Positions 1 to 64,000 of a stretch of 64,000 nucleotides of DNA are shown here, piece after piece. Source of the DNA: Phaeobacter sp. B1627 (lineage in GTDB: Bacteria; Pseudomonadota; Alphaproteobacteria; Rhodobacterales; Rhodobacteraceae); contig NZ_VCNK01000006.1 of NCBI RefSeq assembly GCF_006265095.1, positions 1-64,000 of the forward strand, in the 5' to 3' direction. How positions within the stretch are numbered: the first letter of the stretch is position 1; each line of letters starts with the position of its first letter. A model generated the notes under the pieces. The model saw only the letters and a program-made list of their open reading frames with translations, had not been told where the DNA came from and searched no databases. The translations under genes were made by a program, and so were the position numbers.

Positions 1-406
1 GAAAAGCTGGGACCACTTCAATCAGCCTTAGGGAGTGAATATCAGCCGGTGGATTTCGTCGATCTGGCGGGACATGACGCGGATCCGGTCGCTGCGCTCT
101 GACGGCGCCGGCGCGATTCGCGAGGGGGCGACATTCCCGTCCACTGGAGGGTTGCAACAAGCGCATGGCCGTGTTTTGAAAAAAGCAATGTGGGAGGGTT
201 GAAAATCTGCCTCGGAATTCCGTTGTTCAGGCTGCTTCAGCAAGAAAGTGCCGATATAACAACGACCTCGGCAGAGTGAACCGACCCGTTTAGGGGGCAG
301 ATTTTTCAAGCCCTGTTTCAGAATTTCTTACGTGTTAGCCCTGCAATCGGTCGCATCCGGGGATGGAGGATGGCCGACTGACAATTGACACAGGAGCACT
401 CAGAAG
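1..406. other. Left-edge region without a supported gene
   Basis: No convincing coding region lies in these 406 bases. A 93-codon minus-strand reading frame (28-309) has no recognisable motif and unconvincing composition. The last 100 bases or so should hold the porin promoter and leader; the porin start is preceded by AGGAGCACTCAGAAG, a usable ribosome binding site. Confidence 0.5.
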
Positions 407-1522
407 ATGAGCACCAAAACGATTGCAGCGGGTTCGAGCGCACTTGCGCTGACAGCCCTCCTCGCAGCTCCCGCACTGGCGGGCCCCACCTATACATCGG
501 ACAATGGCGGCAGCTTTCGCTGGTATGGCCAGCTGAACCCGACGTTCCAGTCTTATGACGACGGACAGGAAGAGTTCAGCCGTCTCGTCGACAACGCCAA
601 CTCCGGCTCGCGCCTCGGGTTCTGGGTTGAGCAGCCCTTTGGCGAGAACACATTGAAATTCCGCTTTGAGACCTCCTTGTCTCTGCGGTCTTCTGACGGT
701 GTGAACCAGAACGGTCAGGGCGATATCACCGACTGGACCCGCAGCGATCTGCGCCATGTCGACCTGCAGTGGCACACGGCGCGGGCCGGTGTCTTCTCTA
801 TCGGTCAGGGCTCGATGGCGGCTGACGGCGCCACCGGTATCGATCTGTCGGGCACGGGCGTTGCCGCCAATGCGTCGGTGGCAGATGCCGCGGGCGGCTA
901 TTTCCTGCGCGATGTGGCGGGCAATCTGACCGGGGTTGAGGTCGGGGACGTGTTTGCCACCTATGATGGCTCGCGCCGGGGCCGGATCCGCTACGATTCT
1001 CCGAGCTTCGCCGGATTTACCGTCTCTGCCTCCTATGGCGAGGACATCCTGACCGAAGATGCCGATACCGAGCAGTATGACATTGCCCTGAACTACGCCA
1101 ATGAAGACCTCGGCGATTTCACCGTTGCGGGTGCGCTGGCGGTCAACTGGACCGACCGCTCCGGCTCCGAGCGCCGCGACACCATCGCATCGGCCGCGGT
1201 TCTGCACGAACCCACCGGCCTGTCCCTGAGCGTTGCGGGCGGTGATCGTGACACGGGCGGCAACTATGGATTTGTGAAGCTCGGCTACACAGCCTCGTTG
1301 CTGCCGGTCGGCCAGACGTCCTTCTCAGTGGACTACTATGACGGCTCCGATATGGCGTCAGTGGGCGATACCGCCGAATCCTTCGGCATCGCAGCGGTGC
1401 AGAAGTTCGACAAACAGAACCTCGAGGCCTATGTCGCCTACCGCGAATATTCCTACGATGACACCGCCACCACCTATCAGGACGGTCAGGCCATCCTCGC
1501 GGGCGCGCGCTGGAAGTTCTGA
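407..1522 (+). CDS. Outer membrane porin
   Basis: A 371-residue precursor with a clear Sec signal peptide (about residues 1-25, a run of Ala/Leu ending ALAG). The mature part alternates polar and hydrophobic residues as in a trimeric Gram-negative porin of the OmpC/porin_4 type, and the chain ends in a C-terminal phenylalanine (WKF), the usual signal for beta-barrel assembly. The expected role is passive diffusion of small hydrophilic solutes across the outer membrane. Length fits the alphaproteobacterial porin family. It stands alone, with a terminator-like hairpin about 75 bases downstream. Substrate preference cannot be read from the sequence. Confidence 0.88.
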   Translation: MSTKTIAAGSSALALTALLAAPALAGPTYTSDNGGSFRWYGQLNPTFQSYDDGQEEFSRLVDNANSGSRLGFWVEQPFGENTLKFRFETSLSLRSSDGVNQNGQGDITDWTRSDLRHVDLQWHTARAGVFSIGQGSMAADGATGIDLSGTGVAANASVADAAGGYFLRDVAGNLTGVEVGDVFATYDGSRRGRIRYDSPSFAGFTVSASYGEDILTEDADTEQYDIALNYANEDLGDFTVAGALAVNWTDRSGSERRDTIASAAVLHEPTGLSLSVAGGDRDTGGNYGFVKLGYTASLLPVGQTSFSVDYYDGSDMASVGDTAESFGIAAVQKFDKQNLEAYVAYREYSYDDTATTYQDGQAILAGARWKF

Positions 1523-1596
1523 CCCTTGCGGGCCCCCGCGACCGGTCGGTTTTTTACCTCGTGACCTGATCGGTTTGGGCCAGCCCAATTCGGCAC

Positions 1597-1635
1597 CGCC
1601 CTCCGGAGCATCTCCGGGGGGCGTTTGCTGTTTGG
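1597..1635 (+). terminator. Probable terminator after the porin gene
   Basis: A 12-bp GC-rich stem (1597-1608 with 1612-1623, one mismatch) and a 3-base loop, followed by the T-rich stretch TTTGCTGTTT. Confidence 0.6.
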
Positions 1636-1821
1636 GGGCGGGATCACCCGGGGGCATTCGTGAAAGAGCCGGCCAAAACCCGTCAAACCGCGCCTTTGGG
1701 CAGCTTCTTGCGCCGTTCGGGGTCAATGGCCCTTGCACCGCGCGGCGCGGAACAATAGAAGGCCACAAATTGTCTGGGGGCGGAGTCTGCGCGCGCGCCC
1801 CGAATCTCTATGGGGAATATG

Positions 1822-3153
1822 ATGCAGGTTACTGAAACTCTGAACGAAGGTCTGAAGCGCGGCTACGCTATCACCATTCCGGCGACCGACCTGGAAGAAA
1901 AGGTCAAAGTCAAACTGACCGAAGCGCAGCCCGAAATCGAGATGAAGGGCTTCCGCAAGGGTAAAGTTCCGATGCCGCTGCTGAAGAAACAGTTCGGCCC
2001 GCGCCTCATGGGCGAAGTCATGCAGGAAGCTGTCGATGGTGCGATGAGCAAGCACTTCGAAGAGTCCGGCGACCGTCCCGCGATGCAGCCCGACGTCAAG
2101 ATGACCAACGAAGACTGGAAAGAAGGCGACGACGTCCAGGTCGAAATGTCCTACGAGGCGCTGCCTGAAATCCCCGAAGTTGACCTGTCCGGCGTGGCGC
2201 TGGAAAAGCTGGTCGTGAAGGCCGAAGCCGAAGCCGTCACCGAAGCATTGGACAATCTCGCAGCCACGGCACAGGATTTCGAAGCCCGCGAAGAGGGTGC
2301 CGCATCCGAGGATGGTGACCAGGTCGTGATCGATTTCGTCGGCAAGGTCGACGGCGAAGCATTCGACGGCGGTTCTGCGGAAGATTATCCTCTGACGCTG
2401 GGCTCCAACTCCTTCATTCCCGGCTTCGAAGAGCAGCTGGTGGGCGTGAAGGTCGGCGACGAAAAAGAAGTCAACGTGACCTTCCCCGAAGAATACGGCG
2501 CCGAGAACCTCGCGGGCAAAGACGCCGTTTTCACCTGCACCGTCAAGGAAATCAAAGCCCCGAAAGCGGCAGAGATCAACGACGAGCTGGCGAAGAAATT
2601 CGGTGCCGAGGATCTTGACCAGCTCAAGGGGCAGATCTCCGAGCGCCTCGAAGCCGAATACGCAGGCGCTGCGCGTCAGGTGATGAAACGCGCCGCGCTT
2701 GATGCGCTGGCCGATCTGGTCTCCTTCGATCTGCCGCCCTCGCTGGTAGAAGCCGAAGCCAACCAGATTGCGCACCAGTTGTGGCATGAAGAGAACCCCG
2801 AGGTTCAGGGCCACGATCACCCCGAAATCGAAGCGACAGAAGAGCACATCTCTCTGGCGGAGCGTCGGGTGCGTCTGGGGCTTCTGCTCGCCGAGATGGG
2901 TCAGAAAGCCGAAGTCGAAGTGACCGACCAGGAAATGACCCAGGCGATCATGCAGCAGGCACGCCAGTACCCGGGCCAGGAACGTCAGTTCTTTGAGTTC
3001 ATTCAGCAGAACGCCCAGATGCAGCAGCAGCTGCGCGCGCCGATCTTCGAAGACAAAGTGATCGATCTGGTGTTCGAAAAGGCCAACGTGACCGAGAAAG
3101 AAGTGTCGAAAGAAGACCTTCAGAAGGCCGTCGAGGCTCTGGAAGAAGAATAA
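1822..3153 (+). CDS. tig: Trigger factor, ribosome-associated chaperone/prolyl isomerase
   Basis: Full-length trigger factor (443 residues from this start). The N-terminal ribosome-binding domain carries the GFRKGKVP signature near residue 45. The middle FKBP-type peptidyl-prolyl isomerase domain (about 150-245, [14 protein letters not shown] region) and the long helical C-terminal substrate-cradling domain follow. It binds at the ribosomal exit tunnel and shields nascent chains. Three in-frame ATGs lie at 1810, 1819 and 1822; 1822 is chosen because family members begin [15 protein letters not shown]. The GGGGA at 1812-1816 would be its binding site, though spacing is short, so 1810 is not excluded. 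A strong terminator follows directly; clpP/clpX are not adjacent. Confidence 0.96.
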
Positions 3154-3183
3154 ATCCGGTCACCGACTACCGGTTTTCGGAGA

Positions 3184-3210
3184 GGGCTGCCCCAAGGGGC
3201 GGCCCTTTTT
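3184..3210 (+). terminator. Intrinsic terminator after tig
   Basis: A 10-bp stem (3184-3193 with 3196-3205, one G-U pair), loop AA, then TTTTT. It lies 31 bases after the tig stop codon. Confidence 0.88.
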
Positions 3211-3344
3211 GGTCAAGCGAGTGGCTCGAAGGCGCAGAGGCGGGCGCCCATCGTGCGCGGCACCTTCGGCCGCTCGGGTGTTGGCCCGCGGTCGGTCCTG
3301 TATCCGTCCTCAGCACGCCCTTTCGCGCTCGGGCGGCGCCGGGG

Positions 3345-3827
3345 TCACCGAAGCCCCGTTTCCTCAAGCAGTCCGCGTCGTTTGGCTTCATAATAATAGC
3401 CGCGAGAGTAATGCCGGACCGCCTTGTCCTGACTGCCATCCGCCAGCATCCATGCCCCGCGCAGGTAGCGGACCGCGTATTTCAGGTTGGTATCCGCATC
3501 GAGCAGATCCGCAGGTTGGCCATCGAACCCCATGGATTGGGCGGTCGCCGGAAGGATCTGCAACAGCCCATAGTAGGGTCTGTTGGTAGCCCAGGGCCGA
3601 TGCGTGCTTTCGCGGATCGCCAGCCGGTGCACAAGGCTGCGCGGCACGTCGTAGTGATCTGCCCAGAAATTGATCTTTTTCCGCAACTCCGGGGTTTCAT
3701 TGGGAAAGAGCGGCGGGCTGTAGCGGCGTGCGACTGGCTCGGTGCTGGCGCAGCCCGACACGGAACTCAGGGCCAGAGTGCTGAGGGAAAAGGCCGCCAG
3801 CGAGGACAGAAAGTGACGACGGTGCAT
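3345..3827 (-). CDS. Small lytic transglycosylase lipoprotein (SLT domain)
   Basis: A 160-residue protein with a lipoprotein signal peptide: Arg-rich start (MHRRHF), hydrophobic stretch, and a lipobox with Cys26 as the likely lipidated residue (SVSGC). The remainder is a compact soluble-lytic-transglycosylase fold with the catalytic Glu73 in IRESTHRP, then the YYGLLQILPATAQ motif (86-97) and a tyrosine-rich C-terminus (HYSRGYYYEAKR). It should cleave the MurNAc-GlcNAc bond of peptidoglycan with 1,6-anhydro product formation, from the inner leaflet of the outer membrane. It is monocistronic and convergent with tig. The twin Arg near the start might suggest Tat export, but the motif is incomplete. 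Confidence 0.88.
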   Translation of the reverse strand: MHRRHFLSSLAAFSLSTLALSSVSGCASTEPVARRYSPPLFPNETPELRKKINFWADHYDVPRSLVHRLAIRESTHRPWATNRPYYGLLQILPATAQSMGFDGQPADLLDADTNLKYAVRYLRGAWMLADGSQDKAVRHYSRGYYYEAKRRGLLEETGLR

Positions 3828-4057
3828 GTATGGGATCTCGGAGTTGTTGCGTTGCGAGCAGGTTAGTCACGAATCTCTGCTCGGCAAGTCCGGCAAAACA
3901 CGGAGCGCAAAGCTTTGCCGATTTGGCTTTCGGATGGGCTGGATGCCGCCTGTCACGCGCCGGGGTGCCGTGCATTTGGAGCTGGGATGCCTTGCATTTG
4001 AACATATCCTGTCATGCGCTGGCCCTGGATTGGAGCGGCGCTGGCCGTGGAGGGGGT

Positions 4058-4101
4058 GTGGGCAGGTCGGAAACAGGCCGGGAACAGGCCGTGGACAGGT
4101 C
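4058..4101. repeat. Four-copy 11-bp imperfect tandem repeat
   Basis: Four consecutive 11-base units: GTGGGCAGGTC, GGAAACAGGCC, GGGAACAGGCC and GTGGACAGGTC, consensus G-K-G-R-R-CAGG-Y-C. The period is close to one helical turn, so equivalent bases lie on one DNA face. Function unknown. Confidence 0.7.
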
Positions 4102-4502
4102 GTGCGCGGCTCTCATCAGAAATTGCGCGCAAAACCAGTGCTCTACGGAAAGGTGTCGCTGTTGGCGCCCAAATGGACCCGGATATTTGCACATCGCCCC
4201 ACGGCCGGAAATAGGCAAGAGGATGCGGCTCTGTCGCTTGCAAAAGCAGGGATCTATCCGTTCCGAAACGGCGCAAATTTTCAACAAGGGTGATCGAAAG
4301 TTTCGATGCATTTTCGGAAATTAGGAACTCATTCAGGAGTGTTAAAATTGTAGGAAGTGTCCTTGTGGCCGTTAAGGATTGAGAAAGCTCCCATATGCCA
4401 ATGTCACGGTGCATCTGGTAACGGATGGCGCTGACACCGCGAGGTGGGATGCAGGTTTAGGACGGGACCACTCGCCCCCGTACAACGGGAAAACCTGAAT
4501 AA

Positions 4503-4524
4503 GGGTAGATAAAAAATACTACCC
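4503..4524 (+). promoter_or_regulatory. Possible leader stem-loop of the first flagellin
   Basis: GGGTAG (4503-4508) and CTACCC (4519-4524) can form a 6-bp stem around an A-rich 10-base loop, ending 22 bases before the start codon. Flagellin leaders in other alphaproteobacteria are targets of FlbT/FlaF-type post-transcriptional control; a link here is inference only. Confidence 0.35.
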
Positions 4525-4546
4525 TCCCACTAAAGATAGGTGCTCT

Positions 4547-5392
4547 ATGTCCAGCATTCTGACAAACAACGGCGCAATGGTTGCGTTGCAGACCCTGAAA
4601 TCCGTCAATGACGAACTGAACGATACACAGACCAGCATTTCCACCGGTAAAGAGATCGGGACTGCGAAAGACAACTCTGCCGTTTGGGCAATTTCCAAGA
4701 CCATGGAATCAGACATCGCTGGTTTCGAAGCCATCGAAGAAGGTCTCGCAATTGGTGAAGCAACCGTTGCCGTTGCCTCTGCGGGCGCAGAGCAGATCGT
4801 TGAAAAACTGACCGAAATCAAAGAGCTGATCGTTTCTGCTCAGTCGGAAAACGTTGATCACGCGACGATCCAGACCGACATCGACTCCAAGGTTGAGCAG
4901 GTCGAGGCGATCATCTCCGCCGCGCAGTTCAACGGCGCCAACCTGTTGAAAGACACCGTTGACGGTACTGAATCTTCGCTGGGTGTTCTGGCTTCTCTCG
5001 ACCGTGTGGGCGCGGGTGGTACCGTGACTGCTGTTGAAATCTCCATCGACGCAGTGGGCTTTGAGTCCAGCCTGGATCTCGCCAGTGACCTGACCTCCAT
5101 CACCGACACAGACACCGCGGCCTCCGCTCTGGGTGAAATCGAGGAATTCCTGCAGACTGCAATCACCGGCGCCGCTGCGCTGGGTGCTGATGCTGCACGC
5201 CTGGAAGATCAGTCGAAATTCGTCAGCGAACTGGTCGACGCCATGTCCCTGGGTGTCTCCACAATGACGGACACCAACATGGAAGAAGCCTCCGCACGCC
5301 TCTCCGCTCTGCAGACACAGCAGGATCTGGCCATTCAGTCGCTGACCATCGCGAACGAAGCGCCGAGCTCGCTGCAGCAGCTCTTCCGCTAA
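4547..5392 (+). CDS. Flagellin, first of two tandem paralogues
   Basis: A 281-residue flagellin made only of the conserved N- and C-terminal D0/D1 helical regions, with a very short middle, as usual for Rhodobacterales. The start MSSILTNNGAMVALQTL matches the flagellin N-terminus, AKDNSAVWAISKTME is the conserved D1 segment, and the chain ends in LTIANEAPSSLQQLFR. It is exported by the flagellar type III apparatus and polymerises into the filament. It is strikingly similar along its whole length to the next gene, but its codons differ, with more GAA, CTG and GTT, as expected of a highly expressed copy. No other flagellar gene is in the window. A hairpin follows the stop. Confidence 0.95.
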   Translation: MSSILTNNGAMVALQTLKSVNDELNDTQTSISTGKEIGTAKDNSAVWAISKTMESDIAGFEAIEEGLAIGEATVAVASAGAEQIVEKLTEIKELIVSAQSENVDHATIQTDIDSKVEQVEAIISAAQFNGANLLKDTVDGTESSLGVLASLDRVGAGGTVTAVEISIDAVGFESSLDLASDLTSITDTDTAASALGEIEEFLQTAITGAAALGADAARLEDQSKFVSELVDAMSLGVSTMTDTNMEEASARLSALQTQQDLAIQSLTIANEAPSSLQQLFR

Positions 5393-5414
5393 AATATCTG
5401 ATCCGTCAGATTGC

Positions 5415-5454
5415 CGCCGCCGGTCCCTTTGGATCGGCGGCGCTACGCGTTTTT
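5415..5454 (+). terminator. Probable terminator of the first flagellin
   Basis: An 8-bp stem (5415-5422 with 5435-5442), 12-base loop, then a 7-base gap and TTTTT. Confidence 0.6.
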
Positions 5455-5529
5455 ATCAATGAATTTTATCTATATATTTCCCTAACGCCCGTCAAAATAT
5501 GAATATTTCGAAAATCGTCAGGTGGGGTG

Positions 5530-5544
5530 TTAATACTTTGGTAA
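5530..5544. promoter_or_regulatory. CtrA-like motif upstream of the second flagellin
   Basis: TTAA-N7-GTAA matches the alphaproteobacterial CtrA site TTAA-N7-TTAA at 7 of 8 positions. A further TTAAC lies at 5555-5559. CtrA is known to influence motility genes in this group. Such short motifs occur by chance in AT-rich DNA, so this is a candidate only. Confidence 0.35.
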
Positions 5545-5700
5545 GCTCAACTGGTTAACTTTATTTTCGCATCTCTATGAAGGTGGCACCATCCTCAATA
5601 AATCCGGGACGGTAGGGTCTGAAGGGCGCATTGGTAGTCTCTGAACAGGGACGAACACGGACGGGTGCGAAACCTGTCCCCCCTGAGATGGAACACCAAT

Positions 5701-6552
5701 ATGTCGAGTATCTTGTCAAATTTCGGGGCCATGATCGCCCTGCGCACGCTCAAGGGCGTGAATACAGAGCTGACAGACGTTCAAACCGCCGTCTCCACCG
5801 GAAAACAGATTGGAACCGCCAAGGATAACTCTGCGGTCTGGGCCATCGCCAAAACAATGGAGTCCGATATCGCGGGCTTTCGCTCCATTGAGGATGGGTT
5901 GGCTTTGGGCGAGGCAACGGTGGCCGTCGCCTCGGCCGGGGCGGAGCAGATCGTTGAAACGCTCACCGAGATCAAGGAGCTGATCGTTTCGGCGCAGTCG
6001 GAAAACGTGGATCACGACACCATCCAGACCGATATCAGCGCCAAAGTGGAGCAGATCGAAGCGATTATTGCCGCAGCCCAGTTTAACGGGGCAAACCTCT
6101 TGTCGAGCGACCTGGACGGCAGTGGGGGAACCCAATTGGGAATTCTCGCCTCCCTCAGCCGTGTAGGACCCGGTGGTACAGTCACGGCGAGCGAAATCAC
6201 GGTCAACTCCGTCGATTTTGAATCCAGCCTCGATCTGACGAGCAATTTGACCAATATCACCGATACTGCGTCAGCCGCGTCGGCGCTGGAGGAGATCGAA
6301 ACATTTCTGCAAACGGCGATCACCGGTGCAGCGGCCCTGGGCGCCTCGGCCTCGCGCTTGTCCGATCAGTCTGATTTTGTCAGCAAATTAGCGGACTCTA
6401 TGCGCCTTGGCGTCTCGGCGATGGTGGATACCGACATGGAAGAGGCGTCTGCCCGCCTGTCGGCCTTGAAGACCCAGCAGGAGCTGGCAATTCAGTCGCT
6501 GACCATCGCAAATGACGCCCCGCGACAGATCCTGCAGCTGTTCCGTTCATAA
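5701..6552 (+). CDS. Flagellin, second of two tandem paralogues
   Basis: A 283-residue flagellin with the same two-domain layout as its neighbour. Shared blocks include the AKDNSAVWAI segment, the SAQSENVDH region and the long FLQTAITGAAALGA helix. It differs in the middle (residues about 130-150) and ends in LQLFRS. The start at 5701 is chosen by alignment with the first copy; an in-frame ATG at 5665 would add 12 unrelated residues. Codon use is more GC-rich than in the first copy, with more GAG and ACG, which suggests lower expression or older divergence. It could be a minor filament subunit. Confidence 0.93.
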   Translation: MSSILSNFGAMIALRTLKGVNTELTDVQTAVSTGKQIGTAKDNSAVWAIAKTMESDIAGFRSIEDGLALGEATVAVASAGAEQIVETLTEIKELIVSAQSENVDHDTIQTDISAKVEQIEAIIAAAQFNGANLLSSDLDGSGGTQLGILASLSRVGPGGTVTASEITVNSVDFESSLDLTSNLTNITDTASAASALEEIETFLQTAITGAAALGASASRLSDQSDFVSKLADSMRLGVSAMVDTDMEEASARLSALKTQQELAIQSLTIANDAPRQILQLFRS

Positions 6553-6663
6553 CGACGTGGGGCCTGGCCCCCGTAAGGGCAGTTCCGCCATAGACGCCAG
6601 TACCGCGGTCCCGCAGTTGCGCCTGTCATCGAACACAGAACAAACACTGCCAAGACATAAGAA

Positions 6664-6688
6664 AGGGCCGCCCGATCGGGGCGGCCCT
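6664..6688. terminator. Bidirectional terminator between flagellin and rplI
   Basis: A perfect 10-bp stem (6664-6673 with 6679-6688) with a 5-base loop, T-rich on both sides. It sits between convergent genes and serves the rpsF-rpsR-rplI transcript on the minus strand and possibly the flagellin on the plus strand. Confidence 0.85.
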
Positions 6689-6717
6689 GACGTTTTACAC
6701 GTAGTCGATCCGATGGA

Positions 6718-7344
6718 TCAGACGTTTGCGTCGTCTTCCGAAGCAGCGTCCGCAGCGGCCGGAACATCGCCATCGTCGTCGTCGGAAGCGGCGCCACCGA
6801 TGTCGTCGAACAGCTCGGCGATTTCGAATTCTGCTGCGGCTTCTTCTTCAGCGGCCAGTTCCTGAATGGACTTGCCAGTTGCCTGCAGTTCGGCTTCTTC
6901 CGGGGACCGTGCTACGTTGAGCAGGATGGTCACCATCACCTCAGGGTGCAGGTGAACTTCTGCTTCGTGCAGGCCCAGAGATTTGATCGGCTCACGAATG
7001 ATGACCTGCTTGCGGTCGATCGTGAAGCCTTCCTCGGTTGCAACATCAGCCGCGTCACGGTTGGACACGGAGCCATAGAGGTTGCCCCCATCGGAAGCGG
7101 AGCGAATCACAACGAACTGCTGACCACCGAGCTTGTCGCCCAGGGCTTCGGCTTCTTTTTTGGTTTCCAGGTTGCGTGCTTCAAGCTGCGCTTTCTGGGC
7201 CTCAAAGGATGCGATGTTCGCTTCAGAAGCGGTCTTCGCCTTGCCCTGCGGCAGCAGGAAGTTGCGCGCGAAGCCGGGTTTGACGTCTACGACGTCGCCC
7301 ATCTGGCCGAGCTTTGCAACGCGTTCAAGAAGGATAACTTGCAT
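6718..7344 (-). CDS. rplI: 50S ribosomal protein L9
   Basis: A 208-residue L9. The N-terminal rRNA-binding domain is typical ([19 protein letters not shown], then [14 protein letters not shown]), followed by the connecting helix and the C-terminal domain ending near [12 protein letters not shown]. The last 40 residues form an Asp/Glu/Ala-rich acidic tail, longer than in E. coli L9 (about 150 residues) but common in Rhodobacterales. It is the last gene of the rpsF-rpsR-rplI operon, 12 bases after rpsR, and ends before a strong terminator. Confidence 0.98.
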
Positions 7345-7356
7345 GTGTCAGTCTCC

Positions 7357-7584
7357 TTACTTCACAGCGTAGGGCAGCAGGGCGAGGAAACGTGCGCGTT
7401 TGATCGCACGGGACAGTTCACGCTGCTTTTTGGCCGAAACGGCGGTGATACGGCTGGGAACGATCTTGCCGCGCTCAGAGATGTAGCGCTGCAGAAGACG
7501 GGTGTCTTTGTAATCGATCTTGGGTGCATTGTCGCCCGAGAAGGGGCAAACTTTGCGGCGGCGGAAAAACGGTTTGGCTGCCAT
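7357..7584 (-). CDS. rpsR: 30S ribosomal protein S18
   Basis: A 75-residue S18 with the typical basic N-terminus ([14 protein letters not shown]) and the core signature [25 protein letters not shown]. It binds S6 and 16S rRNA in the platform of the small subunit, and it sits directly after the S6 gene with a 28-base gap. Length matches the family. Confidence 0.98.
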
Positions 7585-7612
7585 GATTTAGCGTCCTTTT
7601 CTCAAGCTCAGA

Positions 7613-7981
7613 TCAACGGCGCTCGCGGCGGTCGCCACGGTCACCACGGTCGCGTTCGTCACGTTTCTGCATCTGCACGGACGGGCCTTCTGCATGTTCT
7701 TCGACCTTGATGGTCAGAACGCGCATCACGTCGTCATGCAGGCGCATCAGGCGCTCCATTTCCTGGATCGCCGCAGCAGGTGCGTCGGTCTTCAGAAAGG
7801 CATAGTGACCTTTGCGGTTTTTGTTGATCTTGTAGGCCATCGTTTTGACGCCCCAGTACTCCTGCTCGACCAGCTTACCGCCGTTGTCGGACAGTACAGC
7901 ACCGAAATGTTCGATGAGGCCCTCTGCTTGCGTGTTGGACAAGTCCTGACGCGCAATCATAACATGCTCATAGAAAGGCAT
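7613..7981 (-). CDS. rpsF: 30S ribosomal protein S6
   Basis: A 122-residue S6. The start MPFYEHVMIARQDLS at 7981 is chosen because it is the family N-terminus; the reading frame is open for another 36 codons upstream without family similarity. The WGVKTMAYKINKNRKGHYAFL block is diagnostic. The C-terminus is a highly charged Arg/Asp/Gly repeat tail (RDRGDRGDRRERR). First gene of the S6-S18-L9 operon. S6 partners S18 on 16S rRNA. Confidence 0.97.
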   Translation of the reverse strand: MPFYEHVMIARQDLSNTQAEGLIEHFGAVLSDNGGKLVEQEYWGVKTMAYKINKNRKGHYAFLKTDAPAAAIQEMERLMRLHDDVMRVLTIKVEEHAEGPSVQMQKRDERDRGDRGDRRERR

Positions 7982-8305
7982 GCGATCTCCTGTTTGTGTC
8001 TGGGCGCATTTCATAGGCAGGGCAAATAGGCCTTCCGCTGCCCCACCACGAGAGTCTGCGCGGATCAAATAGATACGGAAGGAAGCCACCGCATAGACGG
8101 CTTTGCCTCAAAGCGCAAGCCATCGCCCGCACAGATTCCCTGCACAGAGTAGAGGCAATCGTCTGGATCGCGCGCGGGGGCGGGGGGAGCGTGCACGGAT
8201 TTCCAAAGGGATGCCATACTGCCGCCCCAATTTTCGGAGAAGTCTTGGTTAACAGAACGTGAATGGGTGCCATCCGGTGCCTGCAGATCCACGAGGGAGG
8301 CCGCC
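7982..8305. other. 324-base divergent intergenic region
   Basis: Lies between the divergent rpsF operon and the membrane protein gene at 8306, so it should contain both promoters. I could not assign -35/-10 elements with confidence, and no gene is supported. Confidence 0.5.
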
Positions 8306-8839
8306 ATGACCGCGCTTGATCAGAACGTTGCCAATTACAGCCCAGTCGCCGCGTTTGGCAGGGTGTCGGGCTTTCCCGCCGGTGCGCCTGTGCAGGTCAG
8401 TGTGCGGCCGGGCGAGTCCTTTTCTTCCATGTTGCTGCGCCTGCTCGGTGGCTGCATGGTGTTGTCCTCGACCGGTATCTGGCTGGTACCCAATGCCGGC
8501 GAAGATCCCAGTCTGGCGCTGATCCGGATTGGCATTTCCGTGGTTCTGCTGTTTCTCGGCCTGTGTCTGATGCTATCGCGCGAGCGGACAATCCTGCCGG
8601 AGTTTCAGTTCGATTCCCGCAACCTGGAAATGCGCGCGGAGGAGACCGACGCTGACGGGCGTGTGGTGGTGCTGTTGCGGCGCAGCTATGCGTCGATGGG
8701 GGCTGTCCGGTTTACCGACAGGTCCGTTCAGATCCTGGAGCACGACGGCACCTTGCTGATCGAGGTGCCGCTGGACGGGCGCAGCACACGGCAGCTGTTG
8801 TTGGCACAGTTGAAACCGCATCTGCATGTCGTGACCTAG
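8306..8839 (+). CDS. Hypothetical membrane protein with two transmembrane helices
   Basis: A 177-residue protein starting at MTALDQN behind a good binding site (GAGGGAGG, 8293-8300); an ATG 13 codons upstream is less likely. After about 45 soluble residues there are two hydrophobic segments (about 46-65 and 75-93). A cytoplasmic C-terminal part follows, rich in charged beta-like stretches (FQFDSRNLEMRAEE, RTILPEFQF). I do not recognise a named family. The layout resembles short membrane-anchored proteins common in roseobacters. It is transcribed away from the ribosomal protein operon and followed by a weak hairpin. Confidence 0.7.
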   Translation: MTALDQNVANYSPVAAFGRVSGFPAGAPVQVSVRPGESFSSMLLRLLGGCMVLSSTGIWLVPNAGEDPSLALIRIGISVVLLFLGLCLMLSRERTILPEFQFDSRNLEMRAEETDADGRVVVLLRRSYASMGAVRFTDRSVQILEHDGTLLIEVPLDGRSTRQLLLAQLKPHLHVVT

Positions 8840-8889
8840 CGCAGGAACGTTGGCGGGGGCGTGCCTCTGGACATCTTTGGAAGAGAGAG

Positions 8890-8915
8890 AAAAGGGTGCA
8901 TTCATGCGCCTTTTT
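8890..8915 (+). terminator. Possible weak terminator
   Basis: AAAAGG (8890-8895) and CCTTTT (8909-8914) flank an imperfect inner stem, with a short T run at the end. It lies 50 bases after the preceding gene. Confidence 0.45.
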
Positions 8916-9109
8916 GCCTTTGACCGGCAGGAACGTCGCGGGGTGGTCACTTTGATGTGACATGCCCGCGAATAATTTCCCGGCTACAGGTGTTCATGTA
9001 CCAACAGACTATGTTGGGATTTGCAGAATAGAAGACACTGCGTGCATGGCCGACATTGTGTACATACCGCCTGACGATCATTCATCAACGATATCTGGAG
9101 CCCAGACCC

Positions 9110-9685
9110 ATGAAAAAGATCCTGCTTGCTGCCGCTGTCATCGGCACCGTTGCGACCTCTGCCTTTGCCGCGCCGGAGAAATATGTTCTGGACGCAAGCC
9201 ACAGCCAGGTTGTTTTCAACTATAACCACCTCGGTTATTCCACCACCTACGGCATGTTCTCCGGTTTCGAAGGCGAGATCATGTTCGATCAGGAAGATCC
9301 GGCGCAGTCCTCTGTGTCCGTTTCCATGCCGGTCACCTCGATGATCACCGGCTGGGAGGCGCGCTTCGGTCACTTCATGTCCGACGACTTCTTTGGGGCA
9401 ACCGATGACGAGATGGTCACCTTCACCTCGACCGGAATCGAAGTGACCGGCGAAAATACCGCCGACATCACCGGCGATCTGACACTGAATGGTGTGACCA
9501 AATCCGTCGTTCTCAACGCAAAACTGAACCAGACCGGCGAACACCCGATGGCCAAGAAACCCTGGGCCGGGTTCGATGCCACCACGACGCTGGTGCGCTC
9601 CGAATACGAACTGGGCCAATTCGCCCCCTTCGTCAGCGACGAAGTGCAGCTGTTCATCTCTATCGAGGCGATGAAGGCCGAATAA
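9110..9685 (+). CDS. Periplasmic YceI family protein
   Basis: A 191-residue precursor with a signal peptide (MKKILLAAAVIGTVATSAFA, cleavage after residue 20). The mature domain is a YceI lipocalin-like barrel: it opens with YVLDASHSQVVFNYNHLGYSTTYG, has a middle TGDLTLNGVTKSV block, and ends in an FVSDEVQLFISIEAMK strand. YceI proteins bind long isoprenoid-type lipids in the periplasm; the physiological substrate is not established. The start follows CTGGAG (9095-9100); an earlier in-frame ATG at 9056 would precede the signal peptide. A second YceI domain is fused to the cytochrome b561 at 10824-12053. Confidence 0.92.
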   Translation: MKKILLAAAVIGTVATSAFAAPEKYVLDASHSQVVFNYNHLGYSTTYGMFSGFEGEIMFDQEDPAQSSVSVSMPVTSMITGWEARFGHFMSDDFFGATDDEMVTFTSTGIEVTGENTADITGDLTLNGVTKSVVLNAKLNQTGEHPMAKKPWAGFDATTTLVRSEYELGQFAPFVSDEVQLFISIEAMKAE

Positions 9686-9713
9686 TCACATCGCCTTCGC
9701 GATGCTCAAAGAG

Positions 9714-9744
9714 CCATCGGTCTGACCAGGGCCGGTGGTTTTTT
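9714..9744 (+). terminator. Terminator after the YceI gene
   Basis: A 7-bp stem (9714-9720 with 9732-9738, one G-U pair), 11-base loop, then six T. Confidence 0.75.
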
Positions 9745-9877
9745 GTATTGGGGTCAATGCTCTGATTGACAAGCCTGTATCGGCCCGGTGCAACTGCTGC
9801 CGGGGGGCGAAGGGAAGCCGAGGGGATACCGGAGATATGCAGACAGACGGGGGACTTGGGGTGACACGGGGTGACAT

Positions 9878-10666
9878 ATGGCGGCGTGGCGCGTGACGCG
9901 GGTATTTGATCATCTGATCCTTCTGTGCGGTTGCATTGTGATGGTGGGACCGGTGGTCGCCCTTGGGGCAGAGCTTCTGTCGAGCGGCGACATCTGGCCT
10001 CAGCTGCGGGACCTTGTGGCGGCGGACCAGATTCTCGGCTATCGGCTGGGCCTCGGGCCGATGCTGATGAATTCGCTCCTGCTGGCGCTTGGCGTTGCGG
10101 GGCTGGCCTGTCTGTTGTCCCTGCCGGCCGCCTATGCGCTGGTATTTTTCCGACTGCCCGCGCGCGAGTGGATCTTCGGGATCATGCTGCTGGCGATGTT
10201 CTTCCCCATTGAGACCCGCATCCTGCCGAGTTTTGCGGTGGTGCATGAACTGGGGCTGCTGAACACGCGCGCCGGGATGGTTTTGCCGATTGTCGCCAGC
10301 GGTTTTGGCGTTCTGGTGTTTCGCCAATTCCTCCGGCAGGTCCCCAACGAGGTGATCGAGGCCGCCCGGCTGGACGGGGCCGGGCCGCTCCGGTGTCTGT
10401 GGGATATTCTGGTGCCGATGTCTGCGCCGATGCTGGCGGCCTTGTTCGCGATCTTCTTTGTCATGGGCTGGAACCAATATGTCTGGCCGATGATGCTGGC
10501 CACTACGCGTCAGGACATGGTGACGGTGGTCAGTGGCGTCGCGCGTGCCGGGCCGGGCGCTGTCGAGGGCCAGGCGCTGGCGCTTCTGGCGCTGCTGCCA
10601 CCGGGGGTGGTGATGCTGGTATCGCAGCGCTGGCTGATGCGCGGGCTGACCTCGGGCATTCACTGA
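9878..10666 (+). CDS. Orphan ABC transporter permease, sugar/glycerol-phosphate type (UgpE/MalG-like)
   Basis: A 262-residue inner-membrane permease with about six hydrophobic helices and the cytoplasmic EAA loop typical of carbohydrate-uptake permeases (NEVIEAARLDGAGPLRCLWDILVP, residues about 166-189). Overall similarity in layout is to UgpE/MalG, the second permease of the CUT1 type. No binding protein, partner permease or ATPase gene is next to it, which is odd for this class. It may serve a complex encoded elsewhere, or be a survivor of a lost operon. The ribosome binding site is weak. The region upstream (9745-9877) shows no trace of a partner gene. Confidence 0.82.
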   Translation: MAAWRVTRVFDHLILLCGCIVMVGPVVALGAELLSSGDIWPQLRDLVAADQILGYRLGLGPMLMNSLLLALGVAGLACLLSLPAAYALVFFRLPAREWIFGIMLLAMFFPIETRILPSFAVVHELGLLNTRAGMVLPIVASGFGVLVFRQFLRQVPNEVIEAARLDGAGPLRCLWDILVPMSAPMLAALFAIFFVMGWNQYVWPMMLATTRQDMVTVVSGVARAGPGAVEGQALALLALLPPGVVMLVSQRWLMRGLTSGIH

Positions 10667-10776
10667 TCCGGGCGCAGCCAGAAGGGTCAGCGAAGGGATC
10701 GGAGCAGCCGCGAGAGGCCTTCATGAGGGCCCCATCCGTTCTGTCCGCCCCGATCTCTCTGACCTCTCTGTCCACT

Positions 10777-10813
10777 CCGCCGCGCAGGGATACATCGCGC
10801 GGCGGTTTGATTT
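10777..10813 (+). terminator. Terminator after the ABC permease
   Basis: A perfect 9-bp stem (10777-10785 with 10797-10805), 11-base loop, then TTTGATTT on the plus strand. It lies between convergent genes. Confidence 0.65.
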
Positions 10814-10823
10814 CGGCCCTGAT

Positions 10824-12053
10824 CTACCGCTGCCGGGTGGCCTGCAGATCTACCGTGATATCCACATCAAAGGCCAGCGTGGCCTCATCCTTGGTGCCGG
10901 CGCCGACGTTGAAATCCATGCGGCTGACCGTGGTGCGCCCGCTCATACTGGCGATGTCGCCGTCGATCTGAAGGGTGAAGGGCAGGGTGGTCGGCACCGT
11001 CTGGTCGCGGATGGTCAGTGTCCCCCGCGCCTCGTAGCTGTCATCCTCGAGCTTCATGATGTCCGCCGCAAAGACCGCCGTGGGAAAGGTCTCGGCGTCA
11101 AAATAGTCGGCGCCCATGGCCTGTCCCGTCACGGATCCCAGCGTCAGCGAGGGAATGGCGATCGTCACCTCCACATCGCCTGCGGGACCGGGCGCGGCAG
11201 GGGCGTCGAAATTGATGTTGGCACTCCAATCGGCGAAGCTGCCGCTGACCGCGCTGCCCATCTGGACGATCTCTATGCCGAGGGTGCCGCTGTCCACGAT
11301 CCAGCCCGACTCTGCGGCGGAGGCGGTGCCACCCGATGCGGCGACCGGGGCGCCTTGGGTGCTGAGGAACAGCCCGCTGCTGCCGCCGAGGACGCATATC
11401 CAGACCAGTATGGCGGTGACCATGGGCAGGGCCGAATGATGCTGCGCGGGCGGTTCCGGCAAGGCGCGCTGCCCCGGCAACATGCGGAGCAGGGTGCTGT
11501 CCTTGTCGATGACGTGATGTTTCAGCGCCCCCGCAACATGTGCGATCAGCGTCAGAGCCAAAAGCACCATGGCGAAATAATGGATGGTCGCGAACAGCTC
11601 CGAGATGAAGTCCGATTTTGGCACCAATGGCAGATTCTGGCCAAAGGGCCACCAGATCGGCGCAAACCCGGCTGCCGCCGCATGGTGGATCCACCCCGAC
11701 AGAGGCACGATCACCATCGAGCCATAGAGCACCCAATGCGCGGTTTCGGCGGCCCAGGATTCCAGTTTGCGGTCCGGGTGCAACAGCCCCGGCTTTTCCT
11801 GCGTGAGGGCCCAGAGAATGCGCAGAAGGGCTGTGAAAAACACCGCGACGCCAATGGTTTTATGTAATGAGAATAGCAAGATAGCGCGATCAATAGTGGA
11901 TTGCGCGCCATCGAATTCCGGGCTTTGGATATGGTGGGCCGTTTCATGAGCAAAATAGCCGAGGGGAAAGGCTGTCAAAATCAACAGCGCCGTCAGCCAG
12001 TGAAAGCTCTTGGCCACCGCGCCGTAGCTGAGATGAGTGTTTTGGCGGGACAT
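10824..12053 (-). CDS. Cytochrome b561-YceI fusion protein
   Basis: A 409-residue two-domain protein. Residues about 10-190 form a four-helix cytochrome b561 with His in SFHWLTALL, LLFSLHKTIG and TIHYFAMV as likely haem ligands. A further membrane helix (VTAILVWICVLGG, about 222-240) is followed by a periplasmic YceI domain (about 255-405, with VVSRMDFNVGAGT-like end strands). The b561 part should carry electrons across the inner membrane, probably from quinol; the YceI barrel may bind the lipid-like substrate. The start MSRQNTH at 12053 is chosen because it directly precedes the b561 domain; the frame stays open 21 codons upstream. It is convergent with the permease. Confidence 0.9.
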   Translation of the reverse strand: MSRQNTHLSYGAVAKSFHWLTALLILTAFPLGYFAHETAHHIQSPEFDGAQSTIDRAILLFSLHKTIGVAVFFTALLRILWALTQEKPGLLHPDRKLESWAAETAHWVLYGSMVIVPLSGWIHHAAAAGFAPIWWPFGQNLPLVPKSDFISELFATIHYFAMVLLALTLIAHVAGALKHHVIDKDSTLLRMLPGQRALPEPPAQHHSALPMVTAILVWICVLGGSSGLFLSTQGAPVAASGGTASAAESGWIVDSGTLGIEIVQMGSAVSGSFADWSANINFDAPAAPGPAGDVEVTIAIPSLTLGSVTGQAMGADYFDAETFPTAVFAADIMKLEDDSYEARGTLTIRDQTVPTTLPFTLQIDGDIASMSGRTTVSRMDFNVGAGTKDEATLAFDVDITVDLQATRQR

Positions 12054-12251
12054 GGGGCAGGGGTCCTTTTGGATGTCTAACTCGTCATAACGTAGCAACA
12101 CGTCAGATCGGTGCAATATTCACAACCCTTCGTTCCTGCACAGACCAGGTGCGCAGGCCGCGGGCACAGATTTCGCGGAACCGAATGCTTGTACGCAGCG
12201 TCAGCCCCGTCTAAACCACCGGGAAAGACAGTTTTATGAATGAGGGCCTGC

Positions 12252-13187
12252 ATGTCGATCGCATTCGTTTTTCCCGGACAGGGCGCGCAAACCATCACAA
12301 TGGGCAAGGCCCTCGCAGAGGCCTATCCGGCCGCGCGCGCTGTGTTCGACGAGGTGGACGAGGCTCTGGGTGAACGGCTGAGCGCTTTGATCTGGGAGGG
12401 CGAGATCGAGACTCTGACCCTGACGCAGAACGCACAGCCTGCATTGATGGCCACCTCCATGGCGGCCATGCGGGCGCTGGAGGCCGAGGGCATCACCATC
12501 AGCACCGCCGCATTTGTCGCCGGTCACTCGCTCGGCGAATATTCCGCGCTGGCGGCGGCGGGCGCCCTGAGCCTCGCGGATACTGCCCGTCTGCTGCGGA
12601 CCCGGGGGCAGGCGATGCAAAGCGCGGTTCCCGTGGGTGTCGGTGCGATGGCCGCTCTGCTGGGGCTGGATTTCGAAACCGTCAAGGTCGTGGCTGCCGA
12701 GGCCGCCGCCGAGGGCGAGGTTGTGCAGGCCGCCAATGACAATGATCCCACGCAGGTCGTGGTGTCCGGACACAAGGCCGCCGTCGAGCGCGCCGCCGAG
12801 ATCGCCAAGGCCAGGGGCGCAAAGCGGGCCGTGATGCTGCCGGTTTCGGCGCCGTTTCACTGTGCGCTGATGCAGCCCGCGGCCGATGTCATGGCCGAAG
12901 CCCTCGCCGCGGTCGAGATCAAGACCCCGGCCGTTCCCCTGATTGCCAACGTCCGGGCCGAGGCGGTGACCGACCCGGACACCATCCGGGCGCTTCTGGT
13001 GGAACAGGTCACGGGCTCCGTGCGCTGGCGCGAAAGCGTCCAGACGATGGCCGCCAAAGGGGTCACTGAATTCTGGGAAATCGGCGCGGGCAAGGCTCTG
13101 TCCGGCATGATCCGAAAAATCGACCGCACTCTCGCCTCGCGTCAGGTGGGGACGGATACCGACGTCAAGGCCGCGCTCGAGGCATGA
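12252..13187 (+). CDS. fabD: Malonyl-CoA:ACP transacylase
   Basis: A 311-residue FabD that moves malonyl from CoA to acyl carrier protein. The N-terminus MSIAFVFPGQGAQ is diagnostic; nucleophile Ser93 lies in GHSLGEYSA and catalytic His203 in PFHCALM. The start at 12252 is chosen over an ATG four codons upstream on family similarity. It is followed by fabG after 55 bases in the same direction and then acpP, so it opens the fatty acid block. Confidence 0.97.
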   Translation: MSIAFVFPGQGAQTITMGKALAEAYPAARAVFDEVDEALGERLSALIWEGEIETLTLTQNAQPALMATSMAAMRALEAEGITISTAAFVAGHSLGEYSALAAAGALSLADTARLLRTRGQAMQSAVPVGVGAMAALLGLDFETVKVVAAEAAAEGEVVQAANDNDPTQVVVSGHKAAVERAAEIAKARGAKRAVMLPVSAPFHCALMQPAADVMAEALAAVEIKTPAVPLIANVRAEAVTDPDTIRALLVEQVTGSVRWRESVQTMAAKGVTEFWEIGAGKALSGMIRKIDRTLASRQVGTDTDVKAALEA

Positions 13188-13242
13188 GAGATTTCAGGTG
13201 CGCCCAGGCGGTCGCACCCCGTTCTGAGATAGGGAAGAAGAC

Positions 13243-13980
13243 ATGTTTGATCTGACTGGCAAAAACGCGCTCATCACAGGGGCATCGGGCGGCATCGGCG
13301 GCGATATTGCCCGCGCTCTGCATGGTGCCGGTGCCACTGTGGCGCTCTCTGGCACACGGGAGGGTCCGCTGCAGGATCTGGCGGCCGAACTGGGCGAACG
13401 GGCCCATGTGCTGACCTGCAACCTGTCCGACAAGGACGCGGTGGAGGCGCTGCCGAAACAGGCGGCAGAAGCGATGGGCTCTGTCGATATTCTGGTGAAC
13501 AACGCAGGCATCACCAAGGACAATCTGTTCATGCGGATGAAAGACGAGGAATGGCAGAGCGTTCTGGATGTGAACCTGACCTCCACCATGCGTCTGTGCC
13601 GGGGCGTCCTGCGCGGCATGATGAAGGCGCGCTGGGGCCGGATCGTCAACATCTCCTCGATCGTCGGGACGACCGGCAACCCCGGTCAGGGCAACTATGC
13701 GGCCTCCAAGGCGGGCATGGTCGGCATGTCCAAATCGCTGGCATATGAGGTCGCCAACCGTGGCATCACCGTCAATGCAGTGGCACCCGGCTTTATCGCG
13801 ACGGCGATGACGGACAAGCTGAACGACACGCAGAAAGAGTCAATTCTGGCGCAGATTCCCGCAGCCCGGATGGGGGATTCGAAGGAAATCGCTGCTGCAG
13901 TGCTCTATTTGGCCTCGCCAGAGGCCGCCTATGTTACCGGTACCACGCTGCATGTGAACGGCGGCATGGCGATGATCTGA
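13243..13980 (+). CDS. fabG: 3-oxoacyl-ACP reductase
   Basis: A 245-residue short-chain dehydrogenase that reduces 3-oxoacyl-ACP with NADPH. It has the cofactor loop TGASGGIGG (12-20), the NNAG motif (86-89), and catalytic Asn111, Ser138/139, Tyr152 and Lys156 (NYAASKAG). The C-terminus GGMAMI is typical of FabG. It sits between fabD and acpP, the standard order. Ribosome binding site: GGGAAGAAG just before the ATG. Confidence 0.97.
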   Translation: MFDLTGKNALITGASGGIGGDIARALHGAGATVALSGTREGPLQDLAAELGERAHVLTCNLSDKDAVEALPKQAAEAMGSVDILVNNAGITKDNLFMRMKDEEWQSVLDVNLTSTMRLCRGVLRGMMKARWGRIVNISSIVGTTGNPGQGNYAASKAGMVGMSKSLAYEVANRGITVNAVAPGFIATAMTDKLNDTQKESILAQIPAARMGDSKEIAAAVLYLASPEAAYVTGTTLHVNGGMAMI

Positions 13981-14359
13981 CGGCATCTTCGGCGCGGGCG
14001 TTCAAAGCTGCGCATGGGCTTCGCTGATTTTGATAATAATCAATGGGTTAACCCTCTCTGTTGTGCGCTGCGTCCTGCAGGAAAGCGGCTTCGGATGGGG
14101 GAAATGCCCAGGTTGCCCCGGATCATGCGGTGAAGAGCGGATGCCGCGCCTGCAATGGGATTTTACCGGCTGGAAATCATTTGCGTTGGCTTGTGTCTGT
14201 GCTATAGGCCCACCATCTTTCGTGTTGGCCTGCCTTGTGCGGCGCCGACGCAGCCTCATGTTATATGGGGTACCCACCGCCCGCCTGGGCAACGAATAAC
14301 CCTCCCGAGTGGGCAAGGGCAACACCGGGCACAGAGCCCTGAAAAAATGAGGAATAGAC
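13981..14359. other. 379-base region between fabG and acpP
   Basis: No gene supported. It probably contains a separate strong promoter for acpP. A perfect 10-bp palindrome GGGTTAACCC lies at 14045-14054. Confidence 0.5.
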
Positions 14360-14593
14360 ATGAGCGACGTCGCAGATCGCGTGAAGAAGATCGTTGTAGA
14401 GCACCTGGGTGTGGAAGAGGACAAAGTGACCGAGAGCGCCTCCTTCATCGACGACCTCGGTGCGGACAGCCTCGACACCGTTGAGCTGGTCATGGCGTTC
14501 GAAGAAGAGTTCGGCATCGAGATCCCGGACGATGCAGCCGAAACCATCCAGACCTTCGGCGACGCAGTGAAATTCATCTCCGAAGCGTCCTGA
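14360..14593 (+). CDS. acpP: Acyl carrier protein
   Basis: A 77-residue acidic acyl carrier protein. Ser37 in [10 protein letters not shown] is the 4'-phosphopantetheine attachment site. The helices and the [11 protein letters not shown] segment are typical, and codon use is strongly biased (GAC, GAA, CTG, ATC), as in highly expressed genes. It carries intermediates between FabD, FabF and FabG encoded around it. A very strong terminator follows 42 bases after the stop. Confidence 0.98.
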
Positions 14594-14635
14594 ACCGGAC
14601 AGTTTCGAGAAGCTCACGAATTCGTGATTGCTGAG

Positions 14636-14669
14636 ACGGCGCTTTCCTCAAGGAAAGCGCCGTTTTTTT
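14636..14669 (+). terminator. Strong intrinsic terminator after acpP
   Basis: A perfect 12-bp stem (14636-14647 with 14652-14663), tetraloop TCAA, followed by a run of T. Confidence 0.93.
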
Positions 14670-14776
14670 GTTGCCGAGGCCCTCCGTGTCAGCCTCTGCC
14701 CGACTGGTTCTGCTCACACAGAGGCCGTCCCGTGCTATACTTCTCGCCAAAATGAACAACGCGGAGACGACGGACC

Positions 14777-15520
14777 ATGATGATTTATCCCACGATGGAA
14801 CTTCTGGACGGGCACTGCGTCACCCTCGACAAGGGAAACCTTGATGCGCCGCAGGTCTGGCATGTGGACCCTGTCGCGACGGCCAGGGGCTTTGCGGAGG
14901 CCGGGGCGCAGTGGATGCATCTGACTGACTTCAATGCGCTGCAGGGCGACAACAGCAATGAGGCGCTCGTCGAAGAGATCATTCGCACCGCAGGCATTCC
15001 GGTGCAACTCGGCGGTGGCATCCGCTCGCGGGAGCGCGCAGAACATTGGATCGGCAAAGGCTCAGGCCGCGTCGTGATCGGCACGCTGGCGGCCTATGAT
15101 CCCGCAGCGGTGGCGGAACTGGCCAAATATCACCCGGATCAGATCGTTCTGGCCATCGACATCTGGCAGGGGCAGGTGATGACCGAAGGCTGGCGCAAGG
15201 CCGGCGCCTGGACGCCGGAGGCCTTTATCGACGCCTTTGAAAACCTCCCCTTTGCAGGCATTCTGGTGACCGACATCGACAGTGATATGAGCGATGTCGA
15301 GGCGCAGCTCGGCTTGATTTCCGGGCTGGCGGCCAAGGCCAAATCGCCGGTGATTGCCAGCGGCGTGGTGCGGACCGGCGATGACATTTCGCGGTTGAAA
15401 TACGTCCAGAATATCGCAGGCGCACTGGTGGGGCGGGCCTTGTTCAACAAAACGCTGTCGGTCGAGGCCGCATTGGCCATCGCCCAGCCCGAGGCCGAAC
15501 CCGTCGCCGAATTCCTCTGA
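14777..15520 (+). CDS. HisA-like TIM-barrel protein with altered active site
   Basis: A 247-residue (beta/alpha)8 protein of the HisA/HisF family. The VQLGGGIRSRE phosphate-binding loop (about 76-86) and the C-terminal IASGVVRTGDDI loop with ALVGRALF (second phosphate site) are conserved. In true HisA the first strand ends PAIDL with a catalytic Asp; here it reads PTMEL, with Glu. The second catalytic Asp (VLAIDIWQG) and the Thr of VTDIDSD are kept. It sits between acpP and fabF, not with his genes, so it may be a paralogue with another substrate rather than the histidine enzyme (ProFAR isomerase). Two adjacent ATGs (14777, 14780) are possible starts. Confidence 0.82.
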   Translation: MMIYPTMELLDGHCVTLDKGNLDAPQVWHVDPVATARGFAEAGAQWMHLTDFNALQGDNSNEALVEEIIRTAGIPVQLGGGIRSRERAEHWIGKGSGRVVIGTLAAYDPAAVAELAKYHPDQIVLAIDIWQGQVMTEGWRKAGAWTPEAFIDAFENLPFAGILVTDIDSDMSDVEAQLGLISGLAAKAKSPVIASGVVRTGDDISRLKYVQNIAGALVGRALFNKTLSVEAALAIAQPEAEPVAEFL

Positions 15521-15874
15521 CCCGGATCGGACCTCCGCCCCGAAGCAGTCCGGGATCGCCGCGAATTGGTCTGACAAAGAGCGGATTTGCGTTGACACCA
15601 GATGTCCACCGACAAAGAACAGGCCGCCGACGAATTCTCCGCCTACGGCCTGCCTGATCGAAAGAGCCTCATGCTGGAGAACTCCGGTTCTTTGCTTCGT
15701 CCACTTTCAAGTATTGGCCGAGAATGTTACCAAAATCTTAGGGGCTGTGGATAACTCCTTATGAATTGAGGTAATTCCGCCGGATGCCGTCAGAAGAATT
15801 TCCTGCTCTTGCACCTTTTGGCCATTCCAAGCTATTTGGGTGGACGAATTGCTTAAGTCTGAGGAGAGCAAGGA
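15521..15874. other. 354-base region before fabF
   Basis: Contains a possible 50-codon reading frame (15602-15754) and presumably the fabF promoter, AT-richer from about 15700. No other gene is supported. Confidence 0.5.
15602..15754 (+). CDS. Possible small protein, 50 residues
   Basis: An ATG at 15602 opens a 50-codon frame ending in TAA. The first 28 residues (MSTDKEQAADEFSAYGLPD...) have a charged, protein-like composition with plausible codons; the C-terminal part is less convincing. There is no clear ribosome binding site and no family I recognise. It could also be a remnant of a longer gene or chance. Confidence 0.25.
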   Translation: MSTDKEQAADEFSAYGLPDRKSLMLENSGSLLRPLSSIGRECYQNLRGCG

Positions 15875-17143
15875 ATGCGTCGAGTAGTTGTTACCGGATT
15901 GGGTCTTGTGACCCCATTGGCCACCGGTGTCGAGGAGACCTGGGCGCGGCTTCTGGACGGCCAGTCGGGCGGTGGTCCGATCACGCGCTTCGATACCGCC
16001 GCCAGCGGGGTTGCGACAACCTATGCGTGCGAGGTGACCCGCGGTGACGGCACGGACGGCACCTTCAACCCGGATGACTGGGTGGTGAAGAAAGATCAGA
16101 AGAAGATCGACGACTTCATCCTCTACGGTATTGCTGCGGCGGAAATGGCGGTCAAGGATGCCAACTGGACGCCCGAGGACGAAGAGAGCCTGTTGCGCAC
16201 CGGTGTGATGATCGGATCCGGGATTGGCGGCCTCAGCTCGATTGCCGATACCGCCGTCCTGATCAAGGAACGCGGCGTGCGCCGGGTCTCTCCGTTCTTC
16301 ATTCCCGGTGCTCTGATCAACCTGATCTCCGGCCAGGTTTCGATCCGCTACGGCTTTAAAGGGCCAAACCATTCCGTCGTCACGGCCTGCTCCACCGGGG
16401 CCCACGCCATTGGCGACGCCTCCCGGATGATCCGCTCCGGCGATGCCGACGTGATGATCGCGGGCGGCGCCGAGGCCGCCATTTGTGAAATCGGCATCGC
16501 GGGCTTCAACGCGTGCAAGGCCCTGTCGACCAAATTCGCAGAGGATCCCGCCAAGGCCTCGCGCCCCTATGATGCGGACCGCGACGGTTTCGTCATGGGC
16601 GAGGGGGCGGGCATCGTTGTGCTCGAGGAATACGAACACGCCAAGGCGCGCGGCGCCAAGATCTACGGCGAGGTGCTGGGCTATGGTCTGTCCGGCGACG
16701 CCTATCACATCACCGCGCCCTCCGAGGACGGCGACGGCGCCGAGCGTTCGATGCGCGCAGCCCTCGCCAATGCGGGCCTCGACCCGGCCGATGTCGACTA
16801 TATCAACGCGCATGGCACATCGACCATGGCCGATACCATCGAACTTGCGGCGGTCGAACGCCTGCTGGGGGAGGCTGCAGCCAAGGCCACCATGTCATCG
16901 ACCAAATCGGCCACCGGACACCTTTTGGGCGCGGCCGGCGCAATCGAGGCGATCTTCTCGCTGCTGGCCATCCGCGACCAGGTCGCGCCGCCGACCATCA
17001 ACCTCGACACGCCGGCAGTGGAGACCCCGCTGGATCTCGCGGCCAACGCCAAACGTCCGCGCAAGATTGACGTGGCCTTGTCGAACTCCTTCGGCTTTGG
17101 TGGCACCAATGCCTCGGTGGTTTTCGGAAAAGTGAGCGACTGA
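15875..17143 (+). CDS. fabF: 3-oxoacyl-ACP synthase II
   Basis: A 422-residue condensing enzyme that elongates acyl-ACP with malonyl-ACP. Active-site Cys172 is in VTACSTGAHA, His313 in NAHGTSTMAD, and Lys344 and His349 in STKSATGHLLGAAGAIE. The N-terminus MRRVVVTGLGLVTP is diagnostic of FabF. Together with FabD, FabG and AcpP it forms the elongation machinery in this region. The next gene, mltG, starts one base after the stop, so the two are translationally linked. Confidence 0.97.
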   Translation: MRRVVVTGLGLVTPLATGVEETWARLLDGQSGGGPITRFDTAASGVATTYACEVTRGDGTDGTFNPDDWVVKKDQKKIDDFILYGIAAAEMAVKDANWTPEDEESLLRTGVMIGSGIGGLSSIADTAVLIKERGVRRVSPFFIPGALINLISGQVSIRYGFKGPNHSVVTACSTGAHAIGDASRMIRSGDADVMIAGGAEAAICEIGIAGFNACKALSTKFAEDPAKASRPYDADRDGFVMGEGAGIVVLEEYEHAKARGAKIYGEVLGYGLSGDAYHITAPSEDGDGAERSMRAALANAGLDPADVDYINAHGTSTMADTIELAAVERLLGEAAAKATMSSTKSATGHLLGAAGAIEAIFSLLAIRDQVAPPTINLDTPAVETPLDLAANAKRPRKIDVALSNSFGFGGTNASVVFGKVSD

Positions 17144-17144
17144 C

Positions 17145-18299
17145 ATGTGGCGCAGCCTGGCCTCGAATATGCTCACGGTGCTGATCGTGGGGCTCTTTTT
17201 GTTCGCAGGCCTGATCCTGTGGGGCAAAAGGGAATTCTCTTCCGAGGGACCATTGGCAGAGGCCATCTGCCTGCGGGTGGAACGCGGCTCCAATATGTCC
17301 CGGGTCAGTCAGCAATTGCAGCGCGATGGCGCCCTGTCCAACGGGGCCATCTTCCGCATCGGGGTGAAATATTCCGAAAAAGAGCAGGACCTGAAAGCCG
17401 GCAGCTATCTGGTGCAACCCGGCGCTTCGATGGAAACCATCGTGGATCAGATCACCCGTGGCGGCGCCTCCACCTGCGGCACGGAAATCGTCTACCGCGT
17501 CGGGGTCACCCGCATTCTCGCCGAAGTCCGCGAGCTGGATCCCGCCACCAATGCCTATGTTGAACGGGCGGAATTCACCCCCGGCGTCGACGCGGTTCCG
17601 GCCGTCTACACTGAAAAGAAGGCCGATGCCGACACCCGCTACCGGATCGCTCTCGCCGAAGGGGTGACCAGCTGGCAGGTGGTACAGGCGCTCAATGCAA
17701 TGGATGTGCTGGCGGGCGATCCCGGTCGCCGCCCGGAGGAGGGCAGCCTGGCACCGGATAGCTACGAGGTACGCCCGGGCACCGAGCGCGCCGCCGTCCT
17801 TGCAGAGATGCAGGCCCGCCAGGACAAACGCATTGCCGAAGTCTGGGAAACCCGCAGCCCGGACGCCGCCGTCAACAGCCCCGAGGAAATGCTGATCCTG
17901 GCCTCGATCATCGAAAAGGAAACCGGGGTGCCCGAAGAACGCGGCCTGGTCGCCTCGGTCTTCACCAACCGGTTGCAGCGCGGCATGCGCCTGCAGACCG
18001 ACCCCACGGTGATCTACGGCGTCACCAAGGGCGAAGGCGTTCTGGGACGCGGCCTGCGCCAGAGCGAGCTGCGCGGCGTCACCCCCTGGAACACCTATGT
18101 GATCGAAGGTCTGCCCCCCACTCCCATCGCCAACCCGGGTCTCGACAGCCTGTTGGCTGCGGTGAACCCGGAGCAGACAGACTTTGTCTTCTTTGTCGCC
18201 GACGGCACCGGCGGGCATGCCTTTGCCAAAACCCTCGAAGAGCACAACCGCAATGTGGCGAAATGGCGCCAGATCGAGGCGGGCGCGGGCAACGACTGA
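17145..18299 (+). CDS. mltG: Endolytic murein transglycosylase MltG (YceG-like)
   Basis: A 384-residue inner-membrane protein with one N-terminal helix (about 9-26) and a periplasmic YceG domain. Catalytic Glu257 lies in ILASIIEKETG, followed by LQTDPTVIYG and TPWNTYVIEGLPPTPIANPG, the family signature blocks. It cleaves nascent glycan strands and is thought to set their length. It overlaps functionally with fabF only through the shared transcript. It lies directly upstream of the GTA cluster in the same direction, separated by 311 bases that contain a terminator-like hairpin. Confidence 0.95.
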   Translation: MWRSLASNMLTVLIVGLFLFAGLILWGKREFSSEGPLAEAICLRVERGSNMSRVSQQLQRDGALSNGAIFRIGVKYSEKEQDLKAGSYLVQPGASMETIVDQITRGGASTCGTEIVYRVGVTRILAEVRELDPATNAYVERAEFTPGVDAVPAVYTEKKADADTRYRIALAEGVTSWQVVQALNAMDVLAGDPGRRPEEGSLAPDSYEVRPGTERAAVLAEMQARQDKRIAEVWETRSPDAAVNSPEEMLILASIIEKETGVPEERGLVASVFTNRLQRGMRLQTDPTVIYGVTKGEGVLGRGLRQSELRGVTPWNTYVIEGLPPTPIANPGLDSLLAAVNPEQTDFVFFVADGTGGHAFAKTLEEHNRNVAKWRQIEAGAGND

Positions 18300-18348
18300 C
18301 CGCCTTCACCGGCCTCCGTGAACGGACGACACCAAATGAACGACACTC

Positions 18349-18376
18349 AAAAGGGGGGCTGCACGGCGCCCCTTTT
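18349..18376 (+). terminator. Terminator-like hairpin after mltG
   Basis: AAAAGGGG (18349-18356) pairs with CCCCTTTT (18369-18376); 12-base loop. The T run is part of the stem. Confidence 0.65.
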
Positions 18377-18416
18377 GCCATTCTCCATTCATCTTTTCAC
18401 CTAAATACCTCGGAGC

Positions 18417-18433
18417 GCGAGGCAGAGCCTCGC
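18417..18433. repeat. Short intergenic hairpin (REP-like)
   Basis: A perfect 7-bp stem GCGAGGC / GCCTCGC with loop AGA, preceded by AAATACCTCGG (18404-18414). The AAATACCTC word recurs inside the hairpin at 54324-54368. Confidence 0.45.
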
Positions 18434-18610
18434 ATCTGTGGCGGATGTTGCGGGCGGCGCGGACTCCGGGGGCACCGTATCTAAATCCGGATCCGCTATA
18501 GCTACTTCCGGCAACTGGAAAACGTGGAGGTCAGGGTCAGCCGTCTGGACGGACGCTGATCCAGCCTCCCGTTTCTCTTTTCGGACCTCAGAACAGAGGC
18601 TTCCCCCCTC

Positions 18611-18964
18611 ATGACTTCACATACTTCCGAAACGCTGATCGACATCAGCGCGGACCTTTTGCGATCTCTGCACGACAGTCTCCGACGGGCGCGCAAGGCG
18701 AGCGAAACCTACCTCGCCCAATTCGAAGCAGAGCAGGACATCAATCCCGACACCGCAACCCTGAAGCCGCAGATCGCCAAGCTCGACGGTCTCATCCGTG
18801 ACATCCAGAAGGTGGAGAAAACCCTTGTCGATCATGAAAAAACCTCTGGTGCCACCGGCATGGTGGCCTTCGACCTCCGTGCCGCCCGCGATGAGATCGA
18901 GCGCCGCCTGGCTGGCCTGCGTGCCGCCATTCATGACGCGGATGCTGCTGGAGGAGATGGATGA
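18611..18964 (+). CDS. orfg1: GTA orfg1, small terminase-like protein
   Basis: A 117-residue, strongly helical and charged protein, first gene of the GTA cluster. By position and composition it matches RcGTA orfg1, which acts as a small terminase subunit that presents host DNA for packaging without sequence specificity. A coiled-coil-like middle (about 15-75: heptad Leu/Ile, LDGLIRDIQKVEKTL) and a C-terminal helix (RAARDEIERRLAGLRAAI) are visible. It overlaps the start of the large terminase gene. Recognition rests mainly on context because this family diverges quickly. Confidence 0.82.
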   Translation: MTSHTSETLIDISADLLRSLHDSLRRARKASETYLAQFEAEQDINPDTATLKPQIAKLDGLIRDIQKVEKTLVDHEKTSGATGMVAFDLRAARDEIERRLAGLRAAIHDADAAGGDG

Positions 18965-20234
18965 GGCAGCGCTGGCGGCAGCGCCCTACCTGTTTGATCT
19001 CTGGGCCTTCCCGCATCAGGCCCCCCCGGACGGAGACTGGCGCTCCTGGGTCATTCTCGGCGGCCGTGGTGCGGGCAAGACCCGTGCCGGTGCGGAATGG
19101 GTGCGCGCCCAGGTCGAAGGCCCGGGCCGCTTCGATGCCGGCCGGTCCCGGCGGGTGGCGCTGGTGGGCGAGACCTATGATCAGGTCCGCGATGTCATGA
19201 TCCAGGGCGACAGCGGCATCCTCGCCTGCTCGCCGCCGGACCGCCGCCCGGAATGGCGCGCGGGCGAACGCAAGCTGTGCTGGCCGAATGGGGCAACCGC
19301 GCAGGCCTTCTCGGCCTCGGACCCCGAAGCCCTGCGCGGGCCTCAGTTCGATGCGGCCTGGGTGGATGAGCTGGCGAAATGGAAGCGCGGCCAGGAGGCC
19401 TGGGACATGCTGCAATTCGCCCTGCGACTCGGGCAATCGCCGCAGGTCTGTGTCACCACCACCCCGCGCAACGCGGCTGTTTTGCGACGGCTTCTGGACA
19501 GCCCCTCGACGGTGACCACCCATGCCCCGACCGAGGCCAACCGGGCCAATCTGGCGGCCTCCTTCCTCACCGAGGTGCGGGCGCGCTATGCAGGCTCGCG
19601 TCTGGCGCGTCAGGAACTGGACGGGCTGATGCTGGTGGATGTGGAAGGGGCCTTCTGGTCGGCGGCACAGATCGAGGCGCTGATGCGGACCGAAGCGCCG
19701 CCGCTCGACCGCATCGTCGTGGCCGTGGACCCGGCCGTCAGCGCCCACAAGGGATCGGACGCCTGCGGTATTGTCGTGGTCGGCGCACAGATTCAGGGGC
19801 CGCCGCAGAACTGGCGGGCCTATGTGCTGGCCGATTGCACGGTGCAGGGCGAGGGCCCGCTGGGCTGGGCCACCGCTGCCATCGCCGCGCGCGAGCGGTT
19901 TCAGGCCGACCGGCTGGTGGCAGAGGTCAACCAGGGCGGCGCTCTGGTGGAAACGGTGCTGCGGCAGGTCGATCCGATGGTGCCCTTCACGCCGCTGCAT
20001 GCAAGCCGGGGCAAAGCCGCCCGCGCCGAGCCTGTCTCCGCGCTCTATGAACAGGGGCGGGTCTTCCATCTGCCGGGCCTGAACGCCCTCGAAGACCAGA
20101 TGTGCCAGATGACGCCGCAGGGCTATCAGGGGGATGGCTCCCCGGATCGCCTCGATGCGCTGGTCTGGGCGCTCTATGCGCTGCTGGTCGAACCGGCCGC
20201 GCGGCTCCGCTGCCCTAGGGCACGCGCCATCTGA
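18933..20234 (+). CDS. orfg2: GTA orfg2, large terminase
   Basis: About 433 residues from this start. The ATPase has Walker A GGRGAGKT (43-50), Walker B AAWVDE (141-146) and the coupling motif TTTPR (175-179). The RNase-H-like nuclease domain has acidic residues Asp266 (VVAVDPAVSAHKG) and Asp276, and a C-terminal SPDRLDALVWAL segment. It packages headful lengths of host DNA into GTA capsids. The frame is open well upstream; starts at 18933, 18942 or 18957 are possible, all overlapping g1. A strong hairpin with a T run lies 30 bases after the stop, unusual inside a head operon. Confidence 0.93.
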   Translation: MTRMLLEEMDEAALAAAPYLFDLWAFPHQAPPDGDWRSWVILGGRGAGKTRAGAEWVRAQVEGPGRFDAGRSRRVALVGETYDQVRDVMIQGDSGILACSPPDRRPEWRAGERKLCWPNGATAQAFSASDPEALRGPQFDAAWVDELAKWKRGQEAWDMLQFALRLGQSPQVCVTTTPRNAAVLRRLLDSPSTVTTHAPTEANRANLAASFLTEVRARYAGSRLARQELDGLMLVDVEGAFWSAAQIEALMRTEAPPLDRIVVAVDPAVSAHKGSDACGIVVVGAQIQGPPQNWRAYVLADCTVQGEGPLGWATAAIAARERFQADRLVAEVNQGGALVETVLRQVDPMVPFTPLHASRGKAARAEPVSALYEQGRVFHLPGLNALEDQMCQMTPQGYQGDGSPDRLDALVWALYALLVEPAARLRCPRARAI

Positions 20235-20263
20235 GCCACCTCCGCCCAGGCATAACACCTGTG

Positions 20264-20297
20264 AAACGCCCGCATCTCGCGGGCGTTTTGCTTTTTT
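20264..20297 (+). terminator. Intrinsic terminator-like hairpin between terminase and portal genes
   Basis: A perfect 10-bp stem (20264-20273 with 20279-20288), 5-base loop, then TTGCTTTTTT. It has all the features of a factor-independent terminator but lies inside the GTA operon, between g2 and g3. Confidence 0.85.
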
Positions 20298-20455
20298 ATC
20301 AACTGGATACATCCCCACCCGTGCCCCCTGTTGCCCGCCTGTTGCGCTCCCGGCGTACGCCCTGCTGGGGTGATCTTCAGACGCATTTGGCAAGTTGTGT
20401 CTCAAGCGACGGGCAGATGCCCCGATGGATCAGACGGACAGCAAAGGAGTGGACC

Positions 20456-21664
20456 ATGGTCTTTGACCTGCTGCGGCGCAAGGGACAGGGAATTGAACAG
20501 GCTGCGGACCGCGATGTCCCGCAGCAAAAGGCCAGCGCTGCGGCGCGGGTCTTGCCGATGGGCGCGGGCACCCAGGCCGCCTGGGGTCCTCGGGATACGG
20601 TGTCACTGACCCGCGTCGGCTTTCTCGGCAACCCGGTCGGCCACCGCGCGGTAAAGCTCATCGCCGAGGCTGCCGCCGCCCTGCCGCTGGTGTTGCAGAA
20701 CGCCGAACAACGGTTCGACAGCCATCCGCTGCTGACCCTGCTCAGCCGTCCCAACGCGGCGATGGCGCGGGCCGAGATGCTAGAGGCGCTCTATGCGAAC
20801 CTGCTGCTGTCCGGCAACGCCTATCTGGAGGCCGTCGCGGCAGAGGACGGCTGGCCGGTGGAGCTGCATGTGCTGCGGCCCGACCGGATGCGGGTGGTGC
20901 CGGGCGCCGACGGCTGGCCCGTCGCCTATGACTATAGCGTCGGCGCCAGGACCCACCGCTTTGGCATCGACCCGGCGCGTCCTTCGATCTGCCATCTCAA
21001 GAGCTTTCACCCGCTTGACGATCACTACGGCCTTGCCCCGATGCAGGCTGCGGCGATGGCCGTCGAGGTGCACGGCGCTGCGGCGCGCTGGTCGAAATCA
21101 TTGCTGGACAATGCCGCCCAACCCTCGGGCGCGCTGGTGTGGTCCGGATCTGACGGGCAGGGGCTGATGGCCGACGATCAGTTCCGCCGCCTCACCGAAG
21201 AGATCGAGGCCAATTTCCAGGGCGCGCGCAATGCCGGCCGGCCCATGGTGCTCGAAGGGGGGCTGGATTGGAAACCGATGGGATTTTCGCCGTCGGACAT
21301 GGAATTCCACCGCACCAAGGACGCCGCCGCACGGGAAATCGCACAGGCCTTCGGGGTGCCACCGATGCTGCTCGGGATCCCGGGCGAGGCGACCTACGCC
21401 AACTACCAGGAGGCCAACCGCGCCTTTTATCGCCTGACGGTGCTGCCGCTGGCGACGCGGGTGGCGGCCAAACTCTCCGACTGGCTGATGCGCTTTGGCG
21501 ACGAGGTGGTGGAGCTGAAACCCGATATCGATCAGGTCCAGGCGCTGGCGGCGGAACGCGAAACGCAGTGGCGGCGCGTGTCAGAGGCGGATTTCCTCAG
21601 CGAGGCTGAAAAACGTCAGCTGTTGGGCCTGCCGGCCCGGCCCATGGAGGGCGACAATGAGTGA
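20456..21664 (+). CDS. orfg3: GTA orfg3, portal protein
   Basis: A 402-residue HK97-type portal protein (phage_portal family). Typical blocks are the N-terminal LTRVGFLGNPVGHRAVKLIAEAAA, NLLLSGNAYLEAV and the FGVPPMLLGIPGEATYANYQEANRAFYR segment near residues 295-325. It forms the dodecameric DNA gate at the capsid vertex and receives the terminase. The start at 20456 follows a good binding site (AAAGGAG, 20443-20449); the frame is open 65 codons upstream through a hairpin, which is not coding. The gene overlaps g3.5 by 8 bases. Confidence 0.95.
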   Translation: MVFDLLRRKGQGIEQAADRDVPQQKASAAARVLPMGAGTQAAWGPRDTVSLTRVGFLGNPVGHRAVKLIAEAAAALPLVLQNAEQRFDSHPLLTLLSRPNAAMARAEMLEALYANLLLSGNAYLEAVAAEDGWPVELHVLRPDRMRVVPGADGWPVAYDYSVGARTHRFGIDPARPSICHLKSFHPLDDHYGLAPMQAAAMAVEVHGAAARWSKSLLDNAAQPSGALVWSGSDGQGLMADDQFRRLTEEIEANFQGARNAGRPMVLEGGLDWKPMGFSPSDMEFHRTKDAAAREIAQAFGVPPMLLGIPGEATYANYQEANRAFYRLTVLPLATRVAAKLSDWLMRFGDEVVELKPDIDQVQALAAERETQWRRVSEADFLSEAEKRQLLGLPARPMEGDNE

Positions 21665-21881
21665 CATCCCGATGCCACCCTTCGACTGCACCCCGGGGAT
21701 GCGCCTGAGTGCGCACGAGCGTGTCTCGGAGATCCGACAGGAGGCGATCAACCGGCGTCTGGATCGGATGGAACGGATGATGGAGCGGCTGGAAAAGCGG
21801 CTCTGGCTCACCGTTTACGGCGTCGCGGCGGTGATCCTGGCACAGGCGTTCCAGGGCTTTATCGCCGTGCAGCTTCCCTGA
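21657..21881 (+). CDS. GTA orfg3.5, small membrane-associated protein
   Basis: A 74-residue protein. The first 50 residues contain an amphipathic Arg/Glu-rich helix (RRLDRMERMMERLEKRL), followed by one hydrophobic C-terminal helix (WLTVYGVAAVILAQAFQGFIAV). It matches the small gene found between portal and protease in RcGTA-type clusters, whose function is not settled. The start overlaps the portal stop codon by 8 bases (translational coupling). Confidence 0.8.
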   Translation: MSDIPMPPFDCTPGMRLSAHERVSEIRQEAINRRLDRMERMMERLEKRLWLTVYGVAAVILAQAFQGFIAVQLP

Positions 21882-21925
21882 GGGAGTTCGGTAAAAATGA
21901 CAACCTTTCAGAAGGGTAGAGTGAC

Positions 21926-22510
21926 ATGATGATACAGGAAGAGCCGCATCTGGAAACCAAATTCGCCCGTTTCGGCGAAGGGCTCGCGCTGACCGAGGGC
22001 GAAGTGATCGATGGCTATGCCAGCCTGTTCGGCACACCGGATCAAGGCCGCGACATCGTCAATCGCGGGGCCTATGCGACCTCCCTTGCCCTGCACGCCA
22101 AGCGCGGTAGCAAGATCAAGATGCTCTGGCAGCATGATCCGGCCCATCCCATCGGCGTCTGGGATGAGGTGGTCGAAGATGAGGTCGGCCTGCGCGTCAA
22201 GGGCCGCCTGTTGACCGAAACCCAAAAGGGGGCCGAAGCCGCGGCTTTGGTGCGGGCGGGGGCAATCGAGGGGCTGTCCATCGGCTACCGAACGGTAAGG
22301 GCCAGCCGCGACAAGGAAGGCCATCGCCGTCTTGAAGAGCTGCAACTTTGGGAGGTGTCGCTGGTGACCTTCCCGATGCTGCCATCGGCGCGGCTGGTGC
22401 GACAGGCGTCACACCCGTCAGCGCCCCCTGCGCAATCGGCAAAATCCGACGCCCCGGACGAAGGTCTGCGGGCCTTGGCCGAAGCCCTGCGCGCAGCCAT
22501 CACTTGCTGA
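21926..22510 (+). CDS. orfg4: GTA orfg4, prohead protease
   Basis: A 194-residue HK97 family prohead protease (serine-type, family U35). Recognisable blocks: EGEVIDGYASLFGTPDQGRDIV, MLWQHDPAHPIGVWDEV with the likely catalytic His, and GLSIGYRT with the likely catalytic Ser (SIGYR), then LWEVSLVTFPMLPSARL. It removes the capsid protein N-terminal scaffold segment during head maturation. It lies 24 bases before the capsid gene. The start is MMIQEEP; a second Met follows directly. Confidence 0.93.
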   Translation: MMIQEEPHLETKFARFGEGLALTEGEVIDGYASLFGTPDQGRDIVNRGAYATSLALHAKRGSKIKMLWQHDPAHPIGVWDEVVEDEVGLRVKGRLLTETQKGAEAAALVRAGAIEGLSIGYRTVRASRDKEGHRRLEELQLWEVSLVTFPMLPSARLVRQASHPSAPPAQSAKSDAPDEGLRALAEALRAAITC

Positions 22511-22534
22511 TCCAGACGAGGAAAGGACCAGAGC

Positions 22535-23731
22535 ATGACAGATCATCAATTCGTGGCCGACGAGGGGCCCGATGCGGCCTCCCCACCGCCGGGTGCTGCA
22601 CAGGAGGTGAAACAGGCCGTTTCCCAATTTGTGCAGCATTTCAAGGGGTTTCAAGACGACGTTGCACGTAAACTCAAACAGACGGAAGAGCGTATGACCA
22701 TGTTGGATCGTAAAACCCAAACTGCGGCACGGCCGCATCTGGCTGCCGCAGAGGCGGAAGGCGCACCGCATCAGAAGGCCATGCAGGCCTATCTGCGCAT
22801 TGGCAATGAAGATGGCTTTCGCGGCCTTGAGCTGGAGGGCAAGGCCCTGTCCAGCGCCGTGAACTCCGATGGTGGCTTTCTGGTCGACCCGCAGACCGCC
22901 GATGTGGTGAAATCGGTGCTGCAGTCCACCGCTTCGATCCGGGCAGTGGCCTCTGTGGTCAATGTGGAGGCGACTTCCTTTGACGTGCTGATCGACCATA
23001 CGGACGTGGGCGCCGGCTGGGCGACGGAAACTGGCTCCGTGACCGAAACGGCAAGCCCGGTGATCGACCGTATCGTCATTCCGCTGCATGAACTCTCCGC
23101 TTTGCCAAAGGCCTCGCAGCGGCTTTTGGACGACAGCGCCTTTGATATCGAGGGCTGGCTTGCGGGCCGTATCGCGGATAAATTTGCCCGCGCCGAGGCA
23201 CAGTCCTTCATCTCGGGCGACGGGGTCGACAAGCCGACGGGCATTCTGCATCACACAGCGGTTGACAATGACAGCTGGACCTGGGGCGCGCTTGGCTATG
23301 TGGCCACCGGCACCGACGGCGACATCGGGTCGGCGGATGCGATCATCAATCTCGTCTATGCGCTGGATGCCCGCTACCGGGCCGGTGCGAGCTTTGTGAT
23401 GAACTCCAAAACCGCCGGTTTGATCCGCAAGCTGAAGGATGCCGATGGCCGGTTCCTCTGGTCCGATGGTCTGGCAGCGGGGGAGCCTGCGCGGTTGATG
23501 GGCTATCCGGTTCTGGTGGCCGAAGACATGCCGGATGTGGCCTCTGACAGCTTTTCCATGGCCTTTGGCGATTTTGGCGCGGGCTACACGATTGCCGAAC
23601 GCCCGGACCTGCGCATCCTGCGTGATCCCTTCTCGGCGAAACCGCATGTGCTGTTTTACGCGACAAAGCGGGTCGGCGGGGACGTCAGCGACTTTGCCGC
23701 GATCAAATTGATGAAATTCGGGGTGAGCTGA
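22535..23731 (+). CDS. orfg5: GTA orfg5, major capsid protein
   Basis: A 398-residue HK97-fold major capsid protein. Residues about 20-100 form the helical, charged scaffold (delta) segment expected to be cut by the g4 protease. The mature part starts around the LSSAVNSDGGFLVDPQTA block, with the AWATETGSVTETASP-like E-loop and the FARAEAQSFISGDGVDKPTGIL segment that are typical of GTA capsids. It forms the small capsid that holds a few kilobases of host DNA. A 165-base gap separates it from g6, the largest in this half of the cluster. Confidence 0.96.
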   Translation: MTDHQFVADEGPDAASPPPGAAQEVKQAVSQFVQHFKGFQDDVARKLKQTEERMTMLDRKTQTAARPHLAAAEAEGAPHQKAMQAYLRIGNEDGFRGLELEGKALSSAVNSDGGFLVDPQTADVVKSVLQSTASIRAVASVVNVEATSFDVLIDHTDVGAGWATETGSVTETASPVIDRIVIPLHELSALPKASQRLLDDSAFDIEGWLAGRIADKFARAEAQSFISGDGVDKPTGILHHTAVDNDSWTWGALGYVATGTDGDIGSADAIINLVYALDARYRAGASFVMNSKTAGLIRKLKDADGRFLWSDGLAAGEPARLMGYPVLVAEDMPDVASDSFSMAFGDFGAGYTIAERPDLRILRDPFSAKPHVLFYATKRVGGDVSDFAAIKLMKFGVS

Positions 23732-23896
23732 CCGCTCATTTCCGGATGACGGAACCGGCAGCCCGGTTTCGTCGGCGGGTGCGTGCCCCCAGGGGCTGTC
23801 GTCCAGTTGCTCCCCTCCGTCCGAGCGGCAGACCCGGCGCGCACCCGTCCCAACCCTATCCATGACGGAGAAACGGTATTCCAGCGGAGTGAAGGC

Positions 23897-24502
23897 ATGA
23901 TTTTGCACGAGACAACACCGGTGCCCGACAGCGCTTTGCCGCTTGAGGCGTTCAAGGCGCATTTGCGACTCGGGACTGGCTTTGGCGAGGACAGCCTGCA
24001 GGATGCGGTGCTCCTGGCCTTTTTGCGGGCAAGTCTTGCGGCAGTGGAGGGGCGCACCGGCAAGGCCCTGCTGGCGCGGACGTTTGAATGGCGACTGAAC
24101 GCCTGGCCTGCGACAGTGACCCTGCCGGTGGCGCCGGTGCGCGACGTCTCGCAGGTGGCCATGGTCGGTCCAACCGGCGCGGAAACGGTACTGCCTGCCG
24201 AGAGCTACAGCGTCGCGCCCGACAGCCACGCGCCGCGGCTGGAGCCGCTGTCCGGCCAGTTTCCCGCCGTGCCGACGGGCGGAGGGGTGCTGTTGCGCTT
24301 TGCTGCGGGGCTGGGCGAGACCTGGGACGACTTGCCCGCCGATCTGGCGCAGGCGGTGTTCCTGCTGGCGGCCCATTATTACGAATACCGCGATGACACC
24401 AGCCTGCATGCGGGCTGCATGCCGTTTGGTGTGGCCAGCCTGCTGGATCGCCACCGCGTTCCGCGCCTGAGCCTGGGCCGTTCGGCCGGGGGGCAGCGAT
24501 GA
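23897..24502 (+). CDS. orfg6: GTA orfg6, head-tail connector (adaptor)
   Basis: A 201-residue protein with the layout of the phage gp6-like/phiE125 gp8 head-tail connector family: helical N-terminus (PLEAFKAHLRLGTGFGEDSLQDAVLLAFLRASLAAVEGRTGKAL), a beta insert, and a C-terminal helix (DLAQAVFLLAAHYYEYRD). It sits below the portal and opens the neck. The start MILHETTP at 23897 is preceded by GAAGG; the frame is open 38 codons upstream without family features. Its stop overlaps the start of g7 (ATGA). Confidence 0.88.
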   Translation: MILHETTPVPDSALPLEAFKAHLRLGTGFGEDSLQDAVLLAFLRASLAAVEGRTGKALLARTFEWRLNAWPATVTLPVAPVRDVSQVAMVGPTGAETVLPAESYSVAPDSHAPRLEPLSGQFPAVPTGGGVLLRFAAGLGETWDDLPADLAQAVFLLAAHYYEYRDDTSLHAGCMPFGVASLLDRHRVPRLSLGRSAGGQR

Positions 24503-24837
24503 CTGCGCCGCGCCTGAACCGGCCGCTTCGTCTCGAAGATCCGCAGGCCATTGGCGACGGCGCCGGAGGCTTTCGGATCAACTGGGCTCAGCTCGGGGTC
24601 CTGTGGGCCGATGTCGAGGCGCTCAGCGGCCGCGAAACCGGACGCCGCGGCACGCCGGTGTCGCTGCAACGCTATCGGATCACCCTGCGCGCGGCGCCTG
24701 TGGGCTCGCCTGCGCGTCCGAAACCGGACCAGCGGTTTCGCGAAGGAACCCGCCTGTTCAAGATCGATGCCGTGGCTGAACATGATCGCGATGGGCGGTA
24801 TCTGACCTGTCTTGCCACCGAGGAGCTGGCCACATGA
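24499..24837 (+). CDS. orfg7: GTA orfg7, head-tail stopper
   Basis: A 112-residue small beta-rich protein of the phage head-tail joining (gp16/SPP1-stopper-like) type: LRLEDPQAIGDGAGGFRINWAQLGVLWADVEALSGRE at the N-terminus and RYRITLR and FREGTRLFKIDAVAEHD strands. It closes the neck and links to the tail. It is coupled by 4-base overlaps to both neighbours. Confidence 0.87.
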   Translation: MTAPRLNRPLRLEDPQAIGDGAGGFRINWAQLGVLWADVEALSGRETGRRGTPVSLQRYRITLRAAPVGSPARPKPDQRFREGTRLFKIDAVAEHDRDGRYLTCLATEELAT

Positions 24838-25241
24838 CCTATGCCCTGTCCGAGGCCCTGCAGCAGGCCGTGTACCAACAGCTGATCGCAGATCCGGCAC
24901 TGACCGCCGAGGTCGGCACCGCGATCTACGACATGTTGCCCGCAGGCAGCTTGCCCGCGCTTTATGTGACGCTCGGCGCGGAAACGGTGCGGGACCGTTC
25001 TGATGTCAGCGGTGCGGGGGCGCTCCATCGTTTCACCGTGACCGTGGTTGCCAATACCACCGGATTCAGCGCTGCGAAACGGGCGGCGGCGGCGGTCTCG
25101 GATGCGCTTGTCGATGCGCCCCTGACCCTGATCCGCGGTCAGCTGGTGGGGCTGTGGTTTGACCGGGCCACGGCGGCGCGGCAGTCCAACGGCGATCGCA
25201 GCATTGCGCTGCGGTTTTCGGCGAGACTCGAAGACTCTTGA
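24834..25241 (+). CDS. orfg8: GTA orfg8, tail terminator (DUF3168)
   Basis: A 135-residue protein of the DUF3168 family: N-terminal helix (LSEALQQAVYQQLIADPALTAEVG), IYDMLPAGSLPALYVTLG, and C-terminal RQSNGDRSIALRFSARLED. The family corresponds to tail terminator/completion proteins that cap the tail tube at its head end. The start overlaps the g7 stop (ATGA). Confidence 0.88.
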   Translation: MTYALSEALQQAVYQQLIADPALTAEVGTAIYDMLPAGSLPALYVTLGAETVRDRSDVSGAGALHRFTVTVVANTTGFSAAKRAAAAVSDALVDAPLTLIRGQLVGLWFDRATAARQSNGDRSIALRFSARLEDS

Positions 25242-25276
25242 TATTTTTGAATGCGTTAGCATAAGGAGCTAAACAG

Positions 25277-25690
25277 ATGACCGCTCAAAACGGCAAGGAC
25301 CTTCTGATCAAGGTGGACATGACCGGCACCGGCAGTTTCACCACAATTGCGGGGCTGCGCGCCACGCGTATCAGCTTCAATGCGGAAAGCGTCGATGTGA
25401 CGAGCCTCGACAGTGCGGGCGGGTGGCGTGAGCTGCTCGGCGGCGCCGGGGTGCGATCGGCTAACCTGTCCGGCTCGGGGGTGTTTCGCGACGCGGACAC
25501 GGATGAACGGGCGCGGCAATTGTTCTTTGAGGGCGAAACACCGGAGTTCCAGGTGGTGATCCCCGATTTCGGCACCGTGCAGGGGCTGTTTCAACTGACC
25601 GCCCTGGAATACGCGGGCAGCCACAATGGTGAGGCCACCTACGAGCTGTCGCTGGCCTCCGCCGGTGCGCTGACCTTTACCGCAGCCTGA
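25277..25690 (+). CDS. orfg9: GTA orfg9, major tail tube protein
   Basis: A 137-residue major tail protein (TP901-1/phage tail tube type). Features: NGKDLLIKVDMTGTGSFTTIAGLRATRISFNAESVDVTS, the ELLGGAGVRSANLSGSGVF core, and a C-terminal YAGSHNGEATYELSLASAGALTFTA strand. It stacks as hexamers around the tape measure. It has a good binding site (AAGGAG at 25262-25267) and is preceded by a 35-base AT-rich gap, which suggests strong translation. Confidence 0.93.
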   Translation: MTAQNGKDLLIKVDMTGTGSFTTIAGLRATRISFNAESVDVTSLDSAGGWRELLGGAGVRSANLSGSGVFRDADTDERARQLFFEGETPEFQVVIPDFGTVQGLFQLTALEYAGSHNGEATYELSLASAGALTFTAA

Positions 25691-25703
25691 GGAGGGGAGC
25701 GCA

Positions 25704-26024
25704 ATGGCCAATCCCTTGGCAGGCGAAGTGGCACTGGTGGTGGATGGGCAGCGTCATATCCTGAAGCTGACCCTCGGCGCATTGGCGGAACTCGAAGCGG
25801 AGCTCGGCGAGGGTGACTTGATCTCTCTGGTGCAACGCTTTGAAACCGGGCGGTTTTCCTCGGGCGATCTGCTGGCGCTGCTGGCGGCGGGCATGCGGGG
25901 CGGCGGGGCAGAGATGTCGCGTCAAACCCTCGCCACCGCCGGGATCGACGGTGGCGTGATGCAGGCGGCCAGCGTCGCGGCCCAGCTCCTCGCGCTCAGT
26001 TTCGCGGCTCCGGTGGCGCCCTGA
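25704..26024 (+). CDS. orfg10: GTA orfg10, tail assembly chaperone-like protein
   Basis: A 106-residue protein of the gene transfer agent family (GTA tail chaperone): VALVVDGQRHILKLTLGALAELEAELGEGDLISLVQRF at the N-terminus, then helical. It lies between tail tube and tape measure genes, where phages encode tail assembly chaperones, often with a programmed frameshift. Here the second part is a separate gene whose ATG overlaps this stop (TGATG). Confidence 0.88.
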   Translation: MANPLAGEVALVVDGQRHILKLTLGALAELEAELGEGDLISLVQRFETGRFSSGDLLALLAAGMRGGGAEMSRQTLATAGIDGGVMQAASVAAQLLALSFAAPVAP

Positions 26025-26230
26025 TGGCGGCGCTCGACTGGCCTGCGCTGATGCGGGCGGGATTGGTGGGGCTGCGGCTGACGCCCGAAGCCTTCTGGCG
26101 TCTGACTCCGGCGGAGCTGCGGTTGATGCTCAATCTGGATCCGGACGCCGCGCCCATGGACCGGGATCGCCTGTCCCGTCTGATGGCCGCTTTTCCCGAC
26201 CGGGATCACAATACGAACAAGATGGAGTAA
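26024..26230 (+). CDS. GTA orfg10.1, small tail assembly chaperone
   Basis: A 68-residue protein (DWPALMRAGLVGLRLTPEAFWRLTPAELRLML is the family block). It corresponds to the small gene between g10 and g11 in RcGTA-type clusters and probably acts with g10 to fold the tape measure. It starts within the g10 stop codon and ends 3 bases before g11. Confidence 0.85.
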   Translation: MAALDWPALMRAGLVGLRLTPEAFWRLTPAELRLMLNLDPDAAPMDRDRLSRLMAAFPDRDHNTNKME

Positions 26231-26233
26231 CCC

Positions 26234-26893
26234 ATGGCCGAACAGACATTTTCCGACTTCGATGCCCAGAGTGGGCAACTTGAAGACAGCCTTGGTGACG
26301 CCGCGGGAATGGCCGCTCAGTTCACCGCGGAAATGGACCGGGTGCGCGCCGCTTTTGCGGCAACCCAGGCCGATGCGGCGGATTTCGAAACCGGGCTCAG
26401 CCGGGGTCTGCGGCGCGCCATGAAGGATCTGGTGGTCGATGGCGACTCGCTCGGCGATGCGCTGGAAGGGCTCGCCCGCAGCATGATCCGCACCACCTAT
26501 AATTCCGCCATGCGGCCGGTGACGGACCATCTGGGCGGCCTGGTCAGCGATGGGATCGGCGCGCTTGTGGGCGGCATCCTGCCCTTTGCCGACGGCGCGG
26601 CCTTCAGCCAGGGCAAGGTCACCCCGTTTGCGCGCGGTGGCGTGGTGTCGTCGCCGGTGCAGTTTCCCATGCGCGGCGGACTCGGGCTGATGGGCGAAGC
26701 GGGGCCGGAGGCGATCCTGCCGCTGGCGCGCGGGGCTGACGGCAGCCTCGGTGTCAAATCCCAGTCCGGTCGTGGCGGCACCACGGTGGTGATGAATGTC
26801 ACCAGCCCCGATGTCGCGGGTTTTGCCCGGTCCAAAGGTCAGATCGCCGCGCAGATGAGCCGCATGCTCGCCCGTGGCAACCGCAACAGGTAA
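26234..26893 (+). CDS. orfg11: GTA orfg11, short tape measure protein
   Basis: A 219-residue protein, much shorter than phage tape measures. The N-terminal half is helical (about 1-85); a glycine-rich hydrophobic stretch (GGLVSDGIGALVGGILPF) and the FARGGVVSSPVQFPMRGGLGLMGEAGPEAILPLARG segment typical of tail tape proteins follow. It sets tail length and may help DNA entry. The small size agrees with the short tail of GTA particles. Confidence 0.9.
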   Translation: MAEQTFSDFDAQSGQLEDSLGDAAGMAAQFTAEMDRVRAAFAATQADAADFETGLSRGLRRAMKDLVVDGDSLGDALEGLARSMIRTTYNSAMRPVTDHLGGLVSDGIGALVGGILPFADGAAFSQGKVTPFARGGVVSSPVQFPMRGGLGLMGEAGPEAILPLARGADGSLGVKSQSGRGGTTVVMNVTSPDVAGFARSKGQIAAQMSRMLARGNRNR

Positions 26894-26906
26894 GGAGGGT
26901 AATGTC

Positions 26907-27539
26907 ATGAGTTTTCACGAAATTCGCTTCCCGGAGACGCTCTCTTTCGGCTCTGTTGGCGGGCCGGAACGGCGCACGGATGTGGTCACCCTGGCCAATG
27001 GTCACGAGGAACGCAACACCCCCTGGGCCCATTCCCGGCGGCGCTATGATGCGGGGCTGGGGCTACGGGCGCTGGAGGATATCGCCCAGTTGATCGCCTT
27101 TTTCGAGGCGCGTCAGGGGCAGTTGCATGGATTTCGCTGGAAGGATTGGACCGATTATTCCTCGGCGGTTCCCGGCCATGAGGTCACATTCGAGGACCAG
27201 ACGATTGCAACCTGCGACGGTGCCACCCAGGTGTTCCAGCTGGCCAAGCAATACCGCTCCGGCGCCTATACCTATCTACGCCCGATTGCGAAACCTGTGG
27301 CGGGGACGGTGCGGCTCGGTATCGACGAAGAAGCGCTGGTCGAGGGGGTGGATTACGAGCTTGACCTGACAACCGGTCTGGTCACCCTGAGCTACGCGCC
27401 GGAGATCGGCCGCCGGATCAATGCGGGCTTTGAATTTGATGTGCCGGTGCGGTTTGACACCGACCGGATCCTGACCAGCGTGGCCTCGTTTCAGGCCGGC
27501 GAAGCGCCGAATGTGCCCGTTGTCGAGGTCCGGGTCTGA
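26907..27539 (+). CDS. orfg12: GTA orfg12, distal tail protein (DUF2460)
   Basis: A 210-residue DUF2460 protein: FHEIRFPETLSFGSVGGPERRTDVVTLANGHEERN and GRRINAGFEFDVPVRFDTD are the family blocks. It forms the ring between tail tube and hub. The start MSFHEIRFP is preceded by AAGGAGGG (26892-26899); the frame is open 11 codons further upstream, overlapping g11. The stop overlaps the g13 start (TGATG). Confidence 0.92.
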   Translation: MSFHEIRFPETLSFGSVGGPERRTDVVTLANGHEERNTPWAHSRRRYDAGLGLRALEDIAQLIAFFEARQGQLHGFRWKDWTDYSSAVPGHEVTFEDQTIATCDGATQVFQLAKQYRSGAYTYLRPIAKPVAGTVRLGIDEEALVEGVDYELDLTTGLVTLSYAPEIGRRINAGFEFDVPVRFDTDRILTSVASFQAGEAPNVPVVEVRV

Positions 27540-28426
27540 TGGCGGGGGACACCAGCGCGCTGGCGGCGCATCTGAAAACCGGGACGACCAGCCTGTGCCG
27601 GGCCTGGGCGGTCACGCGGGCCGATGGGGTGGCGCTTGGCTTCACCGATCATGACCGCGACCTGAGCTTTGACGGTATCGTCTTTCGCGCCGGGACCGGG
27701 CTGACCGCGCGCAGTCTGATGCAAAGCACCGGCCTGTCGGTCGACAATACCGAGGCCTTGGGGGCGCTGAACTCCGAGGCCGTCCGCGAGGCCGACATCG
27801 AGGCCGGCCGCTATGACAGCGCCGAGGTCCGCGCCTGGCTGGTGAACTGGTCGGATGTGACCCAGCGGGTGCTGCAGTTTCGCGGTGCCCTGGGCGAGAT
27901 CCGTCGCGCCGGTGGAGCGTTTGAGGCCGAATTGCGGGGCCTGACCGAGGGGCTGAACCAGCCGCTGGGACGGGTGTTTCAAAAACCCTGCAGCGCGGTT
28001 CTGGGCGATAGCGCCTGCCGCTTTGACGTGACCACGGCGGGCTATAGCGCCGAGGTCGCCGTTCAGGAGGTGCAGGAGGGGCAGAGCTTCACCTGGGCCG
28101 AGCTGGACGGGTTCGGCCCCGAGTGGTTCGCCGGCGGTCGGCTGACGGTTCTGGACGGGCCGGCTCAGGGCCTGTGGTCCGCGATCCGCAGCGACACGAG
28201 CGTGCCGGAGGGCCGCCGGATCACCCTGTGGCAACCGCTCCGCGCAGCGGTGACGGCGGGGGACCGGGTGCGGCTGACGGCAGGCTGCGACAAACGCCAG
28301 GCGACCTGCCGGCTGAAGTTCGACAACCTGATGAACTATCAGGGATTTCCCGACATTCCCGGCGAGGACTGGATGGTGGCGGTGCCCAAACGTGCGGGCC
28401 AGAACACCGGCGGCAGCCGCAGATGA
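27539..28426 (+). CDS. orfg13: GTA orfg13, tail hub protein (DUF2163)
   Basis: A 295-residue protein with an N-terminal DUF2163 domain (about 1-165) and a C-terminal phage_BR0599-type domain. Four conserved cysteines, Cys151 and Cys160 (KPCSAVLGDSACRF) and Cys250 and Cys257 (AGCDKRQATC), resemble the iron-sulphur ligands of the lambda tail tip protein L, so a cluster-containing hub is likely (inference from family). The C-terminal LKFDNLMNYQGFPDIPG block is highly conserved in GTAs. It overlaps g12 and g14 by a few bases. Confidence 0.92.
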   Translation: MAGDTSALAAHLKTGTTSLCRAWAVTRADGVALGFTDHDRDLSFDGIVFRAGTGLTARSLMQSTGLSVDNTEALGALNSEAVREADIEAGRYDSAEVRAWLVNWSDVTQRVLQFRGALGEIRRAGGAFEAELRGLTEGLNQPLGRVFQKPCSAVLGDSACRFDVTTAGYSAEVAVQEVQEGQSFTWAELDGFGPEWFAGGRLTVLDGPAQGLWSAIRSDTSVPEGRRITLWQPLRAAVTAGDRVRLTAGCDKRQATCRLKFDNLMNYQGFPDIPGEDWMVAVPKRAGQNTGGSRR

Positions 28427-28866
28427 GCGGCGACATCAATACCCGCGCGCTGGCCGAGGCCCGGCGCTGGCTCGGCACGCCCTACCGCCATCAAGGGGCG
28501 GTGCAGGGTGCGGGCTGCGACTGTCTCGGGCTGATCCGGGGCATCTGGCAGGCGCTCTATGCCGAGGAGCCGGAACGGGTGCCGCCCTATAGTCGCGACT
28601 GGGCGGAGCGGGACAGCGATGAACGGCTGTGGCGGGCGGCGCTGCGGCATCTGTGCGAGGTTGAAGCGGGACAGGAGCGGGCCGGTCAGGTGCTGCTGTT
28701 TCGCATGCGCAGCGGCGCGGTGGCCAAACACCTCGGCCTCGCCAGCGGGCGCGACCGGTTCATCCACGCCTATAGCGGCCACGGCGTTGTCGAAAGCGCG
28801 CTGACACCTGCGTGGTCGCGCCGCATCGTGGCGCGATTTGAATTCCCCGACACCACGACCCCCTAG
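28423..28866 (+). CDS. orfg14: GTA orfg14, NlpC/P60 cell wall peptidase
   Basis: A 147-residue NlpC/P60 cysteine peptidase of the phage tail type. Catalytic Cys34 is in GCDCLGLIRG, His103 in AKHLGLASG, and His115 (RFIHAYSG) completes the usual pattern. It should open recipient peptidoglycan during DNA entry. The start at 28423 overlaps the g13 stop (ATGA); the same frame is open far upstream but those codons shadow g13. Confidence 0.93.
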   Translation: MSGDINTRALAEARRWLGTPYRHQGAVQGAGCDCLGLIRGIWQALYAEEPERVPPYSRDWAERDSDERLWRAALRHLCEVEAGQERAGQVLLFRMRSGAVAKHLGLASGRDRFIHAYSGHGVVESALTPAWSRRIVARFEFPDTTTP

Positions 28867-28877
28867 GAGGATACGAC

Positions 28878-31800
28878 ATGGCAACATTGGTTCTGGCGGC
28901 AGCGGGCTCTGCGGTAGGGGGCGCGATTGGCGGCTCTGTTGCGGGGTTGTCGACGGCGGTGCTCGGACGTGCGGTGGGCGCGACCCTGGGCCGGGCGATC
29001 GACGAACGGCTCCTCGGCAGTGGCAGCGCGGCGGTGGAGACCGGCAAGGTCGACCGGTTCCGCATCACCAACGCCAGCGATGGCGAACCGATGGCGCAGC
29101 TGTTTGGCCGCATGCGGTTGGGCGGGCAGGTGATCTGGGCCACCAGCTTTGCCGAAACGGCCACCACCACCACCTCGGGCGGCAAGGGCTCCGCGCCGAC
29201 GCAGACCACCACCAGCTATTCCTACATGCTGTCGATGGCGGTCGCGATCTGCGCGGGCGAGATCGCTTCGGTGTCCCGGGTCTGGGCCGATGGCGAGGAG
29301 GTCGCGCTCGCGGATCTCAACATGACGGTGCATTCCGGCAGCGCCGATCAGCTGCCCGACCCGCTGATGGAGGCGGTCGAGGGCGCGGGTCAGGTTCCGG
29401 CCTATCGCGGCACCGCCTATGTGGTGTTCGAAAACCTCGACCTGGAGCGGTTCGGCAATCGGGTGCCGCAGTTCTCCTTCGAGGTGCTGCGCGCCGAACA
29501 GCCGCAGAGCGCCACCTACGATCAGGATCTTGGTCAGATCGTGCCCGGAGTCGCGCTGATCCCCGGCACCGGCGAATACAGCCTCGCGAGCGGTCCGGTC
29601 TACATGCAGCACGGCCCCGGCGACAGTCGGGCGGTGAACATCAACCAGATCACCGGTCAGAGCGATCTGGTGGCCTCCGTTTCGGCCCTGTCCGAAGAGC
29701 TGCCCCGCGCCGAGGCCGTGTCGATGGTGGTCTGCTGGTTCGGCGACGACCTGCGATGCGGCGAATGCAGCCTGAAGCCGAAGGTGGAACAGACCGTGGC
29801 CGATGGCTCCATGCCCTGGGCGGTATCGGGCCTGCCGCGTGCCGCTGCCGAACCGGTGATCCGCACCCCGGAAGGCGCATCGGTCTATGGCGGCACCCCG
29901 GCGGATGCTGCGGTGATCGAGGGCATCCGCCATCTGAACGATCAGGGCAAGCGGGTGATGTTCTACCCGTTCATCCTGATGGAGCAGCAGGAAGGCAACA
30001 CCCGGATCGACCCCTATAGTGGCAGCGAGGGCCAGCCGGCTCTGCCATGGCGTGGCCGCATCACCCTGTCGCTGGCCCCGGGTCAGGCCGGCAGCCCCGA
30101 TGGCAGCGCGGCGGCGGATCAGGAGCTGGCGGCGTTTCTCGGCACCGCCACTGCGGCTGATTTCACGGTCTCGCAGGGGCAGGTGACCTATAGCGGCCCA
30201 GCCGAATGGAGCTTTCGCCGGTTTATCCTGCATTATGCCGCGCTCTGTGCTGCGGCAGGCGGGGTGGATGCCTTTTGCATCGGGTCGGAGCTGCGGGGCC
30301 TGACACAGATCCGGGGCGCGTCGGGGTTCGGCTTTGTCACCGCGCTGCGCGACATCGCGGCCGAGGTGCGCGCATTGTTGGGGCCTGAGGTCAACCTTGG
30401 CTATGCCGCCGACTGGTCGGAATACTGGGGCTATCAGACCCCGGAGGGCGACCGGCTGTTCCATCTCGATCCGCTCTGGGCCGATCCGGAAATCGACTTT
30501 GTCGGCATCGACAACTACATGCCCCTGTCCGACTGGCGCGACGGCGACAGCCACCTGGATGCAAAGACCGCCCTGTCGATCTATGATCTGGACTATCTGA
30601 AGGGAAATATCGAAGGCGGCGAGGGGTTTGACTGGTACTACCATTCGCCCGAGGCCGAGGCCGCGCAGATCCGCACCGAGATCACCGATGGTGCCCATAA
30701 CGAGGCGTGGATCTACCGCTACAAGGATATCCGCAACTGGTGGAGCCGCGAACATTTCGACCGGATTGGTGGCGCGCGCGCTGCCACGGCGACCGACTGG
30801 GTGCCGCAATCGAAACCGATCTGGTTCACGGAACTGGGCTGTGCGGCGATCGACAAGGGGACGAACGAGCCGAACAAATTCCTCGACCCGAAAAGCTCCG
30901 AGTCGAAATTGCCGAAATTCTCCAATGGGATGCGGGATGATCTGATCCAGCAGCAATACCTTCGGGCGCAGCTGACCTATTGGGCCGAGGCCGTCAACAA
31001 CCCGGTCTCGGATATCTATGGCGGTGCCATGGTGGATCTGGGCCATGCCTATGTCTGGGCCTGGGACGCGCGACCCTTTCCCGCCTTTCCCAATCGCGGC
31101 GAGGTCTGGGACGATGGCGACAATTACGCCCGGGGGCATTGGCTGAACGGGCGCGCGGGGCAGCGGACGCTGGCCTCCGTCGTGGCGGAGATCTGCGAGG
31201 GAGCCGGGGTGACGGAGATCGACGTGAGCCAGCTCTGGGGTATTGTGCGCGGCTATGCGATCTATGACGTCACCGACGCGCGCGCCGCCTTGCAGCCGCT
31301 GATGCTGCGGCACGGGTTTGACGCGGTGGAGCGCGAGGGTCGGCTGGTGTTCCGCCTGCGCGACGGTCTGCGGGCGCAGGGGCTGAACGCCGAGAGTTTC
31401 GCCGTGCTGGAGGAGCTGGAGGGCGATCAGGAACAGACCCGGATCCCCGAGGCGGAGCTGACGGGCCGGGTGCGGCTGCGGTTCGTCGAATGGGGCGGTT
31501 CGCATGATACGGTCGCCGAAGAGGCGGTGCTGCCCGATGATGCCACCCATGCGGTCAGCCAGAACGAGCTGGCGATGGCGCTAACCCGCGCCGAGGGGCG
31601 GCAGGTGGTGCAGCGGTGGCTGGCGGAGGCGCGGATTTCCCGAGACAGCGCGCGTTTTGCGCTGCCGCCCTCGCAAGCGCTGGATCTCGGGGCCGGTGAC
31701 GTGGTGCGGCTGCCGGGACAGGACGGCGAAGGCGCGGCGCTCTACCGGGTGGACCGGGTCGAACAGGCAGAGGCGCAGATCATCGAGGCGGTGCGGATCG

Positions 31801-32801
31801 AGCCGGTGGTCTACCAACCATTGCAGGTGGCGGAGGATCAGCCGCGCAGCGATCCCTTTGCCGCGCCCGCGCCGGTGCTGCCGCTGTTTCTCGATCTGCC
31901 GCTGATGCGGGGGGATGAGGTTGCGCATGCGCCGCATCTCTGCGCGACGGCGCGCAACTGGCCCGGATCGGTGGCGGTCTACGGCGCCGATCTGGGCGGC
32001 GCCTTCGCGCTCCAGGAGATCCTGCCCGCCCGCGCCACTGTCGGGCTCACCCGGAGGCCGCTTGCGGCGGGGCCGGTGGGGCGCTGGGACCGGGGCGCCG
32101 ATCTGGAGGTGGAGCTGATCGGGGGCAGTCTCGACAGTGCGGAGGTGGCATCGGTGCTGAACGGCGCCAACCGCCTGGCCATCGGCGATGGCAGCCCGGA
32201 CATGTGGGAGGTGATCCAATTCGCCGAGGCGGAGCTGATTGCGCCGAACCGCTATCTGATCCGCGGCCGTCTGCGCGGGCAATACGGCAGTGACGCGCAG
32301 ATGCCCGATGTCTGGCCCGAGGGCTCCTATGTGGTGCTGCTGGATGCGGCGGTCGAGCAGCTGGATCTGGCGCTGTCGCAACGGCGGCTGGCGCGGGACT
32401 ATCGCGTGGGACCTGCGCGCCGCGCCTATGATGACCCGTCCTTCGTGGCGCTGACCGCCAGTTTCGACGGCAACGGCCTGCGTCCCTATGCACCGGTGCA
32501 TCTGCGCGCCGATGGCGTGCTTGGCGATGATCTCGCCGTCAGCTGGATCCGGCGCACCCGGATCGAGGGCGACAGCTGGGATCTGGAGGAGGTGCCACTG
32601 GGCGAAGAGACCGAAGCCTACCGGATCCGTGTCATATCCGGGGCGGCCGTGCTGCGCGATGAGCGGGTGACGGGGCCGTCCTGGACCTATGACAGTGCTG
32701 CACAGGCCGCCGACGGGGCCGGTGTCGGTGACCGGATCGAGGTGGCACAGATTTCGGCCCGCTACGGCGCGGGACCGGTGGCCGCCCTGAGCCTTGTCTG
32801 A
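28878..32801 (+). CDS. orfg15: GTA orfg15, baseplate/host-contact multidomain protein
   Basis: A 1307-residue protein, the largest GTA component (megatron-like). After a Gly/Ala-rich N-terminus come tail-tip domains. Residues about 390-760 form the GTA TIM-barrel-like domain (FCIGSELRGLTQIRG, GYAADWSEYWGYQ, FVGIDNYMPLSDWRDGD), related to glycoside hydrolases and possibly acting on surface glycan. A phage-tail_3-like domain and beta-rich C-terminal part follow. It closes the tail end and contacts the recipient cell. Large antisense frames across it are shadows. It has a good binding site (AGGAGG, 28865-28870). Confidence 0.94.
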   Translation: MATLVLAAAGSAVGGAIGGSVAGLSTAVLGRAVGATLGRAIDERLLGSGSAAVETGKVDRFRITNASDGEPMAQLFGRMRLGGQVIWATSFAETATTTTSGGKGSAPTQTTTSYSYMLSMAVAICAGEIASVSRVWADGEEVALADLNMTVHSGSADQLPDPLMEAVEGAGQVPAYRGTAYVVFENLDLERFGNRVPQFSFEVLRAEQPQSATYDQDLGQIVPGVALIPGTGEYSLASGPVYMQHGPGDSRAVNINQITGQSDLVASVSALSEELPRAEAVSMVVCWFGDDLRCGECSLKPKVEQTVADGSMPWAVSGLPRAAAEPVIRTPEGASVYGGTPADAAVIEGIRHLNDQGKRVMFYPFILMEQQEGNTRIDPYSGSEGQPALPWRGRITLSLAPGQAGSPDGSAAADQELAAFLGTATAADFTVSQGQVTYSGPAEWSFRRFILHYAALCAAAGGVDAFCIGSELRGLTQIRGASGFGFVTALRDIAAEVRALLGPEVNLGYAADWSEYWGYQTPEGDRLFHLDPLWADPEIDFVGIDNYMPLSDWRDGDSHLDAKTALSIYDLDYLKGNIEGGEGFDWYYHSPEAEAAQIRTEITDGAHNEAWIYRYKDIRNWWSREHFDRIGGARAATATDWVPQSKPIWFTELGCAAIDKGTNEPNKFLDPKSSESKLPKFSNGMRDDLIQQQYLRAQLTYWAEAVNNPVSDIYGGAMVDLGHAYVWAWDARPFPAFPNRGEVWDDGDNYARGHWLNGRAGQRTLASVVAEICEGAGVTEIDVSQLWGIVRGYAIYDVTDARAALQPLMLRHGFDAVEREGRLVFRLRDGLRAQGLNAESFAVLEELEGDQEQTRIPEAELTGRVRLRFVEWGGSHDTVAEEAVLPDDATHAVSQNELAMALTRAEGRQVVQRWLAEARISRDSARFALPPSQALDLGAGDVVRLPGQDGEGAALYRVDRVEQAEAQIIEAVRIEPVVYQPLQVAEDQPRSDPFAAPAPVLPLFLDLPLMRGDEVAHAPHLCATARNWPGSVAVYGADLGGAFALQEILPARATVGLTRRPLAAGPVGRWDRGADLEVELIGGSLDSAEVASVLNGANRLAIGDGSPDMWEVIQFAEAELIAPNRYLIRGRLRGQYGSDAQMPDVWPEGSYVVLLDAAVEQLDLALSQRRLARDYRVGPARRAYDDPSFVALTASFDGNGLRPYAPVHLRADGVLGDDLAVSWIRRTRIEGDSWDLEEVPLGEETEAYRIRVISGAAVLRDERVTGPSWTYDSAAQAADGAGVGDRIEVAQISARYGAGPVAALSLV

Positions 32802-32811
32802 GCCCGCAGGA

Positions 32812-33150
32812 ATGCGGCAGCCGGTCCTGTGGGAGGATATACGCAGCCTGGCGCGGGCTCTGCTGGCGCATCCGGCCCCCCGCAGGCCAGAGCTGTGCCG
32901 CCAGATCCTCGCGGGCGCGGCGCGGGCCCGGCGGCAGGCGCGTGCCACAGGGCGATGTCATCCGCGCTGGGGGGACGGCTCTCTGGGGGCGGCGGCCCGG
33001 TGGTTCCCACTGGCGCCGGAACCCTTTCCCGGCGAGCCCGACTATGCCGCCTGTCTCTGTCTTGCCCTGACGGCGAGCGTGGCAGGGGCGGCATGGCCCC
33101 GCAGGTGCGGATCCGGGTCGGAAACCGCGCGACGGCCGGATGAAAAATGA
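32812..33150 (+). CDS. Small protein following g15
   Basis: A 112-residue protein: MRQPVLWEDIRSLARALLAHP, then RATGRCHPRWGDGSLGAAAR and a Trp/Pro-rich middle. Similar short genes follow g15 in other Rhodobacterales (I believe the DUF7742 type), but no function is known to me. It has no signal peptide or membrane segment. It starts 10 bases after g15; a TTG at 32794 inside g15 is an alternative start. It ends directly at the terminator, so it is the last gene of the GTA transcript. Confidence 0.65.
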   Translation: MRQPVLWEDIRSLARALLAHPAPRRPELCRQILAGAARARRQARATGRCHPRWGDGSLGAAARWFPLAPEPFPGEPDYAACLCLALTASVAGAAWPRRCGSGSETARRPDEK

Positions 33151-33184
33151 AAAACGCCCTGATCCGGATCGGTCAGGGCGTTTT
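33151..33184. terminator. Strong bidirectional terminator closing the GTA cluster
   Basis: A perfect 12-bp stem (33151-33162 with 33173-33184), 10-base loop, with A and T runs at its ends. It serves the GTA operon (plus) and the cold shock gene (minus). Confidence 0.93.
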
Positions 33185-33212
33185 CAATGTCAGGTCGTCG
33201 ATGAGGCGGCGA

Positions 33213-33419
33213 TCAGGCCAGCTGCAGATCGACGGCAGAGTCACGACCGTCGCGGCCGGACTGGATTTCGAACGTCACGGCTTGGCCATCGGCCAGACCG
33301 GTCAGGCCGGAGCGCTCAACCGCAGAGATGTGCACGAAGACATCGTTGGAGCGGCCTTCAACCGCGATGAAGCCGTAACCTTTGGTGGAGTTGAACCACT
33401 TGACGGTACCGTTTGCCAT
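33213..33419 (-). CDS. Cold shock protein, single CSD domain
   Basis: A 68-residue CspA-type nucleic-acid-binding protein. RNP1 (KGYGFIAV, 13-20) and RNP2 (VFVHIS, 27-32) are intact. It acts as an RNA chaperone. The start [10 protein letters not shown] at 33419 is chosen by family; the reading frame continues upstream through a non-coding leader. It has AAGGAAC as binding site. Whether it is cold-induced cannot be told. Confidence 0.97.
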
Positions 33420-33787
33420 TTCAAAGTTCCTTGTCGTTTTAGTATGCCGCCCACACGACGTGGCGGCCCGGCAGCTTAACGTCGAAAGCTGGTCGGCAGG
33501 GAACAGAACTTCGATAGGATAAGGTTGCAGACCTTTTTTGCCGCGATTTTTTATCTGTGGCAAGTGGGTAAAATTGAGATTTTCCGCGCTTTTCCACTGT
33601 AGATTGCGATTTTTTTCGGTGATTTCGGATCTGTTTGGCTGATCAGAAACGCTGATCGGGGCAATCACGGGATTGCGCTTGGCAACAGAGGTCTTAGATC
33701 GCTAAGTTAGGAACCCATGGGGCCGGAATGAGCCGGCCGCCGGGACCTCCAGGTACACGGATTGGCCGTGACAGAAGGATCAAGCTG
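33420..33787. other. 368-base divergent region between csp and cysE
   Basis: T-rich tracts (for example 33533-33551 and 33610-33617) and low GC mark promoters for the cold shock gene and cysE. A long csp leader is likely. No gene is supported. Confidence 0.5.
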
Positions 33788-34594
33788 ATGTTGGACACGC
33801 ATAAGGCCGTCAGGCAGATCGACCCCGTCTGGGGCCGTATCACCCAGGAAGCCGAAGAAGCGGTACAAAAGCAACCTCTGATGGGCGGGTTGATCCACGC
33901 CTGTATCCTGCATCACAAGACTCTCGACAAGGCGCTGAGCTATCGAATCGCCGCAAAGTTGTGCTCGAACGAGATGTCGATGGTGATCCTGCGCGAAATC
34001 GTGGACGGCGCCTATGAGGCGGCACCCGAGCTGGTGGAGGCGGCACGGGCCGATCTGATGGCGGTATTCGAACGCGATCCCGCCTGCCACCGGCTGTTGC
34101 AGCCGGTGCTGTATTTCAAGGGATACCAGGCGGTACAGGCCTATCGCGTCGGGCATTGGCTCTGGCAGCAGGGCGACTGGGATCTGGCCTATTTCTTCCA
34201 GATGCGGATTTCCGAGATCTTTGGCGCCGATATCCATCCGGCGGCGCGGATCGGCAAGGGGATCATGATCGACCATGCCCATTCGATCGTCATCGGGGAA
34301 ACGGCTGTGGTGGGCGACAATGTCTCCATGCTGCATTCCGTGACCCTCGGCGGCACCGGCAAGGAAGAAGAGGATCGTCATCCCAAGATCGAAGACGGGG
34401 TGCTGATCGGGGCCGGCGCCAAGGTTCTGGGCAATATCCGCATCGGTCATTGCTCGCGCATCGCGGCCGGGTCGGTGGTGCTGCAGGATGTGCCGCCCTG
34501 CAAGACCGTGGCCGGCGTGCCCGCCAGGATCGTCGGTGAGGCGGGCTGCGAGCAGCCTTCTGTCAGCATGAACCAGGTGCTGGCCGGGAAGTAG
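33788..34594 (+). CDS. cysE: Serine O-acetyltransferase
   Basis: A 268-residue CysE that makes O-acetylserine from serine and acetyl-CoA, the first step of cysteine synthesis. The helical N-terminal domain (HKAVRQIDPVWGRI at the start) is followed by left-handed beta-helix hexapeptide repeats with DHAHSIVIGETAVVGDNVSMLHSVTLGGTGK (acetyl-CoA and serine site, His in HSV). The start at 33788 follows AGAAGGATCAAG; the frame is open 20 codons upstream. Monocistronic with its own terminator. Confidence 0.95.
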   Translation: MLDTHKAVRQIDPVWGRITQEAEEAVQKQPLMGGLIHACILHHKTLDKALSYRIAAKLCSNEMSMVILREIVDGAYEAAPELVEAARADLMAVFERDPACHRLLQPVLYFKGYQAVQAYRVGHWLWQQGDWDLAYFFQMRISEIFGADIHPAARIGKGIMIDHAHSIVIGETAVVGDNVSMLHSVTLGGTGKEEEDRHPKIEDGVLIGAGAKVLGNIRIGHCSRIAAGSVVLQDVPPCKTVAGVPARIVGEAGCEQPSVSMNQVLAGK

Positions 34595-34653
34595 CCGCCC
34601 GAGCGGAACCGGCGCCGCATGAGAGCACCACCCGTGTGATGCATGAGATCAAA

Positions 34654-34680
34654 AGGCACCCGCAGCGGGTGTCTTTTTTT
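34654..34680 (+). terminator. Terminator after cysE
   Basis: A 9-bp stem (34654-34662 with 34666-34674, one G-U pair), triloop CAG, then TTTTTT. Confidence 0.88.
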
Positions 34681-34760
34681 GCGGTTTTCACGGGTTTTGC
34701 GGTTTGTGCGTGCGGAGAGACAGCAGGACAGCGTTGTACAACAGTTCGCAGAGAGGCGAG

Positions 34761-34784
34761 GTCAGGCGTGTCGGTCAGGCGTGT
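34761..34784. repeat. Direct repeat of 11 bases
   Basis: GTCAGGCGTGT occurs at 34761-34771 and 34774-34784 with a 2-base spacer, in the spacer between cysE and pdhC. Confidence 0.6.
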
Positions 34785-34799
34785 GCTGTCCAGGGCATG

Positions 34800-34825
34800 A
34801 GGGCCGGGCGTTTCCACCCGGCCCT
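34800..34825 (-). terminator. Hairpin downstream of pdhC
   Basis: A perfect 9-bp GC-rich stem (34800-34808 with 34817-34825), 64 bases beyond the pdhC stop. It lacks a T run, so it may be a transcript-end stabiliser rather than a full terminator. Confidence 0.5.
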
Positions 34826-34888
34826 CCATGTTGTGGGTCCTGATCATCTGGTCCTCAAGATCGGTCCGGAACGCGGGACCGGGACCGG

Positions 34889-36199
34889 CTAGGCCAGCAT
34901 CATCATCGGGTTTTCGAGGTTCTCGACGATGGCTTTCAACAGATCTGCCCCCATCGCGCCGTCGATGACGCGGTGGTCGACTGACATCGTGACGCTCATC
35001 ACGGTGGCGACCTTGAGTTCGCCATCGGTGCCGACGACGGGCTTCTTGACCCCGGAGCCAACCGCGAGGATGCCCGCGTGCGGCGGGTTCACGATGGCGT
35101 CGAAATTATCGATGCCGAACATGCCGAGGTTGGAGATCGCAAAGGAGCCCCCCTGATATTCATGGGGCGCCAGCTTGCGGTCACGGGCGCGTTTGGCCAG
35201 ATCCTTCATTTCGGCGGAGAGCGCCGAGAGGGATTTCATATGCGAATCCTGCAGAACCGGCGTGAACAGCCCGCCTTCGATCGCGACTGCCACGGCCACA
35301 TCGGAGGCCTTCATCTTCAGAACGCGGTCGCCCGCCCAGACCGCATTGGCGTCCGGAACGGTCTGCAGCGCGAGGGCGACGGCCTTGATGATGAAATCGT
35401 TGACGGAGAGTTTCACCCCGCGTCCCTCGAGCTGCTTGTTCAGCTCGCCACGGAATTTCAGCAAGGCGTCGAGCTGGATGTCGCGGCGCAGGTAGAAATG
35501 CGGGATGGTCTGTTTGGCCTCGGTGAGACGTGCGGCAATGGTCTTGCGCATCCCGTCGAGCTTGACCTCTTCGAAGTCGCGTCCCTGATACATCTTGGCG
35601 ACCGCATCCGCAGTGGCGCCTGAGGGCGCGGCTGCGGCGGCAGCCGGGGCTGCTGCGGGTGTTTTCACCTCCGCCTTGGGAGCTGCGGTGGCACTCTCGA
35701 CATCGGCCTTGACGATGCGGCCGCGCGGACCGGAGCCTTTGAGGCTGGCCAGGTCGAGACCCTTGTCGGCGGCGATCCGGCGCGCCAGTGGCGAGGCGAA
35801 GATGCGCGATCCGTCCGTTGCTGCAGGCGCTGCCGGGGCAGGGGATGGAGAGGTGTCGGGTGCTGCAGCTTTCTCGGTGGCCGCGGGGGCCTCCTCGGCA
35901 GCTGCGGCTGCAGGGGCAGCCGGCGCGGCGCCGGAGGAGATGTCATCGGCGCTTTCACCGTCGCCCAGCAGGACCGCAATCGGCGTGTTGACCTTCACGC
36001 CTTCGGAACCCTCAGAAATGAGGATCTTGCCGACCACACCTTCATCCACGGCTTCGAATTCCATGGTGGCCTTGTCGGTTTCGATTTCGGCCAGCAGATC
36101 GCCGGAGGACACGGTATCCCCCTCTTTGACGAGCCATTTTGCCAGCGTGCCTTCCTCCATGGTCGGCGACAGGGCGGGCATGAGAATTTCAATGGGCAT
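34889..36199 (-). CDS. pdhC: Pyruvate dehydrogenase E2, dihydrolipoamide acetyltransferase
   Basis: A 436-residue E2 with one N-terminal lipoyl domain (lipoylated Lys43 in ETDKATMEF), an Ala/Pro/Glu linker, the peripheral subunit-binding domain ([29 protein letters not shown], about 133-165) and the catalytic acetyltransferase domain ending with the [12 protein letters not shown] active-site motif. It transfers acetyl from E1 to CoA and forms the complex core. It is the third gene of pdhA-pdhB-pdhC, 11 bases after pdhB. E3 is encoded 20 kb away by lpd. Confidence 0.97.
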
Positions 36200-36210
36200 C
36201 TGCGCTCTCC

Positions 36211-37590
36211 TTACCGGTAGGTCACTTGTTTCACCGCGTCGATCACCTCGTCGGTGGTCAGCAGCGCATGTTTTTCCAGGTTGGCAGCATAGGGCATGGG
36301 CACGTCCTTGCCGGTGCAGGTGATCACCGGCGCGTCGAGATAGTCAAACGCCTGCTGCATCACCTCGGAGGCGATGTAGCTGCCGACAGAGCCCTGCGGC
36401 CAGCCTTCTTCGACGGTGACGAGACGGTTGGTCTTCATCACCGATTTGATCACCGTGGGCAGGTCCATCGGGCGCAGGGTGCGCAGGTCGATGACCTCGG
36501 CGCTGATGCCGTCGGCGGCGAGTTTCTCCGCCGCCTCAAGGGCGTAGGTCATGCCGATCCCGAAGGAGACAATGGTGACATCCTCGCCCTGGCGCCAGAT
36601 CCGGGCCTTGCCGAAGGGAACCGTGTAGTCATCCAGCTTGGGCACATCAAAGGACTTGCCGTAGAGGATTTCGTTCTCGAGGAAAATCACCGGGTTCGGG
36701 TCGCGGATCGCGGTCTTGAGCAACCCTTTGGCATCGGCGGCAGAATAGGGCATCACCACCTTGAGACCGGGGATCTGCATATACCAGGCGGCATAGTCCT
36801 GGCTGTGCTGGGCGCCGACGCGGGCAGCCGCCCCGTTGGGACCGCGAAACACCATCGGAGCGCCCATCTGTCCGCCGGACATATAGAGCGTCTTGGCGGC
36901 CGAGTTGATCAGGTGGTCGATCGCCTGCATGGCAAAGTTGAAGGTCATGAATTCCACGATTGGCCGCAAGCCACCAAAGGCTGACCCGGTGGCAATGCCT
37001 GCAAACCCGTGCTCGGTGATCGGCGTGTCAATGACCCGCTTGGCGCCGAATTCGTCCAGCAGGCCCTGGCTGATCTTATAGGCGCCCTGGTATTCGGCCA
37101 CTTCTTCCCCCATCAGGAAGACATCGTCGCTGCGGCGCATTTCTTCGGCCATTGCATCGCGCAGAGCCTCCCGGACCGTTGTGGGCACCAGCTCGGTTCC
37201 CTCGGGGTAATCGGGGCTGTCATCCACGACCGGGGCGGCGGGAGCTGCGGCAGCAGCGGCGGTGGCAGCGGGCGCCGAAGGTGCCTCTGCCGCCGGCGCT
37301 TCACCGCCCGCCGCAGGTGCAGATGCGACAGCATCCTCCACGCTTTCGCCCTCTTCGATCAGGATCGCGATGGGGGTGTTCACCTTCACACCTTCCGCGC
37401 CCTCACTGATCAGGATCTTGCCGACGATCCCTTCATCCACGGCCTCGAATTCCATGGTGGCCTTGTCGGTTTCGATCTCGGCCAGAATATCACCGGAGGC
37501 CACGGTATCACCCTCTTTGACCATCCATTTGGCCAGCGTGCCTTCCTCCATGGTTGGCGACAGGGCGGGCATCAAAATTTCAGTTGCCAT
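36211..37590 (-). CDS. pdhB: Pyruvate dehydrogenase E1 beta with N-terminal lipoyl domain
   Basis: A 459-residue E1 beta. Unlike most E1 beta chains (about 330 residues), it has its own lipoyl domain (residues 1-80, Lys43 in ETDKATMEF, nearly identical to that of pdhC) and an Ala-rich linker (about 85-130). The transketolase-like catalytic part then begins ([27 protein letters not shown]). Such lipoyl-bearing E1 beta is known in alphaproteobacteria. With E1 alpha it decarboxylates pyruvate using thiamine diphosphate. 17 bases separate it from pdhA. Confidence 0.96.
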
Positions 37591-37607
37591 AGTCTTTATC
37601 TCTCCCC

Positions 37608-38621
37608 TCAGGCGCTTTTCTGCGGCGCGTCATCGGCGTAGATGTCGGTCCAGAGCTCGTCGAGCGCCGGTTCCGGGCTGGTTTTTGCAAATTCTGCGGA
37701 TTTGTTCACGATGTCCTTGATGTCCTTGTCGATCGCCTTGAGATCGTCTTCGGTGGCGTGTTTGCCGGTCAGGAGCATGCCGCGGATCTGTTCAATCGGA
37801 TCGCGTTCCTCGCGCATTTTCTGCACTTCTTCCCGGGTCCGGTACTTGGCCGGATCGGACATGGAGTGGCCGCGGTAGCGATAGGTCTTCACTTCGAGGA
37901 TATAGGGCCCTTTGCCTTCGCGGCAGTGGGCCACGGCGCGTTCGCCTGCTTCCTTGACCGCCAGCACATTCATGCCGTCGACCTCTTCGCCCGCGATCCC
38001 GTAGGCCTCGCCCCGTTTCCACAGCGCCGGCGATTTGGTTGACCGCTGGACCGAGGTCCCCATGGCGTATTGGTTGTTTTCAATGACAAAAACAACCGGC
38101 AGATCCCAGAGCTGGGCCATATTGTAGGTCTCGTAGACCTGCCCCTGGTTGGCCGCACCATCACCGAAATAGGTGAAGGTGACATTGTCGTTGCCTTTGT
38201 ATTTGTCCGAAAAGGCAAGTCCCGCACCCAGCGGCACCTGAGCGCCGACGATGCCGTGGCCACCGTAGAAATGCTTCTCCTTCGAGAACATATGCATGGA
38301 GCCGCCCTTGCCCTTGGAGTAGCCCCCCTCGCGGCCGGTCAGCTCGGCCATCACCCCATCGGGATCCATGCCGCAGGCCAGCATATGGCCGTGGTCGCGG
38401 TAGGAGGTCACACGTTTGTCGCCTTCCTTTGTCGCGGCCTCGAGCCCGACGACGACAGCTTCCTGACCGATATACAGGTGACAGAAGCCGCCGATGAGGC
38501 CCATGCCGTAAAGTTGACCCGCTTTTTCCTCGAATCGCCGGATGAGCAGCATTTCGCGGTAGTATTTGGTCAGTTCTTCGGCGGAAACATTTGATTTCTG
38601 AGCGCTTTTTCTTGCGGCCAT
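37608..38621 (-). CDS. pdhA: Pyruvate dehydrogenase E1 alpha
   Basis: A 337-residue E1 alpha. The thiamine diphosphate motif is [17 protein letters not shown] ... VIENN, and the regulatory/phospho-loop region [15 protein letters not shown] is present. With PdhB it catalyses the first step of pyruvate oxidation to acetyl-CoA. First gene of the pdh operon. A perfect palindrome (38649-38666), shared with the lpd promoter, ends 27 bases before the start codon. Confidence 0.97.
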
Positions 38622-38648
38622 GTCAGCAGGCTCTCCCTAAAGCTTAGG

Positions 38649-38666
38649 TAGTTTAACACTAAACTA
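38649..38666. promoter_or_regulatory. Palindromic operator upstream of pdhA
   Basis: A perfect inverted repeat TAGTTTA-ACAC-TAAACTA. The same 7-4-7 palindrome with another spacer occurs before lpd (55299-55316). Its position, centred 37 bases from the pdhA start codon, fits a site overlapping the promoter or transcript start. The regulator is unknown. Confidence 0.8.
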
Positions 38667-38800
38667 TCTTCTAGAGCATTTTGCCTCGGCATGCGAGTGA
38701 TAAAGTGACGCTACGGTACAAACGGCAGTGTTGTGCCGGGAATTGTCACCAAAGATCATGGGGATAGGGCAGGGGCAGGGAAGGGACCGGATGCCACAGC

Positions 38801-39100
38801 TCAGTCGATGATGATTTCGTCCGGGCGCGCCAGTCCGAGAACGGAACGGGCCTGTTCATCCAGAAGATCGAGATCAAGGAAGTCGTCGGACAGTCGCCGG
38901 GTAAGGTTTTCCATCCGAGCTGTGTCCTGGTGCAGCCGATCGAGATCCCGGGCAAGCGCATCCGCTTCGGCCTGGATTTCGACCCGCCGGAACAGACCGA
39001 AATCGCCCTGCACCGCCGCAAAGGTGAAATAGGCGCTCAGCAAGAAGGCGGCGGCAAAGAACAAGAGGCTGCCCAGAGAGGGAGTCGAATTTCGGGTCAC
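38801..39100 (-). CDS. FtsB/DivIC-like septum formation protein
   Basis: A 99-residue single-pass membrane protein: short cytoplasmic N-terminus, one helix (LLFFAAAFLLSAYFTFAAV, about 12-31) and a periplasmic coiled coil (RRVEIQAEADALARDLDRLHQDTARMENLTRRL), as in FtsB/DivIC, a partner of FtsL and FtsQ in the divisome. Its place just upstream of pdhA is common in Rhodobacterales. A 179-base gap with a separate operator suggests the pdh genes have their own promoter. Confidence 0.85.
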   Translation of the reverse strand: MTRNSTPSLGSLLFFAAAFLLSAYFTFAAVQGDFGLFRRVEIQAEADALARDLDRLHQDTARMENLTRRLSDDFLDLDLLDEQARSVLGLARPDEIIID

Positions 39101-39460
39101 GTCAGATTGGCCTGTATGAGGGGCTCGAACAGATTGCTGCGCCGGTTGGTCCGGCGTCTGACCCAGTTATGTCACAGGGACATTCTGCTGTGAATCCCTT
39201 AAATGATCCCGTCTGCCGGTGCTTTTGTCCGGGGCGGCAAAAGCTCGCCGAAACGGGCGGTTGGTTCCTCGAACACTAGGGGGTGACACGGCAAGTCGAA
39301 GAGATCCGCCGGGGCTGTCTCGCTGGAGATAGCTCGCCAGACACGGGTTGATCCGCCAGGGCAAAAGCGCGCTGGCGGATTGATCTTGCGGAGGGCGGCT
39401 TGCCTGACGAGACTAGCCTGGCGAAACTGGGTCCGAAACGGCTCCCTCCCCGGGAACGGA
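39101..39460. other. 360-base region between divIC-like gene and the chemoreceptor
   Basis: No gene or RNA recognised. It holds a perfect hairpin at 39351-39380 and probably the promoter of the DivIC-like gene. Confidence 0.5.
39351..39380. repeat. Perfect 9-bp inverted repeat
   Basis: ATCCGCCAG (39351-39359) pairs with CTGGCGGAT (39372-39380) around a 12-base loop. It lies about 80 bases downstream of the chemoreceptor stop and may end that transcript, though there is no T run. Confidence 0.55.
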
Positions 39461-41245
39461 TCAGGCGGCGGCTTGCCTTTCCTGGTGTTTGTCGTCGCGC
39501 TCGGGGGGCGCGCGATGGCCCAGAAAACTCTGCAGCAGGTTGGTCAAATGGCCGGCTTGAGCCCGCATTTCCTGGCTGGCGGAATAGGTTTCCTGCACCA
39601 TGGCGGCATTTTCCTGAGTAACCGTGTCCAGTTGCGCGACACCGATGTTGATCTCCTTGATCCCCGACGCCTGCTCGCTTGCGGAGGAGGCGATGGTGGA
39701 CACCAGACTTGACACATTGGTGACGCTCTCGACGATGTTGCTCAGGGTTTCGGCCGTGGCTTGCACCAATCGTTCGCCTTCGTTCACCTGGTTGGAGCTG
39801 TCGGCGACCAGTTGTTTGATTTCGCTGGCCGATTTCGCAGCTTTCAGCGCCAGTCCACGAACCTCTGACGCCACGACGGCAAACCCACGGCCCGCTTCGC
39901 CGGCACGAGCGGCCTCAACGCCGGCGTTCAGTGCCAGCAGGCTGGTCTGAAAGGCGATGTCGTCAATCGAAGTGATGATCTGGCTGATCTGTTCGGAGTA
40001 GCTGGCGATAGACGTCATTGCCTCCCGCGCCTGAGCCATCACCAGCCCGCCTTGTTCCGCGCGGCGGCGGCCCTCTTCGACCTCGCGGTCTGCGGCCTGG
40101 GCCTGTTCCGCGGTGGATTGGACACTGGCGGACATCTCCTCCAGCGCGGCCGCCGACTCTTCGAGCGTAGCCGCCTGCGTTTCCGCGCGATGGGACATCC
40201 GGTCAGACATCCGTTCCATTTCCTGGGCGTTCTTGTCCACCACGTCCGAGCTTTTGTTGAGCTGCGCCACAAGGTCTGCCAATGAGGTCGAGAGGGCATT
40301 GAAATCGCGACAAAGGGCGGTGTAGCCGGTGCCCAGATCGGCCCAGTCGTCTACGGGGATTTCCTGTTCAAGATCGCCGCTCTTGAGGTTGCTCATGGCC
40401 CTGCCGAGGGTATCGAACAGCTCGCCCCGGCGGTCATTTTCGTCACGCGTACGTTGTTCCGCCGCATCGGCTTCGGACAGCCGTCCGCTCAGCTCCTCAA
40501 GGTTGCGGGCAATCATGCCCACCTCGTCCTTGCGGTTGGTGTCGCTGATCTCACGGGTATAGTTCTTGTCCGAAAGCGCCTGAATGGTTTGAACGGTGCG
40601 TGCCATGGGCCGGCTCAGCTGGCGCGCAAAGAACACGGCGACCGCAATGGAGATCAGGGCGGCGGCCAGGCTGCTGCCCAGCTGGATAGACTGGCTGGTC
40701 TCGATCAGGCGGGTGACTTTCGCCGAGGCTGCTTCATTGCGGGCGCCGATGGCGTCCTGCAGGCCGTTGACCACATCGCGGACTTCTCCGATGATCGGGA
40801 CCGCGTTGGCGAAGGTCAGCTCCCGCTTGGCATCGCCTTCTGCCGCTTCGATTTTTTTGAGTTCGACCTCAAGGCGGTCGAGATTGCTGCCGAGACCGGT
40901 CAGAGCGTCGAAGGCCACCTGGTCGCGGGCCTCCGGGTATGCAACTTCGATAAAGCGCTCACCCGCAAGCGCGATTTCTGCGCGGACCTCGTCGGCGTTG
41001 CCGCGTAGCCGGTCCACCCCATCGGGCAGGCCCAGCGAGTAGGACAGAATGTCGCCGAGCCCCTGTTCGACATCTTCCTTGATGTCGTCAAGGCTTTTGA
41101 GCTGAACATTTCCCAGCCGCAAGAGGTGGATCGCATTGGTGAGATTGGCATTGGTCACCCAGGATAGCGTAGAGATCGTGGCCAGCATCGCGATAAATGC
41201 ACCGGCAAACATAAAAACCTGGGTACGGAGGGTGTAATTACTCAT
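39461..41245 (-). CDS. Methyl-accepting chemotaxis protein
   Basis: A 594-residue chemoreceptor. An N-terminal helix (about 9-33), a helical periplasmic sensor region (about 35-185, no named fold recognised), a second membrane helix (about 190-208), a HAMP domain ([14 protein letters not shown]...) and the cytoplasmic signalling coil follow. Its tip is the conserved [24 protein letters not shown] block near residues 415-440. It controls CheA and thus flagellar motion, and it is the only chemotaxis gene here. The start at 41245 (MSNYTLRTQ) lies just before the first helix; the frame is open 46 codons upstream. The ligand is unknown. Confidence 0.93.
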
Positions 41246-41404
41246 AACGGATACCTGACGTGTGCTGCGCGCGGAAAGTACCGGAACATTGAACCGCGCA
41301 ATGATTTCTTCTACCGCACACAGTATGAATAAACGGTTGCCACAGGCGGCTCTCCCGCTTGGTACACCGTAAATATCGTTCAACTGATATATTTCAGCTT
41401 ATGA

Positions 41405-41438
41405 AAAAGACGGCGGCGAGTGTCTCGCGCCGTCTTTT
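41405..41438 (-). terminator. Terminator after pgk
   Basis: A perfect 11-bp stem (41405-41415 with 41428-41438), 12-base loop. On the minus strand it ends in a T run, 57 bases beyond the pgk stop. Confidence 0.88.
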
Positions 41439-41494
41439 GGGATAATGGATTTTACCTACTGATATTCATAGGTTATTTTGCCGAGGCTGCCATT

Positions 41495-42685
41495 TCATTG
41501 GTTGAGCGCGGCAACGCCCGGCAGGTCCTTCCCTTCCATCCATTCAAGGAAAGCGCCGCCCGCCGTGGAGATATAGGTGAAGGCATCGGCTGCACCCGCC
41601 TGGTTCAGCGCGGCGACCGTATCACCGCCACCGGCGACCGAAATCAACTGCCCAGCGGCGGTGAATTCCGCCGCCTTTTGGGCCGCTTTGTTGGTGGCGA
41701 TATCAAACGGCGCAATCTCAAAAGCGCCGAGGGGGCCGTTCCAGATCAGGGTGCGCGTGGTGGCGAGGGCCTCAGCGATCGCATCCACGGTGGCGGGGCC
41801 TGCGTCCAGGATCATCGCATCGGCCGGACAGGCGTCGGCGGCAACGGTTTCACTGGCGGCACCGGCCTTGAACTCGCGGGCCACAACGATGTCGGTGGGC
41901 AGCAGGATGGTGCAGCCGGCGGCCTCGGCGCGCGCCATGATGTCGCGGGCGGTGTCGGTCATATCGTGCTCGCAGAGGGATTTACCCACATCGATCCCCT
42001 GAGCGGCCAAAAAGGTGTTCGCCATGCCGCCGCCGATCACCAGCCTGTCGACCTTGGCCACCAGATTGCCGAGGAGGTCGAGTTTGGACGACACTTTGGC
42101 GCCTCCGACAACAGCGGTGACGGGCCGTTCCGGCGTCGCCAGTGCCGCTTCGAGCGCCTTGAGCTCTGCCTCCATCAGCCGTCCGGCACAGGCGGGCAGC
42201 AGGCGGGCGAGCGCCTCGGTCGAGGCATGGGCGCGGTGAGCGGCGGAGAAGGCATCGTTGCAATAGAGATCGCCAAGCGCGGCCATCTCGCGCGCCAGTT
42301 GGGCATCGTTGGCTTCCTCGCCCGGATGAAAGCGGGTGTTTTCAAGGAGCAGGATCTGACCGGGCTGCAATGCGGCCACGGCGGCCTCGGCGGCGGGACC
42401 CCGGCAGTCGGCCACAAACACCACCGGCACCCCAAAGGCGGCCTCCAGAGTGGGCACCAGCGGCTGCAGCGACATCTCGGCCACGACCTTGCCTTTTGGA
42501 CGGCCGAAATGCGCCAGCAGCACCGGCCGGGCGCCCCGGTCCAGCAGATCCTTCAGGGTCGGGATCAGCCGGCGGATGCGGGTGTCATCGGTGACGGCGC
42601 CCTCTTCCATCGGCACGTTGATATCGACCCGGGTCAGAACAGTTTTGCCTTGCAGGTCCATGTCGTCGAGTGTTTTCCAGCCCAT
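41495..42685 (-). CDS. pgk: Phosphoglycerate kinase
   Basis: A 396-residue PGK, which transfers phosphate between 1,3-bisphosphoglycerate and ADP in glycolysis/gluconeogenesis. Diagnostic blocks: RVDINVPME at the N-terminus, [28 protein letters not shown], and C-terminal WNGPLGAFE and GGGDTVAAL (nucleotide site). The start [10 protein letters not shown] at 42685 is preceded by GAGGAG; the frame is open 19 codons upstream. Monocistronic. Confidence 0.97.
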
Positions 42686-42772
42686 ATCCGGCTCCTCTAT
42701 ATTGGTGCATACGCGGCGTCTCGGGGTGCGATCCTGTCGCATTGGCCGACCACCGCGGAGGGGTTCGCTCTG

Positions 42773-42798
42773 TCTTGGTGTCCAGTCTTGGTGTCCAG
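42773..42798. repeat. 13-bp tandem duplication
   Basis: TCTTGGTGTCCAG occurs twice in direct succession in the divergent promoter region between pgk and the cyclophilin gene. Confidence 0.7.
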
Positions 42799-42921
42799 TG
42801 TTTTGCGCCTGTCGTCAATGGCCGGATCCCGCAGGCCAGAGGCTTTGGTACATTGTTCCCTTGGCAAGGGCGGGCAGGGGCCTTAGGTATTCGGCCAAGT
42901 TGAAAATGACAGGAGGGCCTC

Positions 42922-43428
42922 ATGGCCGAGATCAAGGATCCAGAGAACACAATCATCATGGAGCTGAAGGGCGGCACGGTCGTCATCGAGCTGCTGGCGG
43001 ATGTCGCGCCCCAGCACACCGCGCGCATGAAGGAACTGGCGCGGGCCGGCGAATATGACAACGTGGCCTTTCACCGGGTGATCGACGGGTTCATGGCGCA
43101 GACCGGCGACGTCCAGCACGGCGATATGGAAGACGGCTTCAATATCCGTATGGCGGGCACCGGCGGATCCGATCTTCCGGACGTTCCGGCCGAATTTTCC
43201 AAACTGCCGCACGACCGGGGCACGCTGGGCGCGGCGCGGTCCTCCAACCCGAATTCCGCCAATTCGCAGTTCTTTATCAATTTCAAGGACAACAACTTCC
43301 TCAACGGTCAGTACACGGTCTATGGCCGCGTGATCGAAGGGATGGAGCATGTGGACGCCATCACCCGTGGCGAGCCGCCTGCGGAGCCGGACCGGATGAT
43401 CTCGGTCAAGGTGGCTGCGGATGCGTAA
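42922..43428 (+). CDS. Cytoplasmic cyclophilin-type peptidyl-prolyl isomerase
   Basis: A 168-residue single-domain cyclophilin without a signal peptide. The active-site blocks are VAFHRVIDGFMAQTGD (Arg in FHRVI, Gln in MAQTGD) and NSANSQFFINF, with FLNGQYTVYGRVIEGMEHVD following. It should catalyse proline cis-trans isomerisation in the cytoplasm. The next gene, a periplasmic cyclophilin, overlaps it by 8 bases, so both are made together. Confidence 0.95.
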   Translation: MAEIKDPENTIIMELKGGTVVIELLADVAPQHTARMKELARAGEYDNVAFHRVIDGFMAQTGDVQHGDMEDGFNIRMAGTGGSDLPDVPAEFSKLPHDRGTLGAARSSNPNSANSQFFINFKDNNFLNGQYTVYGRVIEGMEHVDAITRGEPPAEPDRMISVKVAADA

Positions 43429-43969
43429 GGCGCTGAGCATCCTGGCGGTGCTGGCCGCCGCGCCAGCCTTTGCCTCCGGTCTCGAAATCCAGATCGAGGG
43501 CGAGGCCAATGGCACCGTGCGGATCGACCTGCTGGAAGAGGTGGCGCCCAAACATGTGGCGCAGATCACCGCGCTGGCGGCCGAGGGCAAATACGATGGC
43601 GTGGTCTTTCACCGGGTAATTGACGGCTTCATGGCGCAGACGGGCGACGTGGAGTTCGGCCGTCTCGGTGAGGACATGCGCGCGGCCGGCACAGGCGGGT
43701 CGGACCGCCCGGATTTGCCGGCGGAATTCTCGGATCTGCCCTATGATCGCGGTGTCGTGGGCATGGCGCGATCGCAGAACCCGAACAGCGCCAATTCGCA
43801 GTTCTTCATCATGTTCGAACCCGGCCATTTCCTCAACGGTCAATACACCGTCGTGGGGCGGGTGACCGAGGGCATGGATGTGGTTGACGCGATCAAACGG
43901 GGCCAGCCCCGCTCCGGTTCCGTCACCGGCAAGCCCGACGTGATGACAAAGGTCACCGTGACCGAATAG
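43421..43969 (+). CDS. Periplasmic cyclophilin-type peptidyl-prolyl isomerase
   Basis: A 182-residue cyclophilin with a signal peptide (MRKALSILAVLAAAPAFASG, cleavage near residue 18). The catalytic blocks VVFHRVIDGFMAQTGD, NSANSQFFIMF and FLNGQYTVVGRVTEGMDVVD are nearly the same as in the preceding cytoplasmic gene, which indicates a local duplication followed by gain of an export signal. It should assist folding of exported and outer membrane proteins. Confidence 0.95.
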   Translation: MRKALSILAVLAAAPAFASGLEIQIEGEANGTVRIDLLEEVAPKHVAQITALAAEGKYDGVVFHRVIDGFMAQTGDVEFGRLGEDMRAAGTGGSDRPDLPAEFSDLPYDRGVVGMARSQNPNSANSQFFIMFEPGHFLNGQYTVVGRVTEGMDVVDAIKRGQPRSGSVTGKPDVMTKVTVTE

Positions 43970-44040
43970 AAGCTGCGATAGAACCTGCACGCGGTCGGCC
44001 TGTCCAAGGGCGGGGCGACCGGTTCCGGCGGGCTCTGTAG

Positions 44041-44076
44041 AAAAGCCGCCCCCGTCACAACCGGTGCGGCTTTTTT
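44041..44076 (+). terminator. Terminator of the cyclophilin pair
   Basis: A 9-bp stem (44041-44049 with 44066-44074), 16-base loop, T run extending to 44076. Confidence 0.8.
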
Positions 44077-44105
44077 GTGCAATGTGGGCGGGAAAAACTA
44101 TACAG

Positions 44106-44136
44106 AAAAGGCGCCGCCGATGCCGGGGCGCCTTTT
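44106..44136 (-). terminator. Terminator of the bactofilin gene
   Basis: A perfect 10-bp stem (44106-44115 with 44127-44136), ending in TTTT on the minus strand; convergent with the previous terminator. Confidence 0.8.
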
Positions 44137-44202
44137 GATGTGGCGGGACGTGCCGTCAGGCAGCCCTGATCACGGGTGCATCCGTTGCCGGAGCCGCGCC
44201 GA

Positions 44203-44736
44203 TCAGCCGTCGATCTTCGCAGGCGCGCCTGTCGGGATCGGCTTCTGGGCGCCTTTGCCGGGGCTCAGCGGGTCATCCTGACGCTGTACGGAGCCTTCGA
44301 AATGGGCGCCGCTCTCGATCGCGATGGTCTTGTGGATGATGTCGCCTTCGACACGGGCGGTGGAGGTCAGGCGCACCTTGAGGCCACGGACACGGCCCAC
44401 GATACGGCCATTGATGACCACGTCGTCGGCGGTGATCTCACCCTTGATGGTGGCAGATTCGCCGATGGTCAGCAGATGCGCGCGAATGTCGCCTTCGACA
44501 GTGCCTTCGACCTGAATGTCGCCGGTCGTCTTGACGTTGCCTGTAATGTGCAGGTCCGAGCTGAGCAGCGACGCCGGGGGCTTTGCCTTTGGTGCGGCGG
44601 GCTTTTTATACTCGCTGGCACCAGAAGAAGCGCTGCCGGACGCCGTTGCGGGCGCTGCGCTGGAAGTCGGCATCGCCGCCGGTGATGTATCGGCTTGTTT
44701 TGGGCCGGGCTCGTTGATTTTGCTCTTAGAAAACAT
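44203..44736 (-). CDS. Bactofilin
   Basis: A 177-residue polymer-forming cytoskeletal protein. After a disordered Ala/Pro/Ser/Lys-rich N-terminus (about 1-55) comes the right-handed beta-helix core with Gly/Val/Ile repeats (HITGNVKTTGDIQVEGTVEGDIRAHLLTIGESATIKGEI). Bactofilins form filaments at the membrane and recruit cell wall enzymes. The start codon overlaps the end of the M23 peptidase gene by 11 bases, the standard pairing of bactofilin with a LytM-type endopeptidase. Confidence 0.95.
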   Translation of the reverse strand: MFSKSKINEPGPKQADTSPAAMPTSSAAPATASGSASSGASEYKKPAAPKAKPPASLLSSDLHITGNVKTTGDIQVEGTVEGDIRAHLLTIGESATIKGEITADDVVINGRIVGRVRGLKVRLTSTARVEGDIIHKTIAIESGAHFEGSVQRQDDPLSPGKGAQKPIPTGAPAKIDG

Positions 44737-46057
44737 TTCTCGCAGCCTTGATATAGATCATGGGGTTTACAGGTTTGCCATTGACCCTGACCTCGTAGTG
44801 GAGGTGGGTCCCGGTGGACCGTCCGGTGCTACCCATATCAGCAATATGATCCCCGCGCGAGACCCTTTGACCGACCTTGACGCGGATGTTGGAATTATGG
44901 GCGTATCTGGTTTCAATGCCAAAGGCATGCCGGATCGTGACGAGGCGGCCATAGCCGGATTGCCAACCGGCATGGGTCACCACACCGTCTGCGGTGGCAA
45001 AGATATCGGTGCCGGTGCTGCCTGCGAAATCAGACCCTTTGTGCAGCCGCCGACCGCCGGTTTTCGGGTCGCGACGATAGCCGAACCCCGAGGACTGGCG
45101 CACATGGCCGAGATTGACCGGCGTCGAAAAGGGCGCCCGTTCGGCCGCGATCCGGTAGAGGTTGAGCTGGCTCATCTGGTTCAGCAGCTCGTTGGCGCGC
45201 ACCTCGTCCGCCGAGGGTTCCTCGCCGCGGGTGGACAGGGACAAAGGCTCCAGCGGGCCGCCTTCGCCATTATAGCCGCGCCGCACCTGTTCCAGAATCC
45301 GGTCCGGTGGCAAGCCGGCGCTGGAGAACATTTTGGTCAGAGGTTCGACCGAGATCGCCATGGCTTCTTCCAGTTGGCGAAAGATCTGGTCGTTGCGCTG
45401 TGCTGCCAGTTGCAGTTCCAGTTCCAGATCGTCCCGCTGGGCCAGCGCGGATTGAGCATCCGATTGGATCTGGTCCCGTTCGGCCGCGGTTTCGGCCAGC
45501 GCCGTGGTCAGAAAGTCGAGCTGTTCGGGCGCGGTGGCCGCCAGTACCTGCTCCGGGCTGTCTGGGGCCGATTGCTTGCGCAGATCCAGCACCGTGCGGC
45601 GCAGAATTTCGCGCTCGCGCATGGTTTGACGCAGGTTGGCCTGAATGACGTCAATGCCGGTTTCCAGCTCACGCTTGCGGGTCTCGGAGCTGAGCAGCTC
45701 GGATTGCATGGTGGAAATCTGTTCCAGCGCGGCATTGAACCGGTCCTGCGCGGCAAGGGCCTCCTCCGCGCGGCGGTCGCGTTCGGAGGACATCGCATTC
45801 AGCCGCTCCTGATAGACCTGCTGGTCGCGCCGTGCCTGATCGCGGAAATTGCCGGAGCCGATGCTGTCCATCAGCACGATGGCAGTGGCAACGATGGACC
45901 ATGACACAAAGAGCGCCAGCCCTGCGACAGCGATGATCTGGGTTTCGGAGCTGAGCCGGATAAAGCGCGTGTCGCTGTCTGACTTCAGGAACACCCGGCG
46001 TTCGGGAAAGCGGCGTTCAAAGAACGCGTGTACCCGTAGTGTCAAACCGCGTCTCAC
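44726..46057 (-). CDS. M23/LytM family metallopeptidase with coiled coil
   Basis: About 443 residues from a GTG start. One membrane helix (about 38-62, LALFVSWSIVATAIVLM), a long periplasmic coiled coil (about 70-250), then a C-terminal M23 domain: SSGFGYRRDPKTGGRRLHKGSDFAG gives the first zinc His and Asp, and THLHYEVRVNG the last His. It is a likely DD-endopeptidase of peptidoglycan. The GTG at 46057 is chosen because AAGGA lies 9 bases before it and homologues start near the basic FFERRFPERRVFLKSD segment; an ATG at 46159 would add 34 unrelated residues. It forms a two-gene unit with the bactofilin. Confidence 0.93.
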   Translation of the reverse strand: MRRGLTLRVHAFFERRFPERRVFLKSDSDTRFIRLSSETQIIAVAGLALFVSWSIVATAIVLMDSIGSGNFRDQARRDQQVYQERLNAMSSERDRRAEEALAAQDRFNAALEQISTMQSELLSSETRKRELETGIDVIQANLRQTMREREILRRTVLDLRKQSAPDSPEQVLAATAPEQLDFLTTALAETAAERDQIQSDAQSALAQRDDLELELQLAAQRNDQIFRQLEEAMAISVEPLTKMFSSAGLPPDRILEQVRRGYNGEGGPLEPLSLSTRGEEPSADEVRANELLNQMSQLNLYRIAAERAPFSTPVNLGHVRQSSGFGYRRDPKTGGRRLHKGSDFAGSTGTDIFATADGVVTHAGWQSGYGRLVTIRHAFGIETRYAHNSNIRVKVGQRVSRGDHIADMGSTGRSTGTHLHYEVRVNGKPVNPMIYIKAARNVF

Positions 46058-46336
46058 GATCCGCAATCCTTGTTCTATTCCATGACCGGATGGCGCGCCT
46101 GCCTCTGGCGCGCGGCTGTGACCGGTCTTGGCCAATTGGAATAGCCAGACTGTGGCCATCCGGCAACCCTGTTCCGCCCCGTTTGCAATAAAGTTGCGGC
46201 ATTCCTTGGCCTTGGGCAGAAAACTGCCGATATCAACCTGTTCGGCTGCGCCATGGCGAACCCGGGTGCACAGCCCGAGATACGCCCGAGGTCGCGTTCC
46301 TCAACCCCTCACGTCAGCCCCGCACTCCAGTCGGCA

Positions 46337-47179
46337 TCACCGGGCGTAGGCCGGGGCTTCGCCATCTGCGAGCGGCCAGTAAAAATCCGGTGGCAGCCCG
46401 GCATCGGCGCGCTTTTCCTCATTGAAGGGGGGCTTCAGCGCGCCGTGGAAATAGGTCTGGACCAGCGCGTGAAACTCCGCCTTGGGATCGAGATTGTCGC
46501 GCCCGCAGAGAAAATTGAACCATTTGGCGCCATAGGCCACATGGGCGACCTCTTCGGAGTAGATGACCTCAAGCGCGTCGACGGCCTCGGTCATGCCTGC
46601 CTTTCGAAACAGGGCGATCATGCCGGGGGTGACATCAAGGCCGCGGGCCTCGAGCACCATCGGCACCACCGCGAGGCGTCCCATCAGATCATCGACGGTA
46701 TCCTCGGCGGCGCGCCACATTCCGGCATGGGCGGGCAGGGCGCCGTAGTGGCTGCCGAGCGAGGCCAGGCAGTCGCACATCAGGTTGAAGTGCTTGGATT
46801 CCTCATCTGCGGATTTCACCCAGTCGTCATAGAAGCCGAGCGGCATCGGCACATGGGTGAACCGCGCAATGATATCCCAGTGGAGATCGACCGCGTTGAG
46901 CTCGATGTGCGCCACCGCATGAAGGAGGGCAATGCGTCCCTGCGGCGAGCCGGGCTTGCGTTTGGGCACATCGCGGGGATGCAGCAGTTCCGGTGCGTCG
47001 GGGCGGCTCGGATGCAGCGGCGGGCTTGCCTGACCGACCTCGATTGCTGCGGTCTCGCCAGTGCGCGCGGCCCGCCAGGCGGCGGCATACCGCCGGGAGA
47101 GCGCTGTTTTCTCGTGACCATCGGCGGTCGTGAGTACATTGACGGCCATCTGGGCAAGGGTGAGCTGAGGTTCGGTCAT
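46337..47179 (-). CDS. Ferritin-like DUF455 family protein
   Basis: A 280-residue helical protein of the DUF455 family (rhamnosyltransferase-annotated in some databases without proof). The ferritin-like core contains repeated acidic/His motifs: AHIELNAVDLHWD, WVKSADEESKHFNLM, and EVIYSEEVAHVAYG, which suggest a di-iron or similar metal site. No signal peptide. Function unknown. It stands alone between the M23 gene and the bcp gene, on the same strand. Confidence 0.88.
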   Translation of the reverse strand: MTEPQLTLAQMAVNVLTTADGHEKTALSRRYAAAWRAARTGETAAIEVGQASPPLHPSRPDAPELLHPRDVPKRKPGSPQGRIALLHAVAHIELNAVDLHWDIIARFTHVPMPLGFYDDWVKSADEESKHFNLMCDCLASLGSHYGALPAHAGMWRAAEDTVDDLMGRLAVVPMVLEARGLDVTPGMIALFRKAGMTEAVDALEVIYSEEVAHVAYGAKWFNFLCGRDNLDPKAEFHALVQTYFHGALKPPFNEEKRADAGLPPDFYWPLADGEAPAYAR

Positions 47180-47632
47180 TGTCTGTGCTGGTCTCGCTGT
47201 ATTGTGGTCGGTACCTGCGCGCTGAGGTCACCTGTCATGCGCTCCGGCGGGAGGCGGCGCTGTCGCATTTGGCAGGTGTCGGCAGGCTCTGTCAGCACCG
47301 CAGTTACAGCATCCGGGCGCAGAGATGAACAGTGATCACACAGACACAGGGGGCGAGGCGGAGGGGGTGGTGGAGTCTGGGGCAGAGGTTTGGGGCGCAG
47401 GCCAGGCGCGAATTCACCTGACCCCAGCCGGGATCAAGGCGACTGAAACATCGCCGGACCGAGCGACCGGGGTGGCGCGAGCGAAGTACGACCTTGAGGG
47501 ATTGCGCTGCGTGAGACGCATCGCGGGGGGGCGGGGGCCGCGCCTTCGGCGCGGCCCCCGCCCGGCCCAACGCATTTGTGGCGAGGCTTTGCCTCTGCCC
47601 GAATGGGGCGGGAGCGCTGCCTTTTGAGTTCT
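47180..47632. other. 453-base region between bcp and the DUF455 gene
   Basis: GC-rich, no gene supported. It contains the large hairpin at 47529-47563 and should carry the promoter of the DUF455 gene. Confidence 0.5.
47529..47563. repeat. 16-bp GC-only hairpin
   Basis: A perfect 16-bp stem of only G and C (47529-47544 with 47548-47563) with loop TTC. It lies about 70 bases after the bcp stop on the minus strand. It resembles the REP-like hairpins frequent between genes in Rhodobacterales; it may also block transcription. Confidence 0.75.
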
Positions 47633-48094
47633 TCAGAGAGCCTTGACCGCCTCCAGGACCTCTTCGACATGTCCGGGCACTTTGACCTTGCGCCAGATCC
47701 GGGCGATCCGGCCATCCTGAGCGATCAGAAATGTCGCGCGTTCGATCCCCATGCTCTTTTTGCCATACATGTTCTTTTCCACCCAGACGCCGTAGTCTTC
47801 GCAAGTGGTGGCCTCGGCATCCGAAAGCAGCGGAACCGTCAGCTCATGTTTGGCGACGAATTTGTCATGTTTTGCGACCGTATCGCGGGAAATGCCGAAA
47901 ACGGCGGCACCCGCATCGGCAAAGGCTTGCAGATGTTCGGAAAATCCGATGGATTCCTTGGTGCAACCCGGCGTATCATCGCGCGGGTAGAAGAAAAGAA
48001 CAACGACCTGACCCGACAGGTCCGATAGGGATACCTCACCTCCGCCATCGCGGGGCAGGGTGAACGCAGGGGCAAGGTCAGAGGGTTCGAGCAT
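47633..48094 (-). CDS. bcp: Thioredoxin-dependent peroxiredoxin, Bcp/PrxQ type
   Basis: A 153-residue peroxiredoxin. Peroxidatic Cys44 lies in PRDDTPGCTKES. The nearby resolving Cys found five residues later in E. coli Bcp is absent (Ile49). The only other Cys is Cys98 (TTCEDYGVW), so resolution may use that residue, as in the distal-Cys PrxQ subtype, or an external thiol. It reduces H2O2 and organic peroxides in the cytoplasm. The start MLEPSDLAPAFTL is chosen by family over a longer frame. It is divergent from the AsmA-like gene, with only 61 bases between start codons. Confidence 0.93.
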   Translation of the reverse strand: MLEPSDLAPAFTLPRDGGGEVSLSDLSGQVVVLFFYPRDDTPGCTKESIGFSEHLQAFADAGAAVFGISRDTVAKHDKFVAKHELTVPLLSDAEATTCEDYGVWVEKNMYGKKSMGIERATFLIAQDGRIARIWRKVKVPGHVEEVLEAVKAL

Positions 48095-48155
48095 GTTTTG
48101 GGTCTCCAGACGGTATCGCGCAAGGTTTATTGCTATTGCGAGCCATACATAGATC

Positions 48156-51100
48156 ATGTCCGGCGAAGAAAAAGCACAGATTGTTGCACCACCGCAGGAA
48201 GACTTGCCTCAGTTCGTCACGCCGGCGGATCTGAAGGCCGCGCGCAGGCGTCGCCGGTGGCGGCGATGCGGCAAGGCAGGGGGCTGGCTGATCGCGCTGG
48301 CGGCGGTGGTGGCCGTCGCCATAACGGTCCTTCTGGACAAGCGCCTTGACGCGCCAGGATGGGTGCGCGCCGTAGCCGAGGAACGGATCGAGGAACAACT
48401 GGGCGGGCTCCAGATCGAATTCGGAGAGATCCAGCTGGTGGTGCGGCGGGGCTGGCGGCCGCGGGTGTCGCTTCGGGATGTGACCGTCTTCTATCCCGAC
48501 GGCACGCCTGCGATGCGGCTGGAGGATGCGCAGGCGGCGCTGGCGATGCGGCCGCTGCTGCGAGGGCACGTGCGGCCAAAGACGATTTCTCTGACCGGGC
48601 TGTTTGCCACCCTGCAGCGCAACAGCGGTGGCGCGGTGGCGTTGAGTTTCTCGGACGGCGGCACACCGTTTCGCGAGGCCAGCAACCTGCCGCAGCTGAT
48701 TGATGCCTGGGACCGCCACCTCGAATTGCCGATTCTGTCGGCTCTGACCCGCGTCGAGACCCAGGCCGTGACCCTGCGCTATGAGGATCTGCGGATCGGC
48801 AAGGCCTGGACGCTGGACGGTGGCACGGTACAGCTCGCACGCAACGGAAACAGTATCGGGATCGAGGCCGGGTTCTCGATTCTCAGCGGCCGCGAGTATG
48901 CCAGCACGGTCGAGGCCACCTACCGGTCCGATATTGGCGATACGGGGGCCGAATTTGCGGTGGTGGTCGATCAGGTGGCAAGCTCTGATATTGCCAGTCA
49001 GAGCCCGGCCTTCGGCTGGCTCGATGTGCTGCGGGCGCCGATCTCGGGGTCGCTGCGCGGGGCGGTGGACAGCGACGGCGCGCTGATGCCGCTGACCGCC
49101 AGCCTGGAAATCGGCACCGGGGTGATCCAGCCGAACGAAGCCCTGAAACCGGTGCCGATCCGGTCCGCGCGCAGCTTCTTCACCTTTGATCCCGCGCAAC
49201 AGGAGCTGGAATTCTCGAACCTCTCCGTCGACAGCGGCTGGGTCACCGGACAGATGGAGGGGCGGGCGGAACTGGTCGGGGTGCGCGACGGCAGGCTGAC
49301 CGAACTGGTGGGCCAGCTGCGGTTCTCCGATCTGAAGGTCAACCCGTTGAGGCTCTATCCCGAGCCGCTGTCCTTTGCCGGGGTGAGCGCCGATTTCCGC
49401 ATGGAGCTGTCGCCCTTTCGCCTGCGTCTGGGCGAAATGCTGATCCAGCGCGAGGAGACGGATATCCTGATCAGCGGCGAGGTCCGCGCGGGCGAGGTCA
49501 GTTGGGACTACGATCTGGAGGGCGCGGCGGACCGGTTCGATGTGGACATGGTCAAGGCCCTGTGGCCGCCCTCGGCGCCGACAAAACCGCGCCAGTGGTT
49601 TATCGACAATGTCAGCTCTGGCGAGATCCGTGACGCCCAGGTGGCGCTGCGGTCACGCAACGGCGAACGGCCCTTTCTGGCGCTGGATCTGGGGTTCGAA
49701 AATGGCGCCGTGAAGTTCAACAAATTCTATCCGCTGCTGGAACGGGCCAAGGGTCAGCTGAGCATCTACGGCACGCGTCTGGTGGCGACCGCGACCGAAG
49801 GCTGGCTGCAGCCGGAGCAGGGCGGAGATGTGGATCTGGGGGGCAGTTCGTTCATTATTCCCGACACCTCGCTCAAGGATGGCAACAGCATCGGCATCCT
49901 GCGTGCGCAGGCGAGCGGATCGGCGCGGGCGGCATTGGCGCTCTTGAACCGGGCGCCGCTGCGCATTCTGGACAAGGCGGGACTGCCGGTCGATCTGGGA
50001 TCTGGTGAGGTGACGGTGACGGCGACCGCCTCAATGCCGCTGCGGGACAAGCTTGAGATCTCCGAGGTGGACTATCACTACAGCGGCAGTCTGACCGCTG
50101 TCGAAAGCGATGTGCTGGTGCCGGGCTATGGGCTGGCCTCGGACCGGCTTGAGCTGTCGGGCGACAATACCCATGTGGAAATCTCCGGTCCGGGCTTCAT
50201 CGGCGGGCTGCCGGTCACCGCGCATTGGAGCCAGGCGCTCGGGGCGGGGGGAGACGGGGCAAAACCGGGGCGGGTGACGGGGCAGATCGAACTGTCTGAC
50301 CGCACCATCGACGTGTTTCGGATCGGGCTGCCCGAGGGCGCGGTGAGCGGCGAGGGGCTGGCGGATTTCGAGGTGACCTTGCCGCCCGGCGCGCCGGTGC
50401 GGCTGCGGGTGAACAGTGATCTTGAGGGGGTGGGCCTCTGGGTGGCCGAGCTGGGCTGGCGCAAGGCCGCATCCACGACCGGATCCCTGTCCTTTGCCGC
50501 AGAGCTGGACGACACGCCGACGATCGAGGACTTGTCACTGGAGGCCAACGGTCTGGCTCTGTCCGGGCGGGTGATCCTCAACCCGGATGGCGGCTTCGAT
50601 CAGGCGCAGTTCTCTTCTGTTTCGCTTGGGGGGTGGTTGCAGGGGCCGGTGACCCTGACCGGCCGGGGCGAGGCCGCGCCTGCGATTGCCATGTCCGGGG
50701 GGCGCGTCGATCTGCGCAAGGCGCCCTTCAGCAGCAGTGACGGGGCCGGGGGGAGTGCCGGGGGCGGTTCCGGTGGCAATACGCCCATCACCCTGGCGCT
50801 GGCAGAGCTGCAGGTGACCGATGACATCGCCCTGTCCCGGTTTGAAGGGCGGTTTGACACCCGTGGCGGCTTCAACGGGTCGTTCACCGGCAATCTCAAC
50901 ACCCTGACCCCGGTCGAGGGCGTGGTGGTGCCGCAGGACGGCGGCATGGCGATGCGGGTGAAATCACAGGATGCCGGCGGGGTCTTTCGCTCTGCCGGGG
51001 TGATGCGCCATGGCTTTGGCGGCAGCTTCGAGATGACCATGGTGCCCTCGCAGACGGCAGGCGAATACAACGGTCAGGTGCTGGTCAAGAACATCCGGAT

Positions 51101-51587
51101 CAAACGGGCGCCGGCGATTGCCGCGCTGATCAATTCACTGAGCCTCGTGGGGCTGTTTGACGAATTGTCGGGGCAGGGGATCCTGTTCACGGCGGTCGAG
51201 GCGGATTTCAGGCTCGGGCCGCGCTATCTGACCGTCAACAGCGGCTCTGCGGTGGGGCCCTCCATCGGGCTGTCGCTGGATGGTATCTATGATCTCAGCA
51301 CCAGCAACATGAACATGCGGGGCGTGCTGTCGCCGATCTATCTGGTCAATGCGATCGGCAGCGTGCTGACCCGCAAGGGAGAGGGGTTGTTCGGCTTCTC
51401 CTTCACGCTCAAAGGCACGGCGGATGACCCCAAGGTATCGGTCAACCCGCTGTCGGGGATCGCACCGGGGTTCCTGCGCGAGATCTTTCGCGGCGCCCAA
51501 CCCACCGCGCCGGGGGAGGAGCCGGAACAGATCGCCACGCCCGAAGAACAGCGCGAGGAACGCAGGCTGCGCAATGAAAACCGCTAG
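48156..51587 (+). CDS. Large AsmA-like/DUF3971 protein (YhdP-type)
   Basis: An 1143-residue protein: basic cytoplasmic N-terminus, one membrane helix (about 43-60, LIALAAVVAVAITVLL), then over 1000 periplasmic residues rich in beta structure, with DUF3971/AsmA-like middle and an AsmA_2 C-terminal region (about 900-1090). It belongs to the AsmA/TamB/YhdP group, bridge-like proteins thought to move phospholipid between inner and outer membranes. A Gly/Ser-rich insert sits near residues 863-880. The last 40 residues are charged. It ends about 90 bases before queA, which is probably co-transcribed. Confidence 0.9.
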   Translation: MSGEEKAQIVAPPQEDLPQFVTPADLKAARRRRRWRRCGKAGGWLIALAAVVAVAITVLLDKRLDAPGWVRAVAEERIEEQLGGLQIEFGEIQLVVRRGWRPRVSLRDVTVFYPDGTPAMRLEDAQAALAMRPLLRGHVRPKTISLTGLFATLQRNSGGAVALSFSDGGTPFREASNLPQLIDAWDRHLELPILSALTRVETQAVTLRYEDLRIGKAWTLDGGTVQLARNGNSIGIEAGFSILSGREYASTVEATYRSDIGDTGAEFAVVVDQVASSDIASQSPAFGWLDVLRAPISGSLRGAVDSDGALMPLTASLEIGTGVIQPNEALKPVPIRSARSFFTFDPAQQELEFSNLSVDSGWVTGQMEGRAELVGVRDGRLTELVGQLRFSDLKVNPLRLYPEPLSFAGVSADFRMELSPFRLRLGEMLIQREETDILISGEVRAGEVSWDYDLEGAADRFDVDMVKALWPPSAPTKPRQWFIDNVSSGEIRDAQVALRSRNGERPFLALDLGFENGAVKFNKFYPLLERAKGQLSIYGTRLVATATEGWLQPEQGGDVDLGGSSFIIPDTSLKDGNSIGILRAQASGSARAALALLNRAPLRILDKAGLPVDLGSGEVTVTATASMPLRDKLEISEVDYHYSGSLTAVESDVLVPGYGLASDRLELSGDNTHVEISGPGFIGGLPVTAHWSQALGAGGDGAKPGRVTGQIELSDRTIDVFRIGLPEGAVSGEGLADFEVTLPPGAPVRLRVNSDLEGVGLWVAELGWRKAASTTGSLSFAAELDDTPTIEDLSLEANGLALSGRVILNPDGGFDQAQFSSVSLGGWLQGPVTLTGRGEAAPAIAMSGGRVDLRKAPFSSSDGAGGSAGGGSGGNTPITLALAELQVTDDIALSRFEGRFDTRGGFNGSFTGNLNTLTPVEGVVVPQDGGMAMRVKSQDAGGVFRSAGVMRHGFGGSFEMTMVPSQTAGEYNGQVLVKNIRIKRAPAIAALINSLSLVGLFDELSGQGILFTAVEADFRLGPRYLTVNSGSAVGPSIGLSLDGIYDLSTSNMNMRGVLSPIYLVNAIGSVLTRKGEGLFGFSFTLKGTADDPKVSVNPLSGIAPGFLREIFRGAQPTAPGEEPEQIATPEEQREERRLRNENR

Positions 51588-51680
51588 GGCGGCGATCTGC
51601 CGCCTGCGGGCCGGGGCGGCCTGCTGCAAATGGCGCAAAGACCATGGACATTGGCAATCCACCGCAGTATCGCGCGCTGC

Positions 51681-52739
51681 ATGAAACTGAGCGATTTTGA
51701 CTTTGACCTGCCCGAGGATCTGATTGCGACACGGCCTGCCGTGCCGCGCTCTTCGGCACGTCTTCTGGTGGCCGAGCAGGACCGGATCACCGATGCCCGG
51801 GTCACCGATCTGACCGAGTGGCTGCGGCCGGGGGACCGGTTGGTGCTGAACGACACCCGGGTGATCCCCGCGCGGCTGAGTGGCAAGCGGCACCGGGACT
51901 CGGCGCAGGGGCCGGTTGCGGCACGCATCGATGTCACCCTGCTGGAGCCGCAGGCAAACGGAACCTGGGCGGCGCTTCTGAAGCCGCTGAAAAAGATCAA
52001 ACCGGGTGAGCATATCCGCTTTGGCGCCGGGTTGTCGGGCGAATTGACCGAGGTGGTCGACGGCCAGGCGCGGCTGCGGTTCAACCTGACCGGCTCCGAT
52101 TTCGACGCGGCCCTGGCCGAGGCCGGGGCGATGCCATTGCCGCCCTATATCGCGGCCAAACGCCCCGCCGATGCGCAGGACAAGACCGACTATCAGACGG
52201 TTTGGGCAAAACACTCCGGCGCGGTTGCCGCACCGACGGCCTCCTTGCATTTTGACGCGCCGCTCCTGGCGGCATTGGCGGCCAAGGGGGTGGAGTTCAC
52301 CTATGTGACCCTGCATGTGGGGGCCGGGACCTTCCTGCCGGTGAAGGTGGAGGATGTCACCTCGCACCGGATGCATGCGGAATGGGGCCAGGTGACGGCA
52401 GAGGCGGCGCAGGACATCGCGGCGACCCGTGCGGCCGGGCATCGGGTGATCCCGGTCGGCACCACGGCGCTGCGGCTGATCGAGAGCGCGGCACGCGACA
52501 GCGGTACAATCGCCCCCTGGGAGGGCGAGACGGATATCTTCATCTATCCGGGGTTCGAATTTCGCGTCGCAGATGCGCTGATGACCAATTTCCACCTGCC
52601 TAAATCGACGCTGATGATGTTGGTCTCGGCCTTGATGGGGCAGGAGCGGATGCGCAGGGTTTATGCGCATGCAGTGAGTGAGCGCTACAGATTCTTCTCC
52701 TACGGCGACGCCTCCCTGCTGATCCCGAAATCTGCGTAG
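51681..52739 (+). CDS. queA: tRNA preQ1(34) S-adenosylmethionine ribosyltransferase-isomerase
   Basis: A 352-residue QueA, which converts preQ1 in the tRNA anticodon to epoxyqueuosine. Family blocks: the N-terminal [49 protein letters not shown] and C-terminal [16 protein letters not shown]. The start at 51681 is chosen by family; an in-frame ATG 17 codons upstream lacks similarity. It follows the AsmA-like gene in the same direction. No tgt or queG nearby. Confidence 0.97.
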
Positions 52740-52870
52740 TCATTTCACCCGCCCTGTGGCAGGGAAGAGATGCGGGGGGGAAAGCGGTGAAAATCGCAGG
52801 CCCCGTCGTTCCTGTCCCCCCGCGAGTCGGAAACGCCGGGCCGCGCGGGGGCAAAATTGCCGATACCCAC

Positions 52871-52908
52871 GGCGTCCCGCAGTGCAGACGGCGTCCCGCA
52901 GTGCAGAC
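52871..52908. repeat. 19-bp perfect tandem duplication
   Basis: GGCGTCCCGCAGTGCAGAC occurs twice head to tail, followed by the start of a third unit (GGCG). It lies in the spacer between queA and the MFS gene. Confidence 0.75.
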
Positions 52909-53031
52909 GGCGGCTCAGATGAGTACAGCTTCCCGGTCATGATGCGTCATGTGCCAGGGTCATTCCAATTCCCCCGCGCCCCCGCAAAAGGCCGCTGGGT
53001 TCCCGACAAAGACTGAAGGAGACGAAACGAC

Positions 53032-54306
53032 ATGTTCCAGGTTCTGTCCAGCGCATGGGCGCTGCTGTTGGGGATCGGGCTTTTGATGCTGGGTAACGGC
53101 CTGCAGGGGACGTTGCTGGGCGTGCGCGGCGGCATCGAGGGCTATTCGACTTTCACGATGTCCCTCGTGATGTCCACATATTTTGTCGGGCTTCTGATCG
53201 GGTCGTGGATCGCACCGGGGATGATCCGCCGGGTTGGCCATGTGCGGGTGTTTGCGGCGCTGGCCTCGTTGATTTCGGCGGTCATGGTGATCTACCCGGC
53301 GCTGCCGAACCCGATCGTCTGGATGATCGGCCGTCTGATCGTGGGCTTTTGCTTCTCCGGTGTGTATGTGACCGCCGAAAGCTGGCTCAACAACGCCGCC
53401 GACAACGAGAACCGCGGCAAGGCGCTCTCGCTCTATATGATCGTCATGACCCTCGGGCTGGTGGCGGCGCAGGGGTTCATCCTGATCGGGGATCCGGCGG
53501 GCTATCTGCCGTTCATCATTGCCTCGGTTGCGGTTTCGATCTCCTTCGCGCCCATTCTGCTGTCGATCTCGCCCACGCCGGCCTTTGGCACCGCCAAGCG
53601 GATGACACTTCGGCAGCTGATGGAGGCCTCGCCGCTGGGCTGTGTCGGCATGTTCCTGATCGGTGGCGTCTTTGCGGCCCAGTTCGGCATGGCGGCAGTC
53701 TATGCGACCGAAGCCGGTCTGAAGCTGCATCAGGTTTCGCTGTTTGCGGCCAGTTTCTATGTCGGGGCGCTGTTCCTTCAGTTCCCGCTCGGGCTGCTGT
53801 CGGACCGGATGGATCGCCGGGTGTTGGTCATCTTTGTCGCCGGAACCGGCGCTGCGGCCTCGGCGCTGGCGATGATCTTTGGCGGCCATTTCATCGTGCT
53901 GCTGACCCTGTCCTTCGTGATCGGCGGCATGGTCAACCCGCTCTATTCCCTGCTGCTGGCCCATACCAACGACTTTCTCGAACATGACGACATGGCGGCG
54001 GCTTCGGGGGGGCTGATCTTTATCAACGGGCTTGGCGCCTCCACCGGGCCGCTGATCATCGGCTGGCTGATGTCTGACGCGGTGTTCGGCCCGAACGGGT
54101 TTTTCCTCTTCATGGGCATGCTGCTCGGGGCGCTTGTGCTTTACGCGCTCTACCGGTCGACACAGCGGGCCACGATCCCGGTCGAAGAGACCGGCGTCAT
54201 GGCCGCGATGAGCCCGAGCGCCACATCAGTGGCGGCGGAAGTCGCGCAGGAATATGCCATCGAGACCGAACTGGAAGAGCAGGAAAACGCCGCCAACGCA
54301 GGGTGA
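53032..54306 (+). CDS. MFS transporter, YcaD-like
   Basis: A 424-residue major facilitator with 12 predicted helices. The layout, the RRVGHVRVFAALASL loop between helices 2 and 3, and the YVTAESWLNNAADNENRGKALSLYMI block resemble the YcaD-type subgroup. The last 45 residues are an acidic soluble tail (EELEEQENAANAG-like). Substrate unknown. Start behind GGAG (53020-53023). A long perfect hairpin follows. Confidence 0.9.
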   Translation: MFQVLSSAWALLLGIGLLMLGNGLQGTLLGVRGGIEGYSTFTMSLVMSTYFVGLLIGSWIAPGMIRRVGHVRVFAALASLISAVMVIYPALPNPIVWMIGRLIVGFCFSGVYVTAESWLNNAADNENRGKALSLYMIVMTLGLVAAQGFILIGDPAGYLPFIIASVAVSISFAPILLSISPTPAFGTAKRMTLRQLMEASPLGCVGMFLIGGVFAAQFGMAAVYATEAGLKLHQVSLFAASFYVGALFLQFPLGLLSDRMDRRVLVIFVAGTGAAASALAMIFGGHFIVLLTLSFVIGGMVNPLYSLLLAHTNDFLEHDDMAAASGGLIFINGLGASTGPLIIGWLMSDAVFGPNGFFLFMGMLLGALVLYALYRSTQRATIPVEETGVMAAMSPSATSVAAEVAQEYAIETELEEQENAANAG

Positions 54307-54323
54307 TGGCGCCAACATGCCGA

Positions 54324-54368
54324 AAATCCTGCCATCTGATCACAAAAATACCTCAGATGGCAGGATTT
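54324..54368. repeat. 16-bp perfect inverted repeat between MFS and DUF924 genes
   Basis: AAATCCTGCCATCTGA (54324-54339) pairs perfectly with 54353-54368 around a 13-base loop that contains AAATACC. It lacks a T run. It could act as the end of the MFS transcript or be a repeat element. Confidence 0.8.
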
Positions 54369-54453
54369 GTAACCTAACGTCACTTGTACTTGCGGGGTGA
54401 ATCAGCGTCATCTGGATCTGTTTGTTACTTTTACAGCCGGTGGAGTGAACCCA

Positions 54454-55032
54454 ATGGCAGGCCCCGAAGAGATACTTGATTTCTGGCTCGACACAGTCGG
54501 CGAGGACGGGTGGTATCGCCAGGACGATGCGCTGGATGCGGAGATCCGTTCCCGATTTGAAGAAACATGGAAAATGGCGAGCGAGGGCAGCTATTCGCTG
54601 TGGCTCACCTATCCCAGTGGCGTATTGGCCTATATCATTCTGCTCGATCAGTTCCCGCGCAACATGTTCCGTGGCGACAGCAAGGCCTTTGCCACCGATC
54701 CGGCGGCGCTGGCAGCGGCCAAGGCGGCGGTGGATCGCAAGTGGGATCTGCGGCTCAATGAACCGGCGCGCCAGTTCTTTTATCTGCCGTTGATGCATTC
54801 CGAGAGCCTCTGTGATCAGGAACGCTGTGTCCGCCTGATGCATGAACGGCTCCCCGAGACGGGCGGCAGCAATCTGGTCCACGCCCGGGCGCACCGCGAA
54901 GTCATCCGCCTGTTCGGCCGCTTCCCATATCGCAACGAAGCCCTCCATCGCCACAGCACCGCCCCCGAACGCGACTATGTTGCGGCTGGCGGCTACGGCT
55001 CGACGCTGCGCGAGTTGCAGGCGGCGGTCTGA
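54454..55032 (+). CDS. DUF924 family protein
   Basis: A 192-residue helical protein of the DUF924 family: EEILDFWLDTVGEDGWYRQDDALDAEIRSRF, then ILLDQFPRNMFRGDSKAFATDP (signature) and YLPLMHSESLCDQERCV. The fold is tetratricopeptide-like; function is unknown. The start at 54454 follows GGAG (54442-54445). Transcribed alone, with a terminator after it. Confidence 0.9.
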   Translation: MAGPEEILDFWLDTVGEDGWYRQDDALDAEIRSRFEETWKMASEGSYSLWLTYPSGVLAYIILLDQFPRNMFRGDSKAFATDPAALAAAKAAVDRKWDLRLNEPARQFFYLPLMHSESLCDQERCVRLMHERLPETGGSNLVHARAHREVIRLFGRFPYRNEALHRHSTAPERDYVAAGGYGSTLRELQAAV

Positions 55033-55128
55033 TCCCGGCTCTGGCGGGATCATCGCAGGGCCTTATCGCAAGGCCGGATCTGAATGGACATCAGGGCCTG
55101 CGGGGATTGGCATGAACCAAAGGCTGGG

Positions 55129-55152
55129 GCCCTGCCATCGGCGGGGCTTTTT
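55129..55152 (+). terminator. Terminator after the DUF924 gene
   Basis: An 8-bp stem (55129-55136 with 55140-55147, one G-U pair), triloop ATC, then TTTTT. Confidence 0.75.
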
Positions 55153-55298
55153 GCTCTCTATCACTCTCTCTGACGGTCCGGCTCTCCAGGGTTGAGCGTC
55201 CCTGCCCACTTTGCCGTACGGGTCGGGCGGCCGGGGTGGGTTCCGGTTGTGACGGGGTCGCCTTCCATAGCCTTCGGTTGTTGCGGCCTGCGAATATT

Positions 55299-55316
55299 TA
55301 GTTTAACGGTAAACTA
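55299..55316. promoter_or_regulatory. Palindromic operator upstream of lpd
   Basis: A perfect inverted repeat TAGTTTA-ACGG-TAAACTA, 30 bases before the lpd start codon. It is the same 7-4-7 palindrome as upstream of pdhA (38649-38666), so E1/E2 and E3 of the same complex probably share a regulator. Confidence 0.8.
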
Positions 55317-55346
55317 GTTTTGGATCTTTGTTCATGAGGGAACACT

Positions 55347-56741
55347 ATGGCCGCAGCATCCTATGACGTGATCATCATTGGCGCCGGTCCCGGCGGGTAT
55401 GTCGCCGCGATCCGTGCCGCGCAGCTCGGATTGAAGACTGCAGTGGTGGAGCGGGAACATCTTGGCGGAATTTGCCTCAACTGGGGCTGTATCCCGACCA
55501 AGGCGCTGCTGCGGTCCTCGGAGGTCTTTCACCTGATGGAACGCGCCAAGGACTTTGGCCTCAAGGCGGATAACATCGGCTACGATCTGGACGCGGTTGT
55601 GAAACGCTCGCGCGGGGTGGCGAAACAGCTGTCTGCCGGGGTCAAGGGGCTGTTGAAAAAGCACAAGGTCGATGTGGTCATGGGCGCCGCAAGCATCCCC
55701 GCCAAGGGCAAGGTCACGGTGAAAACCGACAAGGGCAGCGAAGAGCTGTCGGGCAAGAACATCATCCTCGCCACCGGGGCCCGTGCGCGGGAACTGCCGG
55801 GGCTGGAGGCCGACGGTGATCTGGTCTGGACCTACAAACATGCATTGCAGCCGCCGCGTATGCCAAAGAAGCTTCTGGTCATCGGATCGGGGGCCATCGG
55901 GATCGAATTTGCCAGCTTCTACAATACGTTGGGTGCGGACACCACCGTGGTTGAGGTGATGGACCGGGTGTTGCCGGTGGAGGACGAGGAGATCTCGAAA
56001 TTCGCCAAGAAGGCCTTTGTGAAACAGGGTATGAAGATCATGGAAAAAGCCATGGTCAAGCAGCTCGACCGGAGTGCCGGCAAGGTGACCGCCCATATCG
56101 AAGTTGGCGGCAAAGTGGAAAAACACGAGTTCGACACGGTGATCTCGGCCGTGGGGATCGTCGGCAATGTCGAGGGGCTTGGCCTTGAGGCGCTGGGGGT
56201 GAAGATTGACCGGACCCATGTCATCACCGATGAATTCTGCCGCACCGGTGTCGAGGGGCTCTATGCCATCGGCGACATCGCCGGCGCGCCCTGGCTGGCC
56301 CACAAGGCGAGCCACGAAGGCGTCATGGTCGCGGAGCTGATCGCGGGCAAACATGCCCATCCCGTGAAACCCGAAAGCATCGCGGGCTGCACCTATTGCC
56401 ATCCGCAAGTGGCCTCGGTCGGCTATACGGAAGCCAAGGCAAAAGAGCTGGGCTACAAGATCAAGGTCGGGCGTTTCCCCTTTATCGGCAACGGCAAGGC
56501 GATCGCCTTGGGCGAACCCGAAGGCATGATCAAGACCATCTTTGACGAGAAGACCGGCGAGTTGCTCGGCGCCCATATGGTGGGGGCGGAAGTCACCGAG
56601 CTGATCCAGGGCTATGTGGTGGGCCGACAGCTCGAGACCACCGAAGAGGACCTGATGAATACGGTCTTCCCGCATCCGACCCTGTCGGAAATGATGCATG
56701 AAAGCGTGCTGGATGCCTTTGACCGGGTCATCCACATCTGA
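55347..56741 (+). CDS. lpdA: Dihydrolipoamide dehydrogenase (E3)
   Basis: A 464-residue FAD-dependent disulphide oxidoreductase. FAD motif IIIGAGPGGYVAAIRAAQLG (9-28), redox pair Cys43/Cys48 in GGICLNWGCIPTKAL, NAD motif VIGSGAIGIEFASF, GLYAIGDIAGAPWLAHKASHEG, and C-terminal FPHPTLSEMMHE with the catalytic His-Glu pair. It reoxidises dihydrolipoyl groups of the 2-oxoacid dehydrogenase complexes. The shared operator suggests it is the E3 for the pdhABC enzymes encoded 17 kb away. Confidence 0.97.
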   Translation: MAAASYDVIIIGAGPGGYVAAIRAAQLGLKTAVVEREHLGGICLNWGCIPTKALLRSSEVFHLMERAKDFGLKADNIGYDLDAVVKRSRGVAKQLSAGVKGLLKKHKVDVVMGAASIPAKGKVTVKTDKGSEELSGKNIILATGARARELPGLEADGDLVWTYKHALQPPRMPKKLLVIGSGAIGIEFASFYNTLGADTTVVEVMDRVLPVEDEEISKFAKKAFVKQGMKIMEKAMVKQLDRSAGKVTAHIEVGGKVEKHEFDTVISAVGIVGNVEGLGLEALGVKIDRTHVITDEFCRTGVEGLYAIGDIAGAPWLAHKASHEGVMVAELIAGKHAHPVKPESIAGCTYCHPQVASVGYTEAKAKELGYKIKVGRFPFIGNGKAIALGEPEGMIKTIFDEKTGELLGAHMVGAEVTELIQGYVVGRQLETTEEDLMNTVFPHPTLSEMMHESVLDAFDRVIHI

Positions 56742-56775
56742 CGCATCCTGCGGGCTGCTGATCGGATCGCAAGTC

Positions 56776-56803
56776 AAAGGCCGGGCCCCACGCCCGGCCT
56801 TTT
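56776..56803 (+). terminator. Terminator after lpd
   Basis: An 11-bp stem (56776-56786 with 56792-56802), 5-base loop, ending in TTTT. Confidence 0.85.
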
Positions 56804-56973
56804 GCATATGGCGGGCATCTGGTGCGAGCCGCAGATCACGCGTCCGAGATCGCCAGCGGGCTGGCTTTGTGTCGGTACAAAATAGTTGCGCCTCCGTCCG
56901 GGGTCCCTCTGGCCTCCCTCTGCGGTCTCGACTAGGTTTTGCGCCTCGGTTTCAGCGGAATGAGGGCAGGCGG

Positions 56974-58158
56974 ATGGAACAGCAGCAGGGGCGCGTGAAC
57001 TGGGGCATGGTGCTGCTGATCTGGGCTGCGGGCCTGGGGGCTGCGGCGCAATATGGCAAGATCAGCGTGGTCTTTGACCGGTTGCCTGACCTCTACCCGG
57101 GGCTCGGGGCGTCGCTCGGCTGGGCCGTTTCTCTGGTCGGGGTTCTAGGCATTCTCTTTGGCGTGGTGGCGGGGCTGTTCGTGTCGGCCTTTGGCTATCG
57201 TCGCACTCTGGTCTGCTGTCTGTGGTTGGGTGCGGCGATGTCGGCGCTGCAAGTGCTGCACCTGCCGTTTGGCCTCTTCCTGCTGACGCGGGTGGTCGAG
57301 GGGATCTCGCATCTGGGGGTGGTGGTCGCAGGCCCGACGCTGATCGCACTCTTGGCGACAGGACCCGCGCGTGGCGTGGCCCTGACGATCTGGAGCACGT
57401 TTTTCGGCGTCGCCTTTGCCATTCTCAGTTGGATCGGCCTGCCGCTGGTGGCCTCGCAGGGGGTGCTGGCGCTCTTTGGTGCCCATGCCGGTGTGATGGC
57501 GGTGCTGGCGGTGATCCTGCAGCGGGCCCTGCGCAATCTGCCGGTGCCGGCGCGAACGGCCTATCCCCCGCTGGCGGATATGCCCGGGCTTCACCTGTCG
57601 ATCTACCGCTCGCCGTTCAAGATCGCGCCGGCAGCGGGCTGGGTGTTCTATACCTGCTGTTTCGTGTCGGTGCTGACCGTCCTGCCGCCGTTTATTCCCG
57701 CCGAGATCCGCACCTTTGTCATGGGAGCGATGCCGCTGGTGTCGATTGCAGTGTCAATGACGCTGGGGGTCTTCATGCTGCGGTTCCTGCCGGCGATCAG
57801 AGTGATTCAGATCGGTTTCCTGCTATGCGCGGCGGCGATGGTCTGGTTGTGGGGCGCGCCGGGCGACGGGGCGGCTTGTCTGGCGCTGGCGGGGGCCTTC
57901 GGGCTGGTGCAGGGCGCGAGTTTCGCGGCCGTGCCGCAGTTGAACCACACCTCGGCCGCCCAATCCGAGGCCAATGGCGTGATGTCCCAGGCCGGCAATT
58001 TTGGCAACGCCATCGGCACCCCGCTGATGGTGGCGATGATTTCGGTGGCTGGCTACGGCGGGCTGGTCGCGATGACGGGGCTGCTGTTTCTTGGCGGCGC
58101 GGCGGTGCATCAGATCCTCGCTTCCCGGCGCGCCCGCGAGATGGCGACCACGGACTGA
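56974..58158 (+). CDS. MFS transporter, CynX/NimT-like
   Basis: A 394-residue major facilitator with about 12 hydrophobic helices and short loops. LTRVVEGISHLGVVVAGPTLIALLATGPARGVALTIWSTFFGVAF is typical of the cyanate/nitroimidazole (CynX/NimT) branch, but substrate cannot be assigned. The start at 56974 is placed at MEQQQGRVNWG, just before helix 1, behind AGGGCAGG; the frame runs 92 codons upstream without membrane segments. It ends 15 bases before the uvrA SOS box. Confidence 0.87.
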   Translation: MEQQQGRVNWGMVLLIWAAGLGAAAQYGKISVVFDRLPDLYPGLGASLGWAVSLVGVLGILFGVVAGLFVSAFGYRRTLVCCLWLGAAMSALQVLHLPFGLFLLTRVVEGISHLGVVVAGPTLIALLATGPARGVALTIWSTFFGVAFAILSWIGLPLVASQGVLALFGAHAGVMAVLAVILQRALRNLPVPARTAYPPLADMPGLHLSIYRSPFKIAPAAGWVFYTCCFVSVLTVLPPFIPAEIRTFVMGAMPLVSIAVSMTLGVFMLRFLPAIRVIQIGFLLCAAAMVWLWGAPGDGAACLALAGAFGLVQGASFAAVPQLNHTSAAQSEANGVMSQAGNFGNAIGTPLMVAMISVAGYGGLVAMTGLLFLGGAAVHQILASRRAREMATTD

Positions 58159-58173
58159 ACAGAGATTTCGCGC

Positions 58174-58188
58174 GTTCCGTATCTGTTC
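58174..58188. promoter_or_regulatory. LexA (SOS) box upstream of uvrA
   Basis: GTTC-CGTATCT-GTTC is a perfect match to the Rhodobacter/alphaproteobacterial LexA site GTTC-N7-GTTC, 62 bases before the uvrA start codon. uvrA is a classical SOS gene. Confidence 0.9.
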
Positions 58189-58250
58189 TTCTTTTTTGCT
58201 TGGATAGTCGCAGGGTGTCCCCTATGTGTTAAGCAAAGTTTGAGGGTGAT

Positions 58251-61118
<2,868 letters not shown>

Positions 61119-61156
61119 TCTGTCAGGGCCCCGTCTGTTGATCGGGTGGGGCCTCC

Positions 61157-61184
61157 GGGGGCGGTTTTGTGGGGGCGGTTTTGT
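61157..61184. repeat. 14-bp perfect tandem duplication after uvrA
   Basis: GGGGGCGGTTTTGT occurs twice head to tail, followed by CGGTTTTTTCG. A 7-bp stem (61126-61132 with 61148-61154) lies just before, so this T-rich stretch may belong to the uvrA terminator. Confidence 0.65.
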
Positions 61185-61250
61185 CGGTTTTTTCGCCTTT
61201 GCTGGGCCAGCAGAAGGATATCCACTTTTTATCTGTCTCGGGCCCTTGAA

Positions 61251-61267
61251 TGTTACGCACCGTAACA
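61251..61267. promoter_or_regulatory. Palindrome 1 upstream of the DUF2807 gene
   Basis: A perfect inverted repeat TGTTACG-CAC-CGTAACA. It could lie between promoter boxes (TTGAAT at 61246-61251 and CCTAAT at 61271-61276). Probable operator, regulator unknown. Confidence 0.65.
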
Positions 61268-61271
61268 TCAC

Positions 61272-61296
61272 CTAATGTAAATAGGGTTTACATTAG
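61272..61296. promoter_or_regulatory. Palindrome 2 upstream of the DUF2807 gene
   Basis: A perfect 10-bp inverted repeat CTAATGTAAA-N5-TTTACATTAG, centred 25 bases from palindrome 1 and ending 11 bases before the start codon. It would overlap the -10/start region and so fit a repressor site of TetR-like symmetry; this is inference. Confidence 0.7.
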
Positions 61297-61307
61297 AGGA
61301 TGGAAAC

Positions 61308-62021
61308 ATGTCATTTTTCCACAACGCCACATATGGCGCCATTTTGATGACTGCGGTGGCCGCCACCTCTGCCCAGGCAGAGGACAAGAATTATGATTTT
61401 GAGAATTTCCACAGCATCAAGGTCGCCGAGAATATCGATCTGACCGTGGTGTCGGGGGCCCGCAGCTATGGGGTCGAGGCGCAGGCGGCGGGGATATCGG
61501 GTGTTTCGCGATTGAAGATCTCGCAGGACGGTCCGCTCTTGGTGATCGACAGAAAGAACCGCTGGTCGCCGATGATGGGGCTGCTGGACGGGGAGCTGCG
61601 GGTCACGGTGGAACTGCCTGAACTGGTCGCTCTGTCGGTTCAGGCAGGGTCCGCAGCGGAGGTGTCTGGCAGGCTGGCGCAGGATGTGGCATTCGACGTC
61701 ACCAGCGGCAGCCACCTGGAGGTTGCGGGGAGTGACGCAAAAACACTGGCAATCGGGATCAGTGCGGGGTCAAAAATGTCCATTGACGGGCGCTGCGATC
61801 AGGCGAAAATCATCGCATCAAGCGGCGCCGAACTCGATGCGTCGGCTTTGCGGTGCAAGGACGTGCGGGTGACGGCCACCAGCGGGGCGGACATCGACAC
61901 GACGGCCACAGAACGCGTGCAGGCGAACGCCTCCAGCGGCGGTGACATCTCGGTCCATGGCGGCCCGGCGGTGACGGATGTGACCCAGACCATCGGCGGC
62001 GCGGTGCGTATCAACGGGTAG
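61308..62021 (+). CDS. Exported DUF2807 (head GIN domain) protein
   Basis: A 237-residue protein with a signal peptide (ATYGAILMTAVAATSAQA, cleavage near residue 23) and a DUF2807 domain: FENFHSIKVAENIDLTVVSGARSYGVEAQ, then repeats of Ser/Gly/Ala strands (VTSGSHLEVAGSDAKTLAIGISAGSKMSIDG), as in a right-handed beta-solenoid. DUF2807 proteins are secreted or surface-located with unknown role. Two palindromes cover its promoter, so expression is probably tightly controlled. The start lies 4 bases after GGA. Confidence 0.85.
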   Translation: MSFFHNATYGAILMTAVAATSAQAEDKNYDFENFHSIKVAENIDLTVVSGARSYGVEAQAAGISGVSRLKISQDGPLLVIDRKNRWSPMMGLLDGELRVTVELPELVALSVQAGSAAEVSGRLAQDVAFDVTSGSHLEVAGSDAKTLAIGISAGSKMSIDGRCDQAKIIASSGAELDASALRCKDVRVTATSGADIDTTATERVQANASSGGDISVHGGPAVTDVTQTIGGAVRING

Positions 62022-62028
62022 GGGAGGC

Positions 62029-62066
62029 CAGATCGGCCTTCCCGCACGCGGCGGCGGGCCGATCTG
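62029..62066. terminator. Hairpin between convergent DUF2807 and mmsB genes
   Basis: A perfect 10-bp stem (62029-62038 with 62057-62066), 18-base loop, in the short convergent gap. No strong T run. Confidence 0.55.
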
Positions 62067-62114
62067 CGCAGGCGCAGCGGATGTCCGGATCAGTGTGCGG
62101 TCCGAACGCTCGGG

Positions 62115-62987
62115 TCAGTCGCGACCGCGGTGTTCAAACCGGGGCAGCATGGCCGAGAAGTCCTTGCCCAGCCCGTCCTCCTTTTCGACAAACTGCGTAT
62201 AGAGCGCCTCGGCGAGCTTGCCCATCGGGGTGTCGGCATCGGCGCTGCCTGCGGCCTGTTGCGACAGGCGCAGGTCCTTCAGCATCAGTTCCGCCGCAAA
62301 ACCGGGCTGGTAGCCGTTGTCGGCGGGCGATTGGGGGCCAACACCGGGGGCCGGACAATAGGCATTCATCGACCAGCTGTAGCCGGAGGAGGTGGACACC
62401 ACATCGAACATGCGGTCCCGGTCCAGGCCGAGCTTGTCGGCAAGGGCGAAGGCCTCGCAGGTGGCAATCATGGTGACGCCAAGGATCATGTTGTTGCAGA
62501 TCTTGGCCGCCTGACCGGCGCCGGAGGCCCCGCAATGCACAGCTTTTTGGCCCATGACCTCAAACAGCGGGGCAGCCATGGCAAAAGCCGCCTTTGACCC
62601 GCCCGCCATGAAGGTGAGCGTTCCGGCAGACGCCCCGCCGATCCCGCCCGAGACCGGCGCATCGACCGCAAGCAGGCCCGCCTTGTCGGCCTGTGATGCC
62701 ACGGCGCGGGCGCTGTCCACATCAACCGTCGAACAGTCGACAAAGGCCGCGCCGCGGGTCATGGCGGGGATGATCTCATTGGCGACATGGCGCAGGATCG
62801 GCCCGTTTGGCAACATGGTGATCACCACCTGTGCCTGGGTCGCGGCCTCGGCGGCAGAGGAGGCCATGGTGACGCCTTCGACCGAGACCTCCGCCATGTC
62901 AAAACCCGTCACCTCATGGCCGGCCCTGACGAGATTGGCGGCCATTGGCGCCCCCATGTTCCCCAGCCCGATAAATCCGATTTTCAT
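62115..62987 (-). CDS. mmsB: 3-hydroxyisobutyrate dehydrogenase
   Basis: A 290-residue NAD-dependent beta-hydroxyacid dehydrogenase that oxidises 3-hydroxyisobutyrate to methylmalonate semialdehyde in valine breakdown. N-terminal nucleotide motif GFIGLGNMGAPMAANL (4-19), substrate motif DAPVSGGIGGASAGTLTFMAGG, and catalytic Lys in GAGQAAKICNNM. The start MKIGFIGLG at 62987 is chosen by family over an ATG 7 codons earlier, which lies inside the upstream gene. That gene stops 4 bases before, so both form one operon of consecutive valine pathway steps. Confidence 0.95.
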   Translation of the reverse strand: MKIGFIGLGNMGAPMAANLVRAGHEVTGFDMAEVSVEGVTMASSAAEAATQAQVVITMLPNGPILRHVANEIIPAMTRGAAFVDCSTVDVDSARAVASQADKAGLLAVDAPVSGGIGGASAGTLTFMAGGSKAAFAMAAPLFEVMGQKAVHCGASGAGQAAKICNNMILGVTMIATCEAFALADKLGLDRDRMFDVVSTSSGYSWSMNAYCPAPGVGPQSPADNGYQPGFAAELMLKDLRLSQQAAGSADADTPMGKLAEALYTQFVEKEDGLGKDFSAMLPRFEHRGRD

Positions 62988-62991
62988 TTGC

Positions 62992-64000
62992 TCACTCCTC
63001 CTCCTCAAAGGTCAGCGCATCGGCACCCAGAGGCATCAGCATCTGACTGACGGCGACACCCGGCACGGACCCGTCCGCATATTGCCACTTTGGCGATTTG
63101 TCCTTGTCGATGATCAATGCACGCACCCCCTCCAGCAGATCTCCATGTTCCATCGCGCGCCAGGTGAACCGGTATTCCAGCTCCAGAGCCGCGCGCATCG
63201 TGGCGGTGGTGGAGCGCAGCCGGTGTATCATCTCGACCGTGGCTGCGACCGACAGGGGAGCGCCACGGGAGAGGGAGGCCAGGCACTGTTCCGCAAAATC
63301 ATCGCCGCGTTGCTGCAACACCGTCAGGATATCCCCGGCGGTCTCGCCTGCGAAACAGGCGTCAATGTCCGTTTGCAGGGCGGCGAGGGGGCTTTCGGGC
63401 GGCGGCGTGGCGGCCTCGGCGAGGATCGCGAGATCCGCGGTGCGTGCCAGCGTGGCGATCAGCTCCGGCCAGAGCGCTTCGGGTATGAAATGGTCCGCAA
63501 AGCCTGCGAAAACCGCATCTCCCGGCCCCATCCGATAGCCCGTCGTGCCGAGATACTCGCCAAGCCGGCCCGGCGCCAGCGCCAGCAGAAGCGATCCGCC
63601 CACGTCCGGAACCAGACCGATGCCACATTCCGGCATCGAAATCCGGCTGCTGTCGCCAACGATACGATGGGTGCCGTGACAGCCGATGCCGACGCCGCCC
63701 CCCATGGTGAACCCCTGCAGGAAGCTGACAACGGGTTTCGGGTATTCGAAAATCCGCGCATTCATACGGTATTCGTCGCGCCAGAACCGCCGCCCGTAGG
63801 CAAAGTCCCCCTTGCGTCCGGTGTCATAGAGTTCGGCAATATCGCCCCCGGCGCAGAAGGCCTTTGGCCCCGCCGCATCCAGGATCACCACCGCGACGGC
63901 CTCCGTGTCGGCCCAGTCCTTCAGCGCCCTGTCGATGGCCAGACACATGTCATAGCTGAGCGCGTTCAGCGCCTTTTCCCGCGTCAGCGTGATCCGCCCT
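62992..64000 (-). CDS. 3-hydroxyisobutyryl-CoA hydrolase-like protein, 5' end cut by window edge
   Basis: A crotonase-fold protein; 335 residues are visible and the N-terminus lies beyond the right edge (the frame is open through GRITLTREKALNALSYDM up to base 64000). Blocks FCAGGDIAELYDTGRKGD, FLQGFTMGGGVGIGCHGTHRIV and MPECGIGLVPDVGGSLLL with Glu and Asp match 3-hydroxyisobutyryl-CoA hydrolase rather than enoyl-CoA hydratase. It would make 3-hydroxyisobutyrate for the next enzyme, MmsB. The stop is 4 bases before the mmsB start. mmsA and other valine genes probably lie further right. Confidence 0.9.
   Translation of the reverse strand, partial: GRITLTREKALNALSYDMCLAIDRALKDWADTEAVAVVILDAAGPKAFCAGGDIAELYDTGRKGDFAYGRRFWRDEYRMNARIFEYPKPVVSFLQGFTMGGGVGIGCHGTHRIVGDSSRISMPECGIGLVPDVGGSLLLALAPGRLGEYLGTTGYRMGPGDAVFAGFADHFIPEALWPELIATLARTADLAILAEAATPPPESPLAALQTDIDACFAGETAGDILTVLQQRGDDFAEQCLASLSRGAPLSVAATVEMIHRLRSTTATMRAALELEYRFTWRAMEHGDLLEGVRALIIDKDKSPKWQYADGSVPGVAVSQMLMPLGADALTFEEEE

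Follow-up and report, generated by a model that had tools for sequence, protein, structure and literature searches.

Two copies of an 18-bp palindrome in the 64 kb stretch of DNA analysed here (the window) appear to be operators of one small pyruvate-node regulon consisting of pdhABC, lpd and maeB, for which a MarR-family protein is the most likely regulator (probability roughly 85%). An earlier note on this DNA had suggested that pyruvate oxidation is under one shared regulator, which might not have been described before. That proposal is supported here, with a MarR-family candidate obtained from genome comparison. Beyond the earlier note, the present analysis provides a third target (maeB), a constrained centre of the palindrome and a specific MarR candidate. 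Whether carbon is burned or stored is decided at the conversion of pyruvate to acetyl-CoA, and the Rhodobacteraceae include abundant marine heterotrophs as well as model phototrophs. A conserved and testable regulator of this conversion, with its gene, operator and targets named, would close a gap not obviously covered by CceR, a member of the LacI family and of a different protein family from MarR.

Palindromes before the pyruvate genes

The putative operator of pdhABC was located at 38649..38666 on the minus strand, where it reads TAGTTTAGTGTTAAACTA on the gene strand and ends 27 nt from the pdhA start codon. The putative operator of lpd was located at 55299..55316 on the plus strand (TAGTTTAACGGTAAACTA), 30 nt from the lpd start codon. 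The genes had been named pdhA-pdhB-pdhC and lpd, and Pfam agreed on pdhA as pyruvate dehydrogenase E1 alpha (337 aa, 37608..38621, minus strand), pdhB as E1 beta with an N-terminal lipoyl domain (459 aa, 36211..37590, minus strand), pdhC as the dihydrolipoamide acyltransferase E2 (436 aa, 34889..36199, minus strand) and lpd as dihydrolipoamide dehydrogenase (464 aa, 55347..56741, plus strand). Both 18-mers carried the motif TAGTTTA-N4-TAAACTA with perfect 7-bp arms, as had been described, and their centres were computed to lie 36.5 nt from the pdhA start (38621) and 39.5 nt from the lpd start (55347), in agreement with the distances given before. Of the 7-4-7 structure, the arms stood; the freely variable 4-bp spacer did not, because positions 8-11 were constrained in 80 pdhA sites. 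In the symmetrised profile of these 80 sites, position 8 was A in 62% and G in 36%, position 9 was C in 68% and T in 28%, and positions 10-11 mirrored positions 8-9. Since the centre is constrained, the element is better described as a continuous 18-bp palindrome, TAGTTTAAC-GTTAAACTA.

When up to 3 mismatches were allowed, these two sites were the only matches in the window, and 100 shuffles of the window gave a mean of 0.01 matches, with 2 matches in none. The scan of the whole genome (4.35 Mb) returned 3 copies with at most 2 mismatches, none of them with exactly 2, and 11 further matches with 3. The third copy, with 1 mismatch, was located at G000:C42:80350-80367, 22 nt before the malic enzyme gene maeB. 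Every strong match found by the genome scan, which the earlier note had proposed, was thus placed before a pyruvate gene, and none was scattered. A chance match or a dispersed repeat has a negligible probability and was ruled out by the shuffles, by the small number of copies in the genome and by the recurrence of the word at these genes throughout the family. When the 11 three-mismatch matches were scored by the site profile, ten reached at most 14.6 and one reached 19.1. The neighbours were read at the 19.1 site only, which is adjoined by two ORFs that by eye looked IHF-like and MerR-like.

Conservation in related species, on which the earlier proposal depended, was also found, as the palindrome was kept upstream of both pdhA and lpd throughout the family (Rhodobacter/Roseobacter, Rhodobacteraceae). 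A recognisable copy was present within 400 nt of pdhA at 80/80 named loci, these being the best 80 of 584. The number of mismatches at these best 80 of 584 loci was 0 in 45, 1 in 20, 2 in 10, 3 in 4 and 4 in 1, and the distance from site to start was 25-28 nt in 53/80 and 14-50 nt in 74/80. Among 88 distinct family sites that were read, 31 preceded pdhA, 27 maeB and 19 lpd (77/88), and these 77 sit 14-78 nt upstream of the start. The 88 sites were taken from the loci of the motif scans or picked by hand off the match lists when their genes were not yet known, and they are part of a whole set with 222 strict sites in 149 genomes.

In some relatives, the targets may also include aceE, the thiB/aroC region, acetoacetyl-CoA reductase or a Ser/Thr dehydratase-like gene. 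The sites at such minor targets lie 72-243 nt from the genes, several of them between divergent genes, and the assignments are putative. An adenosine-deaminase reading frame starts 225 nt from the site in G158 and 72 nt from the site in G170, where the frame may begin too early. The site of G073 (L203) lies between the ends of converging ORFs (315-1508 and 1521-3005), and one site of G083 (C15:93812, L279; score 18.6) is without a clear target. The fourth site of G009 (L126, score 16.2), beside a LacI-type gene, was taken as a chance site.

The MarR candidate and its co-occurrence with the sites

The candidate regulator is a 146-aa MarR-family protein encoded at G000:C124:74360-74797, on a different contig from pdh, in the gene order grxC-nit-marR with ubiG opposite. 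Like MarR-family repressors (PF12802), it passes the Pfam cut-off for a MarR winged-helix domain (PF12802, MarR_2, 49.5 bits against 27; PF01047, 30.6 against 24.6), but no curated NCBIfam equivalog fits, as all 7 matches were far below cut-off (best 27.4 bits against 220). The best solved relative by sequence was the distant 8ylf (E 2.8e-9), and a search of the plasmids for a candidate MarR found none. MarR-family proteins typically act on short palindromes close to promoters, and we infer from sequence comparison that the candidate would bind the operators. When 28 marR loci of the family were scanned, no site scoring at least 12 was found; thus, autoregulation gives no support to the link between MarR and operator inside the family. 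To our knowledge, no MarR member controlling the pyruvate dehydrogenase complex has been described, and no description of such a MarR/operator system was found in the one open-access collection searched, though one may be in print elsewhere.

The candidate was linked to the sites by co-occurrence. In the 132 family genomes with a completeness of at least 90%, strict sites were present in 103/116 with MarR and in 0/16 without (Fisher p 4e-13, relatedness ignored). When pdhA was also required, the corresponding numbers were 100/112 and 0/8, and no site was found in any of the 7 MarR-less complete genomes with a readable region upstream of pdhA. Sites were still present in three complete, MarR-positive genomes without this pdhA at E <=1e-150 (G036, G071, G131). 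The 4 MarR-less genomes with sites were all 74-83% complete, and their marR may lie in the missing DNA. In G142 (MarR 50% identical, same helix core) and G025 (38%), pdhA was present with no site before it, and G166 (MarR 42% identical, helix GAMSN) had neither a strict site nor pdhA. The 128 genomes counted as MarR-positive include G025 and G166, whose proteins are only 38-43% identical, as well as G188, which has a fragment, and the absence of MarR from G168 was deduced by elimination. On the pdhA tree, where MarR status was omitted for 4 incomplete genomes, the MarR state changes only 5 times and a sign test cannot reach significance.

A MarR paralog (helix VPKT[TS]M[TS]H) that part of the family carries was considered as the true regulator, as it occurs in the same family and shares about 35-41% identity with the candidate. 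At E <=1e-35, however, it occurs in 25/149 genomes, its recognition helix differs from that of the candidate, and neither the five paralog genes that were read nor L236 had a site nearby. The paralog is accordingly very improbable as the regulator, and it was rejected because at this cut-off it is absent from the site-bearing genome of the window.

The candidate might also share only its phylogenetic distribution with the sites, which would then be bound by another protein, for example CceR (LacI family) or a PdhR analogue of the GntR family. Most sites have a CG centre, which is common in LacI-family operators. CceR is reported to control central carbon metabolism in both Rhodobacter and Paracoccus, and the level of MaeB is lower in a cceR mutant of Paracoccus. 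It has been described as a global glycolysis/gluconeogenesis switch that affects malic enzyme (PMC11323563). Thus, it resembles the present system as a central carbon regulator of the same bacterial family acting on malic enzyme, but differs as a global switch from the small regulon proposed here around the pyruvate node. Binding by another regulator is quite improbable, since complete genomes with pdhA but without MarR have no sites and the centre of the palindrome varies (C in 68% and T in 28% at position 9).

PdhR, a GntR-type regulator found in enterobacteria and other groups, is described as pyruvate-responsive and as solely controlling aceEF-lpdA in several lineages (PMC5343134). It is similar in having a small regulon around pyruvate dehydrogenase and lpd. 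In contrast, the candidate here belongs to the MarR family, its gene is on another contig than pdh, and maeB is among the targets. The conserved element upstream of pdhA and lpd, TAGTTTAACGTTAAACTA, is also unlike AATTGGT-N3-ACCAATT, the PdhR site from which the earlier note had rightly distinguished it.

Relatives outside the family

Among 190 genomes drawn from across the class, 13 MarR relatives were found outside the family, and 13/13 were encoded in an operon with an Acg-type oxidoreductase. Paired copies of the word, 20-23 bp from start to start, preceded the oxidoreductase-marR operon in 9/13 relatives from 7 families. The pairs of G039 and G045 led to MarR, and the other pairs belong to 7/11 relatives that were found protein-first. 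In the pair scan, weight was given to matches with at most 1 mismatch, the counts at 2 mismatches being similar to those of the reversed control, and the counts hold among the matches listed, which end before G045, G308 and G256. The recognition helix GA[MI]TN was present in 9/9 relatives with a word pair and in 0/4 others. Three of these four, which have other helices, carry two copies of another palindrome at that position, and each score was reached in 0/300 shuffles; L232, in which the oxidoreductase match begins well inside the gene, was omitted from the shuffle test. The fourth, L235, has a single perfect 18-bp palindrome and no pair. As the word differs where the helix differs, operator and recognition helix change together. 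This joint change, together with the word pairs before MarR's own operon in 7 families, also argues against binding by another regulator.

Variant helices were observed in family orthologs as well, namely KAAMTN (G115, G134), RSAMTN (G064) and RGTMTN (G032). G115, G134 and G064 have kept one strict site each despite the variant helix; thus, the code between helix and word is not strict.

The Acg-family FMN oxidoreductase-marR operons resemble the family system in having a related MarR (39-47% identical in nine), the same word and the same recognition helix. They differ in that two sites precede MarR's own operon, whereas single sites precede the pyruvate genes in the family. A reasonably probable explanation is that an oxidoreductase-marR self-regulator was recruited in the Rhodobacteraceae ancestor to serve pdhABC, lpd and maeB as a dedicated pyruvate-node regulator, to which some lineages added further genes, for example aceE and acetoacetyl-CoA reductase. 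The word would have remained nearly unchanged and autoregulation would have been lost, with a role like that of PdhR in enterobacteria being taken by an unrelated protein that senses pyruvate or an acyl-CoA. A self-controlled operon outside the family and a pyruvate regulon inside it, both with the same word, would represent a clean case of regulon rewiring with the protein-DNA code largely constant. The operons in which both helix and word have changed make the code itself testable.

Promoter context and mode of action

In the proposed mechanism, MarR, presumably as a dimer, would read the operators of pdhABC, lpd and maeB and would probably repress by covering the promoter/start region, and a metabolite of the pyruvate/acetyl-CoA node would release it from the operator. 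Both the repression and the effector are put forward tentatively. A scan for sigma-70-like promoters gave no match at the two window sites. A TTG was found 18 nt upstream of the operator in 12/19 lpd regions and 3/27 maeB regions, and it was not among the frequent positions at pdhA.

The same MarR might instead bind as an activator or a dual regulator, and the unmatched canonical promoter near the window sites would suit this, as would the dual action of some regulators of central metabolism. Such action is nevertheless unlikely. Class I activators usually bind farther upstream than 14-78 nt before the start codon, where the present sites lie. Moreover, repression is favoured by the lpd regions, since with a TTG at 18 nt upstream the -10 box would fall inside the operator. 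The outgroup operons of G200 (L231) and G328 (L234) point in the same direction, with TTGACA observed by eye shortly upstream of the operator pair.

The palindrome and the genes behind it

The earlier note had placed one palindrome, TAGTTTA-N4-TAAACTA, before the pdhA-pdhB-pdhC operon at 38649-38666 (TAGTTTAACACTAAACTA) and before lpd at 55299-55316 (TAGTTTAACGGTAAACTA), and both were recovered there when the window was scanned. Even with up to 3 mismatches allowed, the 64 kb contained only these two (shuffles, 0.01). The gene identities agreed as well, the products matching E1 alpha, E1 beta with a lipoyl domain, E2, and dihydrolipoamide dehydrogenase, and the distances from start codon to palindrome centre, noted as about 37 and 40 bases, were measured as 36.5 nt (pdhA) and 39.5 nt (lpd). 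The word is an 18-bp palindrome, TAGTTTAAC followed by GTTAAACTA, with a constrained centre. The proposed whole-genome scan of Phaeobacter sp. B1627 (4,346,721 bases) gave three sites with at most 1 mismatch, namely, the two in the window and C42:80350-80367 (TAGTTTAACACTAAACAA), 22 nt before an open reading frame (L003:1541) whose product matches malic enzyme; in the whole assembly, no place had 2 mismatches and 11 had 3. Pyruvate is the product of malic enzyme. Thus, the strong sites of this genome front pyruvate dehydrogenase E1/E2, E3, and malic enzyme, and all three precede pyruvate genes.

The word was found within 400 nt of pdhA in all 80 named loci of the pdhA set (the best 80 of 584, from Tritonibacter, Phaeobacter, Leisingera, Sulfitobacter, Roseovarius, Paracoccus, Cereibacter, Rhodovulum, and others), which, with 19 sites at lpd, bore out the expected conservation upstream of pdhA and lpd in related species. 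These 80 copies had 0, 1, 2, 3, and 4 mismatches in 45, 20, 10, 4, and 1 cases, respectively, and the site ended 25-28 nt before the start in 53 of the same best 80 of 584. In Phaeobacter sp. B1627 and 17 congeners, 2-4 sites per genome were found at up to 1 mismatch, and the congener loci read had them at pdhA, lpd, or maeB (the malic enzyme gene), with one exception in G009 (L126). Among 88 distinct sites read from pattern matches in the family Rhodobacteraceae, 31 preceded pdhA, 27 maeB, and 19 lpd, and 11 were elsewhere; the 77 at these three genes lay 14-78 nt upstream of the gene.

A candidate MarR-family reader

In G039 and G045, which belong to alphaproteobacterial families other than Rhodobacteraceae, two copies of the word 21 bp apart preceded an operon encoding an Acg-family FMN oxidoreductase and a MarR-family protein; the G039 oxidoreductase passed the NF047509 cut-off. 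When the outgroup MarR was used as the query, 24 of the 25 family genomes sampled had a strong match (E <1e-28), Phaeobacter sp. B1627 (C124:74360-74797) among them; the remaining genome, G021, also had no site. The candidate protein was assigned to the MarR family by the membership test. Its gene order in the family was grxC-nit-marR with ubiG opposite (28 loci compared, some sharing a genome); the exceptions were L162, a short locus in which no grxC was seen, and L171, in which no ubiG was. A point against the assignment is that no site scoring at least 12 was found in 28 family marR loci.

In a class-wide draw of 190 genomes, 13 MarR relatives were found outside the family, all encoded just downstream of an Acg-type oxidoreductase, and these oxidoreductases were 40-63% identical to the G039 protein (itself excepted). 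The word pair, 20-23 bp apart, lay upstream of the oxidoreductase in 9 of the 13, spanning seven families (L143:2549-2587 and L144:2693-2731; also L223, L224, L227, L228, and L230-L232). Among the matches listed, which covered 7 of the 9 genomes (not G045 and G308), the pair were the only sites at up to 1 mismatch, bar an extra one in G351. One copy had two mismatches in G348, and weak copies occurred in G293 (profile scores 16.0 and 13.2) and G200 (one copy, 14.7). This arrangement suggests autoregulation with helically phased double binding.

The recognition helix [VL][TA][RK]GA[MI]TN was present in all nine outgroup MarRs with the word pair and in Phaeobacter sp. B1627 (VTRGAMTN). The other four had VSRATMTN (L229), VSKPSMTA (L233), VTKASMGE (L234), and VSQPTMSS (L235), and no copy of the word was found in these loci. 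Instead, L229 (TAATTCGATATCAAACCA and TGATACGATATCGAATTA), L233 (ATTAGTTAGCTAACTATC and GTTAGTTAGCTAACTAAT), and L234 (TAGTAAGGAACCATACTA and CGGTATGGACCCTTACTA) each had another palindrome, again as a pair, at the equivalent position ahead of this type of operon. These pairs lay no more than 120 nt upstream of the oxidoreductase match, which is on the minus strand (from 3114, 3113, and 3107, respectively), and in each case the pair score was reached by 0/300 shuffles. In L235, a single perfect palindrome (TATATAGATATCTATATA) was present upstream of 3098 and no pair was found, the best pair score being reached by 106/300 shuffles. Since three of the four operons with other helices have a different pair at the same place, operator word and helix appear, from these sequences, to change together while the operon architecture stays constant. 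Inside the family, looser helix matches in G115 and G134 (KAAMTN) and G064 (RSAMTN) each still came with a strict site. A family paralog with the helix VPKT[TS]M[TS]H (L301-L305) was found in 25/149 genomes and was absent from Phaeobacter sp. B1627.

Co-occurrence and predicted repression

Of 149 genomes of the family, 128 encoded the MarR (E no higher than 1e-15) and 115 had strict sites. Among complete genomes (at least 90%; n = 132), a strict site was present in 103/116 with the MarR versus 0/16 without it, and, when pdhA was required, in 100/112 versus 0/8. Seven of the 13 complete genomes with the MarR and without a strict site were read; six (G091, G094, G097, G103, G118, and G138) had a degenerate site before pdhA, and not even a degenerate one was found there in G142. 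The four genomes with sites despite a missing MarR were all 74-83% complete. Counter-cases were G142, G025, and G166, whose diverged MarR relatives share the helix core and come without a strict site, pdhA being present in G142 and G025. With 40 rows placed on a pdhA tree, 5 changes of the MarR and 6 of the site were counted, and the neighbours G089/G183 and G070/G113 differed in both alike; the pairs were too few for significance (2 on well-supported branches). Eight complete genomes (G034, G088, G095, G107, G112, G135, G143, and G168) had neither this pdhA (E at most 1e-150) nor the MarR nor strict sites and may use another pyruvate dehydrogenase.

In 12/19 lpd regions, a TTG preceded the operator by 18 nt, which would place the -10 box inside the operator; the same TTG occurred in just 3/27 maeB regions and was not among the common positions at pdhA. 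At the window sites, the search for a canonical promoter gave no match. In the outgroup operons L231 (G200) and L234 (G328), TTGACA was seen by eye shortly before the pair. Because the sites are close to start codons, and given the lpd spacing and the outgroup TTGACA, the sequences favour repression by occlusion, with a probability of about three in four or slightly higher. The MarR would occlude the promoter or start region until a pyruvate-node metabolite relieved repression, though this effector is a guess.

The closest functional counterpart is PdhR (PMC5343134), which is a GntR protein whereas the candidate here belongs to the MarR family. In Paracoccus, CceR has an effect on malic enzyme (PMC11323563). 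Neither a text containing the word in any of six spellings nor an account of such a MarR regulon was found in the one open-access library searched, and the system is taken as a new form of control over pyruvate dehydrogenase.

Minor targets

Three of the 11 minor sites had no clear target. In G073, a perfect copy (L203:1501-1518) lay where two convergent reading frames end, and no promoter is expected there. A site in G119 (L261:2884-2901) lay 213 nt before aceE, encoding the homodimeric pyruvate dehydrogenase, with the reading frame on its other side 235 nt off. This genome has both pdhA and aceE, each with an upstream site, and perhaps places two pyruvate dehydrogenase types under one operator. 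In two genera, a site (L138:2911-2928 and L259:2954-2971) lay between divergent aroC (named by eye), the nearer gene at 78-79 nt, and thiB at 182-183 nt. ThiB belongs to a thiamine ABC transporter for thiamine uptake, and thiamine diphosphate is the E1 cofactor; a link between the regulon and this cofactor is possible. Two sites preceded acetoacetyl-CoA reductase, at 112 and 242 nt, and one lay 120 nt upstream of a Ser/Thr dehydratase-like gene. Adenosine deaminase had an extra upstream site in two genera (L263:2623-2640 and L271:6978-6995), near maeB.
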